Under the pieces are notes generated by a model. That model was not told the origin of the DNA. It did no database searches and saw only the letters and a list, made by a program, of their open reading frames with translations. A stretch of DNA of 64,000 nt from the NCBI GenBank assembly GCA_964036295.1, contig OZ038468.1, positions 3,282,501-3,346,500 on the forward strand, written 5' to 3'. Shown here in pieces: positions 1 to 64,000 of this stretch. A program made the position numbers and the translations under genes. The first letter of the stretch is position 1. The number at the start of each line of letters is the position of its first letter. Source of the DNA: Plumapathes pennacea (lineage: Eukaryota; Cnidaria; Anthozoa; Antipatharia; Myriopathidae).

Positions 1-384
1 TCTAGAACAGAGAACGCATGTGATTGGTTGGGGAACGGAGATATGCCTTCTATATATCTTCTATATATCCTTTCAGTGCCCGCACTCCACGGGCCCACAG
101 TAATTGGCGTAAGCTGTTGTGGTGGCCCGGCCGTATGGCGAAGCAAATAAATTAAATTAAGATTAAGTAGCGAAAGATTTCTTGTACTGCAAATAGGAAT
201 GACGAGAAGATGAAGAAGATGATGATGAAGACATTTTAACTTTCGAGAGCATAGAACGACATCCGTACTTCATATCACGACGTCTCGGCTAAACGCAAAT
301 CAAATCGCTCGGGTGTATGCAAATTCCGAGCGGAGCCAGTCAGCTCTACGTCCTGTTGCTATTTTGGGCGTCAAAGTTCTGCTT
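1..384. other. Unassigned sequence
   Basis: A direct repeat CTTCTATATAT occurs twice at 49-68. No gene or RNA recognised. Confidence 0.6.
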
Positions 385-531
385 GGTCTCTCACCAGAGA
401 TATATTTTGCATTTGATACCTTGCTTAGATGAGAGCTTATCTAACTATCAATTCTCACTATATGACTCATACATTTTCTTCTTGAATGGTTGGGAGAATT
501 TGTATTTTGAGCTTGGGAGTGAAAGGATTAA
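385..531 (-). mobile_element. piggyBac-like MITE fragment (copy A)
   Basis: Reads as the reverse complement of the intact copy at 4,147-4,357: CTCACCAGAGATATATTTTG, GAATGGTTGGGAGAAT and GGGAGTGAAAGGATTAA in the same order. One TTAA end is kept at 528-531; the other end is lost. The 98-codon open frame across it (317-613) is best explained by the repeat. Confidence 0.65.
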
Positions 532-670
532 CCCTTCTAGCTTGACTTCTTGCTCTGACGAAGTGACGCCGTTAATTTTCGTTTCTATAATTAACTGTAG
601 ATGCGTTCGTTAGTCGTACATGCATGCACATTGTACATCAACACGTTTACATTCATACACATTGAATCTG

Positions 671-799
671 TAGAGCCCTTTTCGGAAGACTGTCGACGAA
701 AACTAAAGCCAAAGCAGCTACAGAGCCAATCAATGAGGCGAGCAAAAACACGTCCGACCAATTAGAAATACGAGCAAAACCAAATCCAAAATCAAGTAT
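671..799 (-). mobile_element. MITE with TTTTCGG/GACTGTCG ends, interrupted copy
   Basis: TAGAGCCCTTTTCGGAAGAC and GAGCCAATCAATGAGGCGAG match the start of the copy at 11,607. It breaks off exactly where the GTGGAACC element begins at 800, and the missing half does not resume after 990. Confidence 0.7.
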
Positions 800-990
800 A
801 GTGGAACCTCCCTGAGCGACCAATTCCCATAAGCGACTAATTACCAAATGACCGATTGGTCCCTCAGTCAAATTCCTATTAGTAAAACTTCTCGGCCGCG
901 AAGACATTTTAGGCCTCCCATGACGAGAAATTCCCGTAAGCGACCACTTAAAGACGAACGAAGGGTTGGTCGCTTACGGGAGGTTCCACG
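800..990. mobile_element. Short TIR element with GTGGAACCTCC ends
   Basis: Left end GTGGAACCTCCCTGAGCGAC (800-819) and right end GTCGCTTACGGGAGGTTCCAC (970-990) are inverted copies with about two differences. Internal CCCATAAGCGAC and CCCGTAAGCGACCAC boxes repeat the same theme. The 191-bp length and lack of an open transposase frame fit a MITE. Flanking TA pairs are present two bases beyond each end, but a target duplication is not proven. Confidence 0.72.
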
Positions 991-1362
991 GTATGACATT
1001 GTGTAAATACATGATAAACTAGTAAATCACGGAAAGCTATAATCAAATGCAAAATGGTTGAGACACTCGCAGAAAAAGACCCATTCTTCTCTTCTATTCC
1101 CTCATTCTCTCATTCTCATCTGGATTTCATTTGACAGCATCTTTCCCCCCATCCCCCGTTTCAATGTTGAGTATCCAATATCGCACAACGAGATTTCAGG
1201 CCCGAATAACATTGAGACGGGGGGGGGGGGGGGTCAGAAATGAACAAAACTTAAAAGCCGATAAATTGCTCAAAATATGCACAGTGTCTCAAATACTTTT
1301 GCATTTGATGTAGTACCACCAAACTTTGTTTCAACACAGTAATTGCGATTGGGTTTACTGTT
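991..1362. other. Unassigned sequence between MITEs
   Basis: Pyrimidine-rich stretch near 1,080-1,160 and the G run at 1,219. The 60-codon frames here run through low-complexity sequence and are not credible. Confidence 0.6.
1219..1233. repeat. Run of 15 G
   Basis: An uninterrupted G homopolymer in otherwise unassigned DNA. Length may be unreliable. Confidence 0.95.
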
Positions 1363-1612
1363 ATAGCCGTTTTCGGATGGCTGTCGAAAGTAATCGTGTG
1401 ATTGCTTTGGTTTTGCGTTTGCTACGCAAACGTCCTGGTCCTAACAACTTTAGCGACATTCTTGGCCAATCAAGAGCAAAAGCAAAACCTTGTTGCAATA
1501 TTCTCACGCAAGAAAGCAAGTGGCAATGGCGTGTTCTCGCACTGCTGTTTGGTTTGTAAACTCTGTGTGATTGTTTTGGTTTTGGTTTTCGACAGTCATC
1601 CGGAAAGCGCTC
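1363..1612 (+). mobile_element. MITE with TTTTCGG/GACTGTCG ends, full-length copy
   Basis: Begins ATAGCCGTTTTCGGATGGC and ends GACAGTCATCCGGAAAGCGC. Interior blocks (TTGGTTTTGCGTTTGCTACG, TTCTTGGCCAATCAAGAGC, CACGCAAGAAAGCAAG) are shared with copies at 3,297 and 11,607. The open frames over it on both strands are not conserved in the other copies. Confidence 0.78.
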
Positions 1613-1730
1613 GAACCAATCAGCAGTGCGAGATTGCCGCATCGTTACCTGCTCGGCGTTGCGTGAGAAGCTCGTGAACAGTTTTTACTTTTGTTCCTGA
1701 TTTGCCTGGAATGCTGGCGAACTTGTTTCA

Positions 1731-1808
1731 ACCAATCCGAACGCGCAGCAAACGCAAAACCAAAGCGATCACGTGCTTAAAGTCGACAGTCCTACACAAA
1801 CGGCTCAT
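1731..1808 (-). mobile_element. End fragment of the same MITE family
   Basis: CCAATCCGAACGCGCAGC, AAACCAAAGCGATCACGTGC and GTCGACAGTCCTACACAAAC follow the last 75 bp of the copy at 11,607-11,938. Confidence 0.65.
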
Positions 1809-2789
1809 GGGCTCTTTGCACGATAACTGGCACGAGCTTCAATACAAGGCTTACCTGGCGAAACGGAATGTTACCTTTGAGGACGCCTTGGTGCACTAGA
1901 CCAACAGGAAACTTGTTTCATGTCTGGCGAATTTTGTGCCAGGCTAGCCTCGCTTTGAATCCAAGATGGCGGCACAGTACAGTGAGCGAATTGCTGTTTG
2001 TGTTACTTGTAGGAGATGCTGAATAGAGAAGTGTAAAAGATACAGACCAACCCAGTGGCTTTTGACTCAGGACTATAATTAACTTACCTTTGCCGGAGTT
2101 TATGGGAAGTTGTTCAGACGGGCTAGGAATAATAAGATAAACCGATGGACATAGAGGGTATAGTTGCGTAAGTGTGGATCTTATTAGGATTTTACGGATG
2201 AGGAATAAATCCAGCTGGTTTGCAAACGTGAGAGCGCGAAATTTAAGAGGATTTTGATTCTCTCGACCAAATAGGTTTATAGGAATATATCGATTATCAG
2301 ATATTCCTCCTCGTAATCTTGCATCATTTTAGCTTTCGCACTTTAACCGAATCGATCTTCACTTTAGTCTTTTTGCTCCTCCCCCACCAAGGGCCAACTT
2401 TGAGTCCTAATAAATCAGTTTTGCAAGTCCATTAAATTTTCTTATTGATTAGTGATAAATAATTGAAAACATTTGAATCAGTGGAGACAAATAATGCAGT
2501 GGTTGGTCCAGGCGTAGGCCAGGAGTGCCGAAGAAAAGAGAAGAGGTTTCAGTGTTTGAAAATAGGGCTAGAGCAATCATTGCTTTATTCACTTATCTTT
2601 TTAGCACGGAGATTTGGGTATGGTGCGATATCTTTCGGAGCAAGAGATATTACCGGGAACAATGCCAATTTTCAAAGCCTGTTTTAGATGACAGATTGCA
2701 TTAACGTGTGCGTATGCGCGATGGATCACCTAGCAACTCGGTATGTCCACATGGACATCCTCTTTTCCAAGAATTGCTCGTGGGGAATG
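1809..2789. other. Unassigned sequence
   Basis: A 74-codon frame at 2,463-2,687 has no familiar motif. Nothing else seen. Confidence 0.55.
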
Positions 2790-2998
2790 CCACGACGTTC
2801 ACTCCCGATATCAAAATGCAGATTCTCCTAACCATTCAAGCAGAAACTGCATGAGTGACTAAGTGAGAATTGATATTTCAATCAGTTTTGACCTGAGCAA
2901 GGTGTCGAAAGCCAAGTTCTCTTACTGTATGATAGAACTCTGTTGAGAAACTGAAGGAGAAAATTAAAGTTGATCACTCTTGGAAGTGAAAGTGTTAA
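2790..2998 (+). mobile_element. piggyBac-like MITE (copy B)
   Basis: Same order of blocks as the intact copy: ATTCTCCTAACCATTCAAG, TGAGTGACTAAGTGAGAATT, TGAGAAACTGAAGGAG and CTTGGAAGTGAAAGTGTTAA at the right end. The left terminus is eroded (ACGTTCACTCCCGA). Confidence 0.65.
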
Positions 2999-3296
2999 AA
3001 TTCAAAGTGTGTGGTTCATCATATTATCTTTATTTCATTTTTTTTTTAACAAACAAGTGTCTTAATCATGTTTAGTAACTTACTTAGCCATACTTGTGTG
3101 CCAAGCGAAATATGCAGTTCTTCCAAAGCTTCCACAGACTAAAAATTATATCTACCAGCTGTATCTGCTAGGAAGGGTAGAAACATAACTAGCAGGAAGT
3201 CGATGTCTGATACCACCGCTGAAAATGTCCTATTCACAATGTTTACACTTACTATTTTCGTGTCTTCGCTTTAAATCGAATGGTCACGTACTTTTC

Positions 3297-3657
3297 CTAT
3301 AGATCCGTTTTCGGATGACTGTCGTAGGTAATCGCGTGATTGCATTGGTTTTGCATTTGCTACGCTTTCCGATTGGTCCAGACAAGTTTAGAAACATTCT
3401 TGGCCATTCAAAAGGAAAACCTGATTGCAATAAAAGTCACGCAAGAAAGTCATAAAGTAAAAAAAAAAAAAAAATTGGCGATGGCGTTTCTTCGCACTTC
3501 TGATTTGTTGTTGTTGTTGTTGTTGTTGTTGTTCAAAATAAAACCAAACAAAGATAACTTTGGCTTCCGATTGGTTGAAAGCGTTTCTTACAGCACTTGT
3601 GATTGGCGGTGTACTTGTTTGGGCTTTGGTTTTGGACAGTCATCCAAAACGGCTCTA
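3297..3657 (+). mobile_element. MITE with TTTTCGG/GACTGTCG ends, expanded copy
   Basis: Begins ATAGATCCGTTTTCGGATGA and ends GACAGTCATCCAAAACGGCT with CTATGA after it. Two simple tracts have grown inside: a 16-base A run (3,459-3,474) and a TTG microsatellite (3,505-3,533), which explain its greater length. Confidence 0.78.
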
Positions 3658-4146
3658 TGATGTACTATCTGTTTACAAAGTATCTGATTACATTCGAGGA
3701 AAATGTGATATAGTAAGTATTGGTGTCGAGGCACTATAGTCGAAACACGTCCTTGCCGGTTCAACGGCAGCAGAATCATCCGAAAGATATTACTGCTCAG
3801 CTTTGTTTAGACCAAAATAACTTCCCTAAATCTCAACATATTTAACACATTGTGACAACTAGGATTTTCATTAAACAAAATGTCAACATAATGGCGCCAG
3901 CAGGTCCTCGGGAGTCCTTCCCATCTTCGCCCGAGTTTTTCGCTCGCCATTCTTTTTGCACAGTCACTGATTATGGAACAGGCTGTAGTCCTCACGTAGT
4001 GTGTCCACTCTTCATACAATATCAACTAAACGAACCAGACATTTGCCTAAGGCAAATTCGACTCTAGTAACCTGAAAAACGTACATTCAACTCAAACTTC
4101 CAGTTGAGCGTTCTCGAAGATCGTCGCCCTTTTGTTTGTGTCCACA
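3658..4146. other. Unassigned sequence
   Basis: Overlapping 70-codon frames on both strands (3,807-4,067) have no familiar motif and no conserved start context. Confidence 0.5.
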
Positions 4147-4357
4147 TTAACCCTTTCACTTCCAAGTTCAAACTGTATATTCTCTCAACCTTACAAGAAG
4201 GAACTGTATGAGTGATATTGAGTGAGAAATTAAAATTCAATCAGCTTTCATCTGAGCTGAGTCAAAGGTAAAGTTCTCCTTACACTGATATACTTCTGGT
4301 GAGAAACTGAAGAAAAAAAAACTGAAGTTTATCAGCTCTTGGAAGTGAAAGAGTTAA
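4147..4357 (+). mobile_element. piggyBac-like MITE (copy C, most intact)
   Basis: The element is 211 bp. It starts TTAACCCTTTCACTTCCAAG and ends CTTGGAAGTGAAAGAGTTAA, ends that pair at 19 of 20 positions. TTAA at both borders and an internal end starting CCCTTT or CTCTTT fit piggyBac-type target choice. There is no coding capacity. Confidence 0.78.
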
Positions 4358-4409
4358 ACTCAAACGAAAACTGAGTCAGTAAGAGAACTAAATTGCTATT
4401 TATTATATA

Positions 4410-4731
4410 GACACGAGTGTTTTACTGGAAAATATACCGTGCGTAAACTCCATACCAAACTACATCCGGGACACGAGTGGCGTATTTTCCATATCCTCGC
4501 TAGTGAGGATATCGTTGGCATCATTTCCCGCTTTTGCACGGTTGTTTGTGCAATTTCTCGTAAAACACTCGTGTCTAATGTAATAAAAAGAAAATTACAC
4601 GGCGGCTTGAAGATATGGATTTTATTTTCTCGTGGTAAAACAATATTTTACTCACTCGCGAAGCGCTCGTTCGTAAAATATTGTTTTTACCACTCGAAAA
4701 TAAAATTCATATCTTCGCGCTGCCGTGTAAT
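4410..4731 (+). mobile_element. Two-module palindromic composite element, copy 1
   Basis: Module 1 (4,410-4,575) is bounded by GACACGAGTGTTTTAC and its exact inverse GTAAAACACTCGTGTC. Module 2 (4,594-4,731) is a hairpin with arms 4,594-4,651 and 4,673-4,731 around the loop TCACTCGCGAAGCGCTCGTT. It begins ATTACACGGCGGC and ends GCTGCCGTGTAAT. It lies just downstream of the TTC34-like stop codon. There is no coding capacity. Confidence 0.85.
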
Positions 4732-4867
4732 ATCCTCTATAATACTATATGCCATAAGCGAGATATAAACGTATTTTATGTTATGTACTTCAATGGGTAA
4801 GTTCTAAAAGCGAGTCTCGGAAACGGTACCGTTTTGGAAAGTCTTTGCCTGCTCCATTGCAAACACT

Positions 4868-7800
4868 CTACTGCATGACGCATTTCTTCTCACACGCTTT
4901 CAACTGCTTCTTGGCGTGCTTCAGTTCAGCGTTGTTCGGGTCGAGCTGCAGTCCATACTTGCACAATTCCAATGCACCCATGGTGTTTTTGTCTTGAATC
5001 TCCTGCATAACTACAGTGAGAAATACCTGGATCGCGCCAACTTTCGTAACTCGGCATTGGAAAATTCTGTCCTTTGCAATCACCGCGTCTAACTCCAGAG
5101 CAGCAATGTAATCCTTGCATGCCGACTTTGGCTCCTGGTTCATGCGATACAGGTCTGCGCGTGCGCATAAATCTTCAGCCCGGTCTTGTCCCTTGCCGAT
5201 GACCGCTGAGATGTCCGCAATCGCGGCTTGGTAGCATCGCAGTCTTCCGAGGCACTCCGAGCGCCTGCGCAGTGCATCAGAGAGATCCCCATCAGTGGCA
5301 CTGATACAGACGGTGTAGTGAAAAACAGCATGGTAGTCTGGGCAGGTGCTTGCACAGGCAAAGCTCCTGGAGGCAATTCTCTCCCTCTGAGGTGTGTTAC
5401 ACAGCTTCAAAGTAGGCTCGAGCACCTTGGCATTGACCTTGGCAATCCTGCATAGTTTGAGTACGCACGTATTGACATCACCGATAATTATGTGCACGAG
5501 GCTCGCACGACTCAGTACCGACACGTTTTCGGGAGATATTCGTTCCGCCTCGAAAAGCTCCTCGGCAGCTCGTTGGTAGTTTCCACTATAGACCAAGGCG
5601 TCAGCATAGTTCTTGTGATACACAAACACAGTCCCATCCAATTTGACCAGAAGGTGATTCATCGCAAGAATTAACTGTAATGCGGGCTCATCCTTCTTGC
5701 AAAGACGGAGAAAATGCTGTGCCATGATTTGCAAGGCATTCATCATGCGTGTCTTCACTTCCTTGGGCTGAGACACAATAAAACGTCCTAACGCCTCGGG
5801 GTCGGCATTAAGAGCCCTGCACAAATCCATGCATGCTGCTTTTAAATTGTTGCAGTGAAGTAAGATGAGTGCGCGCCAAGACCACATTTCGGCAGAATCC
5901 TTGATTGTCAGTGCAGACGTGAGGTCAGATAGCGTTGCCTGGGCATCACGAAGACGCCAATGCACTTTAGCTCTGCAGAAGTAGGATTTCCACGCATGCT
6001 CTTGGCACGTCGCTGCTGACACTGCAACTGTGAAGAGCATCTCCACGATGGGATCATCCGGGTTCTTGTCCGCGCGCTTCACGCCTCTCCTGTGTGCGTC
6101 ACGTGATATCCGGTTTCGTTGATTCTCCTTGAGATTCAGCAGAGCGACCTTCAGTTTCACCTCCCCGTGCGTTTTCGCCGCAATGGCCAGACCTTCGATG
6201 GCGGCTTCTTCTTTACCTTGTGTTATCCGTAGCGCTGCTAAGTACACAGTCACCGACAGCTCGTCGATTGCTTCCTGCATCAGTTTCACCAGACTCGCCT
6301 GCGCTTCGTCTAGCTTCTTAAAAGCCACAAGAACGTTCGCATACAGCAAGTGACAAGTCATGTCTCTAGGCCAAATACGTGCTAGTACGTCAGCAACTTC
6401 AAGGGTATCCTCGTCCAATTTTGCACCACACTTCGCTTCCAACGCGCAGGACAGGTACCACTTCAGCTTGGTTCTCACAAAGGTTTCTTCCTTCTCCGAC
6501 AGCATTTGATTCCAACATCCACTAAATGTCGTACTGACTCTACTTGCAGAGGCGAAGTCATTCACTGCCTTCCCAAACTCTTTTTGTGTCAGCCAAAGCC
6601 AAGCGCGACCGAACAGACCCTGCGCGAACGTGGGCTTCAGGCTGAGTGCTACGTTGTAGTCGCTCAATGAACTCTGTACGTCTCCACACTTGAGGTGGCA
6701 CGCCGCACGCTGACAAAGAGCATCTTCAGATTGTGGGCGCAGCACAAGAAACCGAGTCAAGAACTGAATGGCCTCACTGAAACTGCCCAGCAATTTGTGA
6801 CACCTTGCCGCGCTGTAAAGTGCATTTTCAGACTTCGGGCGTAGCGCAAGAAACCGAGTAAAGCACTGGATGGATTCACTGAAATTACCCAGCAATTCAT
6901 GACACTCCGCCTCGCTGTAGAGTACATCGACGTTGTCTTCATTTATGAGGTACAGCAACTTGAAGAGAGCAACGGCTCGTGTGAGCTCCCCCTGGCTTAC
7001 ATTTAACGCGCTCTGTTGACATCGCAAGAGGGTGTTGGATGCCACTTCACGAGCACGTGCCACGAGCATGTCCTGTTGCTGAAGTGGAAGGGCGTGCAAG
7101 GTGACGCGAGTGTGCTCTTCTCCCAACGCCACGGTCGCTATGTAGTCTTCTAAAGCCTCGTCGGTTTTACCCTGGGTCATGTAGCACTCGGCGCGCAAAC
7201 ACCGAAGCTGGAGGTAATCAGCGGACGAGTTACGTTCAGTCAAGCGCTGAATAGCTAGCGACAGGAACTTGATGACTTCGTCTAAGTTGCCGTTATCCAT
7301 CATGCGGCTGGCACAGATTGCCAAAACACCAGTATCCTTCTCGAACGCAACGATGAACTGAAGGAGTTTACTCGACACCAGTAAATTTTCGTGCTCTGCG
7401 CTTGCCTTTTCCTTGCCCAGATGTTCCAGTTTTTGGTAGAACGCTCTTAGAATGAGACCCACGTGACTACTCTGATGCTTGAGGACGAAGGCCTGGCAAG
7501 CCACGGGGTCCTCTTCGTAAGCAGACACGTAGTCCATCACAGCTTTGCCGGCGTCCTTCAGCATCAAAAATGCAAGGCCACGCGAGATCCAGAATGCATG
7601 CCGCTCTGCTAGTCCGTCAGCGAAGATCTTTAGAGCCCTAGTGCACGTGATTAGTACGTAGGCATAGCGTTTCTCCTGCATCTGGTACTTCACTTTCGCG
7701 CGCAACGCCTGGTGACTGTGTGAAGCGAGGTCTGGAGAGAGAACGATGGCACAGACTTGTTCCCAAGTCAGCGGTATTTGAAGGCGCTGGAGAATATCAC

Positions 7801-8098
7801 TAAAGCTCTCGTGATCTGCAAATAGTGCGCACCACTCTTCTAGCGTGGACAATACCCTTCGCACAATAGGCGTTGGCAGGTCGACCAGTTCACGAATGCA
7901 GAGGAGCGGTTCCAAAGCATAGGCCCTGCAGAAAGTCGCTGTACCCTCTCTCCAAAGCCCGGCTTTGAATTTTGGTTTCATTGCAGAGAGAAAGCGTGAA
8001 GCCATCTGCTGATTTGTTGAAACTTGATTTGCGGAGGCCATAACGCGCGGGCTCACTTCATCTCTGGTGCACAGCTGCAAAGATGAAATTCGAAGCAT
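4868..8098 (-). CDS. TTC34-like tetratricopeptide repeat protein, intronless
   Basis: An open frame of 1,076 codons without introns encodes a helical repeat protein. TPR-type motifs (pattern W/Y-x-G/A...Y/F...A...P) are visible near residues 165-198, 293-326, 390-423, 424-457, 458-491 and 492-525, and again around 690-770, 830, 980 and 1040-1072. The order of TPR blocks separated by longer helical stretches, and the overall length, resemble the TTC34 (tetratricopeptide repeat protein 34) family, which I recall as having many members in cnidarians; the family's biochemical role is not established. TPR arrays usually act as protein-binding scaffolds. No signal peptide or membrane segment is seen. 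The start is uncertain: Met20 (codon at 8039-8041) has G at -3 and G at +4, a better Kozak context at +4 than Met1. No partner gene lies nearby. The nearest TTTATT (minus-strand AATAAA) downstream is inside the palindromic repeat near 4,620. Confidence 0.8.
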   Translation of the reverse strand: MLRISSLQLCTRDEVSPRVMASANQVSTNQQMASRFLSAMKPKFKAGLWREGTATFCRAYALEPLLCIRELVDLPTPIVRRVLSTLEEWCALFADHESFSDILQRLQIPLTWEQVCAIVLSPDLASHSHQALRAKVKYQMQEKRYAYVLITCTRALKIFADGLAERHAFWISRGLAFLMLKDAGKAVMDYVSAYEEDPVACQAFVLKHQSSHVGLILRAFYQKLEHLGKEKASAEHENLLVSSKLLQFIVAFEKDTGVLAICASRMMDNGNLDEVIKFLSLAIQRLTERNSSADYLQLRCLRAECYMTQGKTDEALEDYIATVALGEEHTRVTLHALPLQQQDMLVARAREVASNTLLRCQQSALNVSQGELTRAVALFKLLYLINEDNVDVLYSEAECHELLGNFSESIQCFTRFLALRPKSENALYSAARCHKLLGSFSEAIQFLTRFLVLRPQSEDALCQRAACHLKCGDVQSSLSDYNVALSLKPTFAQGLFGRAWLWLTQKEFGKAVNDFASASRVSTTFSGCWNQMLSEKEETFVRTKLKWYLSCALEAKCGAKLDEDTLEVADVLARIWPRDMTCHLLYANVLVAFKKLDEAQASLVKLMQEAIDELSVTVYLAALRITQGKEEAAIEGLAIAAKTHGEVKLKVALLNLKENQRNRISRDAHRRGVKRADKNPDDPIVEMLFTVAVSAATCQEHAWKSYFCRAKVHWRLRDAQATLSDLTSALTIKDSAEMWSWRALILLHCNNLKAACMDLCRALNADPEALGRFIVSQPKEVKTRMMNALQIMAQHFLRLCKKDEPALQLILAMNHLLVKLDGTVFVYHKNYADALVYSGNYQRAAEELFEAERISPENVSVLSRASLVHIIIGDVNTCVLKLCRIAKVNAKVLEPTLKLCNTPQRERIASRSFACASTCPDYHAVFHYTVCISATDGDLSDALRRRSECLGRLRCYQAAIADISAVIGKGQDRAEDLCARADLYRMNQEPKSACKDYIAALELDAVIAKDRIFQCRVTKVGAIQVFLTVVMQEIQDKNTMGALELCKYGLQLDPNNAELKHAKKQLKACEKKCVMQ
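6728..6931 (-). repeat. Recently duplicated TPR pair inside the TTC34-like gene
   Basis: Residues 390-423 and 424-457 are two adjacent 34-residue TPRs that are nearly the same (compare CHELLGNFSESIQ with CHKLLGSFSEAIQ). The likeness is also clear in the DNA as two 102-bp stretches. Other TPRs in the protein are far more divergent, so this pair looks like a recent in-frame tandem duplication or the result of gene conversion. Confidence 0.75.
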
Positions 8099-8784
8099 TG
8101 TACACAGTCAAGTCGGCAGCCGTCACACAACAAAGGGACCGCGATCGCCAAAATTTTGAGTCAGCGGGCACTGCACAAAACTGCGGGTGTGTCAAATTCA
8201 AGTATCGTTATCGTTCATATAATAGTTTTCATTGTTTATGGACAACAGAAACTGAGCATTTTGAAAAATAACGAAAAGGGGCACGAAAAGTAACGTTTGA
8301 CTAAAATTCTGGAATCCCTTTGTTGCTGAAACCGCGCTAATGCAATCACTAAGGATGTGTGTTAACAGTATTTGTGAACACACTACTTGTCCTACAAGCT
8401 TTGCGAGGGGTTTCTAAACGTGACGCCATGTTATCGGTTGAATGTTCGTCACTCTGTCAGTCAAGGGCCAGACAACAATTCATGTAAAGACTAACGGGCG
8501 ACCTCCAGCACGGTAGCTACGCTTTCAAGCTTGATTCATTGCCGACGAGAAGCGATAAAGCGCGACGGCTGTAACTTTCTAAAATGATGCAGATACAAGG
8601 CCAAACAGTTCAATGGACAGCTATAAACGACCTGGACACTGTGGCACTTTATGATAGGCAAGCTTACCAGCTGGGAAGATGAATGAATCGATTTCTTTGA
8701 GGCATCGGAGCGGCCTTTGTGTACGATAACTTTTTCCGTCAGGGTTTGTGTTGTTCGAGCCATCTGATCGATACATTGTAGAAA
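8099..8784. other. Upstream region of the TTC34-like gene
   Basis: Would hold the promoter and 5' leader. I see no clear TATA box or initiator. Small frames on both strands are unremarkable. Confidence 0.5.
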
Positions 8785-8853
8785 GGATATTACACGGCGG
8801 CGCGAAGATATGAATTTTATTTTCGAGTGGTAAAAACAATATTTTACGAACGG
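8785..8853 (-). mobile_element. Half hairpin of the palindromic element, truncated
   Basis: GGATATTACACGGCGGCGCG through GGTAAAAACAATATTTTACG matches one arm of module 2. It stops at ACGAACGG, where the hAT-like element begins. Confidence 0.8.
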
Positions 8854-9242
8854 AAGGCCCCGTCCACACTACGCCGGATAAATTTGAAAACGCAACTTTC
8901 ACTCTGAAAACGCAAGAAATGTTTTCCGTCCACACTGGAAAACGGATAAAATGTTTCCGGGCCCAAATGTATTGTTGTTGCTCTACAAACGTCCCTGACA
9001 ATCTTTGAAACCACTTGACGTGACCACGCAAGTCAGGGTTTTCGAAAAGTTCCGTTTTCAAAATGTTTTTCGTCCACACCAAAACGCAAAGCCGGCGTTT
9101 TCAAATTTATCCACTTTGAAGAGCGTTTTCGAAAAGTTCCGTTTCCGTGGACAATTTATCCGGATTAGTGTGGACGGTAGGCCTAGCCGTAAGAATAAAG
9201 CTGCGTTTTCAAATTTATCCAGCGTAGTGTGGACGGGGCCTT
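8854..9242. mobile_element. hAT-like MITE with 41-bp terminal inverted repeats
   Basis: The first 41 bases (8,854-8,894, starting AAGGCCCCGTCCACACTACG) and the last 41 (9,202-9,242, ending CGTAGTGTGGACGGGGCCTT) pair at 40 of 41 positions. Inner copies of TCCACAC, AACGGATAAA and CGAAAAGTTCCGTTTTC repeat in both directions. GC-rich GGCCCCGTCCACACTA ends remind me of hAT-derived MITEs, but I find no clear 8-bp target duplication. There is no transposase frame. Confidence 0.78.
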
Positions 9243-10654
9243 AGTCAGATGTCTGTTTTCCTTTCAAGATCTTAAACTTTAACTGTCTATTCGAAAAATG
9301 CTGAGCAATCTGACACGCGGTTATTGCAACGAGAATCATTCACAAGCCCTTTGAAGTATGATTAGATTTGAAGCCCGTGTATAATTTAGAGTAAACCGTT
9401 CACATTTTGATTTGATTCTGGGAGAAATCACGCTGTATGAGCGGGTTCACAAACCACTCGATTTCATTAAATTGAATGCCTCAGAGTCTACTGCATGCAT
9501 TCCAGAATAAAATAAAAAAAAGAAAAGAAAAGAAAAAAATAAAAATTATAAAAAATAAAAACGCACAGAAAGCCTATTTAATTGTACTGCCTATGAAATC
9601 AGTGTTCCTTTTTCCCGTACCAGGGCGGCCGACCAACTTCACAATTCAAGTACTAAATGTTTGAGAAGTACTGCATGAATTAATTTGGTTTCAACCGTGA
9701 GAAATACCTGCGGCGTCACGCAATCGATTCTTCTTTTAACGCGAAAGTATAACACACACACCATATTTTTCTTCTTTCTTTGAGTGCAGCACTTGACTTC
9801 GAAGAAATGATTGCGTCAAAACTTCAGTAAAACAAAGGCTGTTCTTGTCGAGCAGTACCAAAGTAATAGTCGCCAGAGCGAGGGTATTTGCGATTATCGT
9901 ATTCCTAGTATGGATACAATGTTTCAAAAGCAATTTTGGAACTCGGAGCGTGGCTTTTCCCTTGAAAGTGGCAGGCATTGATTAACACTGTAAACTGCGA
10001 CATCACCGCTCCTGACCACAACCTGTTTACCTTGATACAGATTTTACGTACAAATAAGCCCATGCTTTGCTAATGAACACATAACTACATCCCATTTCGA
10101 CGCCTGGACATCAAAAGTGAAAACAAAAAATGTATAGTCACTCTGCAAACACTGTTTGTTTGTTCAAATGAATGTATGCGCAGCCATTTTGGCTCGCGGC
10201 AGAATTCTAGAATTTCAACCCGAGTGTTTATTTATACCGCTTACTGTGAAATCTCACGAACCATTTGAGTCTTTAATTTTTATGTATAGTGTGTTCTTAC
10301 CTTCTTGGGAGCTGGTAGCATCCTCACAAAACCGACTTTCAACTCCGCACGATTTGATACATAACGTTTGGATTCATATGGTCTTACCTGGAATCCCATT
10401 GGTCAATTTTACGTCAGGGTGGAAAACGCAGTTGAATGGCTTCCAGCAAGTTGTTGATTGTGTACTTTTTTGTCCAAGCTTGTAAAGCCATAAAAAGCTA
10501 ACATGTTAAAAAAACAGTACCTGTTCGTCGGAGCTCTATTTTACCTTGACTTCGGGGTCATTTAGAAAAACGAGCGATGTAATTTTCAACATTATATGAC
10601 TTTATCTGTGATCTGCATGCGATTTTAAATCGAGCCTGTAAGAAACACTTCGAA
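9243..10654. other. Unassigned sequence
   Basis: Holds the A-rich tract at 9.5 kb and a 109-codon plus-strand frame (10,156-10,485) with no recognised motif. Probably non-coding. Confidence 0.5.
9500..9562. repeat. A-rich tract
   Basis: AAAAG and AAAAT motifs over about 60 bases. It could be a decayed poly(A) tail of a retroposed copy, but no body is recognised upstream. Confidence 0.7.
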
Positions 10655-10750
10655 AATTTAAAACTCTTCAAACTTTCAGAAAAGCTTCCTGGGACTATAA
10701 CGAGACTTTTTCAATACATTTTGCTTCTTTTATTTCAACAGATTTTGCGA
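10655..10750 (-). repeat. Dispersed single half-unit related to the satellite
   Basis: AAAACTCTTCAAACTTTCAG, CTTCCTGGGACTATAACGAG and ACTTTTTCAATACATTTTGC follow the order of the reverse-oriented right half of a satellite unit (compare 20,267-20,345). It stands alone, 9.4 kb before the array, and is clearly more diverged than core units. It keeps TCCTGGGACTAT, which core right halves have changed to CCTTGGACTAT. Confidence 0.75.
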
Positions 10751-10844
10751 AAAAGCATGGTAAGGCTATGATCGCGAGTTACTGGGAACGAGAGTGAACC
10801 GCTGGCATGCTTGACAGCGGCCGCTGGTTCATCTGTTTGTAAAG

Positions 10845-10937
10845 ATGGCCATGTGTTTTCAGCTGTATTTCAACCCACGGCGTCGGTCAACCGCAGTTTT
10901 GGCCAAGTTTCTCAAGACTGAGGGACGGGAAATGCAG
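10845..10937 (+). other. Candidate first coding exon, 31 codons
   Basis: An ATG in strong context (AAGATGG) opens a 31-codon frame that ends exactly at CAG before GTATGA, a plausible 5' splice site, so the exon would end in phase 0. The peptide (starting MAMCFQLYFNPRRRS) is basic and unfamiliar. No matching downstream exon was found in the window. It could equally be chance. Confidence 0.2.
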
Positions 10938-11606
10938 GTATGAAGGCGTTTGTGCTGTAGTTGTTTTACCGACCGCGTGTCTGAGTTTATGTACACATTT
11001 TCCTGCCATTAATAATCGTTCAATAAGCAATCTGGGAAAAGCTACCCGACACATTTTCTGCATCTGTGTGATATTTAATATTTTTGTAAGAACCTGAGCG
11101 ACTAAGTGGGACTTGGTCACTCCGAACAATGGGTACAGTATCGAATGTGAAATCACTTCGAGATCAAGGATTGAGTACCAGAGGGAGGGAGGGAGGGAGA
11201 AAAAAAGAAAATCATTTTGACCCCTAAGAGGTACTAAAATGAGCGTGGCTCGAGCTTATTTCCATCCTAAAAGGTAGCAAGAAAAGTATACCAAGAATTT
11301 AAAGCTTTGATTTTAAAATTTCGATTTAAAGTTGCTAGCTAACATCTGCTGGATATTGTTTTTAGCACTGAAGCAACACACTTGTAAGAGTTCTGAATAT
11401 AGGTCCCCCAAAATGTTGAGGATATTTGACATGTGAGGATATTATTTTCAGAAAATTATTATTCATTTGTCAGGGAAATATGTATCCTGTCCTTTCAAAT
11501 CCGCATTAATCTGGGAATCAAATCCCTTTCCACTTCTTCTGCTGAGGAACAAAAATTGTCCCTGTGCAAAACAAAATTTGTTCACTATTGAAAATAATAT
11601 TAGAGC
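10938..11606. other. Unassigned sequence
   Basis: Apart from the GAGGGA microsatellite nothing is recognised. Confidence 0.5.
11180..11210. repeat. GAGGGA microsatellite and A-rich tail
   Basis: GGGAGGGAGGGAGGGAGA followed by AAAAAAGAAAA. Confidence 0.85.
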
Positions 11607-11938
11607 GCTTTTCAGATAACTGTCGAAAACCAAAACCAAAAATCAATCACAGAGCCAATTAATGAGGCAAGCAAAAACACATCAGACCAATCAGAAGTCC
11701 AAGAAAAATCGAAACCAAAACCAAGTAATTGGGATTGATTTTACAAACCAATCACAATTTACACACCATCGAAACTTGCTTTCTTGCATGAGAATATCGC
11801 AACCAGGTTTTGTTTTTGCTCTTGATTAGCAAAAAATGTTGCTGTGTTAAGTTGTTAGGACCAATCGGAAAGCGTAGCAAACACAAGACCAAAGCAATCA
11901 CATGATTACTTTCAACAGTCATCCGAAAATGGCTTAGT
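11607..11938 (-). mobile_element. MITE with TTTTCGG/GACTGTCG ends, reverse copy
   Basis: Begins AGAGCGCTTTTCAGATAACT and ends CAGTCATCCGAAAATGGCTT. Interior order is reversed compared with 3,297-3,657 (ACCAATCGGAAAGCGTAGC is near the right end). The palindromic composite element starts only about 10 bases further on. Confidence 0.78.
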
Positions 11939-11951
11939 ATATATAGAGGAT

Positions 11952-12274
11952 ATTACACAGCGGCGTGAAGATATGAATTTTATTTTCGAGTGGTAAAAAC
12001 AATATTTTACGAACGAGCGCTTCGCGAGTGAGTAAAATATTGTTTTTACCACGAGAAAATAAAATCCATATCTTCAAGCCGCCATGTAATTTTCTTTTTA
12101 TTATATTAGACACAAATGTTTTACGAGAAATTGCACAAACAACCGTGCAAAAGCGGGAAATGATGCCAACGATATCCTCACTAGTGAGGATATGGAAAAT
12201 ACGCCACTCGGGTCCCGGATGTAGTTTCGTATGGATTTTACGCACGGTATATTTTCCAGTAAAACACTCGTGTC
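11952..12274 (-). mobile_element. Two-module palindromic composite element, copy 2 (inverted)
   Basis: The same two modules occur in reverse order and strand: hairpin module 11,952-12,090, then GACACAAATG to CACTCGTGTC module 12,109-12,274. Conservation with copy 1 is high, including the GGATATCGTTGGCATC and CGCACGGTAT regions, so the pair moves or is copied as one unit. Confidence 0.85.
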
Positions 12275-12683
12275 TATATAATAAAAAGTAGTAGTTTCCT
12301 AAAAACAAATTATGAATTGCAAAATATCTTTAAAAATCAATTCTTCACTTTAAAATTTGTTTTCAAATTGGTTCAATTTTAGGATGCAGTTCTGAGCCAT
12401 TTGGCTTGTATAAGTATTCCACTGGAAAAATGAAACAGAATTTCTGATGGGAGATTAAACCTCCAGATATTGATAATGATATTTTACGGCAATCTGTTGG
12501 CTGTGATAGTCAGGGAACACCCTCTACCCTTTTAATTCATTTTGTTTGCAAAACTCCCTCTTCTTTTAAGCCATGCATCCTTCTGGGTAAAAACATTTCC
12601 TGACATTTTTTTTTTTCAGTTGAGTCCTTTGGGAGCGCCCTGTCCTTCGAAATTATCCAAATTTAGATTGCCCAGTGTGATTT

Positions 12684-13600
12684 AGATTGTCAAATGTGGA
12701 ATATCCCAAGGTTCTATCCTTGGTCCACTACTCTTTATAATCTACATATTAAAAAATGACCTTCCAAATTGTGATCTCTGCTCTAAAGTACGGATGTACG
12801 CAGATGATACTAGCCTAACTATCGCAAACTCTGATGAGAACATACTAGAACAACAGATGATTCATGATCTATGCAAAATACAGACATGGCTAAAAGCAAA
12901 TAAACCGAGCCTAAGTGTGGTCAAGACGAAATATATGATAATAGCTAGTCAGTATAAGATAAAGCACCTTGAGCGTCAGTTTCAAGTACTGGTAGATCAC
13001 AAACCCCTGTTAAGGGAAATGACATACAATTATCTTGGAGTTGAGATAGACCAATCATTTTAAACTTGGAAGGATCAAATAGACAAAATTTTAAGGAAAG
13101 CATCAGTAGGGATTGGAGGAGTGTCAGACATCTTGTACCATATGATACATTACTCACGATGTACAGCTCTCTTGTACTACCATATTTCGATTATTGTAGT
13201 TCAGTATGGGAAAACTGTGGGCGACAAGCTATAGACCCTCCAAAACAGAGCTGGGGGGTGATGACCCTCTCAATTTATGATAGGCAGTCAGTTGACATAC
13301 TGGATGAACTTAAGTAGGATTGTGAGACACGAAGATCAAAACAATTAGCTACATTATGTACAAACAGTTAATGAAATTGTACCAAATTATTTGACCCAAA
13401 TCTTTGATAGTACAAACTCTGTACATTGCTATAATTTATAATAAGAAACTCGTCATATAACATATTGTACCAAGACCACACACTGAAGCAGGGAAACATA
13501 GCTTCCATTATAGAGGGGTGGTTCTCTGGAATAACCTATTGAATGATCTTAGAAGTCAGACAAATCTAAGATCCTTTTTAAATTTTCTTATAATCATTTT
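12684..13600 (+). pseudogene. Non-LTR retrotransposon reverse transcriptase fragment
   Basis: The frame open from 12,689 reads a reverse transcriptase palm: a GISQGSILGPLLF block, then the catalytic YADD box at 12,797-12,808, then a WLKANKPSLSVVKTK block and a YLGVEID block, the usual order in Jockey/CR1-type LINEs. An in-frame TAA stops it at 13,061-13,063, and the reading then moves to another frame (SSLVLPYFDYCSSVW near 13,170-13,210). A C-terminal block (PRPHTEAGKHSF, VVLWNNLL) is recognisable near 13,470-13,545 in yet another frame. The N-terminal endonuclease and upstream fingers are missing. It is a 5'-truncated, dead copy. The exact clade cannot be assigned by eye. Confidence 0.85.
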
Positions 13601-14361
13601 AGTTTTTTGTAGTTGTTATAGGATAACAATTCTAGGGGAACTTTTGTAATAGGATATAATGTATTTTTTTAAAGTTCAAATGGTTGTGGAAGTTAGATAA
13701 ATTTAGCATTTTGAAATTTTTGCAATAGTATTATCATTATTATTATTGATTATCATAATTAGTATAGGTTACACAGATTTCTAGAAGAGCATTTGCATGA
13801 GAGGAATACTGTGTTAAAATAAAGATTATATATATGCTCCTTTCCCCTAATACAAACCATCTATTTTTTTTTTGGAAAACATCCCCTGTCCTTTCAAATC
13901 ATTGCTTTGTGAAACACCCAATTTTCCACTGTTGACATGACACAAGAGTAATCTGTTCCTCTTATTGCTTCCAACAAGATAGACATCCACATCAGTGGGC
14001 ATTCGCAAGCCTTTTTCACTTCACATTCCCCTCAAGGATCCTGGTTACACTTGGGTTGGACAGTCATCAAATCTGCTGAAGAATCTTGTTTTGCTGATGT
14101 TGTCGACATGTGTGTGCAAGGTGAGATCTGCTAGATTTGGTCACAGAGTTTCAGCAGCATTAATTTGGTGAGATATGTACAATACACAAGGCACATAATA
14201 ATGAAAATCGGTTTCTCAGGAGTATTAACTAAAAAGCACAGTTCCACAGGAAAATTTGTATCCCTAATGAAATTTTGATTTTGCAAGTAATATGATCCAA
14301 TACACATGACAACATGTTGAAGTACACTCAAAATATAACCGACATTTTACATCACTTTAAT
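13601..14361. other. LINE 3' tail region and unassigned sequence
   Basis: AT-rich, with a short TTA microsatellite near 13,735-13,750 and AATAAAG near 13,820 that could be the end of the LINE copy. Confidence 0.45.
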
Positions 14362-14390
14362 GCATAATTAATTAGACTGGTCGATTCAAC
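14362..14390 (+). repeat. Solo copy of the TIR motif of the 19.4-20.0 kb element
   Basis: GCATAATTAATTAGACTGG followed by TCGATTCAAC matches the ends at 19,426 and 20,027. It lies about 90 bp before the dispersed satellite half-unit at 14,480. Confidence 0.55.
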
Positions 14391-14479
14391 TGACTTACGA
14401 TTCTTTTTGGGACGCACAAGTCTCCTTTAATTTTTGTCAGTAAGGGTCCGCCCCATTTTTTGGCCTAGTCTGATAATTG

Positions 14480-14605
14480 CTTTATCTCGTCAACAGCTGA
14501 AGAAAAATAGGAGAAATGTATAGCAAAAAGTCTTGTAATAGTCCCAGGAAGGTTTCCTAAAGCTTTCAAGAGTTTCTAAATTTTGGCAAAAAAACATGGG
14601 CTGTA
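14480..14605 (+). repeat. Second dispersed half-unit related to the satellite
   Basis: CTTTATCTCGTCAACAG, GAAATGTATAGCAAAAAGTC, ATAGTCCCAGGAAGGTTTCC and CAAGAGTTTCTAAATTTTGG match, in order, the right half of a forward satellite unit (TATATCTCGCCAACGG to TTTTTGGCC) over roughly 115 bp at something under 80 percent. No left half accompanies it. Confidence 0.82.
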
Positions 14606-15207
14606 GCTACAGCTGTCACAAGCCTTTAAGAGTGTTTGTATTCATATAAAGTGACCTTTTTACCATGCTTTATTGAGCCAACCCCTATTAAATGGCCACT
14701 TGCCAGAGGGTTGCTGCTTAATAGAGTATTTACTATCTCTTTCTCATTTGCATCTGTCAAAGGGTCCTCATCGGTCGCAGAGTTAAATTGGCGCTAACTG
14801 GAAACTCGACGGCATGTTTCAAGTTGAATAAAGTACACTCCAAACCATGAACTGCTGAAAGGAACAAAGACAAGTGGACATCAAGCCATGAGACAGCAGC
14901 ATCTGTTCAAGCTAAAGACAGATTGACAAGGTATGGGATATAGACAGTATCCTGTTTTTCACTGTGATAGACTATGATGTGATGGTGACATAAGGAGACA
15001 TATAAGGAGGTGTGGCAAACAAGCGAACACTGTCAAGCACTTAACGGTACATTTGAAGAATGAAGCGGGCCTGTTGTGAAGGATAATCCATTACTGAAAA
15101 AGTTCGGAAGGTTTGTAAGCTCTTGCTGATTGCTTTTGTGTTAGTTGTTTGTAGGACTGACCTGATACAGCGCCCGGTTGTGATGTTATTGTTTGGGGCT
15201 TTGACTA
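14606..15207. other. Unassigned sequence
   Basis: Contains a GACAAGGTATGG splice-donor-like site near 14,926-14,937. With the CAG acceptor-like sites at 15,234 and 15,479 and AATAAA at 15,393 it could belong to a non-coding transcript, but this is weak. Confidence 0.3.
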
Positions 15208-15805
15208 TTTTCTTTTTTGCTTTATTTCACTCAGCATCTAAATGTTGTTTAACTTGTCCATGAACTTTTTGAGTTAGTTATTGAAGTATTTGAACTGATA
15301 TTTCTGTAAAAATATTTGTATTTTGTGAGAAATTTATGGTCAGTGGCTACTTTTAAACAAGTCCTGTAGTACCGTTCTTGCCTATAGAAATGCAATAAAA
15401 TCTTGTGACGAAAACACTTGCTGATTCACTGACTCAAACAGAATAACCTTAGTTTCTCTCTCGCTTTATCCCACTGCAGCATATAAATGATGTTGTGATA
15501 CCAGCTCTTAAGAGAACTAGATAACTGCGTCGGTGTGGTGATAAAAACGGTGATGTATCAACAGAAAGTTGATCAAGGTACTGGAACGCCGTAAGAGTGA
15601 CAGTAGCTAACGTTTCGAGCGTCAGCCCTCGCTCTGACAAAGGGCTAACGTTCGAAACGTCAGCTATTGTCACTCTTACGGCGTCCCAGTACCTTGATCA
15701 ACTTTTTGTTGATACACCACCGTTTTTATAAATGATCTTGCTTAACTTGTCCAAGCACTTTTTGAGGTAGTTATTGCAGTATTTGAACCCCTGCTTCTGT
15801 GGACA
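15208..15805 (+). repeat. Diverged direct duplication bearing the palindrome
   Basis: CTTTATTTCACTCAGCATCT (15,220-15,239), AACTTGTCCATGAACTTTTT and GTTATTGAAGTATTTGAAC recur as CTTTATCCCACTGCAGCATA (15,466-15,485), AACTTGTCCAAGCACTTTTT and GTTATTGCAGTATTTGAAC. Both copies begin with a pyrimidine tract followed by CAG, like a 3' splice site. Confidence 0.65.
15496..15727. mobile_element. Palindromic insertion with 13-bp target duplication
   Basis: Two arms of 87 bases (15,542-15,628 and 15,642-15,728) pair with about eight mismatches around a 13-base loop. ATAAATGATGTTG at 15,483-15,495 and ATAAATGATCTTG at 15,728-15,740 look like a target duplication with one difference. The host sequence on either side (15,458-15,495 and 15,728-15,805) is continuous with a diverged copy at 15,210-15,300, which lacks the insert. 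Variable-length target duplication and inverted arms suggest a Penelope-like or other retroelement remnant; that family call is a guess. Confidence 0.7.
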
Positions 15806-15848
15806 GGTGAGACTTTTTCATTAAAGTTTCAGCAAAACCCACTCCCCA

Positions 15849-15867
15849 CCCCCCCCCCCCCCCCCCC
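15849..15867. repeat. Run of 19 C
   Basis: An uninterrupted C homopolymer. Length in the assembly may be unreliable. Confidence 0.95.
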
Positions 15868-16022
15868 ATCCCACCCTAACTCAAGCCAAGGAACTTACAC
15901 ACCGTGAAATTATGCAAGTTACATTTATTTAATGTTATTTACATCGGGAGCGAAAGGTTTAATATGCAGTGACAGTAATGAGAGTACCAAAACCAACTAG
16001 TGAATTTTGATTTGAATCATTG

Positions 16023-16228
16023 TGAGGGTGATCAAGACTTTTCTCCTTCAATTTCTCACCAAAGATGTATCATTACAGTACGAAGAAGTTGGCTTCTGAT
16101 AGCTTGTTTAGATGACAGCTTTACTTCTCTCTACATCTCTCATACCTTTGTATTCTTGAATGGTTCGGAGAATCTGCACTTTTTAGCCTAGGACTTTTTA
16201 GTGAGCCTAGGACTTTAAAAAGGGTTAA
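16023..16228 (-). mobile_element. piggyBac-like MITE (copy D, diverged)
   Basis: Shares TTTCTCACCAAAGATGTATC, CTTGTTTAGATGACAGCTTT, TTCTTGAATGGTTCGGAGAA and a terminal AAAGGGTTAA with copies A and C, in reverse orientation. A short GCCTAGGACTTT duplication near the end (16,187-16,215) is private to this copy. Confidence 0.6.
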
Positions 16229-16263
16229 TTTATTGAGACAAAAAAAACAAAAAACTTTTAAAG

Positions 16264-16440
16264 TTGCTTACCAGTATTACTATAATGTTTTGTCCACACA
16301 TTCCACAGATTTGACAGCGTCATGGTGATGGGAGTTCTCACCTGGAGCGTCCTGTCACCAAACGTTTTGCTCGGCTTCCCAAAGCGCCTGGTCTCCGCTA
16401 ACCACGAGAGGTTTCTTCGGGGAAACATGTGTCGCAGCGT
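16264..16440 (-). repeat. Dispersed repeat copy 1, ends at a splice-donor-like site
   Basis: Shares about 175 bp at roughly 85 percent with 17,208-17,384. On the minus strand it is open over most of its length (blocks LAETRRFGKPSKTFGDRTLQ and NLWNVWTK) and runs into CTGGTAAGCAAC, a good 5' splice-site match. I do not recognise the product. It may be a duplicated exon or a transposon part. Confidence 0.6.
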
Positions 16441-16810
16441 TGTATATACATCATAGTGATGTACTTTGATTACACAAACAAAACAAAAAACTGTAAATTC
16501 ACAGGCGACAACAGGTGGCATTTTAGGTGGGGTGGGCTTGGTATAAATCTAAAAAGATCACCAAGACAATGACAGTATTCTTGAAGGGACTGTCAAAGGG
16601 TAGGCGTGTACATGCGTGTGTGTATTGGTGGAATATAATGAAAGTTGTACGGTGCATATAGGGGTGTGTGAAAATGTGGTAAATAAAAAGTAAATAATAT
16701 TGTATAAAAATGGATGGAAGGGAAGAAAAAACTATAAAGTAATGTGGGATTAGGGAAAAAAATTTTAATGTTAATTGAGATCAGAATAGATTCAGAATAC
16801 ATAAAGAAAT

Positions 16811-17150
16811 GTGGTTTTTACCACAACACACTAGTTTCTCGCTCTCTGATTGGTCGATTTACCGTGGTAAATAAGAGTCCAGACAACGATGCTGACGCCA
16901 GCATGTCATGTTTTGCAGCGAAATGCAACGAAAGTTTCCTGTATATTTCTAAATGTTGTGGTAAAAAACAAATTTCCACTGGTTTGCCGTGGTGTGGACT
17001 CTTATTTACCACGATTTACGTCATCACATGGTCAAAATTAGTTGCGGACTCACTCGGCGAAGTGCCTCGTGAGTCCACAACATTTTGACCATGTGATGAC
17101 GTAAATCGTGGTAAATAAGAGTCCACACCACGGCAAACCTGTGGAAATTT
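16811..17150. mobile_element. Palindromic element with GTGGTAAATAAGAGTCC arms
   Basis: The main hairpin has arms 16,970-17,053 and 17,069-17,150 with few differences and a loop TCGGCGAAGTGCCTC. A further partial arm (CGTGGTAAATAAGAGTCCAG) lies at 16,863-16,882, and GTGGTTTTTACCAC near 16,811-16,824 marks the probable left border. There is no coding capacity. Confidence 0.78.
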
Positions 17151-17207
17151 ATTAAATAGATTAAAGGGTAAGAGAAAAAAAAAAAGAAAAAAAAAAGCCC
17201 TTAAGTT

Positions 17208-17384
17208 GCTTACCAATATTACTATAACGTTTTGTCCACACATTCCACAGATTTAACAACGTCATGGTGATGGGAGCTCTCGCCTGGAGCGTCCTGTCGC
17301 CAAACTTTATGCTCGGCCTCCCAAGGCGCCTGGTCTCTGCTAACCACGGGGGTTTTCTTTGGGAAAACATGTGTCTCAGTCAGC
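17208..17384 (-). repeat. Dispersed repeat copy 2, ends at a splice-donor-like site
   Basis: The minus-strand reading is conserved with copy 1 (LAETRRLGRPSIKFGDRTLQ, NLWNVWTK) and again ends at TTGGTAAGCAAC. Several substitutions between the copies are at third positions, which would fit past coding constraint. The two copies flank the palindrome at 16,811-17,150. Confidence 0.6.
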
Positions 17385-18651
17385 ATCACGAACCAAGCCA
17401 CGCGAAGCATAGCTCCTGTAAAAATCGCCGCAATCTGTTGAGGTAGGTGTTGGAAAACCTTGGCCTGACCCTGCCGGAGCTGTTCCTGGTCAGGCAGTCA
17501 GCCCTTATTTACTCTGGTCAGTCAAGGCAACTCTAACACCTCGTGCAGGGCATGCTGAGGTACGGAATCGACTTCCTCAACTAGAGCTGCCCTGCGCAGT
17601 TAGACCCAGGCTCCTGGGGTTAGATTAAAGCAACATGTTTTGATTTATGAGTCCAACTAGGCGCTCGAGCTAGTAAATGATAGAAATCTGCCCTTTTAAC
17701 TTAAATACAATCTTGGAGAAAACGAGGGTCAAAGTTGGAGTTCCTAGGGTTAGATTAAGGTATCAGGCTTAACGAAATTACTACATGTTTTACCTTGTGT
17801 TTCTGAAAACAAAATTTGGATACCTATTTTTTTCCCCGAGATATTTAAACGAAAGGATTTTATCTTTCTCTTTCTCACCGGAAACTAGCTGTCAACAGAT
17901 CGTTAGTATCACCCATAACTGCGCAGCATGCGGCTTGCGCGTCAGTCATGCAAAACAATACAGTACAACTTTTAGCCGCGCGACGGGTAACGCATGACTA
18001 ACAGCAAATCTGCAAGAATAATGAAATGCCGCAAGAAATCTTTCCTTGTACGCCTTTGTGAACGCTTTTCTATGTTTAGGCTGAAACAAATTAAATATAT
18101 CCACGTGAGCGACGAAATGTCACAACGTGTGATTCTTGCACAATGCCGATTTATAAACCTTGAGCAGCGCGTGGACCACGCTCGATGGTGGTGGCTCAAG
18201 AGCAATCCTGCTTTCGCAGCTCTCTTTTTAGAACGAGTTTGTCGTTTGCTTGAACTCATTCCGAATTCCAACTGTAGCTGAAAAAGGTTGAACTGGTGTT
18301 GAGTGGTGAGTGCAACTGTGAAGGGAAAATAGATGTTGCGAAACTTACCCGAACGAAGCGTTGATGTCCGTAGTTATACACGGCGGTCTTTTGTGCTGCG
18401 TGTTTCAATTACCTACAAGATGCCTGGAAAGTCTCTATGCTAAAGCACTAACTGCGGTGTTCTGACAGATTGCTGACAGATGAGGCGATTATGTAAACAG
18501 GTTTCCGGCTCCCTGGTCAGAATCTTTAAATGTGTTATTCTCGGTGTTTTTAAAACGCGGAAAAGTGTTTCTTTCGGAAACCTGCATTTCAATGGATTTT
18601 AATCGATTGGCTTGAAACTTGGCAAATATGTGAATCAATATCAAAGCTACC
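17385..18651. other. Unassigned sequence with overlapping frames on both strands
   Basis: Frames of 95 codons (plus, 17,994-18,281) and 99 codons (minus, 17,972-18,271) overlap completely, and neither shows a known motif. CCTGGGGTTAGATTAA and CCTAGGGTTAGATTAA recur at about 17,612 and 17,742. Confidence 0.45.
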
Positions 18652-18800
18652 AAAAGGTGTCTCCGATTTTATTTCTTTTTTTTCGTTCGGAAGTTATGCC
18701 CGATTTTGTCTTGCGCGTAGCTAGAAATATGATCGGCCAACTTTAAAAGTCAATAACTTTGTATATGGACAAGATATCAAAATTCGGAGACACCTTTTTT
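18652..18800. repeat. Short inverted repeat AAAGGTGTCTCCGA
   Basis: AAAAGGTGTCTCCGATTTT at 18,652-18,670 pairs with AAAATTCGGAGACACCTTTT at 18,779-18,798, around a 108-base loop. Neighbouring phrases (CTTGAAACTTGGCAAATATG, AACTTTGTATATGGACAAG) recall the style of the satellite half-unit but do not align with it clearly. Confidence 0.6.
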
Positions 18801-19422
18801 CTTCATTGTGTCAACAGTAGGCTGAAACAATAAATAATCAAATAGGGTAAAATCCGAGTGACATTAGGCTTTTTTAATGAGGCAAGGTCAAAATTCACTC
18901 GGAAGCTGGTAACTTTCTTTCTTTAGCAAATTTAAAAAATATAAAGCTTTAACCTAAATCTGTGATTGTTGAGCTTTCAGAAAATATATACTTTATTATC
19001 AGTTAAATGTAACGCTAGCACGAAAAATGGGTTTGAACGCATGCCGTTCACGAGGGCATCCTGATACCTTAAACCAAAACTTTTTGGTCTCTGGAGTCCA
19101 ACTTGACAAGACAACTTGAATGCAGATTTTTTTGGGGTGACCCCCCCTCCTGGTTTTTGGGCATTTTAGGTTTTGGAAGGAGTGCTGATCTTGCTGTTTG
19201 TGAATGGCTTATGTATTCGCGCGCTCGCTACCAGGCTACATGGATTGTCTGATGTGATTCGTGATTTAAATTAGCGCAGAAAGAAAGTTTAAAAATGATC
19301 AGAAAAAAAGGTGTTTCCGCCCACGTAACCCAAAAAAGTTCGAAAACGAAAACGAAGAAGAATCATCTAATATATAACATCTAAGAAAAAGTTTACGAAA
19401 CTTTCAACCAGGCGCATTCTGC
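18801..19422. other. Unassigned sequence
   Basis: AT-rich, no gene or clear repeat seen. Confidence 0.5.
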
Positions 19423-20030
19423 GACGCATAATAATTAGGCTAATCGATTCCACTTAAATCTTAATCATTATAGAGCGAACATATTTGGCGAGAGGCTGTA
19501 ACTTTAACGTGTATTGAGAGAAGCTTATGGTGATGTAATTCTGTCAATGCATCAGCGTTTTATTTTTATTAGCATATTTTACATGCTGTTTGAGTTACTT
19601 GACTTGTGCGCGGAAATGAACATTCACAGCGGGTGCACAGGCAACCCAGGCTCCGGGAGTCTGTCTGTCTGTCACGCAGTGATATGTGACACGACCATGA
19701 TTGCGCAACAGAAAATTATAAGGAAATGTATGGGAAAAGCAACGAGGTTCCGGGGGGAGAAACCTATAGTGGCCGTAGTGGCTTGAAATCGACACAAGGG
19801 CTCAAGAGACCACAAATAACAGTTACACCAGCTTTTATTTTAATTCATTCAGAAATGTTACGATTTATCCATATTCCCCCGGAGCCTGGGCTGCCGGTGA
19901 GCGGGCGTTGCACGGCAGTGCTTAAAATACAGCAGAGCCCCGAGAAAAGATACTATGAACTAGGATGGAACATTTGCCCCATAACTATCAGACAGTCGGT
20001 GGAATCGACCAGCCTAAATAAATATGCGTG
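19423..20030. mobile_element. TIR-bounded element of about 600 bp next to the array
   Basis: The left end reads ACGCATAATAATTAGGCTAA then TCGATTCCAC (19,424-19,453). The right end, at 19,998-20,030, is its inverted counterpart (GTGGAATCGACCAGCCTAAA then TAAATATGCGT). A third end copy with the same motif (GCATAATTAATTAGACTGG then TCGATTC) sits alone at 14,362-14,388. No transposase frame is seen inside, so it would be non-autonomous. Target duplications are not clear. Confidence 0.6.
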
Positions 20031-20071
20031 AATCCGGTCCAAATCCGTTGTGACACCAGTTCGTTTCTCGC

Positions 20072-20132
20072 GGTGAAGTTTTTTCTTTTCTTCTTTCTTT
20101 TTTTTTTTTTTTTTTTTTTTTTCTTTTTCTGC
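20072..20132. repeat. T-rich tract ending in a 25-base T run
   Basis: A pyrimidine-rich stretch of TTTTC-type repeats leads to an uninterrupted T run at 20,098-20,122, just before the first satellite sequence at 20,152. Confidence 0.9.
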
Positions 20133-20151
20133 GCGCCACAAAGACGAAAAC

Positions 20152-20894
20152 GCAGGAACATTTCCTGAAAGTTTTATACGATTCTCAGATGGTCGAAAAA
20201 ATGACCGAATTTTGACAAAATACTAAGACTATAGCACAGGGTTTTTTGCCGATTTTGGCCAAAAATTGAAAACTCTTGAAACTTTTAGGAAACCTTCCTG
20301 GGACTATAAAAAGACTTTCTGCAATACATTTGCTTTATGTATCTTCCTCCGTTGGCGAGATATAGCAGCAAAACCGCTTAAAAGTTTGAAAGGTGTGAAC
20401 TTTTAATTAGTCGATGATTTCCTCTAATTTCTCACGACGAGCGGGCTTAAAGTTTACAAAAACTATGCAAAAACCGTCGGCATAGTCCAAGGAACACTTC
20501 CTGAAAGTTTCATGCGATTCTGAGATGGTCGAAAAATGACCGGATTTTGACAAAATACTAAGGCTATAGCACAGGGTTTTTTGCCGATTTCGGCCAAAAA
20601 TTGACAACTCTTGAAACTTTTAGGAAACCTTCCTGGGACTATAAGAAGACTTTAAGCAATACATTTGCTTTATGTATCTTCATCCGTTGGCGAGATCAAA
20701 ACCCCTTAAAAGTTTGAAAGGTGTGATGTTTTAATTAGTCGATGATTTCCTCTAAATTCTCACGACGCGCGAGCTAAAAGTTTACAAAAACTATGCAAAA
20801 ACCGTTCGCATAGTCCCAGGAACAGTTCCTGAAAGTTTCATGCGATTCTGAGATGGTCGAAAAATGACGGGATTTTGACAAAATACAGAGGCTA
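20152..20894 (-). repeat. Left flank of satellite: about 2.2 units in reverse orientation
   Basis: Units here are reverse complements of the core. The marker GGTCGAAAAA recurs at 20,191, 20,527 and 20,855 (spacings 336 and 328; the shorter one lacks about 8 bp near 20,697). They carry variants absent from the core: AATGACCGGATTTTGAC in place of AATGTTGGAATTTTGAC, an extra AAAACCGCTTAAAAG stretch by the GGCGAGATATAGCAGC box, and TTAGTCGATGATT in place of TTAGTGCAATATT. The switch to the forward core occurs at GGCTATTAGCC (20,891-20,901). Confidence 0.92.
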
Positions 20895-21910
20895 TTAGCC
20901 TTAATATTTTGTCAAAATTCCAACATTTTTCGACCAACTCAGAATCGCATGAACCTTTCAGGAAACGTTCCTGGGACTATGCCGACAGATTTGCATAGTT
21001 TTTGTAAACTTTTAGCCGCGTGTCGTGAGAAATTGGACCAAATTAGAGCAAATATTGCACTAATTAATTCATCACACCTTTCGGGGAAACTGCTATATCT
21101 ATCTCGCCAACGGATGAAGATAGATAAAGCAAATGTATTGCAAAAAGTCTTCTTATAGTCCAAGGAAGGTTTCCTGAAAGTTTCAAGAGTTTACAATTTT
21201 TGGCCAAAATCAGCAAAAAAACCCTGTGCTATAGCCTTAGTATTTTGTCAAAATTCCAACATTTTTCGACCATCTCAGAATCGCATGAAACTTTCAGGAA
21301 ACGTTCCTGGGACTATGCCGACAGAGTTTGCATAGTTTTTGTAAACTTTTAGCCCGCGCGTCGTGAGAAATTGGACCAAATTGGAGCAAATATTGCACTA
21401 ATTAATTCATCACACCTTTCGGAGAAACTGCTATATCTCGCATACGGATGAAGATAGATAAAGCAAATGTATTGCAAAAAGTCTTCTTATAATCCAAAGA
21501 AGGTTTCCTAAAAGTTTCAAGAGTTTCCAATTTTTGGCCAAAATCGGCAAATAACACTGTGCTATAGCCTTAGTATTTTGTCAAAATTCCAACATTTTTC
21601 GACCATCTCAGAATCGCATGAAACTTTCAGGAAACGTTCCTGGGACTATGCCGACAGAGTTTGCATAGTTTTTGTAAACTTTTAGCCCTCGCGTCGTGAG
21701 AAATTGGACCAAACTAGAGCAAATATTGCACTAATTAATTCATCACACCTTTCGGAGAAACTGCTATATCTCGCCAACGGATGAAGATAGATAAAGCAAA
21801 TGTATTGCAAAAAGTCTTCTTATAGTCCAAGGAAGGTTTCCTGAAAGTTTCAAGAGTTTTCAATCTTTGGCCAAAATCAACACAAAACCCTGTGGTATAG
21901 CCTTAGTATT

Positions 21911-23242
21911 TTGTCAAAATTCCAACATTTTTCGACCATCTCGGAATCGCATGAAACTTTCAGGAAACGTTCCTGGGACTATGCCGACAGAGTTTGCATA
22001 GTTTTTGTAAACTTTTAGCCCTCGCGTCGTGAGAAATTGGACCAAATTAGAGCAAATATTGCACTAATTAATTCATCACACCTTTCGGGAAAACTGCTAT
22101 ATCTCGCCAACGGATGAAGATAGATAAAGCAAATGTATTGCAAAAAGACTTCTTATAGTCCAAGGAAGGTTTCCTGAAAGTTTCAAGAGTTTTCAATCTT
22201 TGGCCAAAATCAACACAAAACCCTGTGGTATAGCCTTAGTATTTTGTCAAAATTCCAACATTTTTCGACCTTCTCAGAATCGCATGAAACTTTCAGGAAA
22301 CGTTCCTGGGACTATGCCGACAGAGTTTGCATAGTTTTTGTAAACTTTTAGCCCTCGCGTCGTGAGAAATTGGACCAAATTAGAGCAAATATTGCACTAA
22401 TTAATTCATCACACCTTTCGGAGAAACTGCTATATCTCGCCAACGGATGAAGATAGATAAAGCAAATGTATTGCAAAAAGTCTTCTTATAGTCCAAGGAA
22501 GGTTTCCTGAAAGTTTCAAGAGTTTTCAATCTTTGGCCAAAATCAACACAAAACCCTGTGGTATAGCCTTAGTATTTTGTCAAAATTCCAACATTTTTCG
22601 ACCATCTCGGAATCGCATGAAACTTTCAGGAAACGTTCCTGGGACTATGCCGACAGAGTTTGCATAGCTTTTGTAAACTTTTAGCCCTCGCGTCGTGAGA
22701 AATTGGACCAAATTAGAGCAAATATTGCACTAATTAATTCATCACACCTTTCGGGAAAACTGCTATATCTCGCCAACGGATGAAGATAGATAAAGCAAAT
22801 GTATTGCAAAAAGACTTCTTATAGTCCAAGGAAGGTTTCCTGAAAGTTTCAAGAGTTTTCAATCTTTGGCCAAAATCAACACAAAACCCTGTGGTATAGC
22901 CTTAGTATTTTGTCAAAATTCCAACATTTTTCGACCTTCTCAGAATCGCATGAAACTTTCAGGAAACGTTCCTGGGACTAAGCCGACAGAGTTTGCATAG
23001 TTTTTGTAAACTTTTAGCCCGCGCGTCGTGAGAAATTGGACCAAATTAGAGCAAATATTGCACTAATTAATTCATCACACCTTTCGGGGAAACTGCTATA
23101 TCTCGCCAACGGATGAAGATAGATAAAGCAAATGTATTGCAAAAAGTCTTCTTATAGTCCAAGGAAGGTTCCTGAAAGTTTCAAAAGTTTTCAATTTTTG
23201 GCCAAAATCAACACAAAACCCTGTGCTATAGCCTTAGTATTT
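21911..23242 (+). repeat. Two-unit higher-order block repeated (666 bp)
   Basis: Units starting at 21,911 and 22,577 share ACCATCTCGGAATCG, the GGGAAAACTGC form and CAAAAAGACTTC. Units at 22,244 and 22,910 share ACCTTCTCAGAATCG. The pair repeats with period 666 bp. Confidence 0.75.
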
Positions 23243-23344
23243 TGTCAAAAATCCAACATTTTGCGACCTTCTCAGAATCGCATGAAACTTTCAGGAAACG
23301 TTCCTGGGACTATGCCGACAGAGTTTGCATAGTTTTTGTAAACT

Positions 23345-26300
23345 TTTAGCCCTCTCGTGGTGAGAAATTGGACCAAATTAGAGCAAATATTGCACTAATT
23401 AATTCATCACACCCTTCGGGGAAACTGCTATATCTCGCCAACGGATGAAGATAGATAAAGCAAATGTATTGCAAAAAGTCTTCTTATACTCCAAGGAAGG
23501 TTTCCTGAAAGTTTCAAGAGTTTTCAATCTTTGGCCAAAATCGGCAAAAAACCCTGTGCTATAGCCTTAGTATTTTGTCAAAATTCCAACATTTTTCGAC
23601 CATCTCGGAATCGCATGAAACTTTCAGGGAACGTTCCTGGGACTATGCCGACAGAGTTTGCATAGTTTTTGTAAACTTTTAACCCTCGCGTCGTGAGAAA
23701 TTGGACCAAATTAGAGCAAATATTGCACTAATTAATTCATCACACCTTTCGGGGAAACTGCTATATCTCGCCAACGGATGAAGATAGATAAAGCAAATGT
23801 ATTGCAAAAAGTCTTCTAATAGTCCAAGGAAGGTTTCCTGAAAGTTTCAAGAGTTTTCAATCTTTGGCCAAAATCGGCAAAAAACCCTGTGCTATAGCCT
23901 TAGTATTTTGTCAAAATTCCAACATTTTTCGACCTTCTAAGAATCGCATGAAACTTTCAGGAAACGTTCCTGGGACTATGCCGACAGAGTTTGCATAGTT
24001 TTTGTAAACTTTTAGCCCGCGCGTCGTGAGAAATTAGACCAAATTAGAACAAATATTGCACTAATTAATTCATCACACCTTTCGGAAAAACTGCTATATC
24101 TCGCCAACGGATGAAGATAGATAAAGCAAATGTATTGCAAAAAGTCTTCTTATAGTCCAAGGAAGGCTTCCTGAAAGTTTCAAGAGTTTTCAATTTTTGG
24201 CCAAAATCAACACAAAACCCTGTGCTATAGCCTTAGTATTTTGTCAAAATTCCAACATTTTTCGACCTTCTCAAAATCGCATGAAACTTTCAGGAAACGT
24301 TCCTGGGACTATGCCGACAGAGTTTGCATAATTTTTGTAAACTTTTAGCCCTCGCGTCGTGAGAAATTGGACCAAATTAGAGCAGATATTGCACTAATTA
24401 ATTCATCACACCTTTCGGGGAAACTGCTATATCTCGCCAACGGATGAAGATAGATAAAACAAATGTATTGCAAAAAGTCTTCTAATAGTCCAAGAAAGGT
24501 TTCCTGAAAGTTTCAAGAGTTTTCAATCTTTGGCCAAAATCGGCAAAAAACCCTGTGCTATAGCCTTAGTATTTTGTCAAAATTCCAACATTTTTCGACC
24601 ACCTCGGAATCGCATGAAACTTTCAGGAAACGTTCCTGGGATTATGCCGACAGAGTTTGCATAATTTTTGTAAACTTTTAGCCCGCGCGTCGTGAGAAAT
24701 TGGACCAAATTAGAGCAAATATTGCACTAATTAATTCATCACACCTTTCGGGGAAACTGTTATATCTCGCCAACGGATGAAGATAGATAAAGCAAATGTA
24801 TTGCAAAAAGTCTTCTAATAGTCCAAGGAAGGTTTCCTGAAAGTTTCAAGAGTTTTCAATTTTTGGCCAAAATCGGCAAAAAATCCTGTGCTATAGTATT
24901 TTGTCAAAATTCCAACATTTTTCGACCACCTCGGAATTGCATGAAACTTTCAGGAAACGTTCCTGGGACTATGCCGACAGAGTTTGCATAGTTTTTGTAA
25001 ACTTTTAGCCCTCGCGTCGTGAGAAATTGGACCAAATTGGAGCAAATATTGCACTAATTAATTCATCACAGCTTTCGGGAAAACTGCTATATCTCGCCAA
25101 CGGATGAAGATAGATAAAGCAAATGTATTGCAAAAAGTCTTCTTATAGTCCTAGGAAGGTTTCCTGAAAGTTTCAAGAGTTTTCAATTTTTGGCCAAAAT
25201 CGGCAAAAAACCCTGTGCTATAGCCTTAGTATTTTGTAAAAATCCCAACATTTTTCGACCATCTCGGAATCGCATGAAAGTTTCAGGAAACGTTCCTGGG
25301 ACTCAGCCGACAGAGTTTGCATAGTTTTTGTAAACTTTAAGCCCGCGCGTCGTGAGAAATTGGACCAAATTAGAGCAAATATTGCACTAATTAATTCATC
25401 ACACCTTTCGGGGAAACTGCTATATCTCGCCAACGGATGAAGATAGATAAAGCAAATGGATTGCAAAAAGTCTTCTTATACTCCAAGGAAGGTTTCCTGA
25501 AAGTTTCAAGAGTTTTCAATCTTTGGCGAAAATCAACACAAAACTCTGTGCTATAGCCTTAGTATTTTGTCAAAATTCCAACATTTTTCGACCACCTCGG
25601 AATCGCATGAAACTTTCAGGAAACGTTCCTGGGACTCAGCCGACAGAGTTTGCATAGTTTTTGTAAACTTTCAGCCCGCGCGTCGTGAGAAATTGGACCA
25701 AATTAGAGCAAATATTGCACTAATTAATTCATCACACCTTTCGGGGAAACTGCTATATCTCGCTAACGGATGAAGATAGATCAAGCAAATGTATTGCAAA
25801 AAGTCTTCTTATAGTCCAAGGAAGGTTTCCTGAAAGTTTCAAAAGTTTTCAATTTTTGGCCAAAATCGGCAAAAAACCCTGTGCTATAGCCTTAGTATTT
25901 TGTCAAAATTCCAACATTTTTCGACCACCTCGGAATTGCATGAAACTTTCAGGAAACGTTCCTGGGACTATGCCGACAGAGTTTGCATAGTTTTTGTAAA
26001 CTTTTAGCCCTCGCGTCGTGAGAAATTGGACCAAATTGGAGCAAATATTGCACTAATTAATTCATCACACCTTTCGGGGAAACTGCTATATCTCGCCAAC
26101 GGATAAAGATAGATAAAGCAAATGTATTGCAAAAAGTCTTCTTATAGTCCAAGGAAGGTTTCCTGAAAGTTTCAAGAGTTTTCAATCTTTGGCCAAAATC
26201 GGCAAAAAACCCTGTGCTATAGCCTTAGTATTTTGTCAAAATTCCAACATTTTTCGACCACCACGGAATTCATGAAACTTTCAGGAAACGTTCCTGGGAC

Positions 26301-27588
26301 TATGCCGACAGAGTTTGCATAGTTTTTGTAAACTTTTAGCCCTCTCGTGGTGAGAAATTGGACCAAATTAGAGCAAATATTGCACTAATTAATTCATCAC
26401 ACCCTTCGGGGAAACTGCTATATCTCGCCAACGGATGAAGATAGATAAAGCAAATGTATTGCAAAAAGTCTTCTTATACTCCAAGGAAGGTTTCCTGAAA
26501 GTTTCAAGAGTTTTCAATCTTTGGCCAAAATCGGCAAAAAACCCTGTGCTATAGCCTTAGTATTTTGTCAAAATTCCAACATTTTTCGACCATCTCGGAA
26601 TCGCATGAAACTTTCAGGGAACGTTCCTGGGACTATGCCGACAGAGTTTGCATAGTTTTTGTAAACTTTTAACCCTCGCGTCGTGAGAAATTGGACCAAA
26701 TTAGAGCAAATATTGCACTAATTAATTCATCACACCTTTCGGGGAAACTGCTATATCTCGCCAACGGATGAAGATAGATAAAGCAAATGTATTGCAAAAA
26801 GTCTTCTAATAGTCCAAGGAAGGTTTCCTGAAAGTTTCAAGAGTTTTCAATCTTTGGCCAAAATCGGCAAAAAACCCTGTGCTATAGCCTTAGTATTTTG
26901 TCAAAATTCCAACATTTTTCGACCTTCTAAGAATCGCATGAAACTTTCAGGAAACGTTCCTGGGACTATGCCGACAGAGTTTGCATAGTTTTTGTAAACT
27001 TTTAGCCCGCGCGTCGTGAGAAATTAGACCAAATTAGAACAAATATTGCACTAATTAATTCATCACACCTTTCGGAAAAACTGCTATATCTCGCCAACGG
27101 ATGAAGATAGATAAAGCAAATGTATTGCAAAAAGTCTTCTTATAGTCCAAGGAAGGCTTCCTGAAAGTTTCAAGAGTTTTCAATTTTTGGCCAAAATCAA
27201 CACAAAACCCTGTGCTATAGCCTTAGTATTTTGTCAAAATTCCAACATTTTTCGACCTTCTCAAAATCGCATGAAACTTTCAGGAAACGTTCCTGGGACT
27301 ATGCCGACAGAGTTTGCATAATTTTTGTAAACTTTTAGCCCTCGCGTCGTGAGAAATTGGACCAAATTAGAGCAGATATTGCACTAATTAATTCATCACA
27401 CCTTTCGGGGAAACTGCTATATCTCGCCAACGGATGAAGATAGATAAAGCAAATGTATTGCAAAAAGTCTTCTAATAGTCCAAGAAAGGTTTCCTGAAAG
27501 TTTCAAGAGTTTTCAATCTTTGGCCAAAATCGGCAAAAAACCCTGTGCTATAGCCTTAGTATTTTGTCAAAATTCCAACATTTTTCGA
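23345..27588 (+). repeat. Nine-unit offset duplication (about 2,990 bp)
   Basis: About 1.2 kb from 23,345 recurs at an offset of 2,990 bases. Shared rare variants in the same order are CCTCTCGTGGTG (23,351 and 26,341), CACCCTTCGGGG, CAGGGAACGTTCC, CTTTTAACCCTCGCG, GACCTTCTAAGAATCG (23,931 and 26,921), GGAAGGCTTCC, CTTCTCAAAATCG and GAGCAGATATTG. The similarity ends near 24,590 and 27,580. Confidence 0.85.
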
Positions 27589-30500
27589 CCATCTCGGAAT
27601 CGCATGAAACTTTCAGGAAACGTTCCTGGGACTATGCCGACAGAGTTTGCATAGTTTTTGTAAACTTTTAGCCCGCGCGTAGTGAGAAATTGGACCAAAT
27701 TAGAGCAAATATTGCACTAATTAATTCATCACACCTTTCGGGGAAACTGCTATATCTCGCCAACGGATGAAGATAGATAAAGCAAATGTATTGCAAAAGG
27801 TCTTCTTATAGTCCAAGGAAGGTTTCCTGAAAGTTTCAAGAGTTTTCAATTTTTGGCCAAAATCGGCAAAAAACCCTGTGCTATAGCCTTAGTATTTTGT
27901 CAAAATTCCAACATTTTTCGACCACCTCGGAATCGCATGAAACTTTCAGGAAACGTTCCTGGGATTATGCCGACAGAGTTTGCATAATTTTTGTAAACTT
28001 TTAGCCCGCGCGTCGTGAGAAATTGGACCAAATTAGAGCAAATATTGCACTAATTAATTCATCACACCTTTCGGGGAAACTGCTATATCTCGCCAACGGA
28101 TGAAGATAGATAAAGCAAATGTATTGCAAAAAGTCTTCTTATAGTCCAAGGAAGGTTTCCTGAAAGTTTCAAGAGTTTTCAATCTTTGGCCAAAATCGGC
28201 AAAAAACCCTGTGCTATAGCCTTAGTATTTTGTCAAAATTCCAACATTTTTCGACCACCTCGGAATTGCATGAAACTTTCAGGAAACGTTCCTGGGACTA
28301 TGCCGACAGAGTTTGCATAGTTTCTGTAAACTTTTAGCCCTCGCGTCGTGAGAAATTGGACCAAATTAGAGCAATTATTGCACTAATTAATTCATCACAC
28401 CTTTCGGGGAAACTGCTATATCTCGCCAACGGATGAAGATAGATAAAGCAAATGTATTGCAAAAAGTCTTTTAATAGTCCAAGGAAGGTTTCCTGAAAGT
28501 TTCAAGAGTTTTCAATTTTTGGCCAAAATCGGCAAAAAACCCTGTGCTATAGCCTTAGTATTTTGTCAAAATTCCAACATTTTTCGACCACCTCGGAATT
28601 CAAGAAACTTTCAGGAAACGTTCCTGGGACTATGCCGACAGAGTTTGCATAGTTTTTGTAAACTTTTAGCCCTCGCGTCGTGAGAAATTGGACCAAATTA
28701 GAGCAAATATTGCACTAATTAATTCATCACACCTTTCGGTGAAACTGCTATATCTCGCCAACGGATAAAGATAGATAAAGGAAATGTATCGCAAAAAGTC
28801 TTCTTATAGTCCAAGGAAGGTTTCCTGAAAGTTTCAAGAGTTTTCAATCTTTGGCCAAAATCGGCAAAAAACCCTGTGCTATAGCCTTAGTATTTTGTCA
28901 AAATTCCAACATTTTTCGACCATCTCGGAATCGCATGAAACTTTCAGGAAACGTTCCTGGGACTATGCCGACAGAGTTTGCATAGTTTTTGTAAACTTTT
29001 ATTCCTCGCGTTGTGAGAAATTGGACCAAATTAGAGCAAATATTGCACTAATTAATTCATCACACCTTTCGGGGAAACTGCTATATCTCGCCAACGGATG
29101 AAGATAGATAAAGCAAATGTATTGCAAAAAGTCTTCTTATAGTCCAAGGAAGGTTTCCTGAAAGTTTCAAGAGTTTTCAATCTTTGGCCAAAATCGGCAA
29201 AAAACCCTGTGCTATAGCCTTAGTATTTTGTCAAAATTCCAACATTTTTCGACCATCTCGGAATCGCATGAAACTTTCAGGAAACGTTCCTGGGACTATG
29301 CCGACAGAGTTTGCATAGTTTTTGTAAACTTTTAGCCCGCGCGTAGTGAGAAATTGGACCAAATTAGAGCAAATATTGCACTAATTAATTCATCACACCT
29401 TTCGGGGAAACTGCTATATCTCGCCAACGGATGAAGATAGATAAAGCAAATGTATTGCAAAAGGTCTTCTTATAGTCCAAGGAAGGTTTCTTGAAAGTTT
29501 CAAGAGTTTTCAATTTTTGGCCAAAATCGGCAAAAAACCCTGTGCTATAGCCTTAGTATTTTGTCAAAATTCCAACATTTTTCGACCACCTCGGAATCGC
29601 ATGAAACTTTCAGGAAACGTTCCTGGGATTATGCCGACAGAGTTTGCATAATTTTAGTAAACTTTTAGCCCGCGCGTCGTGAGAAATTGGACCAAATTAG
29701 AGCAAATATTGCACTAATTAATTCATCACACCTTTCGGGGAAACTGCTATATCTCGCCAACGGATGAAGATAGATAAAGCAAATGTATTGCAAAAAGTCT
29801 TCTTATAGTCCAAGGAAGGTTTCCGGAAAGTTTCAAGAGTTTTCAATCTTTGGCCAAAATCGGCAAAAAACCCTGTGCTATAGCCTTAGTATTTTGTCAA
29901 AATTCCAACATTTTTCGACCACCATGGAATCGCATGAAACTTTCAGGAAACGTTCCTGGGACTATGCCGACAGAGTTTGCATAGTTTTTGTAAACTTTTA
30001 GCCCTCGCGTTGTGAGAAATTGGACCAAATTAGAGCAAATATTGCACTAATTAATTCATCTCACCTTTCGGGGAAACTGCTATATCTCGCCAACGGATGA
30101 AGATAGATAAAGCAAATGTATTGCAAAAAGTCTTCTAATAGTCCAAGGAAGGTTTCCTGAAAGTTTCAAGAGTTTTCAATCTTTGGCCAAAATCGGCAAA
30201 AAACCCTGTGCTATAGCCTTAGTATTTTGTCAAAATTCCAACATTTTTCGACCACCTCGGAATTGCATGAAACTTTCAGGAAACGTTCCTGGGACTATGC
30301 CGACAGAGTTTGCATAGTTTTTGTAAACTTTTAGCCCTCGCGTCGTGAGAAATTGGACCAAATTAGAGCAATTATTGCACTAATTAATTCATCACACCTT
30401 TAGGGGAAACTGCTATATCTCGCCAACGGATGAAGATAGATAAAGCAAATGTATTGCAAAAAGTCTTTTAATAGTCCAAGGAAAGTTTCCTGAAAGTTTC

Positions 30501-31559
30501 AAGAGTTTTCAATTTTTGGCCAAAATCGGCAAAAAACCCTGTGCTATAGCCTTAGTATTTTGTCAAAATTCCAACATTTTTCGACCACCTCGGAATTCAA
30601 GAAACTTTCAGGAAACGTTCCTGGGACTATGCCGATAGAGTTTGCATAGTTTTTGTAAACTTTTAGCCTTCGCGTCGTGAGAAATTGGACCAAATTAGAG
30701 CAAATATTGCACTAATTAATTCATCACACCTTTCGGGGAAACTCCTATATCTCGCCAACGGATGAAGATGGATAAAGCAAATGTATTGCAAAAAGTCTTC
30801 TTATAGTCCAAGGAAATTTTCCTGAAAGTTTCAAGAGTTTTCAATCTTTGGCCAAAATCGGCAAAAAACCCTGTGCTATAGCCTTAGTATTTTGTCAAAA
30901 TTCCAACATTTTTCGAACATCTCGGAATCGCATGAAACTTTCAGGAAACGTTCCTGGGACTATGCCGACAGAGTTTGCATAGTTTTTGTAAACTTTTAGC
31001 CCGCGCGTAGTGAGAAATTGGACCAAATTAGAGCAAATATTGCACTAATTAAGTCATCACACCTTTCGGGAAAACTGCTATATCTCGCCAACGGATGAAG
31101 ATAGATAAAGCAAATGTATTGCAAAAAGACTTCTTATAGTCCAAGGAAGGTTTCCTGAAAGTTTCAAGAGTTTTCAATTTTTGGCCAAAATCGGCAAAAA
31201 AACCTGTGCTATAGCCTTAGTATTTTGTCAAAATTCCAACATTTTTCGACCATCTCGGAATCGCATGAAACTTTCAGGAAACGTTCCTGGGACTATGCCG
31301 ACAGAGTTTGCATAGTTTTTGTAAACTTTTAGCCCGCGCGTAGTGAGAAATTGGACCAAATTAGAGCAAATATTGCACTAATTAAGTCATCACACCTTTC
31401 GGGAAAACTGCTTTATCTCGCCAACGGATGAAGATAGATAAAGCAAATGTATTGCAAAAAGACTTCTTATAGTCCAAGGAAGGTTTCCTGAAAGTTTCAA
31501 GAGTTTTCAATTTTTGGCCAAAATCGGCAAAAAAACCTGTGCTATAGCCTTAGTATTTT

Positions 31560-33560
31560 GTCAAAATTCCAACATTTTTCGACCATCTCGGAATCGCATG
31601 AAACTTTCAGGAAACGTTCCTGGGACTATGCCGACAGAGTTTGCATAGTTTTTGTAAACTTTTAGCCCGCGCGTAGTGAGAAATTGGACCAAATTAGAGC
31701 AAATATTGCACTAATTAATTCATCACACCTTTCGGGGAAACTGCTATATCTCGCCAACGGATGAAGATAGATAAAGCAAATGTATTGCAAAAGGTCTTCT
31801 TATAGTCCAAGGAAGGTTTCCTGAAAGTTTCAAGAGTTTTCAATTTTTGGCCAAAATCGGCAAAAAACCCTGTGCTATAGCCTTAGTATTTTGTCAAAAT
31901 TCCAACATTTTTCGACCACCTCGGAATCGCATGAAACTTTCAGGAAACGTTCCTGGGATTATGCCGACAGAGTTTGCATAGTTTTTGTAAACTTTTAACC
32001 CGCGCGTCGTGAGAAATTGGACCAAATTAGAGCAAATATTGCACTAATTAATTCATCACACCTTTCGGGGAAACTGCTATATCTCGCCAACGGATGAAGA
32101 TAGATAAAGCAAATGTATTGCAAAAAGTCTTCTTATAGTCCAAGAAAGGTTTCCTGAAAGTTTCAAGAGTTTTCAATTTTTGGCCAAAATCGGCAAAAAA
32201 CCCTGTGCTATAGCCTTAGTAATTTGTCAAAATTCCAACATTTTTCGACCACCTCGGAATTGCATGAAACTTTCAGGAAACGTTCCTGGGACTATGCCGA
32301 CAGAGTTTGCATAGTTTTTGTAAACTTTTAGCCCTCGCGTCGTGAGAAATTCGACCAAATTGGAGCAGATATTGCACTAATTAATTCATCACACCTTTCG
32401 GGGAAACTGCTATATCTCGCCAACGGATGAAGATAGATAAAGGAAATGTATTGCAAAAAGTCTTCTTATAGTCCAAGGAAGGTTTCCTGAAAGTTTCAAG
32501 AGTTTTCAATCTTTGGCCAAAATCGGCAAAAAACCCTGTGCTATAGCCTTAGTATTTTGTCAAAATTCCAACATTTTTCGACCATCTCGGAATCGCATGA
32601 AACTTTCAGGAAACGTTCCTGGGACTATGCCGACAGAGTTTGCATAGTTTTTGTGAACTTTTAGCCCTCGCGTTGTGAGAAATTGGACCAAATTAGAGCA
32701 AATATTGCACTAATTAATTCATCACACCTTTCGGGGAAACTGCTATATCTCGCCAACGGATGAAGATAGATAAAGCAAATGTATTGCAAAAGGTCTTCTT
32801 ATAGTCCAAGGAAGGTTTCCTGAAAGTTTCAAGAGTTTTCAATTTTTGGCCAAAATCGGCAAAAAACCCTGTGCTATAGCCTTAGTATTTTGTCAAAATT
32901 CCAACATTTTTCGACCACCTCGGAATCGCATGAAACTTTCAGGAAACGTTCCTGGGATTATGCCGACAGAGTTTGCATAGTTTTTGTAAACTTTTAACCC
33001 GCGCGTCGTGAGAAATTGGACCAAATTAGAGCAAATATTGCACTAATTAATTCATCACACCTTTCGGGGAAACTGCTATATCTCGCCAACGGATGAAGAT
33101 AGATAAAGCAAATGTATTGCAAAAAGTCTTCTTATAGTCCAAGAAAGGTTTCCTGAAAGTTTCAAGAGTTTTCAATTTTTGGCCAAAATCGGCAAAAAAC
33201 CCTGTGCTATAGCCTTAGTAATTTGTCAAAATTCCAACATTTTTCGACCACCTCGGAATTGCATGAAACTTTCAGGAAACGTTCCTGGGACTATGCCGAC
33301 AGAGTTTGCATAGTTTTTGTAAACTTTTAGCCCTCGCGTCGTGAGAAATTCGACCAAATTGGAGCAGATATTGCACTAATTAATTCATCACACCTTTCGG
33401 GGAAACTGCTATATCTCGCCAACGGATGAAGATAGATAAAGCAAATGTATTGCAAAAAGTCTTCTTATAGTCCAAGGAAGGTTTCCTGAAAGTTTCAAGA
33501 GTTTTCAATCTTTGGCCAAAATCGGCAAAAAACCCTGTGCTATAGCCTTAGTATTTTGTC
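31560..33560 (+). repeat. Three-unit higher-order repeat (999 bp)
   Basis: Rare variants repeat at an offset of 999: GGGATTATGCC with TTTTAACCCGCGCG (about 31,955 and 32,954), CCAAGAAAGGTTTCC, AGTAATTTGTC, GAAATTCGACCAAATTGGAG and TTTTTGTGAAC. Confidence 0.85.
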
Positions 33561-35219
33561 AAAATTCCAACATTTTTCGACCATCTCGGAATCGCATGAA
33601 ACTTTCAGGAAACGTTCCTGGGACTATGCCGACAGAGTTTGCATAGTTTTTGTGAACTTTTAGCCCTCGCGTTGTGAGAAATTGGACCAAATTAGAGCAA
33701 ATCTTGCACTAATTAACTCATCACACCTTTCGGGGAAACTGCTATATCTCGCCAACGGATGAAGATAGATAAAGCAAATGTATTGCAAAAAGTCTTCTTA
33801 TAGTCCAAGGAAGGTTTCCTGAAAGTTTCAAGAGTTTTCAATCTTTGGCCAAAATCGGCAAAAAACCCTGTGCTATAGCCTTAGTATTTTGTCAAAATTC
33901 CAACATTTTTCGACCATCTCGGAATCGCATGAAACTTTCAGGAAACGTTCCTGGGACTATGCCGACAGAGTTTGCATAGTTTTTGTAAACTTTTAGCCCT
34001 CGCGTCCTGAGAAATTGGACCAAATTAGAGCAAATATTGCACTAATTAATTCATCACACCTTTCGGGGAAACTGCTATATCTCGCCAACGGATGAAGATA
34101 GATAAAGCAAATGTATTGCAAAAAGTCTTTTAATAGTCCAAGGAAGGTTTCCTGAAAGTTTCAAGAGTTTTCAATTTTTGGCCAAAATCGGCAAAAAACC
34201 CTGTGCTATAGCCTTAGTATTTTGTCAAAATTCCAACATTTTTCGACCACCTCGGAATTCAAGAAACTTTCAGGAAAAGTTCCTGGGACTATGCCGACAG
34301 AGTTTGCATAGTTTTTGTAAACTTTTAGCCCGCGCGTCGTGAGAAATTGGACCAAATTAGAGCAAATATTGCACTAATTAATTCATCACACCTTTCGGGG
34401 AAACTGCTATATCTCGCCAACGGATGAAGATAGATAAAGCAAATGTATTGCAAAAAGTCTTCTTATAGTCCAAGGAAGGTTTCCTGAAAGTTTCAAGAGT
34501 TTTCAATTTTTGGCCAAAATCGGCAAAAAACCCTGTGCTATAGCCTTAGTATTTTGTCAAAATTCCAACATTTTTCGACCATCTCGGAATCGCATGAAAC
34601 TTTCAGGAAACGTTCCTGGGACTATGCCGACAGAGTTTGCATAGTTTTTGTAAACTTTTAGCCCGCGCGTAGTGAGAAATTGGACCAAATTAGAGCAAAT
34701 ATTGCACTAATTAAGTCATCACACCTTTCGAGAAAACTGCTATATCTCGCCAACGGATGAAGATAGATAAAGCAAATGTATTGCAAAAAGACTTCTTATA
34801 GTCCAAGGAAGGTTTCCTGAAAGTTTCAAGAGTTTTCAATTTTTGGCCAAAATCGGTAAAAAAACCTGTGCTATAGCCTTAGTATTTTGTCAAAATTCCA
34901 ACATTTTTCGACCACCTCGGAATTGCATGAAACTTTCAGGAAACGTTCCTGGGACTATACCGACAGAGTTTGCATAGTTTTTGTAAACTTTTAGCCCTCG
35001 CGTCGTGAGAAATTGGACCAAATTAGAGCAAATATTGCACTAATTAATTCATCACACCTTTCGGGGAAACTCCTATATCTCGCCAACGGATGAAGATAGA
35101 TAAAGCAAATGTATTGCAAAAAGTCTTCTTATAGTCCAAGGAAGGTTTCCTGAAAGTTTCAAGAATTTTCAATCTTTGGCCAAAATCGGCAAAAAACCCT
35201 GTGCTATAGCCTTAGTATT

Positions 35220-35552
35220 TTGTCAAAATTCCAACATTTTTCGACCATCTCGGAATCGCATGAAACTTTCAGGAAACGTTCCTGGGACTATGCCGACAGA
35301 GTTTGCATAGTTTTTGTAAACTTTCAGCCCTCGCGTTGTGAGAAATTGGACCAAATTAGAGCAAATATTGCACTAATTAATTCATCACACCTTTCGGGGA
35401 AACTGCTATATCTCGCCAACGGATGAAGATAGATAAAGCAAATGTATTGCAAAAAGTCTTCTTATAGTCCAAGGAAGGTTTCCTGAAAGTTTCAAGAGTT
35501 TTCAATCTTTGGCCAAAATCGGCAAAAAACCCTGTGCTATAGCCTTAGTATT
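35220..35552 (+). repeat. Representative 333-bp unit with internal inverted arms
   Basis: In this unit the arm at 35,259-35,291 (GAAACTTTCAGGAAAC core) and the arm at 35,464-35,496 (GTTTCCTGAAAGTTTC core) are inverted copies, 30 of 33 positions pairing. They are 172 nt apart within the unit, and the second arm is 95 nt from the first arm of the next unit. The same layout is present in every core unit I inspected. Weaker inverted similarity extends to both sides, for example TTTGCATAG against CTATTGCAAA-like sequence, and CGCGTCGTGAGA against TCTCGCCAACGG. Confidence 0.85.
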
Positions 35553-36049
35553 TTGTCAAAATTCCAACATTTTTCGACCATCTCGGAATCGCATGAAACT
35601 TTCAGGAAACGTTCCTGGGACTATGCCGACAGAGTTTACATAGTTTTTGTAAACTTTTAGCCCGCGCGTAGTGAGAAATTGGACCAAATTAGAGCAAATA
35701 TTGCACTAATTAATTCATCACACCTTTCGGGAAAACTGCTATATCTCGCCAACGGATGAAGATAGATAAAGCAAATGTATTGCAAAAAGACTTCTTATAG
35801 TCCAAGGAAGGTTTCCTGAAAGTTTCAAGAGTTTTCAATTTTTGGCCAAAATCGGCAAAAAATCCTGTGCTATAGCCTTAGTATTTTGTCAGAATTCCAA
35901 CATTTTTCGACCACCTCGGAATTGCATGAAAGTTTCAGGAAACGTTCCTGGGTCTATGCCAACAGAGTTTGCATAGTTTTTGTAAACTTTTAGCCCTCGC
36001 GTCGTGAGAAATTGGACCAAATTAGAGCAAATATTGCACTAATTAATTC

Positions 36050-37800
36050 ATGACACGTTTCGGGGAAACTGCTATATCTCGCCAACGGATGAAGATAAAT
36101 AAAGCAAATGTATTGCAAAAAGTCTTCTTATAGTCCAAGGAAGGTTTCCTGAAAGTTTCAAGAGTTTTCAATCTTTGGCCAAAATCGGCAAAAAACCCTG
36201 TGCTATAGCCTTAGTATTTTGTCAAAATTCCAACATTTTTCGACCATCTCGGAATCGCATGAAACTTTCAGGAAACGTTCCTGGGACTATGCCGACAGAG
36301 TTTGCATAGTTTTTGTAAACTTTAAGCCCTCGCGTTGTGAGAAATTGGACAAAATTAGAGCAAATATTGCACTATTTAATTCATCACACCTTTCGGGGAA
36401 ACTGCTATATCTCGCCAACGGATGAAGATAGATAAAGCAAATGTATTGCAAAAAGTCTTCTTATAGTCCAAGGATGGTTTCCTGAAAGTTTCAAGAGTTT
36501 TCAATCTTTGGCCAAAATCGGCAAAAAAACCTGTGCTATAGCCTTAGTATTTTGTCAAAATTCCAACATTTTTCGACCACCTCGGAATTGCATGAAACTT
36601 TCAGGAAACGTTCCTGGGACTATGCCGACAGAGTTTGCATAGTTTTTGTGAACTTTTAGCCCTCGCGTCGTGAGAAATTGGACCAAATTAGAGCAAATAT
36701 TGCACTAATTAATTCATCACACCTTTCGGGGAAACTGCTATATCTCGCCAACGGATGAAGATAGATAAAGCAAATTTATTGCAAAAAGTCTTCTTATAGT
36801 CCAAGGAAGGTTTCCTGAAAGTTTCAAGAGTTTTCAATTTTTGGCCAAAATCGGCAAAAAACCCTCTGCTATAGCCTTAGTATTTTGTCAAAATTCCAAC
36901 ATTTTTCGACCACCTCGGAATTGCATGAAACTTTCAGGAAACGTTCCTGGGACTATGCCAACAGAGTTTGCATAGTTTTTGTGAACTTTTAGCCCTCGCG
37001 TCGTGAGAAATTGGACCAAATTAGAGCAAATATTGCACTAATTAATTCATCACACGTTTCGGGGAAACTGCTATATCTCGCCAACGGATGAAGATAAATA
37101 AAGCAAATGTATTGCAAAAAGTCTTCTTATAGTCCAAGGAAGGTTTCCTGAAAGTTTCAAGAGTTTTCAATCTTTGGCCAAAATCGGCAAAAAACCCTGT
37201 GCTATAGCCTTAGTATTTTGTCAAAATTCCAACATTTTTCGACCATCTCGGAATCGCATGAAACTTTCAGGAAACGTTCCTGGGACTATGCCGACAGAGT
37301 TTGCATAGTTTTTGTAAACTTTAAGCCCTCGCGTTGTGAGAAATTGGACAAAATTAGAGCAAATATTGCACTAATTAATTCATCACACCTTTCGGGGAAA
37401 CTGCTATATCTCGCCAACGGATGAAGATAGATAAAGCAAATGTATTGCAAAAAGTCTTCTTATAGTCCAAGGATGGTTTCCTGAAAGTTTTAAGAGTTTT
37501 CAATCTTTGGCCAAAATCGGCAAAAAAACCTGTGCTATAGCCTTAGTATTTTGTCAAAATTCCAACATTTTTCGACCACCTCGGAATTGCATGAAACTTT
37601 CAGGAAACGTTCCTGGGACTATGCCGACAGAGTTTGCATAGTTTTTGTGAACTTTTAGCCCTCGCGTCGTGAGAAATTGGACCAAATTAGAGCAAATATT
37701 GCACTAATTAATTCATCACACCTTTCGGGGAAACTGCTATATCTCGCCAACGGATGAAGATAGATAAAGCAAATTTATTGCAAAAAGTCTTCTTATAGTC
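36050..37800 (+). repeat. Three-unit higher-order repeat (999 bp), second site
   Basis: GATAAATAAAGC (about 36,095 and 37,094), CTTTAAGCCCTCGCGTTG with GGACAAAATTAG, CCAAGGATGGTTTCC and GCAAATTTATTGC recur in the same order at offset 999. Confidence 0.85.
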
Positions 37801-39239
37801 CAAGGAAGGTTTCCTGAAAGTTTCAAGAGTTTTCAATCTTTGGCCAAAATCGGCAAAAAACCCTGTGCTATAGCCTTAGTATTTTGTCAAAATTCCAACA
37901 TTTTTCGACCACCTCGGAATTGCATGAAACTTTCAGGAAACGTTCCTGGGACTATGCCGACAGAGTTTGCATAGTTTTTGTAAACTTTTAGCCCTCGCGT
38001 CGTGAGAAATTGGACCAAATTAGAGCAGATATTGCACTAATTAATTCATCACACCTTTCGGGGAAACTGCTATATCTCGCCAACGGATGAAGATAGATAA
38101 AGCAAATGTATTGCAAAAAGTCTTCTTATAGTCCAAGGAAGGTTTCCTGAAAGTTTCAAGAGTTTTCAATCTTTGGCCAAAATCGGCAAAAAACCCTGTG
38201 CTATAGCGTTAGTATTTTGTCAAAATTCCAACATTTTTCGACCATCTCGGAATCGCATGAAACTTTCAGGAAACGTTCCTGGGACTATGCCGACAGAGTT
38301 TACATAGTTTTTGTAAACTTTTAGCCCGTGCGTAGTGAGAAATTGGACCAAATTAGAGCAAATATTGCACTAATTAAGTCATCACACCTTTCGGGAAAAC
38401 TGCTATATCTCGCCAACGGATGAAGATAGATAAAGCAAATGTATTGCAAAAAGACTTCTTATAGTCCAAGGAAGATTTCCTGAAAGTTTCAAGAGTTTTC
38501 AATCTTTGGCCAAAATCGGCAAAAAACCCTGTTCTATAGCCTTAGTATTTTGTCAGAATTCCAACATTTTTCGACCACCTCGGAATTGCATGAAACTTTC
38601 AGGAAACGTTCCTGGGACTATGCCGACAGAGTTTGCATAGTTTTTGTGAACTTTTAGCCCTCGCGTCGTGAGAAATTTGACCAAATTAGAAAAAATATTG
38701 CACTAATTAATTCATCACACCTTTCGGGGAAACTGCTATATCTCGCCAACGGATGAAGATAGATAAAGCAAATGTATTGCAAAAAGTCTTCTTATAGTCC
38801 AAGGAAGGTTTCCTGAAAGTTTCAAGAGTTTTCAATCTTTGGCCAAAATCGGTAAAAAACCCTGTGCTATAGCTTTAGTATTTTGTCAAAATTCCAACAT
38901 TTTTCGACCATCTCGGAATCGCATGAAACTTTCAGGAAACGTTCCTGGGACTATGCCGACAGAGTTTGCATAGTTTTTGTAAACTTTCAGCCCTCGCGTT
39001 GTGAGAAATTGGACCAAATTAGAGCAAATATTGCACTAATTAATTCATCACACCTTTCGGGGAAACTGCTATATCTCGCCAACGGATGAAGATAGATAAA
39101 GCAAATGTATTGCAAAAAGTCTTCTTATAGTCCAAGGAAGGTTTCCTGAAAGTTTCAAGAGTTTTCAATTTTTGGCCAAAATCGGCAAAAAACCCTGTGC
39201 TATAGCCTTAGTATTTTGTCAAAATTCCAACATTTTTCG

Positions 39240-42200
39240 ACCACCTCGGAATTGCATGAAACTTTCAGGAAACGTTCCTGGGACTATGCCGACAGAGTTT
39301 GCATAGTTTTTGTAAACTTTTAGCCCTCGCGTCGTGAGAAATTGGACCAAATTAGAGCAAATATTGCACTAATTAATTCATCACACCTTTCGGGGAAACT
39401 GCTATATCTCGCCAACGGATGAAAATAGATAAAGCAAATGTATTGCAAAAAGTCTTCTTATAGTCCAAGGAAGGTTTCCTGAAAGTTTCAAGAGTTTTCA
39501 ATCTTTGGCCAAAATCGGCAAAAAACCCTGTGCTATAGCCTTAGTATTTTGTCAAAATTCCAACATTTTTCGACTATCTCGGAATCGCATGAAACTTTCA
39601 GGAAACGTTCCTGGGACTATGCCGACAGAGTTTGCATAGTTTTTGTAAACTTTTAGCCCTCGCGTCCTGAGAAATTGGACCAAATTAGAGCAAATATTGC
39701 ACTAATTAATTCATCACACCTTTCGGGGAAACTGCTATATCTCGCCAACGGATGAAGATAGATAAAGCAAATGTATTGCAAAAAGTCTTCTAATAGTCCA
39801 AGGAAGGTTTCCTGAAAGTTTCAAGAGTTTTCAATTTTTGGCCAAAATCGGCAAAAAACCCTGTGCTATAGCCTTAGTATTTTGTCAAAATTCCAACATT
39901 TTTCGACCACCTCGGAATTCATGAAACTTTCAGGAAACGTTCCTGGGACTATGCCGACAGAGTTTGCATAGTTTTTGTAAACTTTTAGCCCTCGCGTCGT
40001 GAGAAATTGGACCAAATTAGAGCAAATATTGCACTAATTAATTCATCACACCTTTCGGGGAAACTGCTATATCTCGCCAACGGATGAAGATAGATAAAGC
40101 AAATGTATTGCAAAAAGTCTTCTTATAGTCCAAGGAAGGTTTGCTGAAAGTTTCAACAGTTTTCAATCTTTGGCCAAAATCGGCAAAAAACCCTGTGCTA
40201 TAGCCTTAGTATTTTGTCAAAATTCCAACATTTTTCGACCATCTCGGAATCGCATGAAACTTTCAGGAAACGTTCCTGGGAGTATGCCGACAGAGTTTGC
40301 ATAGTTTTTGTAAACTTTTAGCCCGCGCGTAGTGAGAAATTGGACCAAATTAGAGCAAATGTTGCACTAATTAATTCATCACACCTTTCGGGAAAACTGC
40401 TATATCTCGCCAACGGATGAAGATAGATAAAGCAAATGTATTGCAAAAAGACTTCTTATAGTCCAAGGAAGGTTTCCTGAAAGTTTCAAGAGTTTTCTAT
40501 TTTTGGCCAAAATCGGCAAAAAACCCTGTGCTATAGCCTTAGTATTTTGTCAAAATTCGAACATTTTTCGACCACCTCGGAATTGCATGAAACTTTCAGG
40601 AAACGTTCCTGGGACTATGCCGACAGAGTTTGCATAGTTTTTGTAAACTTTTAGCCCTCGCGTCGTGAGAAATTGGACCAAATTAGAGCAAATGTTGCAC
40701 TAATTAAGTCATCACACCTTTCGGGAAAACTGCTATATCTCGCCAACGGATGAAGATAGATAAAGCAAATGTATTGCAAAAAGACTTCTTATAGTCCAAG
40801 GAAGGTTTCCTGAAAGTTTCAAGAGTTTTCTATTTTTGGCCAAAATCGGCAAAAAACCCTGTGCTATAGCCTTAGTATTTTGTCAAAATTCGAACATTTT
40901 TCGACCACCTCGGAATTGCATGAAACTTTCAGGAAACGTTCCTGGGACTATGCCGACAGAGTTTGCATAGTTTTTGTAAACTTTTAGCCCTCGCGTCGTG
41001 AGAAATTGGACCAAATTAGAGCAAATATTGCACTAATTAATTCATCACACCTTTCGGGGAAACTGCTATATCTCGCCAACGGATGAAAATAGATAAAGCA
41101 AATGTATTGCAAAAAGTCTTCTTATAGTCCAAGGAAGGTTTCCTGAAAGTTTCAAGAGTTTTCAATCTTTGGCCAAAATCGGCAAAAAACCCTGTGCTAT
41201 AGCCTTAGTATTTTGTCAAAATTCCAACATTTTTCGACTATCTCGGAATCGCATGAAACTTTCAGGAAACGTTCCTGGGACTATGCCGACAGAGTTTGCA
41301 TAGTTTTTGTAAACTTTTAGCCCTCGCGTCCTGAGAAATTGGACCAAATTAGAGCAAATATTGCACTAATTAATTCATCACACCTTTCGGGGAAACTGCT
41401 ATATCTCGCCAACGGATGAAGATAGATAAAGCAAATGTATTGCAAAAAGTCTTCTAATAGTCCAAGGAAGGTTTCCTGAAAGTTTCAAGAGTTTTCAATT
41501 TTTGGCCAAAATCGGCAAAAAACCCTGTGCTATAGCCTTAGTATTTTGTCAAAATTCCAACATTTTTCGACCACCTCGGAATTCATGAAACTTTCAGGAA
41601 ACGTTCCTGGGACTATGCCGACAGAGTTTGCATAGTTTTTGTAAACTTTTAGCCCTCGCGTCGTGAGAAATTGGACCAAATTAGAGCAAATATTGCACTA
41701 ATTAATTCATCACACCTTTCGGGGAAACTGCTATATCTCGCCAACGGATGAAGATAGATAAAGCAAATGTATTGCAAAAAGTCTTCTTATAGTCCAAGGA
41801 AGGTTTGCTGAAAGTTTCAACAGTTTTCAATCTTTGGCCAAAATCGGCAAAAAACCCTGTGCTATAGCCTTAGTATTTTGTCAAAATTCCAACATTTTTC
41901 GACCATCTCGGAATCGCATGAAACTTTCAGGAAACGTTCCTGGGAGTATGCCGACAGAGTTTGCATAGTTTTTGTAAACTTTTAGCCCGCGCGTAGTGAG
42001 AAATTGGACCAAATTAGAGCAAATGTTGCACTAATTAATTCATCACACCTTTCGGGAAAACTGCTATATCTCGCCAACGGATGAAGATAGATAAAGCAAA
42101 TGTATTGCAAAAAGACTTCTTATAGTCCAAGGAAGGTTTCCTGAAAGTTTCAAGAGTTTTCTATTTTTGGCCAAAATCGGCAAAAAACCCTGTGCTATAG

Positions 42201-42560
42201 CCTTAGTATTTTGTCAAAATTCGAACATTTTTCGACCACCTCGGAATTGCATGAAACTTTCAGGAAACGTTCCTGGGACTATGCCGACAGAGTTTGCATA
42301 GTTTTTGTAAACTTTTAGCCCTCGCGTCGTGAGAAATTGGACCAAATTAGAGCAAATGTTGCACTAATTAAGTCATCACACCTTTCGGGAAAACTGCTAT
42401 ATCTCGCCAACGGATGAAGATAGATAAAGCAAATGTATTGCAAAAAGACTTCTTATAGTCCAAGGAAGGTTTCCTGAAAGTTTCAAGAGTTTTCTATTTT
42501 TGGCCAAAATCGGCAAAAAACCCTGTGCTATAGCCTTAGTATTTTGTCAAAATTCGAACA
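39240..42560 (+). repeat. Five-unit higher-order repeat (1,664 bp), nearly identical copies
   Basis: Rare variants recur in the same order 1,664 bases apart: GATGAAAATAG (39,418 and 41,082 region), CGACTATCTCGG, GCGTCCTGAG, GGAATTCATGAAAC (one base short, which explains 1,664 in place of 1,665), GTTTGCTGAAAG with TTTCAACAG, GGGAGTATGCC, GCAAATGTTGC, TTTTCTATTTTTGG and AATTCGAACATT. I saw almost no differences between the two copies. Confidence 0.9.
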
Positions 42561-45500
42561 TTTTTCGACCACCTCGGAATTGCATGAAACTTTCAGGAAA
42601 CGTTCCTGGGACTATGCCGACAGAGTTTGCATAGTTTTTGTAAACTTTTAGCCCTCGCGTCGTGAGAAATTGGACCAAATTAGAGCAAATGTTGCACTAA
42701 TTAAGTCATCACACCTTTCGGGAAAACTGCTATATCTCGCCAACGGATGAAGATAGATAAAGCAAATGTATTGCAAAAAGACTTCTTATAGTCCAAGGAA
42801 GGTTTCCTGAAAGTTTCAAGAGTTTTCAATTTTTGGCCAAAATCGGCAAAAAACCCTGTGCTATAGCCTTAGTATTTTGTCAAAATTCCAACATTTTTCG
42901 ACCACCTCGGAATTGCATGAAACTTTCAGGAAACGTTCCTGGGACTATGCCGACAGAGTTTGCATAGTTTTTGTAAACTTTTAGCCCTCGCGTCGTGAGA
43001 AATTGGACCAAATTAGAGCAAATATTGCACTAATTAATTCATCACACCTTTCGGGGAAACTGCTATATCTCGCCAACGGATGAAGATAGATAAAGCAAAT
43101 GTATTGCAAAAAGTCTTCTTATAGTCCAAGGAAGGTTTCCTGAAAGTTTCAAGAGTTTTCAATCTTTGGCCAAAATCGGCAAAAAACCCTGTGCTATAGC
43201 CTTAGTATTTTGTCAAAATTCCAACATTTTTCGACCATCTCGGAATCGCATGAAACTTTCAGGAAACGTTCCTGGGACTATGCCGACAGAGTTTGCATAG
43301 TTTTTGTAAACTTTTAGCCCTCGCGTCGTGAGAAATTGGACCAAATTAGAGCAAATATTGCACTAATTAATTCATCACACCTTTCGGGGAAACTGCTATA
43401 TCTCGCCAACGGATGAAGATAGATAAAGCAAATGTATTGCAAAAAGTCTTCTTATAGTCCAAGGAAGGTTTCCTGAAAGTTTCAAGAGTTTTCAATCTTT
43501 GGCCAAAATCGGCAAAAAACCCTGTGCTATAGCGTTAGTATTTTGTCAAAATTCCAACATTTTTCGACCATCTCGGAATCGCATGAAACTTTCAGGAAAC
43601 GTTCCTGGGACTATGCCGACAGAGTTTGCATAGTTTTTGTAAACTTTTAGCCCGCGCGTAGTGAGAAATTGGACCAAATTAGAGCAAATGTTGCACTAAT
43701 TAAGTCATCACACCTTTCGGGAAAACTGCTATATCTCGCCAACGGATGAAGATAGATAAAGCAAATGTATTGCAAAAAGACTTCTTATAGTCCAAGGAAG
43801 GTTTCCTGAAAGTTTCAAGAGTTTTCAATTTTTGGCCAAAATCGGCAAAAAACCCTGTGCTATAGCCTTAGTATTTTGTCAAAATTCCAACATTTTTCGA
43901 CCACCTCGGAATTGCATGAAACTTTCAGGAAACGTTCCTGGGACTATGCCGACAGAGTTTGCATAATTTTTGTAAACTTTTAGCCCTCGCGTCGTGAGAA
44001 ATTGGACCAAATTAGAGCAAATGTTGCACTAATTAAGTCATCACACCTTTCGGGAAAACTGCTATATCTCGCCAACGGATGAAGATAGATAAAGCAAATG
44101 TATTGCAAAAAGTCTTCTTATAGTCCAAGGAAGATTTCCTGAAAGTTTCAAGAGTTTTCAATTTTTGGCCAAAATCGGCAAAAAACCCTGTGCTATAGCC
44201 TTAGTATTTTGTCAAAATTCCAACATTTTTCGACCACCTCGGAATCAAATGAAACTTTCAGGAAACGTTCCTGGGACTATGCCGACAGAGTTTGCATAGT
44301 TTTTGTAAACTTTTAGCCCTCGCGTCGTGAGAAATTGGACCAAATTAGAGCAAATATTGCACTAATTAATTCATCACACCTTTCGGGGAAACTGCTATAT
44401 CTCGCCAACGGATGAAGATAGATAAAGCAAATGTATTGCAAAAAGTCTTCTTATAGTCCAAGGAAGGTTTCCTGAAAGTTTCAACAGTTTTCAATCTTTG
44501 GCCAAAATCGGCAAAAAACCCTGTGCTATAGCCTTAGTATTTTGTCAAAATTCCAACATTTTTCGACCATCTCGGAATCGCATGAAACTTTCAGGAAACG
44601 TTCCTGGGACTATGCCGACAGAGTTTGCATAGTTTTTGTAAACTTTTAGCCCTCGCGTCGTGAGAAATTGGACCAAATTAGAGCAAATATTGCACTAATT
44701 AATTCATCACACCTTTCGGGGAAACTGCTATATCTCGCCAACGGATGAAGATAGATAAAGCAAATGTATTGCAAAAAGTCTTCTAATAGTCCAAGGAAGG
44801 TTTCCTGAAAGTTTCAAGAGTTTTCAATTTTTGGCCAAAATCGGCAAAAAACCCTGTGCTATAGCCTTAGTATTTTGTCAAAATTCCAACATTTTTCGAC
44901 CACCTCGGAATCAAATGAAAGTTTCAGGAAACGTTCCTGGGACTATGCCGACAGAGTTTGCATAGTTTTTGTAAACTTTTAGCCCTCGCGTCGTGAGAAA
45001 TTGGACCAAATTAGAGCAAATATTGCACTAATTAATTCATCACACCTTTCGGGGAAACTGCTATATCTCGCCAACGGATGAAGATAGATAAAGCAAATGT
45101 ATTGCAAAAAGTCTTCTTATAGTCCAAGGAAGCTTTCCTGAAAGTTTCAAGAGTTTTCAATCTTTGGCCAAAATCGGCAAAAAACCCTGCGCTATAGCCT
45201 TAGTATTTTGTCAAAATTCCAACAATTTTCGACCATCTCGGAATCGCATGAAACTTTCAGGAAACGTTCCTGGGACTATGCCGACAGAGTTTGCATAGTT
45301 TTTGTAAACTTTTAGCCCGCGCGTAGTGAGAAATTGGACCAAATTAGAGCAAATATTGCACTAATTAAGTCATCACATCTTTCGGGAAAACTGCTATATC
45401 TCGCCAACGGATGAAGATAGATAAAGCAAATGTATTGCAAAAAGACTTCTTATAGTCCAAGGAAGGTTTCCTGAAAGTTTCAAGAGTTTTCAATCTTTGG

Positions 45501-46349
45501 CCAAAATCGGCAAAAAACCCTGTGCTATAGCCTTAGTATTTTGTCAAAATTCCAACATTTTTCGACCACCTCGGAATTGCATGAAACTTTCAGGAAACGT
45601 TCCTGGGACTATGCCGACAGAGTTTGCATAGTTTTTGTGAACTTTTAGCCCTCGCGTCGTGAGAAATTGGACCAAATTAGAGCAAATATTGCACTAATTA
45701 ATTCATCACACCTTTCGGGGAAACTGCTATATCTCGCCAACGGATGAAGATAGATAAAGCAAATGTATTGCAAAAAGTCTTCTTATAGTCCAAGGAAGGT
45801 TTCCTGAAAGTTTCAAGAGTTTTCAATCTTTGGCCAAAATCGGCAAAAAACCCTGTGCTATAGCCTTAGTATTTTGTCAAACTTCCAACATCTTTCGACC
45901 ATCTCGGAATCGCATGAAACTTTCAGGAAACGTTCCTGGGACTATGCCGACAGAGTTTGCATAGTTTTTGTAAACTTTTTAGCCCTCGCGTTGTGAGAAA
46001 TTGGACCAAATTAGAGCAAATATTGCACTAATTAATTCATCACACCTTTCGGGGAAACTGCTATATCTCGCCAACGGATGAAGATAGATAAAGCAAATGT
46101 ATTGCAAAAAGTCTTCTTATAGTCCAAGGAAGGTTTCCTGAAAGTTTCAAGAGTTTTCAATCTTTGGCCAAAATCGGCAAAAAGCCCTGTGCTATAGCCT
46201 TAGTATTTTGTCAAAATTCCAACATTTTTCGACCACCTCGGAATTGCATGAAACTTTCAGGAAACGTTCCTGGGACTATGCCGACAGAGTTTGCATAGTT
46301 TTTGTAAACTTTTAGCCCTCGCGTCGTGAGAAATTGGACCAAATTAGAG

Positions 46350-49300
46350 CAAATATTGCTCTAATTAATTCATCACACCTTTCGGGGAAACTGCTATATC
46401 TCGCCAACGGATGAGGATAGATAAAGCAAATGTATTGCAAAAAGTCTTCTTATAGTCCAAGGAAGGTTTCCTGAAAGTTTCAAGAGTTTTCAATCTTTGG
46501 CCAAAATCGGCAAAAAACCCTGTGCTATAGCCTTAGTATTTTGTCAAAATTCCAACATTTTTCGACCACCTCGGAATCGCATGAAACTTTGAGGAAACGT
46601 TCCTGGGACTATGCCGACAGAGTTTGCATAGTTTTTGTAAACTTTCAGCCCTCGCGTCGTGAGAAATTGGACCAAATTAGAGCAAATATTGCACTAATTA
46701 ATTCATCACACCTTTCGGGGAAACTGCTATATCTCGCCAACGGATGAAGATAGATAAAGCAAATGTATTGCAAAAAGTCTTCTTATAGTCCAAGGAAGGT
46801 TTCCTGAAAGTTTCAAGAGTTTTCAATTTTTGGCCAAAATCGGCAAAAAACCCTGTGCTATAGCCTTAGTATTTTGTCAAAATTCCAACATTTTTCGACC
46901 ATCTCGGAATTGCATGAAACTTTCAGGAAACGTTCCTGGGACTATGCCGACAGAGTTTGCATAGTTTTCGTAAATTTTTAGCCCTCGCGTCGTGAGAAAT
47001 TGGACCAAAGTAGAGCAAATATTGCACTAATTAATTCATCACACCTTTCGGGGAAACTGCTATATCTCGCCAACGGATGAAGATAGATAAAGCAAATGTA
47101 TTGCAAAAAGTCTTCTTATAATCCAAGGAAGGTTTCTTGAAAGTTTCAAGAGTTTTCAATCTTTGGCCAAAATCGGCAAAAAACCCTGTGCTATAGCCTT
47201 AGTATTTTGTCAAAATTCCAACATTTTTCGACCACCTCGGAATTGCATGAAACTTTCAGGAAACGTTCCTGGGACTCTGCCGACAGAGTTTGCATAGTTT
47301 TTGTAAACTTTTAGCCCTCGCGTCGTGAGAAATTGGACCAAATTAGAGCAAATATTGCACTAATTAATTCATCACACCTTTCGGGGAAACTGCTATATCT
47401 CGCCAAGGGATGAAGATAGATAAAGCAAATGTATTGCAAAAAGTCTTCTTATAGTCCAAGGAAGGTTTCCTGAAAGTTTGAAGAGTTTTCAATCTTTGGC
47501 CAAAATCTGCAAAAAACCCTGTGCTATAGCCTTAGTATTTTGTCAAAATTCCAACATTTTTCGACCACCTCGGAATCGCATGAAACTTTCAGGAAACGTT
47601 CCTGGGACTATGCCGACAGAGTTTGCATAGTTTTTGTAAACTTTTAGCCCTCGCGTCGTGAGAAATTGGACCAAATTAGAGCAAATATTGCACTATTTAA
47701 TTCATCACACCTTTCGGGGAAACTGCTATATCTCGCCAACGGATGAAGATAGATAAAGCAAATGTATTGCAAAAAGTCTTCTTATAGTCCAAGGAAGGTT
47801 TCCTGAAAGTTTCAAGAGTTTTCAATCTTTGGCCAAAATCGGCAAAAAATCCTGTGCTATAGCCTTAGTATTTTGTCAAAATTCCAACATTTTTCGACCA
47901 TCTCGGAATCGCATGAAACTTTCAGGAAACGTTCCTGGGACTATGCCGACAGAGTTTGCATAGTTTTTGTAAACTTTTAGCCCTCGCGTCGTGAGAAATT
48001 GGACCAAATTAGAGCAAATATTGCACTAATTAATTCATCACACCTTTCGGGGAAACTGCTATATCTCGCCAACGGATGAAGATAGATAAAGCAAATGTAT
48101 TGCAAAAAGTCTTCTTATAGTCCAAGGAAGGTTTCCTGAAAGTTTCAAGAGTTTTCAATTTTTGGCCAAAATCGGCAAAAAACCCTGTGCTATAGCCTTA
48201 GTATTTTGTCAAAATTCCAACATTTTTCGACCACCTCGGAATCGCATGAAACTTTCAGGAAACGTTCCTGGGACTATGCCGACAGAGTTTGCATAGTTTT
48301 TGTAAACTTTTAGCCCTCGCGTCGTGAGAAATTGGACCAAATTAGAGCAAATATTGCACTAATTAATTCATCACACCTTTCGGGGAAACTGCTATATCTC
48401 GCCAAGGGATGAAGATAGATAAAGGAAATGTATAGCAAAAAGTCTTCTTATAGTCCAAGGAAGGTTTCCTGAAAGTTTCAAGAGTTTTCAATCTTTGGCC
48501 AAAATCGGCAAAAAACCCTGTGCTATAGCCTTAGTATTTTGTCAAAATTCCAACATTTTTCGACCATCTCGGAATCGCATGAAACTTTCAGGAAACGTTC
48601 CTGGGACTATGCCGACAGAGTTTGCAAAGTTTTTGTAAACTTTTAGCCCTCGCGTCGTGAGAAATTGGACCAAATTAGAGCAAATATTGCACTAATTAAT
48701 TCATCACACCTTTCGGGGAAACTGCTATATCTCGCCAACGGATGAAGATAGATAAAGCAAATGTATTGCAAAAAGTCTTCTTATAGTCCAAGGAAGGTTT
48801 CCTGAAAGTTTCAAGAGTTTTCAATCTTTGGCCAAAATCGGCAAAAAACCCTGTGCTATAGCCTTAGTATTTTGTCAAAATTCCAACATTTTTCGACCAC
48901 CTCGGAATCGCATGAAACTTTCAGGAAACGTTCCTGGGACTATGCCGACAGAGTTTGCATAGTTTTTGTAAACTTTTAGCCCTCGCGTCGTGAGAAATTG
49001 GACCAAATTAGAGCAAATATTGCACTAATTAATTCATCACACCTTTCGGGGAAACTGCTATATCTCGCCAAGGGATGAAGATAGATAAAGGAAATGTATA
49101 GCTAAAAGTCTTCTTATAGTCCAAGGAAGGTTTCCTGAAAGTTTCAAGAGTTTTCAATCTTTGGCCAAAATCGGCAAAAAACCCTGTGCTATAGCCTTAG
49201 TATTTTGTCAAAATTCCAACATTTTTCGACCATCTCGGAATCGCATGAAACTTTCAGGAAACGTTCCTGGGACTATGCCGACAGAGTTTGCATAGTTTTT

Positions 49301-51290
49301 GTAAACTTTTAGCCCTCGCGTCGTGAGAAATTGGACCAAATTAGAGCAAATATTGCACTAATTAATTCATCACACCTTTCGGGGAAACTGCTATATCTCG
49401 CCAACGGATGAAGATAGATAAAGCAAATGTATTGCAAAAAGTCTTCTTATAGTCCAAGGAAGGTTTCCTGAAAGTTTCAACAGTTTTCAATCTTTGGCCA
49501 AAATCGGCAAAAAACCCTGTGCTATAGCCTTAGTATTTTGTCAAAATTCCAACATCTTTCGACCATCTCGGAATTGCATGAAACTATCAGGAAAGGTTCC
49601 TGGGACTATGGCGACAGAGTTTGCATAGTTTTTGTAAACTTTTAGCCCTCGCGTCGTGAGAAATTGGACCAAATTAGAGCAAATATTGCACTAATTAATT
49701 CATCACACCTTTCGGGGAAACTGCTATATCTCGCCAACGGATGAAGATAGATAAAGCAAATGTATTGCAAAAAGTCTTCTAATAGTCCAAGGAAGGTTTC
49801 CTGAAAGTTTCAAGAGTTTTCAATCTTTGGCCAAAATCGGCAAAAAACCCTGCGCTATAGCCTTAGTATTTTGTCAAAATTCCAACATTTTTCGACCACC
49901 TCGGAATCAAATGAAACTTTCAGGAAACGTTCCTGGGACTAAGCCGACAGAGTTTGTATAGTTTTTGTAAACTTTCAGCCCTCGCGTCGTGAGAAATTGG
50001 ACCAAATTAGAGCAAATATTGCACTAATTAATTCATCACACCTTTCGGGGAAACTGCTATATCTCGCCAACGGATGAAGATAGATAAAGCAAATGTATTG
50101 CAAAAAGTCTTCTTATAGTCCAAGGAAGGTTTCCTGAAAGTTTGAAGAGTTTTCAATCTTTGGCCAAAATCGGCAAAAAACCCTGTGCTATAGCCTTAGT
50201 ATTTTGTAAAAATTCCAACATTTTTCGACCACCTCGGAATTGCATGAAACTTTCAGGAAACGTTCCTGGGACTATGCCGACAGAGTTTGCATAGTTTTTG
50301 TAAACTTTCAGCCCTCGCGTCGTGAGAAATTGGACCAAATTAGAGCAAATATTGCTCTAATTAATTCATCACACCTTTCGGGGAAACTGCTATATCTCGC
50401 CAACGGATGAAGATAGATAAAGCAAATGTATTGCAAAAAGTCTTCTTATAGTCCAAGGAAGGTTTCCTGAAAGTTTCAAGAGTTTTCAATCTTTGGCCAA
50501 AATCGGCAAAAAACCCTGTGCTATAGCCTTAGTATTTTGTCAAAATTCCAACATTTTTAGACCACCTCGGAATCGCATGAAACTTTCAGGAAACGTTCTT
50601 GGGACTATGCCGACAGAGTTTGCATAGTTTTTGTAAACTTTCAGCCCTCGCGTCGTGAGAAATTGGACCAAATTAGAGCAAATATTGCACTAATTAATTC
50701 ATCACACCTTTCGGGGAAACTGCTATATCTCGCCAACGGATGAAGATAGATAAAGCAAATGTATTGCAAAAAGTCTTCTTATAGTCCAAGGAAGGTTTCC
50801 TGAAAGTTTCAAGAGTTTTCAATTTTTGGCCAAAATCGGCAAAAAACCCTGTGCTATAGCCTTAGTATTTTGTCAAAATTCCAACATTTTTCGACCATCT
50901 CAGAATTGCATGAAACTTTCTGGAAACGTTCCTGGGACTATGCCGACAGAGTTTGCATAGTTTTCGTAAATTTTTAGCCCTCGCGTCGTGAGAAATTGGA
51001 CCAAATTAGAGCAAATATTGCACTAATTAATTCATCACACCTTTCGGGGAAACTGCTATATCTCGCCAACGGATGAAGATAGATAAAGCAAATGTATTGC
51101 AAAAAGTCTTCTTATAATCCAAGGAAGGTTTCTTGAAAGTTTCAAGAGTTTTCAATCTTTGGCCAAAATCGGCAAAAAACCCTGTGCTATAGCCTTAGTA
51201 TTTTGTCAAAATTCCAACATTTTTCGACCACCTCGGAATCGCATGAAACTTTCAGGAAACGTTCCTGGGACTCTGCCGACAGAGTTTGCA
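46350..51290 (+). repeat. Twelve-unit offset duplication (3,996 bp)
   Basis: ATTGCTCTAATT (46,357 and 50,353 region), TTTTCGTAAATTTTTAGCC (46,965 and 50,961), TTATAATCCAAGG with TTTCTTGAAAG, and GGGACTCTGCCG recur at offset 3,996, which is exactly 12 units. Another pair in the region (AAAATCTGCAAA at 47,502 and 51,831) is 13 units apart, so blocks are mosaic. Confidence 0.8.
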
Positions 51291-53000
51291 TAGTTTTTGT
51301 AAACTTTTAGCTCTCGCGTCGTGAGAAATTGGACCAAATTAGAGCAAATATTGCACTAATTAATTCATCACACCTTTCGGGGAAACTGCTATATCTCGCC
51401 AACGGATGAAGATAGATAAAGCAAATGTATTGCAAAAAGTCTTCTTATAGTCCAAGGAAGGTTTCCTGAAAGTTTCAAGAGTTTTCAATTTTTGGCCAAA
51501 ATCGGCAAAAAACTCTGTGCTATAGCCTTAGTTTTTTGTCAAAATTCCAACATTTTTCGACCACCTCGGAATTGCATGAAACTTTCAGGAAACGTTCCTG
51601 GGACTCTGCCGACAGAGTTTGCATAGTTTTTGTAAACTTTTAGCCCTCACGTCGTGAGAAATTGGACCAAATTAGAGCAAATATTGCACTAATTAATTCA
51701 TCACACCTTTCGGGGAAACTGCTATATCTCGCCAACGGATGAAGATAGATAAAGCAAATGTATTGCAAAAAGTCTTCTTATAGTCCAAGGAAGGTTTCCT
51801 GAAAGTTTGAAGAGTTTTCAATCTTTGGCCAAAATCTGCAAAAAACCCTGTGCTATAGCCTTAGTATTTTGTCAAAATTCCAACATTTTTCGACCACCAC
51901 GGAATTCATGAAACTTTCAGGAAACGTTCCTGGGACTATGCCGACAGAGTTTGCATAGTTTTTGTAAACTTTTAGCCCTCGCGTCGTGAGAAATTGGACC
52001 AAATTAGAGCAAATATTGTACTAATTAATTCATCACACCTTTCGGGGAAACTGCTATATCTCGCCAAGGGATGAAGATAGATAAAGCAAATGTATAGCAA
52101 AAAGTCTTCTTATAGTCCAAGGAAGGTTTCCTGAAAGTTTCAAGAGTTTTCAATCTTTGGCCAAAATCGGCAAAAAACCCTGTGCTATAGCCTTAGTATT
52201 TTGTCAAAATTCCAACATTTTTCGACCATCTCGGAATCGCATGAAACTTTCAGGAAACGTTCCTGGGACTATGCCGACAGAGTTTGCATAGTTTTTGTAA
52301 ACTTTTAGCCCTCGCGTCGTGAGAAATTGGACCAAATTAGAGCAAATATTGCACTAATTAATTCATCACACCTTTCGGGGAAACTGCTATATCTCGCCAA
52401 CGGATGAAGATAGATAAAGCAAATGTATTGCAAAAAGTCTTCTTATAGTCCAAGGAAGGTTTCCTGAAAGTTTCAACAGTTTTCAATCTTTGGCCAAAAT
52501 CGGCAAAAAACCCTGTGCTATAGCCTTAGTATTTTGTCAAAATTCCAACATTTTTCGACCATCTCGGAATTGCATGAAACTATCAGGAAAGGTTCCTGGG
52601 ACTATGGCGACAGAGTTTGCATAGTTTTTGTAAACTTTTAGCCCTCGCGTCCTGAGAAATTGGACCAAATTAGAGCAAATATTGCACTGATTAATTCATC
52701 ACACCTTTCGGGGAAACTGCTATATCTCGCCAACGGATGAAGATAGATAAAGCAAATGTATTGCAAAAAGTCTTCTAATAGTCCAAGGAAGGTTTCCTGA
52801 AAGTTTCAAGAGTTTTCAATCTTTGGCCAAAATCGGCAAAAAACCCTGCGCTATAGCCTTAGTATTTTGTCAAAATTCCAACATTTTTCGACCACCTCGG
52901 AATCAAATGAAACTTTCAGGAAACGTTCCTGGGACTATGCCGACAGAGTTTGTATAGTTTTTGTAAACTTTCAGCCCTCGCGTCGTGAGAAATTGGACCA
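49540..53000 (+). repeat. Nine-unit offset duplication (2,996 bp)
   Basis: The rare cluster AAACTATCAGGAAAGGTTCC with ATGGCGACAG (49,581 and 52,577 region), CCTGCGCTATAG, CGGAATCAAATG and GTTTGTATAG recurs at offset 2,996. Confidence 0.85.
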
Positions 53001-54879
53001 AATTAGAGCAAATATTGCACTAATTAATTCATCACACCTTTCGGGGAAACTGCTATATCTCGCCAACGGATGAAGATAGATAAAGCAAATGTATTGCAAA
53101 AAGTCTTCTTATAGTCCAAGGAAGGTTTCCTGAAAGTTTCAAGAGTTTTCAATCTTTGGCCAAAATCGGCAAAAAACCCTGTGCTATAGCCTTAGTATTT
53201 TGTCAAAATTCCAACATTTTTCGACCATCTCGGAATCGCATGAAACTTTCAGGAAACGTTCCTGGGACTATGCCGACAGAGTTTGCATAGTTTTTGTAAA
53301 CTTTCAGCCCTCGCGTTGTGAGAAATTGGACCAAATTAGAGCAAATATTGCACTATTTAATTCATCACACCTTTCGGGGAAACTGCTATATCTCGCCAAC
53401 GGATGAAGATAGATAAAGCAAATGTATTGAAAAAAGTCTTCGTATAGTCCAAGGAAGGTTTCCTGAAAGTTTCAACAGTTTTCAATCTTTGGCCAAAATC
53501 GGCAAAAAACCCTGTGCTATAGCCTTAGTATTTTGTCAAAATTCCAACATTTTTCGACCATCTCGGAATCGCATGAAACTTTCAGGAAACGTTCCTGGGA
53601 CTATGCCGACAGAGTTTGCATAGTTTTTGTAAACTTTTAGCCCTCGTGTCGTGAGAAATTGGACCAAATTAGAGCAAATATTGCACTAATTAATTCATCA
53701 CACCTTTCGGGGAAACTGCTATATCTCGCCAACGGATGAAGATAGATAAAGCAAATGTATTGCAAAAAGTCTTCTTATAGTCCAAGGAAGGTTTCATGAA
53801 AGTTTCAAGAGTTTTCAATCTTTGGCCAAAATCGGCAAAAAACCCTGTGCTATAGCCTTAGTATTTTGTCAAAATTCCAACATTTTTCGACCACCTCGGA
53901 ATCGCATGAAACTTTCAGGAAACGTTCATAGGACTATGCCGACAGAGTTTGCATAGTTTTTGTAAACTTTCAGCCCTCGCGTCCTGAGAAATTGGACCAA
54001 ATTAGAGCAAATATTGCACTAATTAATTCATCACACCTTTCGGGGAAACTGCTATATCTCGCCAACGGATGAAGATAGATAAAGCAAATGTATTGCAAAA
54101 AGTCTTCTTATAGTCCAAGGAAGGTTTCCTGAAAGTTTCAAGAGTTTTCAATCTTTGGCCAAAATCGGCAAAAAACCCTGTGCTATAGCCTTAGTATTTT
54201 GTCAAAATTCCAACATTTTTCGACCATCTCGGAATCGCATGAAACTTTCAGGAAACGTTCCTGGGACTATGCTGACAGAGTTTGCATAGTTTTTGTAAAC
54301 TTTCAGCCCTCGCGTCCTGAGAAATTGGACCAAATTAGAGCAGATATTGCACTAATTAATTCATCACACCTTTCGGGGAATCTGCTATATCTCGCCAACG
54401 GATGAAGATAGATAAAGCAAATGTATTGCAAAAAGTCTTCTTATAGTCCAAGGAAGGTTTCCTGAAAGTTTCAAGAGTTTTCAATTTTTGGCCAAAATCG
54501 GCAAAAAACCCTGTGCTATAGCCTTAGTATTTTGTCAAAATTCTAACATTTTTCGACCATATCGGAATCGCATGAAACTTTCAGGAAACGTTCCTGGGAC
54601 TATGCCGACAGAGTTTGCATAGTTTTTGTAAACTTTTAGCCCTCTCGTCGTGAGAAATTGGACCAAATTAGAGCAAATATTGCACTAATTAATTCATCAC
54701 ACCTTTCGGGGAAACTGCTATATCTCGCCAACGGATGAAGATAGATAAAGCAAATGTATTGCAAAAAGTCTTCTTATAGTCCAAGGAAGGTTTCCTGAAA
54801 GTTTCAAGAGTTTTCAATTTTTGGCCAAAATCGGCAAAAAACCCTGTGCTATAGCCTTAGTATTTTGTCAAAATTCCAA

Positions 54880-57800
54880 CATTTTTCGACCACCTCGGAA
54901 TTGCATGAAACTTTCAGGAAACGTTCCTGGGACTATGCCGACAGAGTTTGCATAGTTTTTGTAAACTTTTAGCCCTCGCGTCGTGAGAAATTGGACCAAA
55001 TTAGAGCAAATATTGCTCTAATTAATTCATCACACCTTTCGGGGAAACTCCTATATCTCGCCAACGGATGAAGATAGATAAAGCAAATGTATTGCAAAAA
55101 GTCTTCTTATAGTCCAAGGAAGGTTTCCTGAAAGTTTGAAGAGTTTTCAATTTTTGGCCAAAATCGGCAAAAAACCCTGTGCTATAGCCTTAGTATTTTG
55201 TCAAAATTCCAACATTTTTCGACCATCTCGGAATTGCATGAAACTTTGAGGAAACGTTCCTGGGACTATGCCGACAGTGTTTGCATAGTTTTTGTAAACT
55301 TTTAGCCCTCGCGTCGTGAGAAATTGGACCAAATTAGAGCAAATATTGCACTAATTAATTCATCACACCTTTCGGGGAAACTCCTATATCTCGCCAACGG
55401 ATGAAGATAGATAAAGCAAATGTATTGCAAAAAGTCTTCTTATAGTCCAAGGAAGGTTTCCTGAAAGTTTCAACAGTTTTCAATCTTTGGCCAAAATCGG
55501 CAAAAAACCCTGTGCTATAGCCTTAGTATTTTGTCAAAATTCCAACATTTTTCGACCATCTCGGAATCGCATGAAACTTTCAGGAAACGTTCCTGGGACT
55601 ATGCCGACAGAGTTTGCATAGTTTTTGTAAACTTTTAGCCCTCGCGTCCTGAGAAATTGGACCAAATTAGAGCAAATATTGCACTAATTAATTCATCACA
55701 CCTTTCGGGGAAACTGCTATATCTCGCCAACGGATGAAGATAGATAAAGCAAATGTATTGCAAAAAGTCTTCTTATAGTCCAAGGAAGGTTTCCTGAAAG
55801 TTTCAAGAGTTTTCAATCTTTGGCCAAAATCGGCAAAAAACCCTGTGCTATAGCCTTAGTATTTTGTCAAAGTTCTAACATTTTTCGACCATATCGGAAT
55901 CGCATGAAACTTTCAGGAAACGTTCCTGGGACTATGCCGACAGAGTTTGCATAGTTTTTGTAAACTTTTAGCCCTCGCGTCGTGAGAAATTGGACCAAAT
56001 TAGAGCAAATATTGCACTAATTAATTCATCACACCTTTCGGGGAAACTGCTATATCTCGCCAACGGATGAAGATAGATAAAGCAAATGTATTGCAAAAAG
56101 TCTTCTTATAGTCCAAGGAAGGTTTCCTGAAAGTTTCAAGAGTTTTCAATTTTTGGCCAAAATCGGCAAAAAACCCTGTGCTATAGCCTTAGTATTTTGT
56201 CAAAATTCCAACATTTTTCGACCATCTCGGAATTGCATGAAACTTTGAGGAAACGTTCCTGGGACTATGCCGACAGAGTTTGCATAGTTTTTGTAAACTT
56301 TTAGCCCTCGCGTCGTGAGAAATTGGACCAAATTAGAGCAAATATTGCACTAATTAATTCATCACACCTTTCGGGGAAACTGCTATATCTCGCCAACGGA
56401 TGAAGATAGATAAAGCAAATGTATTGCAAAAAGTCTTCTTATAGTCCAAGGAAGGTTTCCTGAAAGTTTCAAGAGTTTTCAATTTTTGGCCAAAATCGGC
56501 AAAAAACCCTGTGCTATAGCCTTAGTATTTTGTCAAAATTCCAACATTTTTCGACCACCTCGGAATTGCATGAAACTTTCAGGAAACGTTCCTGGGACTA
56601 TGCCAACAGAGTTTGCATAGTTTTTGTAAACTTTTAGCCCTCGCGTCGTGAGAAATTGGACCAAATTAGAGCAAATATTGCTCTAATTAATTCATCACAC
56701 CTTTCGGGGAAACTCCTATATCTCGCCAACGGATGAAGATAGATAAAGCAAATGTATTGCAAAAAGTCTTCTTATAGTCCAAGGAAGGTTTCCTGAAAGT
56801 TTGAAGAGTTTTCAATTTTTGGCCAAAATCGGCAAAAAACCCTGTGCTATAGCCTTAGTATTTTGTCAAAATTCCAACATTTTTCGACCATCTCGGAATT
56901 GCATGAAACTTTGAGGAAACGTTCCTGGGACTATGCCGACAGTGTTTGCATAGTTTTTGTAAACTTTTAGCCCTCGCGTCGTGAGAAATTGGACCAAATT
57001 AGAGCAAATATTGCACTAATTAATTCATCACACCTTTCGGGGAAACTGCTATATCTCGCCAACGGATGAAGATAGATAAAGCAAATGTATTGCAAAAAGT
57101 CTTCTTATAGTCCAAGGAAGGTTTCCTGAAAGTTTCAACAGTTTTCAATCTTTGGCCAAAATCGGCAAAAAACCCTGTGCTATAGCCTTAGTATTTTGTC
57201 AAAATTCCAACATTTTTCGACCATCTCGGAATCGCATGAAACTTTCAGGAAACGTTCCTGGGACTATGCCGACAGAGTTTGCATAGTTTTTGTAAACTTT
57301 TAGCCCTCGCGTCCTGAGAAATTGGACCAAATTAGAGCAAATATTGCACTAATTAATTCATCACACCTTTCGGGGAAACTGCTATATCTCGCCAACGGAT
57401 GAAGATAGATAAAGCAAATGTATTGCAAAAAGTCTTCTTATAGTCCAAGGAAGGTTTCCTGAAAGTTTCAAGAGTTTTCAATGTTTGGCCAAAATCGGCA
57501 AAAAACCCTGTGCTATAGCCTTAGTATTTTGTCAAAGTTCTAACATTTTTCGACCATATCGGAATCGCATGAAACTTTCAGGAAACGTTCCTGGGACTAT
57601 GCCGACAGAGTTTGCATAGTTTTTGTAAACTTTTAGCCCTCGCGTCGTGAGAAATTGGACCAAATTAGAGCAAATATTGCACTAATTAATTCATCACACC
57701 TTTCGGGGAAACTGCTATATCTCGCCAACGGATGAAGATAGATAAAGCAAATGTATTGCAAAAAGTCTTCTTATAGTCCAAGGAAGGTTTCCTGAAAGTT

Positions 57801-57910
57801 TCAAGAGTTTTCAATTTTTGGCCAAAATCGGCAAAAAACCCTGTGCTATAGCCTTAGTATTTTGTCAAAATTCCAACATTTTTCGACCATCTCGGAATTG
57901 CATGAAACTT
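54880..57910 (+). repeat. Five-unit higher-order repeat (1,665 bp), right part of array
   Basis: ATTGCTCTAATT, AACTCCTATATC, AAGTTTGAAGAG, CTTTGAGGAAACG, CGACAGTGTTTG (55,276 and 56,941 for AGTGT), and AAAGTTCTAACATT with CCATATCGG recur in order at offset 1,665. Confidence 0.88.
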
Positions 57911-60900
57911 TGAGGAAACGTTCCTGGGACTATGCCGACAGAGTTTGCATAGTTTTTGTAAACTTTTAGCCCTCGCGTCGTGAGAAATTGGACCAAATTA
58001 GAGCAAATATTGCACTAATTAATTCATCACACCTTTCGGGGAAACTGCTATATCTCGCCAACGGATGAAGATAGATAAAGCAAATGTATTGCAAAAAGTC
58101 TTCTTATAGTCCAAGGAAGGTTTCCTGAAAGTTTCAAGAGTTTTCAATTTTTGGCCAAAATCGGCAAAAAACCCTGTGCTATAGCCTTAGTATTTTGTCA
58201 AAATTCCAACATTTTTCGACCATCTCGGAATTGCATGAAACTTTCAGGAAACGTTCCTGGGACTATGCCGACAGAGTTTGCATAGTTTTTGTAAACTTTT
58301 AGCCCTCGCGTCGTGAGAAATTGGACCAAATTAGAGCAAATATTGCACTAATTAATTCATCACACCTTTCGGGGAAACTGCTATATCTCGCCAACGGATG
58401 AAGATAGATAAAGCAAATGTATTGCAAAAAGTCTTTTTATAGTCCAAGGAAGGTTTCCTGAAAGTTTCAAGAGTTTTCAATCTTTGGCCAAAATCGGCAA
58501 AAAACCCTGTGCTATAGCCTTAGTATTTTGTCAAAATTCCAACATTTTTCGACCACCTCGGAATCGCATGAAACTTTCAGGAAACGTTCCTGGGACTCTG
58601 CCGACAGAGTTTGCATAGTTTTTGTAAACTTTTAGCCCTCGCGTCATGAGAAATTGGACCAATTTAGAGCAAATATTGCACTAATTAATTCATCACACCT
58701 TTCGGGGAAACTGCTATATCTCGCCAACGGATGAATATAGATAAAGCAAATGTATTGCAAAAAGTCTTCTTATAGTCCAAGGAAGGTTTCCTGAAAGTTT
58801 CAAGAGTTTTCAATCTTTGTCCAAAATCGGCAAAAAACCCTGTGCTATAGCCTTAGTATTTTGTCAAAATTCCAACATTTTTCGACCATCTCAGAATCGC
58901 ATGAAACTTTCAGGAAACGTTCCTGGGACTATGCCGACATAGTTTGCATAGTTTTTGTAAACTGTTAGCCCTCGCGTCGTGAGAAATTGGACCAAATTAG
59001 AGCAAATATTGCACTAATTAATTCATCACACCTTTCGGGAAAACTGCTATATCTCGCCAACGGATGAAGATAGATAAAGCAAATGTATTGCAAAAAGTCT
59101 TCTTATAGTCCAAGGAAGGTTTCCTGAAAGTTTCAAGAGTTTTCAATCTTTGGCCAAAATCGGCAAAAAACCCTGTGCTATAGCCTTAGTATTTTGTCAA
59201 AATTCCAACATTTTTCGACCATCTCGGAATCGCATGAAACTTTCAGGAAACGTTCCTGGGACTATGCCGACAGAGTTTGCATAGTTTTTGTAAACTTTCA
59301 GCCCTCGCGTCCTGAGAAATTGGACCAAATTAGAGCAAATATTGCACTAATTAATTCATCACACCTTTCGGGGAAACTGCTATATCTCGCCAACGGATGA
59401 AGATAGATAAAGCAAATGTATTGCAAAAAGTCTTCTTATAGTCCAAGGAAGGTTTCCTGAAAGTTTCAAGAGTTTTCAATTTTTGGCCAAAATCGGCAAA
59501 AAACCCTGTGCTATAGCCTTAGTATTTTGTCAAAATTCCAACATTTTTCGACCACCTCGGAATTGCATGAAACTTTCAGGAAACGTTCCTGGGACTATGC
59601 CGACAGAGTTTGCATAGTTTTTGTAAACTTTTAGCCCTCGCGTCGTGAGAAATTGGACCAAATTAGAGCAAATATTGCACTAATTAATTCATCACACCTT
59701 TCGGGGAAACTGCTATATCTCGCCAACGGATGAAGATAGATAAAGCAAATGTATTGCAAAAAGTCTTCTTATAGTCCAAGGAAGGTTTCCTGAAAGTTTC
59801 AACAGTTTTCAATCTTTGGCCAAAATCGGCAAAAAACCCTGTGCTATAGCCTTAGTATTTTGTCAAAATTCCAACATTTTTCGACCATATCGGAATCGCA
59901 TGAAACTTTCAGGAAACGTTCCTGGGACTATGCCGACAGAGTTTGCATAGTTTTTGTAAACTTTTAGCCCTCGCGTCGTGAGAAATTGGACCAAATTAGA
60001 GCAAATATTGCACTAATTAATTCATCACACCTTTCGGGAAAACTGCTATATCTCGCCAACGGATAAAGATAGATAAGGCAAATGTATTGCAAAAAGTCTT
60101 CTTATAGTCCAAGGAAGGTTTCCTGAAAGTTTCAACAGTTTTCAAACTTTGGCCAAAATCGGCAAAAAACCCTGTGCTATAGCCTTAGTATTTTGTCAAA
60201 ATTCCAACATTTTTCGACCACCTCGGAATCGCATGAAACTTTCAGGAAACGTTCATGGGACTATGCCGACAGAGTCTGCAAAGTTTTTGTAAACTTTTAG
60301 CCCTCGCGTCGTGAGAAATTGGACCAAATTAGAGCAAATATTGCACTAATTAATTCATCACACCTTTCGGGGAAACTGCTATATCTCGCCAACGGATGAA
60401 GATAGATAAAGCAAATGTATTGCAAAAAGTCTTCTTATAGTCCAAGGAAGATTTCCTGAAAGTTTGAAGAGTTTTCAATCTTTGGCCAAAATCGGCAAAA
60501 AACCCTGTGCTATAGCCTTAGTATTTTGTCAAAATTCCAACATTTTTCGACCACCTCGGAATCGCATGAATCTTTCAGGAAACGTTCCTGGGACTATGCC
60601 GACAGAGTTCGCGTAGTTTTTGTAAACTTTTAGCCCTTGCGTCGTGAGAAATTGGACGAAATTAGAGCAAATATTGCACTAATTAATTCATCACACCTTT
60701 CGGGGAAACTGCTATATCTCGCCAACGGATGAAGATAGATAAAGCAAATGTATTGCAAAAAGTCTTCTTATAGTCCAAGGAAGGTTTCCTGAAAGTTTCA
60801 ACAGTTTTCAATCTTTGGCCAAAATCAACACAAAACCCTGTGCTATAGCCTTAGTATTTTGTCAAAATTCCAACATTTTTCGACCTTCTCAGAATCGCAT

Positions 60901-61629
60901 GAAACTTTCAGGAAACGTTCTTGGGACTATGCCGACAGAGTTTGCATAGTTTTTGTAAACTTTCAGCCCTCGCGTCGTGAGAAATTGGACCAAATTAGAG
61001 CAAATATTGCACTAATTAATTCATCACACCTTTCGGGGAAACTGCTATATCTCGCCAACGGATGAAGATAGATAAAGCAAATGTATTGCAAAAAGTCTTC
61101 TTATAGTCCAAGGAAGGTTTCCTGAAAGTTTCAACAGTTTTCAATCTTTGGCCAAAATCGGCAAAAAACCCTGTGCTATAGCCTTAGTATTTTGTCAAAA
61201 TTCCAACAATTTTCGACCATCTCGGAATCGCATGAAACTTTCAGGAAACGGTCCTGGGACTATGCCGACAGAGTTTGCATAATTTTTGTAAACTTTTAGC
61301 CCTCGCGTCGTGAGAAATTGGACCAAATTAGAGCAAATATTGCACTAATTAATTCATCACACCTTTCGGGGAAACTGCTATATCTCGCCAACGGATGAAG
61401 ATAGATAAAGCAAATGTACTGCAAAAAGTCTTCTAATTGTCCAAGGAAGGTTTCCTGAAAGTTTCAAGAGTTTTCGATTTTTGGCCAAAATCGGCAAAAA
61501 ACCCTGTGCTATAACCTTAGTATTTTGTCAAAATTGCAACAATTTTCGACCATCTCAGAATCGTATGAAACTTTCAGGGAACGTTCGTGGGAGTATGCCG
61601 ACAGAGTTTGCATAGTTTTTGTAAACATT

Positions 61630-62110
61630 TAGCCCGCGCTTCGTGAGAAATTAGAGCAAATCATCGACTAATTGAAACATCACACCTTTCAAACTTTTAA
61701 GCGGATTTGCTGCTATATCTCGCCAACGGATAAAGATACGTAAAGCAAATGTATTGTAGAAAGTCTTCTTAAGGTCCCAGGAAGGTTTCCTGAAAGTTTC
61801 AAGAGTTTTCAATTTTTGGCCAAAATCGGCAAAAAACCCTGTATTATATCTTCAGTCAGTATGCCTTAGTATTTTGTCAAAATCCGGTCATTTTTCGACC
61901 ATCTCAGAATCGCATGAAACTTTCAGTAAATGTTCCTGGTGCTATGCCGACAGTGTTTACATAATTTTTATAAACTTTAAGCCCGCGCGTCGTGAGAAAT
62001 ATGAGCAAATCATCGACTAATTAAAACATCACACCTTTCAAAGTTTTAAGCGGTTTTGCTGCTATATCTAGCCAATGGATGAAGATACATAAATCAAATG
62101 TATTGCAGAA
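61630..62110 (+). repeat. Divergent right-edge forward units
   Basis: The last forward units keep the older form: GAGAAATTAGAGCAAATCAT without the 10-bp GGACCAAATT present in core units, TCGACTAATT, and CACCTTTCAAACTTTTAAGC in place of CACCTTTCGGGGAAAC. The final unit also has CCGGTCATTTTTCGACC. These match the left reverse flank when complemented. An extra stretch near 61,840-61,860 (TATATCTTCAGTCAG) adds to the spacing (61,525 to 61,874). Confidence 0.85.
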
Positions 62111-62113
62111 ACT

Positions 62114-62345
62114 TGAAAAATGTTGGAATTTTGACAAAATATTAAGGCTATAGCACAGGGTTTTTTTGCCGATTTTGGCCAAAAGTTGAAAACTCTTGAA
62201 ACTTTTAGGAAACCTTCCTTGGACTATAAGAAGACATTCTGCAATACATTGGCTTTATGTATCTTCATCCGTTGGCGAGATATAGCAGCAAAACCGCGTA
62301 AAATGTGCGATGTTTAAATTAGTCTATGGTTCTCTCCAAAAGTTC
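62114..62345 (-). repeat. Right flank of satellite: partial unit in reverse orientation
   Basis: After the last forward partial unit the sequence turns over: GAAAAATGTTGGAATTTTG, then AAGGCTATAGCACAGGG, then AAACCTTCCTTGGACTAT and GTTGGCGAGATATAGCAGC all read as the reverse complement of the core. It retains the long AGCAAAACCGC form seen in the left flank. Similarity fades at about 62,345 in a TTAGTCTATGGTTCTCTCC stretch. Confidence 0.9.
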
Positions 62346-63935
62346 TCTTCAAATGAAATGTGAGGTCAATGTTCACGTTCGGGACAAGGCTGGGGTTTGT
62401 TTTTGTCTGCTGAATTATCCGCACCCTCGGGTGCGTGTGTCGCGGTTCTCGTTCACCAGATCGAGACTCGAGAGACGGTTGGTTTCCCGTGTCCAAATTC
62501 GTTGTTGGCAAGCCTCGAAGGATTTGAATCTAGGAATATTTCTCGCGATTTCTGAAGAATGGATTTTCACTGGACCTTCTAGCTTGGCCAAAGGGAAGCC
62601 TATTTATCTCAGTGGCGATCGTCGGAGTTTGAGCTTGACTGCTGTTGGAGAAGTGTGATTTTATCAGCGAAATGTCAAGTACGGTCGAAATTACTTTCCC
62701 GCTTGTCGTTTTCTGTGTAGGGGGCGAGGGAGCATAAATTTAAAACATCTTTATATTAGCTATAAAACGGGTCCAAAACGTTGGAAAGAGATCCATGACA
62801 CAATTACTAGACGTGAAAGCGTAATTTTATTTTATCGTAGACATCTGCAAAATCGTACTCAGAGCTGTGACAGACAGACAGACAGACCCCGGATCATGGG
62901 CTGTCTGTTTCGAATAGCGACCGCCATCTTGCTGGTCAATTAATATATTCATTAAAATCTTCCTACGGAAGAGCCTTTTATAATATAAGCCACATTCTGA
63001 TTGGTCGAAGAACGCGCTCCATAACTTGCACGCCCGTGCTCAATAATATGACGTGAGCAAATGCGGCTTCCTTTCGACTTTTTCTAGCTTTTCCTCGTTT
63101 AAAAATTAACAGACGCTTTACAACTCAGAAGAAAATAGCTTTATTTTTCCAAAAAAATTTATACTACATGAAGTCACACTGGCATCCAAAGGAAATCAAG
63201 TCTGAAAAATTCTGTATTTCAACAGTCGGTACAGAAAATTGTATGAATCAAAACTCACCTATTTCTCGACGGCTTAATTCTCACGGACAGTCAAATCAAT
63301 CACAACAAAGATAAATATCCGTCAAGCCTTCAATGGTTTTAAAATGAAACGGCATTCATTTATTCCGAAAGTCGCCATACTTGCAGTGTTTACAGTACAG
63401 TTTGCTGGCAGCTCGACTAACAAACAAGTCCGCTCGGCAAACACTTCTGTCTCTTTCGTTCACGGTGATTGTTCACATTCTTCGACGGATCACTTCACTT
63501 TTCTAGACCCTCATTGTTTGCCATAGTTCAAGGTGAATCTCACGTTGTTTTGAAGCGGCGACTTGAATTTCCTGGGATCATCTTCAACAATTGTACCATT
63601 CAAAACATTTACATCGTCACAAATTCTAAAGTCACTGTAGGCTGCTGGCTTTTACCACGCATGCAAGGTTAACAGTACTTTCAGTGTTTTCGTCGATTAA
63701 ACGGCATCTTTTTCATCGACTCTCATCAACTGTTAGATGACAGAAATGTTAGTAAAGTTGTGGCATGTTTTCAATCAGTCAATGAGAGAGTTGCGCGTCG
63801 AAAGAGAATTTTGCAGTCAATCAGAAGTGAATATTTGTTTTCGCTCGTAATTTCGTGTGCCTATGTTATAAAAGAATTGGTTCATGCTTTTAGCTGTGCG
63901 TCTGTCGAGTTATGGATGCACTTGGGAAGTTGGGA
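62346..63935. other. Unassigned right flank
   Basis: A 110-codon plus-strand frame at 62,326-62,658 begins inside the satellite edge and has no recognised motif; its CpG-richer sequence could be a promoter or leader. Frames at 63,344-63,672 are also unrecognised. A ATAAGCCACATTCTGATTGG stretch near 62,986 resembles MITE termini but no partner end was found. Confidence 0.45.
62865..62888. repeat. GACA microsatellite
   Basis: Five tandem CAGA/GACA units in otherwise unique-looking sequence. Confidence 0.85.
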
Positions 63936-64000
63936 GAGCAATCGTGAAGCTAGAGTTGCTCTCGGCTACGCCTCGAGCAACTCTTACGCTTCTCTCGTGC
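63936..64000. mobile_element. Palindromic element cut by the window end
   Basis: AGAGTTGCTCTCGG and CCTCGAGCAACTCT pair around CTACG, with further pairing of GTGAAGC against GCTTCTC outside. The rest lies beyond the window. Confidence 0.6.

Follow-up and report, generated by a model that had tools for sequence, protein, structure and literature searches.

The satellite array and its surroundings

The window analysed here is a stretch of 64,000 nucleotides (C7:3282501-3346500) from a 290-Mb genome of 24 contigs, among which C1-C12 are chromosome-sized (14.9-42.4 Mb) and C13-C20 measure 29-102 kb. Its features are collected in Table 1. On the left side of the window, an open frame of 1079 aa that is rich in TPR repeats matched 15 Pfam families, mostly of TPR types, and presumably resembles a TTC34-type protein. 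Three further open frames have peptide strings in common pairwise, with HGGLKIWILFSRGK present in the frames starting at 4358 and 11934 and KYCFYHSKIKFISS in those starting at 4358 and 8536. They probably belong to another dispersed repeat, and a Pfam search of the open frames 8621-9100 and 11934-12329 gave no match.

Table 1. Features of the window, with positions counted from its first letter
Position	Strand	Feature	Evidence
4358..4768	+	Open frame, probably part of another dispersed repeat	Common peptide strings
4868..8107	-	Open frame with many TPR repeats	Pfam search
8536..9100	-	Open frame, probably part of another dispersed repeat	Common peptide strings
10651..10761	-	Solitary diverged half-unit of the satellite family, model 40-151	Profile map
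11934..12329	-	Open frame, probably part of another dispersed repeat	Common peptide strings
12686..13063	+	Reverse-transcriptase fragment, probably a LINE-type remnant	RVT_1, E 7.6e-9
14470..14612	+	Solitary diverged half-unit of the satellite family, model 39-188	Profile map
20153..20895	-	Inverted units (~2.2), identity 0.952 to the C1:3.83-Mb subfamily and 0.909 to the window core	Profile map, subfamily comparison
20197..21599	.	Imperfect palindrome of 1.4 kb (84 % overall) over the left edge and the first core units; innermost arms split by a 1-nt gap at 20895, on the unit's GGCTATAGCC dyad axis	Palindrome search, split alignment
20896..61667	+	Core array of homogeneous 333-bp units, mean pairwise identity 0.97	TRF, lag identity, anchor spacing, monomer alignment
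61668..62113	+	Right-edge units in core orientation, closer to the C1:3.83-Mb subfamily	0.919 and 0.958, vs 0.890 and 0.867 to the core
62114..62322	-	Partial unit in reverse orientation that ends the right edge; orientation changes at 62114-62115	Profile map, split alignment

The first-pass annotation, made from the letters of the window, described a long and homogeneous satellite with a 333-bp unit at 20895..62110, and this description was confirmed. TRF reported a tandem array at 20891-62000 with a period of 333, 123.4 copies, 96 % matches and a score of 76,626, and the self-identity at lag 333 was 0.907. Spacings between anchors (n=123) were 333 in 89 cases, 332 in 19 and 334 in 12, with a larger deviation in 3. 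Measured against their own consensus, the 123 aligned monomers had a median identity of 0.982; just two, at the very start (0.926) and the very end (0.801) of the array, fell below 0.95. The mean monomer identity across the array was 0.97, and with the first and last monomers excluded, the mean pairwise identity was 0.971 at lag 1 and still 0.962 at lag 91-123. The commonest distances to the nearest neighbour were 5 units (22 monomers), 9 (13), 3 (11) and 2 (9). These distances, together with the slight drift in identity, show block duplications and the absence of a sharp higher-order repeat in the window array. The array was also correctly described as free of genes, as the longest stop-free frame across 21060-62015 has 90 aa, the Rfam scan of the window gave zero families at gathering score and the tRNA search of the window found none. 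Long head-to-tail arrays, a non-coding unit and genome-wide abundance (see below) place the repeat among satellite DNAs.

The unit is an imperfect inverted dimer

The first reading of the 333-bp unit as a two-nucleosome period was numerically right, but the unit turned out to be an inverted dimer. The alignment of the window consensus with its own reverse complement scored 127, while none of 200 shuffles exceeded 94, and that of the family consensus scored 153, compared with at most 102 among 500 shuffles. As both scores lie beyond the shuffle maxima, the unit is an ancient imperfect inverted dimer of a half-unit of about 170 bp. The best-matched stretch of this symmetry is an inverted pair of about 30 bp, and one dyad axis of the unit lies at GGGCTATAGCC (positions 174-184 of the unit model). 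A direct dimer of 166 bp was ruled out, because the identity of 0.26 at lag 166 (and likewise at 167) is at background and the halves are imperfect inverted repeats.

The single-strand fold of one unit had z = -3.7. The power of A/T dinucleotides shows an excess near 10.7 bp (band fraction 0.109 vs a mean of 0.041), a value reached by 1 of 300 block shuffles, and this period is in line with nucleosome positioning without being proof of it. Among six solitary matches to the family, the A half was present in four, most of the unit in one and a short central piece in one, an excess of A halves that is biased as some of these matches came from half-A patterns.

Retrozymes are tandem repeats with units of a few hundred bp that arise from circular RNAs containing a hammerhead ribozyme. 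The short tandem copies of the present family resemble metazoan retrozymes as outlined in PMC7229834. However, none of the Rfam families reached the gathering score in the window, and the 9 permissive matches in 20001-23000 included no hammerhead. A ribozyme or retrozyme identity was rejected on these Rfam scans, and we see next to no chance that the family is a retrozyme-like element. Matches to MIR8562, MIR2606 and MIR1444 were below the gathering score, the best of them lying on the palindrome, and were treated as chance hairpins.

Copy number and distribution in the genome

Markers for both halves of the unit were counted across the genome at ≤3 mismatches. The half-A marker had 13,057 matches, the half-A core 13,855 and the half-B core 13,805, with 0 matches for each of the reversed-pattern controls. 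The count of the half-A marker rules out a satellite of a single locus. In total the family has about 13,900 units, which at 335 bp per unit amount to 4.6 Mb or about 1.6 % of the genome. The true share is probably higher, since a diverged marker had 5,700 matches at ≤2 mismatches (reversed control 0), which may overlap with those of the other markers; its exact matches lie on at least 10 of the 12 chromosomes. Among the matches listed, several arrays were found on each of C1, C2 and C7 in addition to the chromosome ends. Neighbouring matches outside the window are about 322-377 bp apart, and the unit spacing varies by locus, with values of 322/335, 324, 334, 335, 347/348 and 355 bp among the matches listed. 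Searches of prokaryote genome and viral contig collections with exact unit patterns gave 0 matches.

The variant found in the window is far more local. A 39-base marker for it had 136 genome copies at ≤3 mismatches, 122 of them inside the window. Among the 100 places listed, 12 were outside the window, all at C7:14.470-14.474 Mb, and the remaining 2 copies lie outside the window on the reverse strand. A 49-base marker, with 4 matches in the genome, was too specific for mapping the family. Confinement to this one locus, which the first-pass annotation had named as the outcome that would speak against its reading, is thus nearly the case for the exact window subfamily, but not for the family in the assembly.

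These distributions bear on the centromeric role that had been proposed for the array. If the window array were the functional centromere or pericentromere of C7, other chromosomes would use other variants of the family. A long, homogeneous and gene-free array of a variant nearly confined to C7 would suit this role, as would the inverted symmetry and the A/T periodicity with regard to nucleosome positioning. Against this, the window variant forms a second array 11 Mb away on the same chromosome (C7:14.47 Mb) and a close variant forms one at C7:1.23 Mb, the family is dispersed over many interstitial sites on at least 10 of the 12 chromosomes with one subfamily being subtelomeric, and arrays tens of kb long exist elsewhere (e.g. 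C1:6.62-6.64 Mb and C1:8-42 kb). Three matches to a loose CENP-B-box mask, found at ≤2 mismatches, may be due to chance. The centromeric role is therefore unsupported and, in our opinion, very unlikely. More likely, the window array grew locally out of older remains of the repeat, and its chromatin is most likely ordinary repeat heterochromatin without a locus-specific function.

A subfamily at chromosome ends

We surveyed a terminal piece of 1.5 kb at all 24 chromosome ends, five of the left-end pieces consisting of N, together with eight pieces slightly further inward. In these pieces, in the pieces 15 kb inward described below and among the marker matches listed, family arrays were found at no fewer than 11 of the 24 ends (C1L, C3L, C5L, C6L, C1R, C2R, C4R, C5R, C6R, C7R and C8R), and their orientation is uniform in 11/11, with + at left ends and - at right ends. 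The left end of C2 was excluded from this count, as it carries just a distant relative (65 %). This relative is a tandem family with units of about 370-390 bp, which suggests an older branch. Pieces of 300 bases taken 15 kb inward at 18 ends gave a family match in 3 and none in 15.

At the left end of C3, telomeric CCCTAA is followed by a short telomere-associated sequence and then by family units, and telomeric or telomere-associated repeats lie near the arrays at C3L, C5L, C5R, C6L, C7R and C1R. Arrays near telomeric repeats at several ends characterise subtelomeric satellites, and this holds for the subtelomeric subfamily, but not for the window array. A marker of the subtelomeric type had 2,638 genome matches at ≤2 mismatches. 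On C1, where the exact copies are fully covered, they number 58 at 8.4-42.5 kb and 4 at 42.351-42.352 Mb with none between, so that all 62 are ≤44 kb from an end. On C2, the 38 exact copies listed begin 81 kb before the chromosome end, at 37.86 Mb, and none comes earlier. Another, rarer variant is present in 20 exact copies, of which 17 lie at C6:7-27 kb, one at C2R and two at C4R. The subtelomeric link of the family is not universal. Family matches lie about 337 kb inside the contig end at C4R and 42-44 kb inside at C1R, and the C6R and C8R contigs terminate within arrays, where an assembly break is possible.

Two side observations concern the ends themselves. A telomere-associated repeat, often with 144-bp spacing, lies between the TTAGGG telomeres and the satellite, and none of the 29 matches to a 26-mer from it (≤3 mismatches) is further than about 121 kb from a chromosome end. 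The left end of C3 (C3:1-1500) contains a head-to-head CCCTAA/TTAGGG junction.

Ends and interior arrays are homogenised differently

Identities were compared in a matrix of 197 units longer than 290 bp, using at most the best-scoring 20 per array (the 20 from the window were drawn from its top 110), and means between arrays were computed from the first 10 units of each. Subtelomeric arrays at C3L, C6R, C7R and C8R (7, 3, 2 and 4 units) were 0.955-0.975 identical between chromosomes, which is about the level within arrays. For 11 interstitial arrays, the identity between loci was 0.82-0.97; within arrays it was 0.958-0.976 in 8 of the 11 and 0.86-0.92 in the other three. The three arrays on C7 (1.23, 3.30 and 14.47 Mb) cluster at 0.958-0.967, with C6:8.74 Mb next at 0.934-0.943. 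As expected under concerted evolution, the nearest neighbour lies within the same array for 184 of the 197 units in this sample of best-scoring units (≤20 per array).

These values suggest that chromosome ends exchange units with one another and that arrays inside the arms are homogenised locally. A single family in a single assembly thus has one common version at the ends and a version of its own in each interior array, side by side, and we consider this combination the most interesting trait of the family. With the orientation flips at array edges, the two regimes offer a concrete system for how satellites arise, flip and spread.

Orientation flips and array edges

Orientation was mapped in 11 arrays with a profile built with one strand per place. 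Because the profile edges are slurred near the junctions, these were placed by split alignment. Opposite-strand units directly adjoin six of the 11 arrays (window, C1:3.83, C1:5.13, C7:1.23, C6:8.74 and C2:12.55 Mb) and lie 0.5 kb away at C2:30.7 Mb and 2.4 kb away at C7:14.47 Mb. No flips were seen at C1:24.7 Mb, C2:8.1 Mb and C1:3.20 Mb, with a single edge visible at the last. The single orientation attributed to the window array in the first reading applies to the core, but fails at its two edges, where inverted units adjoin (Table 1). The left switch falls between model positions 179 and 180, at the middle of the dyad axis, and the innermost palindrome arms there are 97 bp long and 86 % complementary. 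With inverted subunits in each monomer and arrays that switch orientation, the family has a macro-dyad arrangement of the Tribolium type.

Regarding the position of the switches, the picture is less sharp. The 15 junctions lie at varied positions, with no conserved inversion-site sequence. When they were compared with a spacerless palindrome, 4 fell within 10 bp (0.9 expected, P 0.011), 4 within 20 bp (P 0.094) and 9 within 40 bp (3.5 expected, P 0.003), and the in-phase class held 3 (P 0.15) with one choice of width and 6 (P 0.036) with another, values that come from n=15, with thresholds picked after the data had been seen and several junctions being weak on one side (scores 55-112). In four of the 15 junctions (window 62114; C1:5.136, C6:8.7466 and C1:3.8306 Mb) we observed that one side is shifted by 111-113 model positions relative to the other, which is unexplained.

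Satellite arrays and palindromes are difficult to assemble and some contigs end within arrays, and the edge inversions and the array length could partly be artefacts of assembly. The palindrome arms are, however, just 83-93 % alike, unlike foldback reads, and the divergence of the arms at the left palindrome of the window argues against an artefact of that kind. Flips also recur at independent loci, and we regard an artefact as quite improbable.

Both edges of the window array are closer to the C1:3.83-Mb subfamily than to the core. On the right, three matches had identities of 0.919, 0.958 and 0.937 to that subfamily and 0.890, 0.867 and 0.921 to the core. At this locus, a younger variant therefore appears to have expanded within older repeat remains. 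This pattern is clear just for the window and partly for C7:1.23 Mb (the left edge and part of the right edge); the edges of the C1:3.83, C1:5.13 and C6:8.74 Mb arrays are mostly closest to the subfamily of their own array.

Origin and spread of the family

Short dispersed copies, inverted edges and solitary half-units could indicate that the tandem repeats are the inner section of a transposable element (MITE, foldback, Helitron/Helentron or Pearl type), which would act as their carrier, and TE-associated satellite repeats are described for the Pacific oyster in PMC10048060. The flanks and copy ends speak against such a carrier. Fifteen short loci have no common flank beyond the unit, and mutual matches between the 3-kb flanks of 9 arrays are ≤174 bp. 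Copy ends are scattered over the unit, with no common position in the unit register for 5′ ends (n=30, Rayleigh P 0.79) or 3′ ends (n=36, P 0.07), as counted at loci other than seven at contig ends and at ends more than 60 bases from the locus edge; eight 5′ ends at model positions 1-8 may reflect the start of the linear model. Fixed termini with terminal inverted repeats, as in cut-and-paste elements, MITEs or foldback elements, were thus not found. A terminal-inverted-repeat element, which the inverted edges had suggested, was ruled out since the three arrays flipped on both sides have their outer units in the same orientation. By the flank and copy-end tests, the family is not a classical transposable element, and a TE carrier appears unlikely.

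The explanation that we favour, and hold to be probable, is that the window array expanded recently on chromosome 7, within older remains of a non-coding family of inverted-dimer satellites that occurs genome-wide and is linked to subtelomeres, in which the ends are kept alike, interstitial arrays are homogenised singly and spread would be based on recombination. The 41-kb core may have grown from one variant unit in the older remnant by unequal exchange or amplification of a rolling-circle type. The orientation flips could stem from strand switching between inverted half-units, by foldback or template switching. No transposase would be involved; recombination would move the family in the form of tandem fragments or circles, the transfer agent being putative. 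Recombination is the best-supported route, and the mechanism of spreading is deduced from the patterns described above.

A bolder version would see in the family a transposase-free satellite that seeds itself. As each unit is an inverted dimer, a broken or stalled strand would fold back at the dyad, flip and seed a new homogeneous array in an old remnant; subtelomeric arrays would be a common reservoir homogenised between chromosomes, and interstitial arrays would radiate into chromosome-specific subfamilies. We offer this version as a speculative one, with a rather low chance of being correct.

Comparison with known satellites

In the open-licence literature on satellites of corals, cnidarians, scleractinians and sea anemones, titles and abstract openings mention no such family, and the excerpt of PMC9005458 that describes coral FISH markers contains none either. 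Satellites with inverted subunits and orientation switches, dispersed satellites and subtelomeric satellites are already known, and the family described here is a new example.

The available text on Tribolium madens (PMC13081366) describes satellites TmSat1 and TmSat2 that resemble the present family in a short progenitor, inverted subunits in the monomer (TmSat2), arrays that change orientation and three levels of dyad symmetry. They differ in that they form multi-megabase, putative (peri)centromeric regions, whereas the arrays here are dispersed and subtelomeric. Moreover, as that text has it, inversion sites are conserved in T. madens and contig-specific clustering is not pronounced, in contrast to the varied sites and strong locus-specific clustering seen here. 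PMC13081366 also cites a 385-bp satellite of Trichogramma brassicae whose inverted repeats measure 80 bp. It is similar, by its description, in unit length and in having long inverted repeats within the unit. By comparison with that brief description, the symmetry in the present unit spans nearly its whole length and is degenerate outside the core of about 30 bp.

Clusters accompanied by scattered short copies on many chromosomes are known from short arrays of Drosophila, clusters of Locusta and repeats of Crassostrea gigas, in so far as PMC10048060 summarises them. Compared with these dispersed euchromatic satellites, no TE carrier was found for the present family, and its telomere-near subfamily has a fixed orientation. 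Repeats near telomeres that are common to several chromosome ends are likewise typical of the subtelomeric satellites or TAS outlined in PMC8122249, but the same family here also forms long interstitial arrays.
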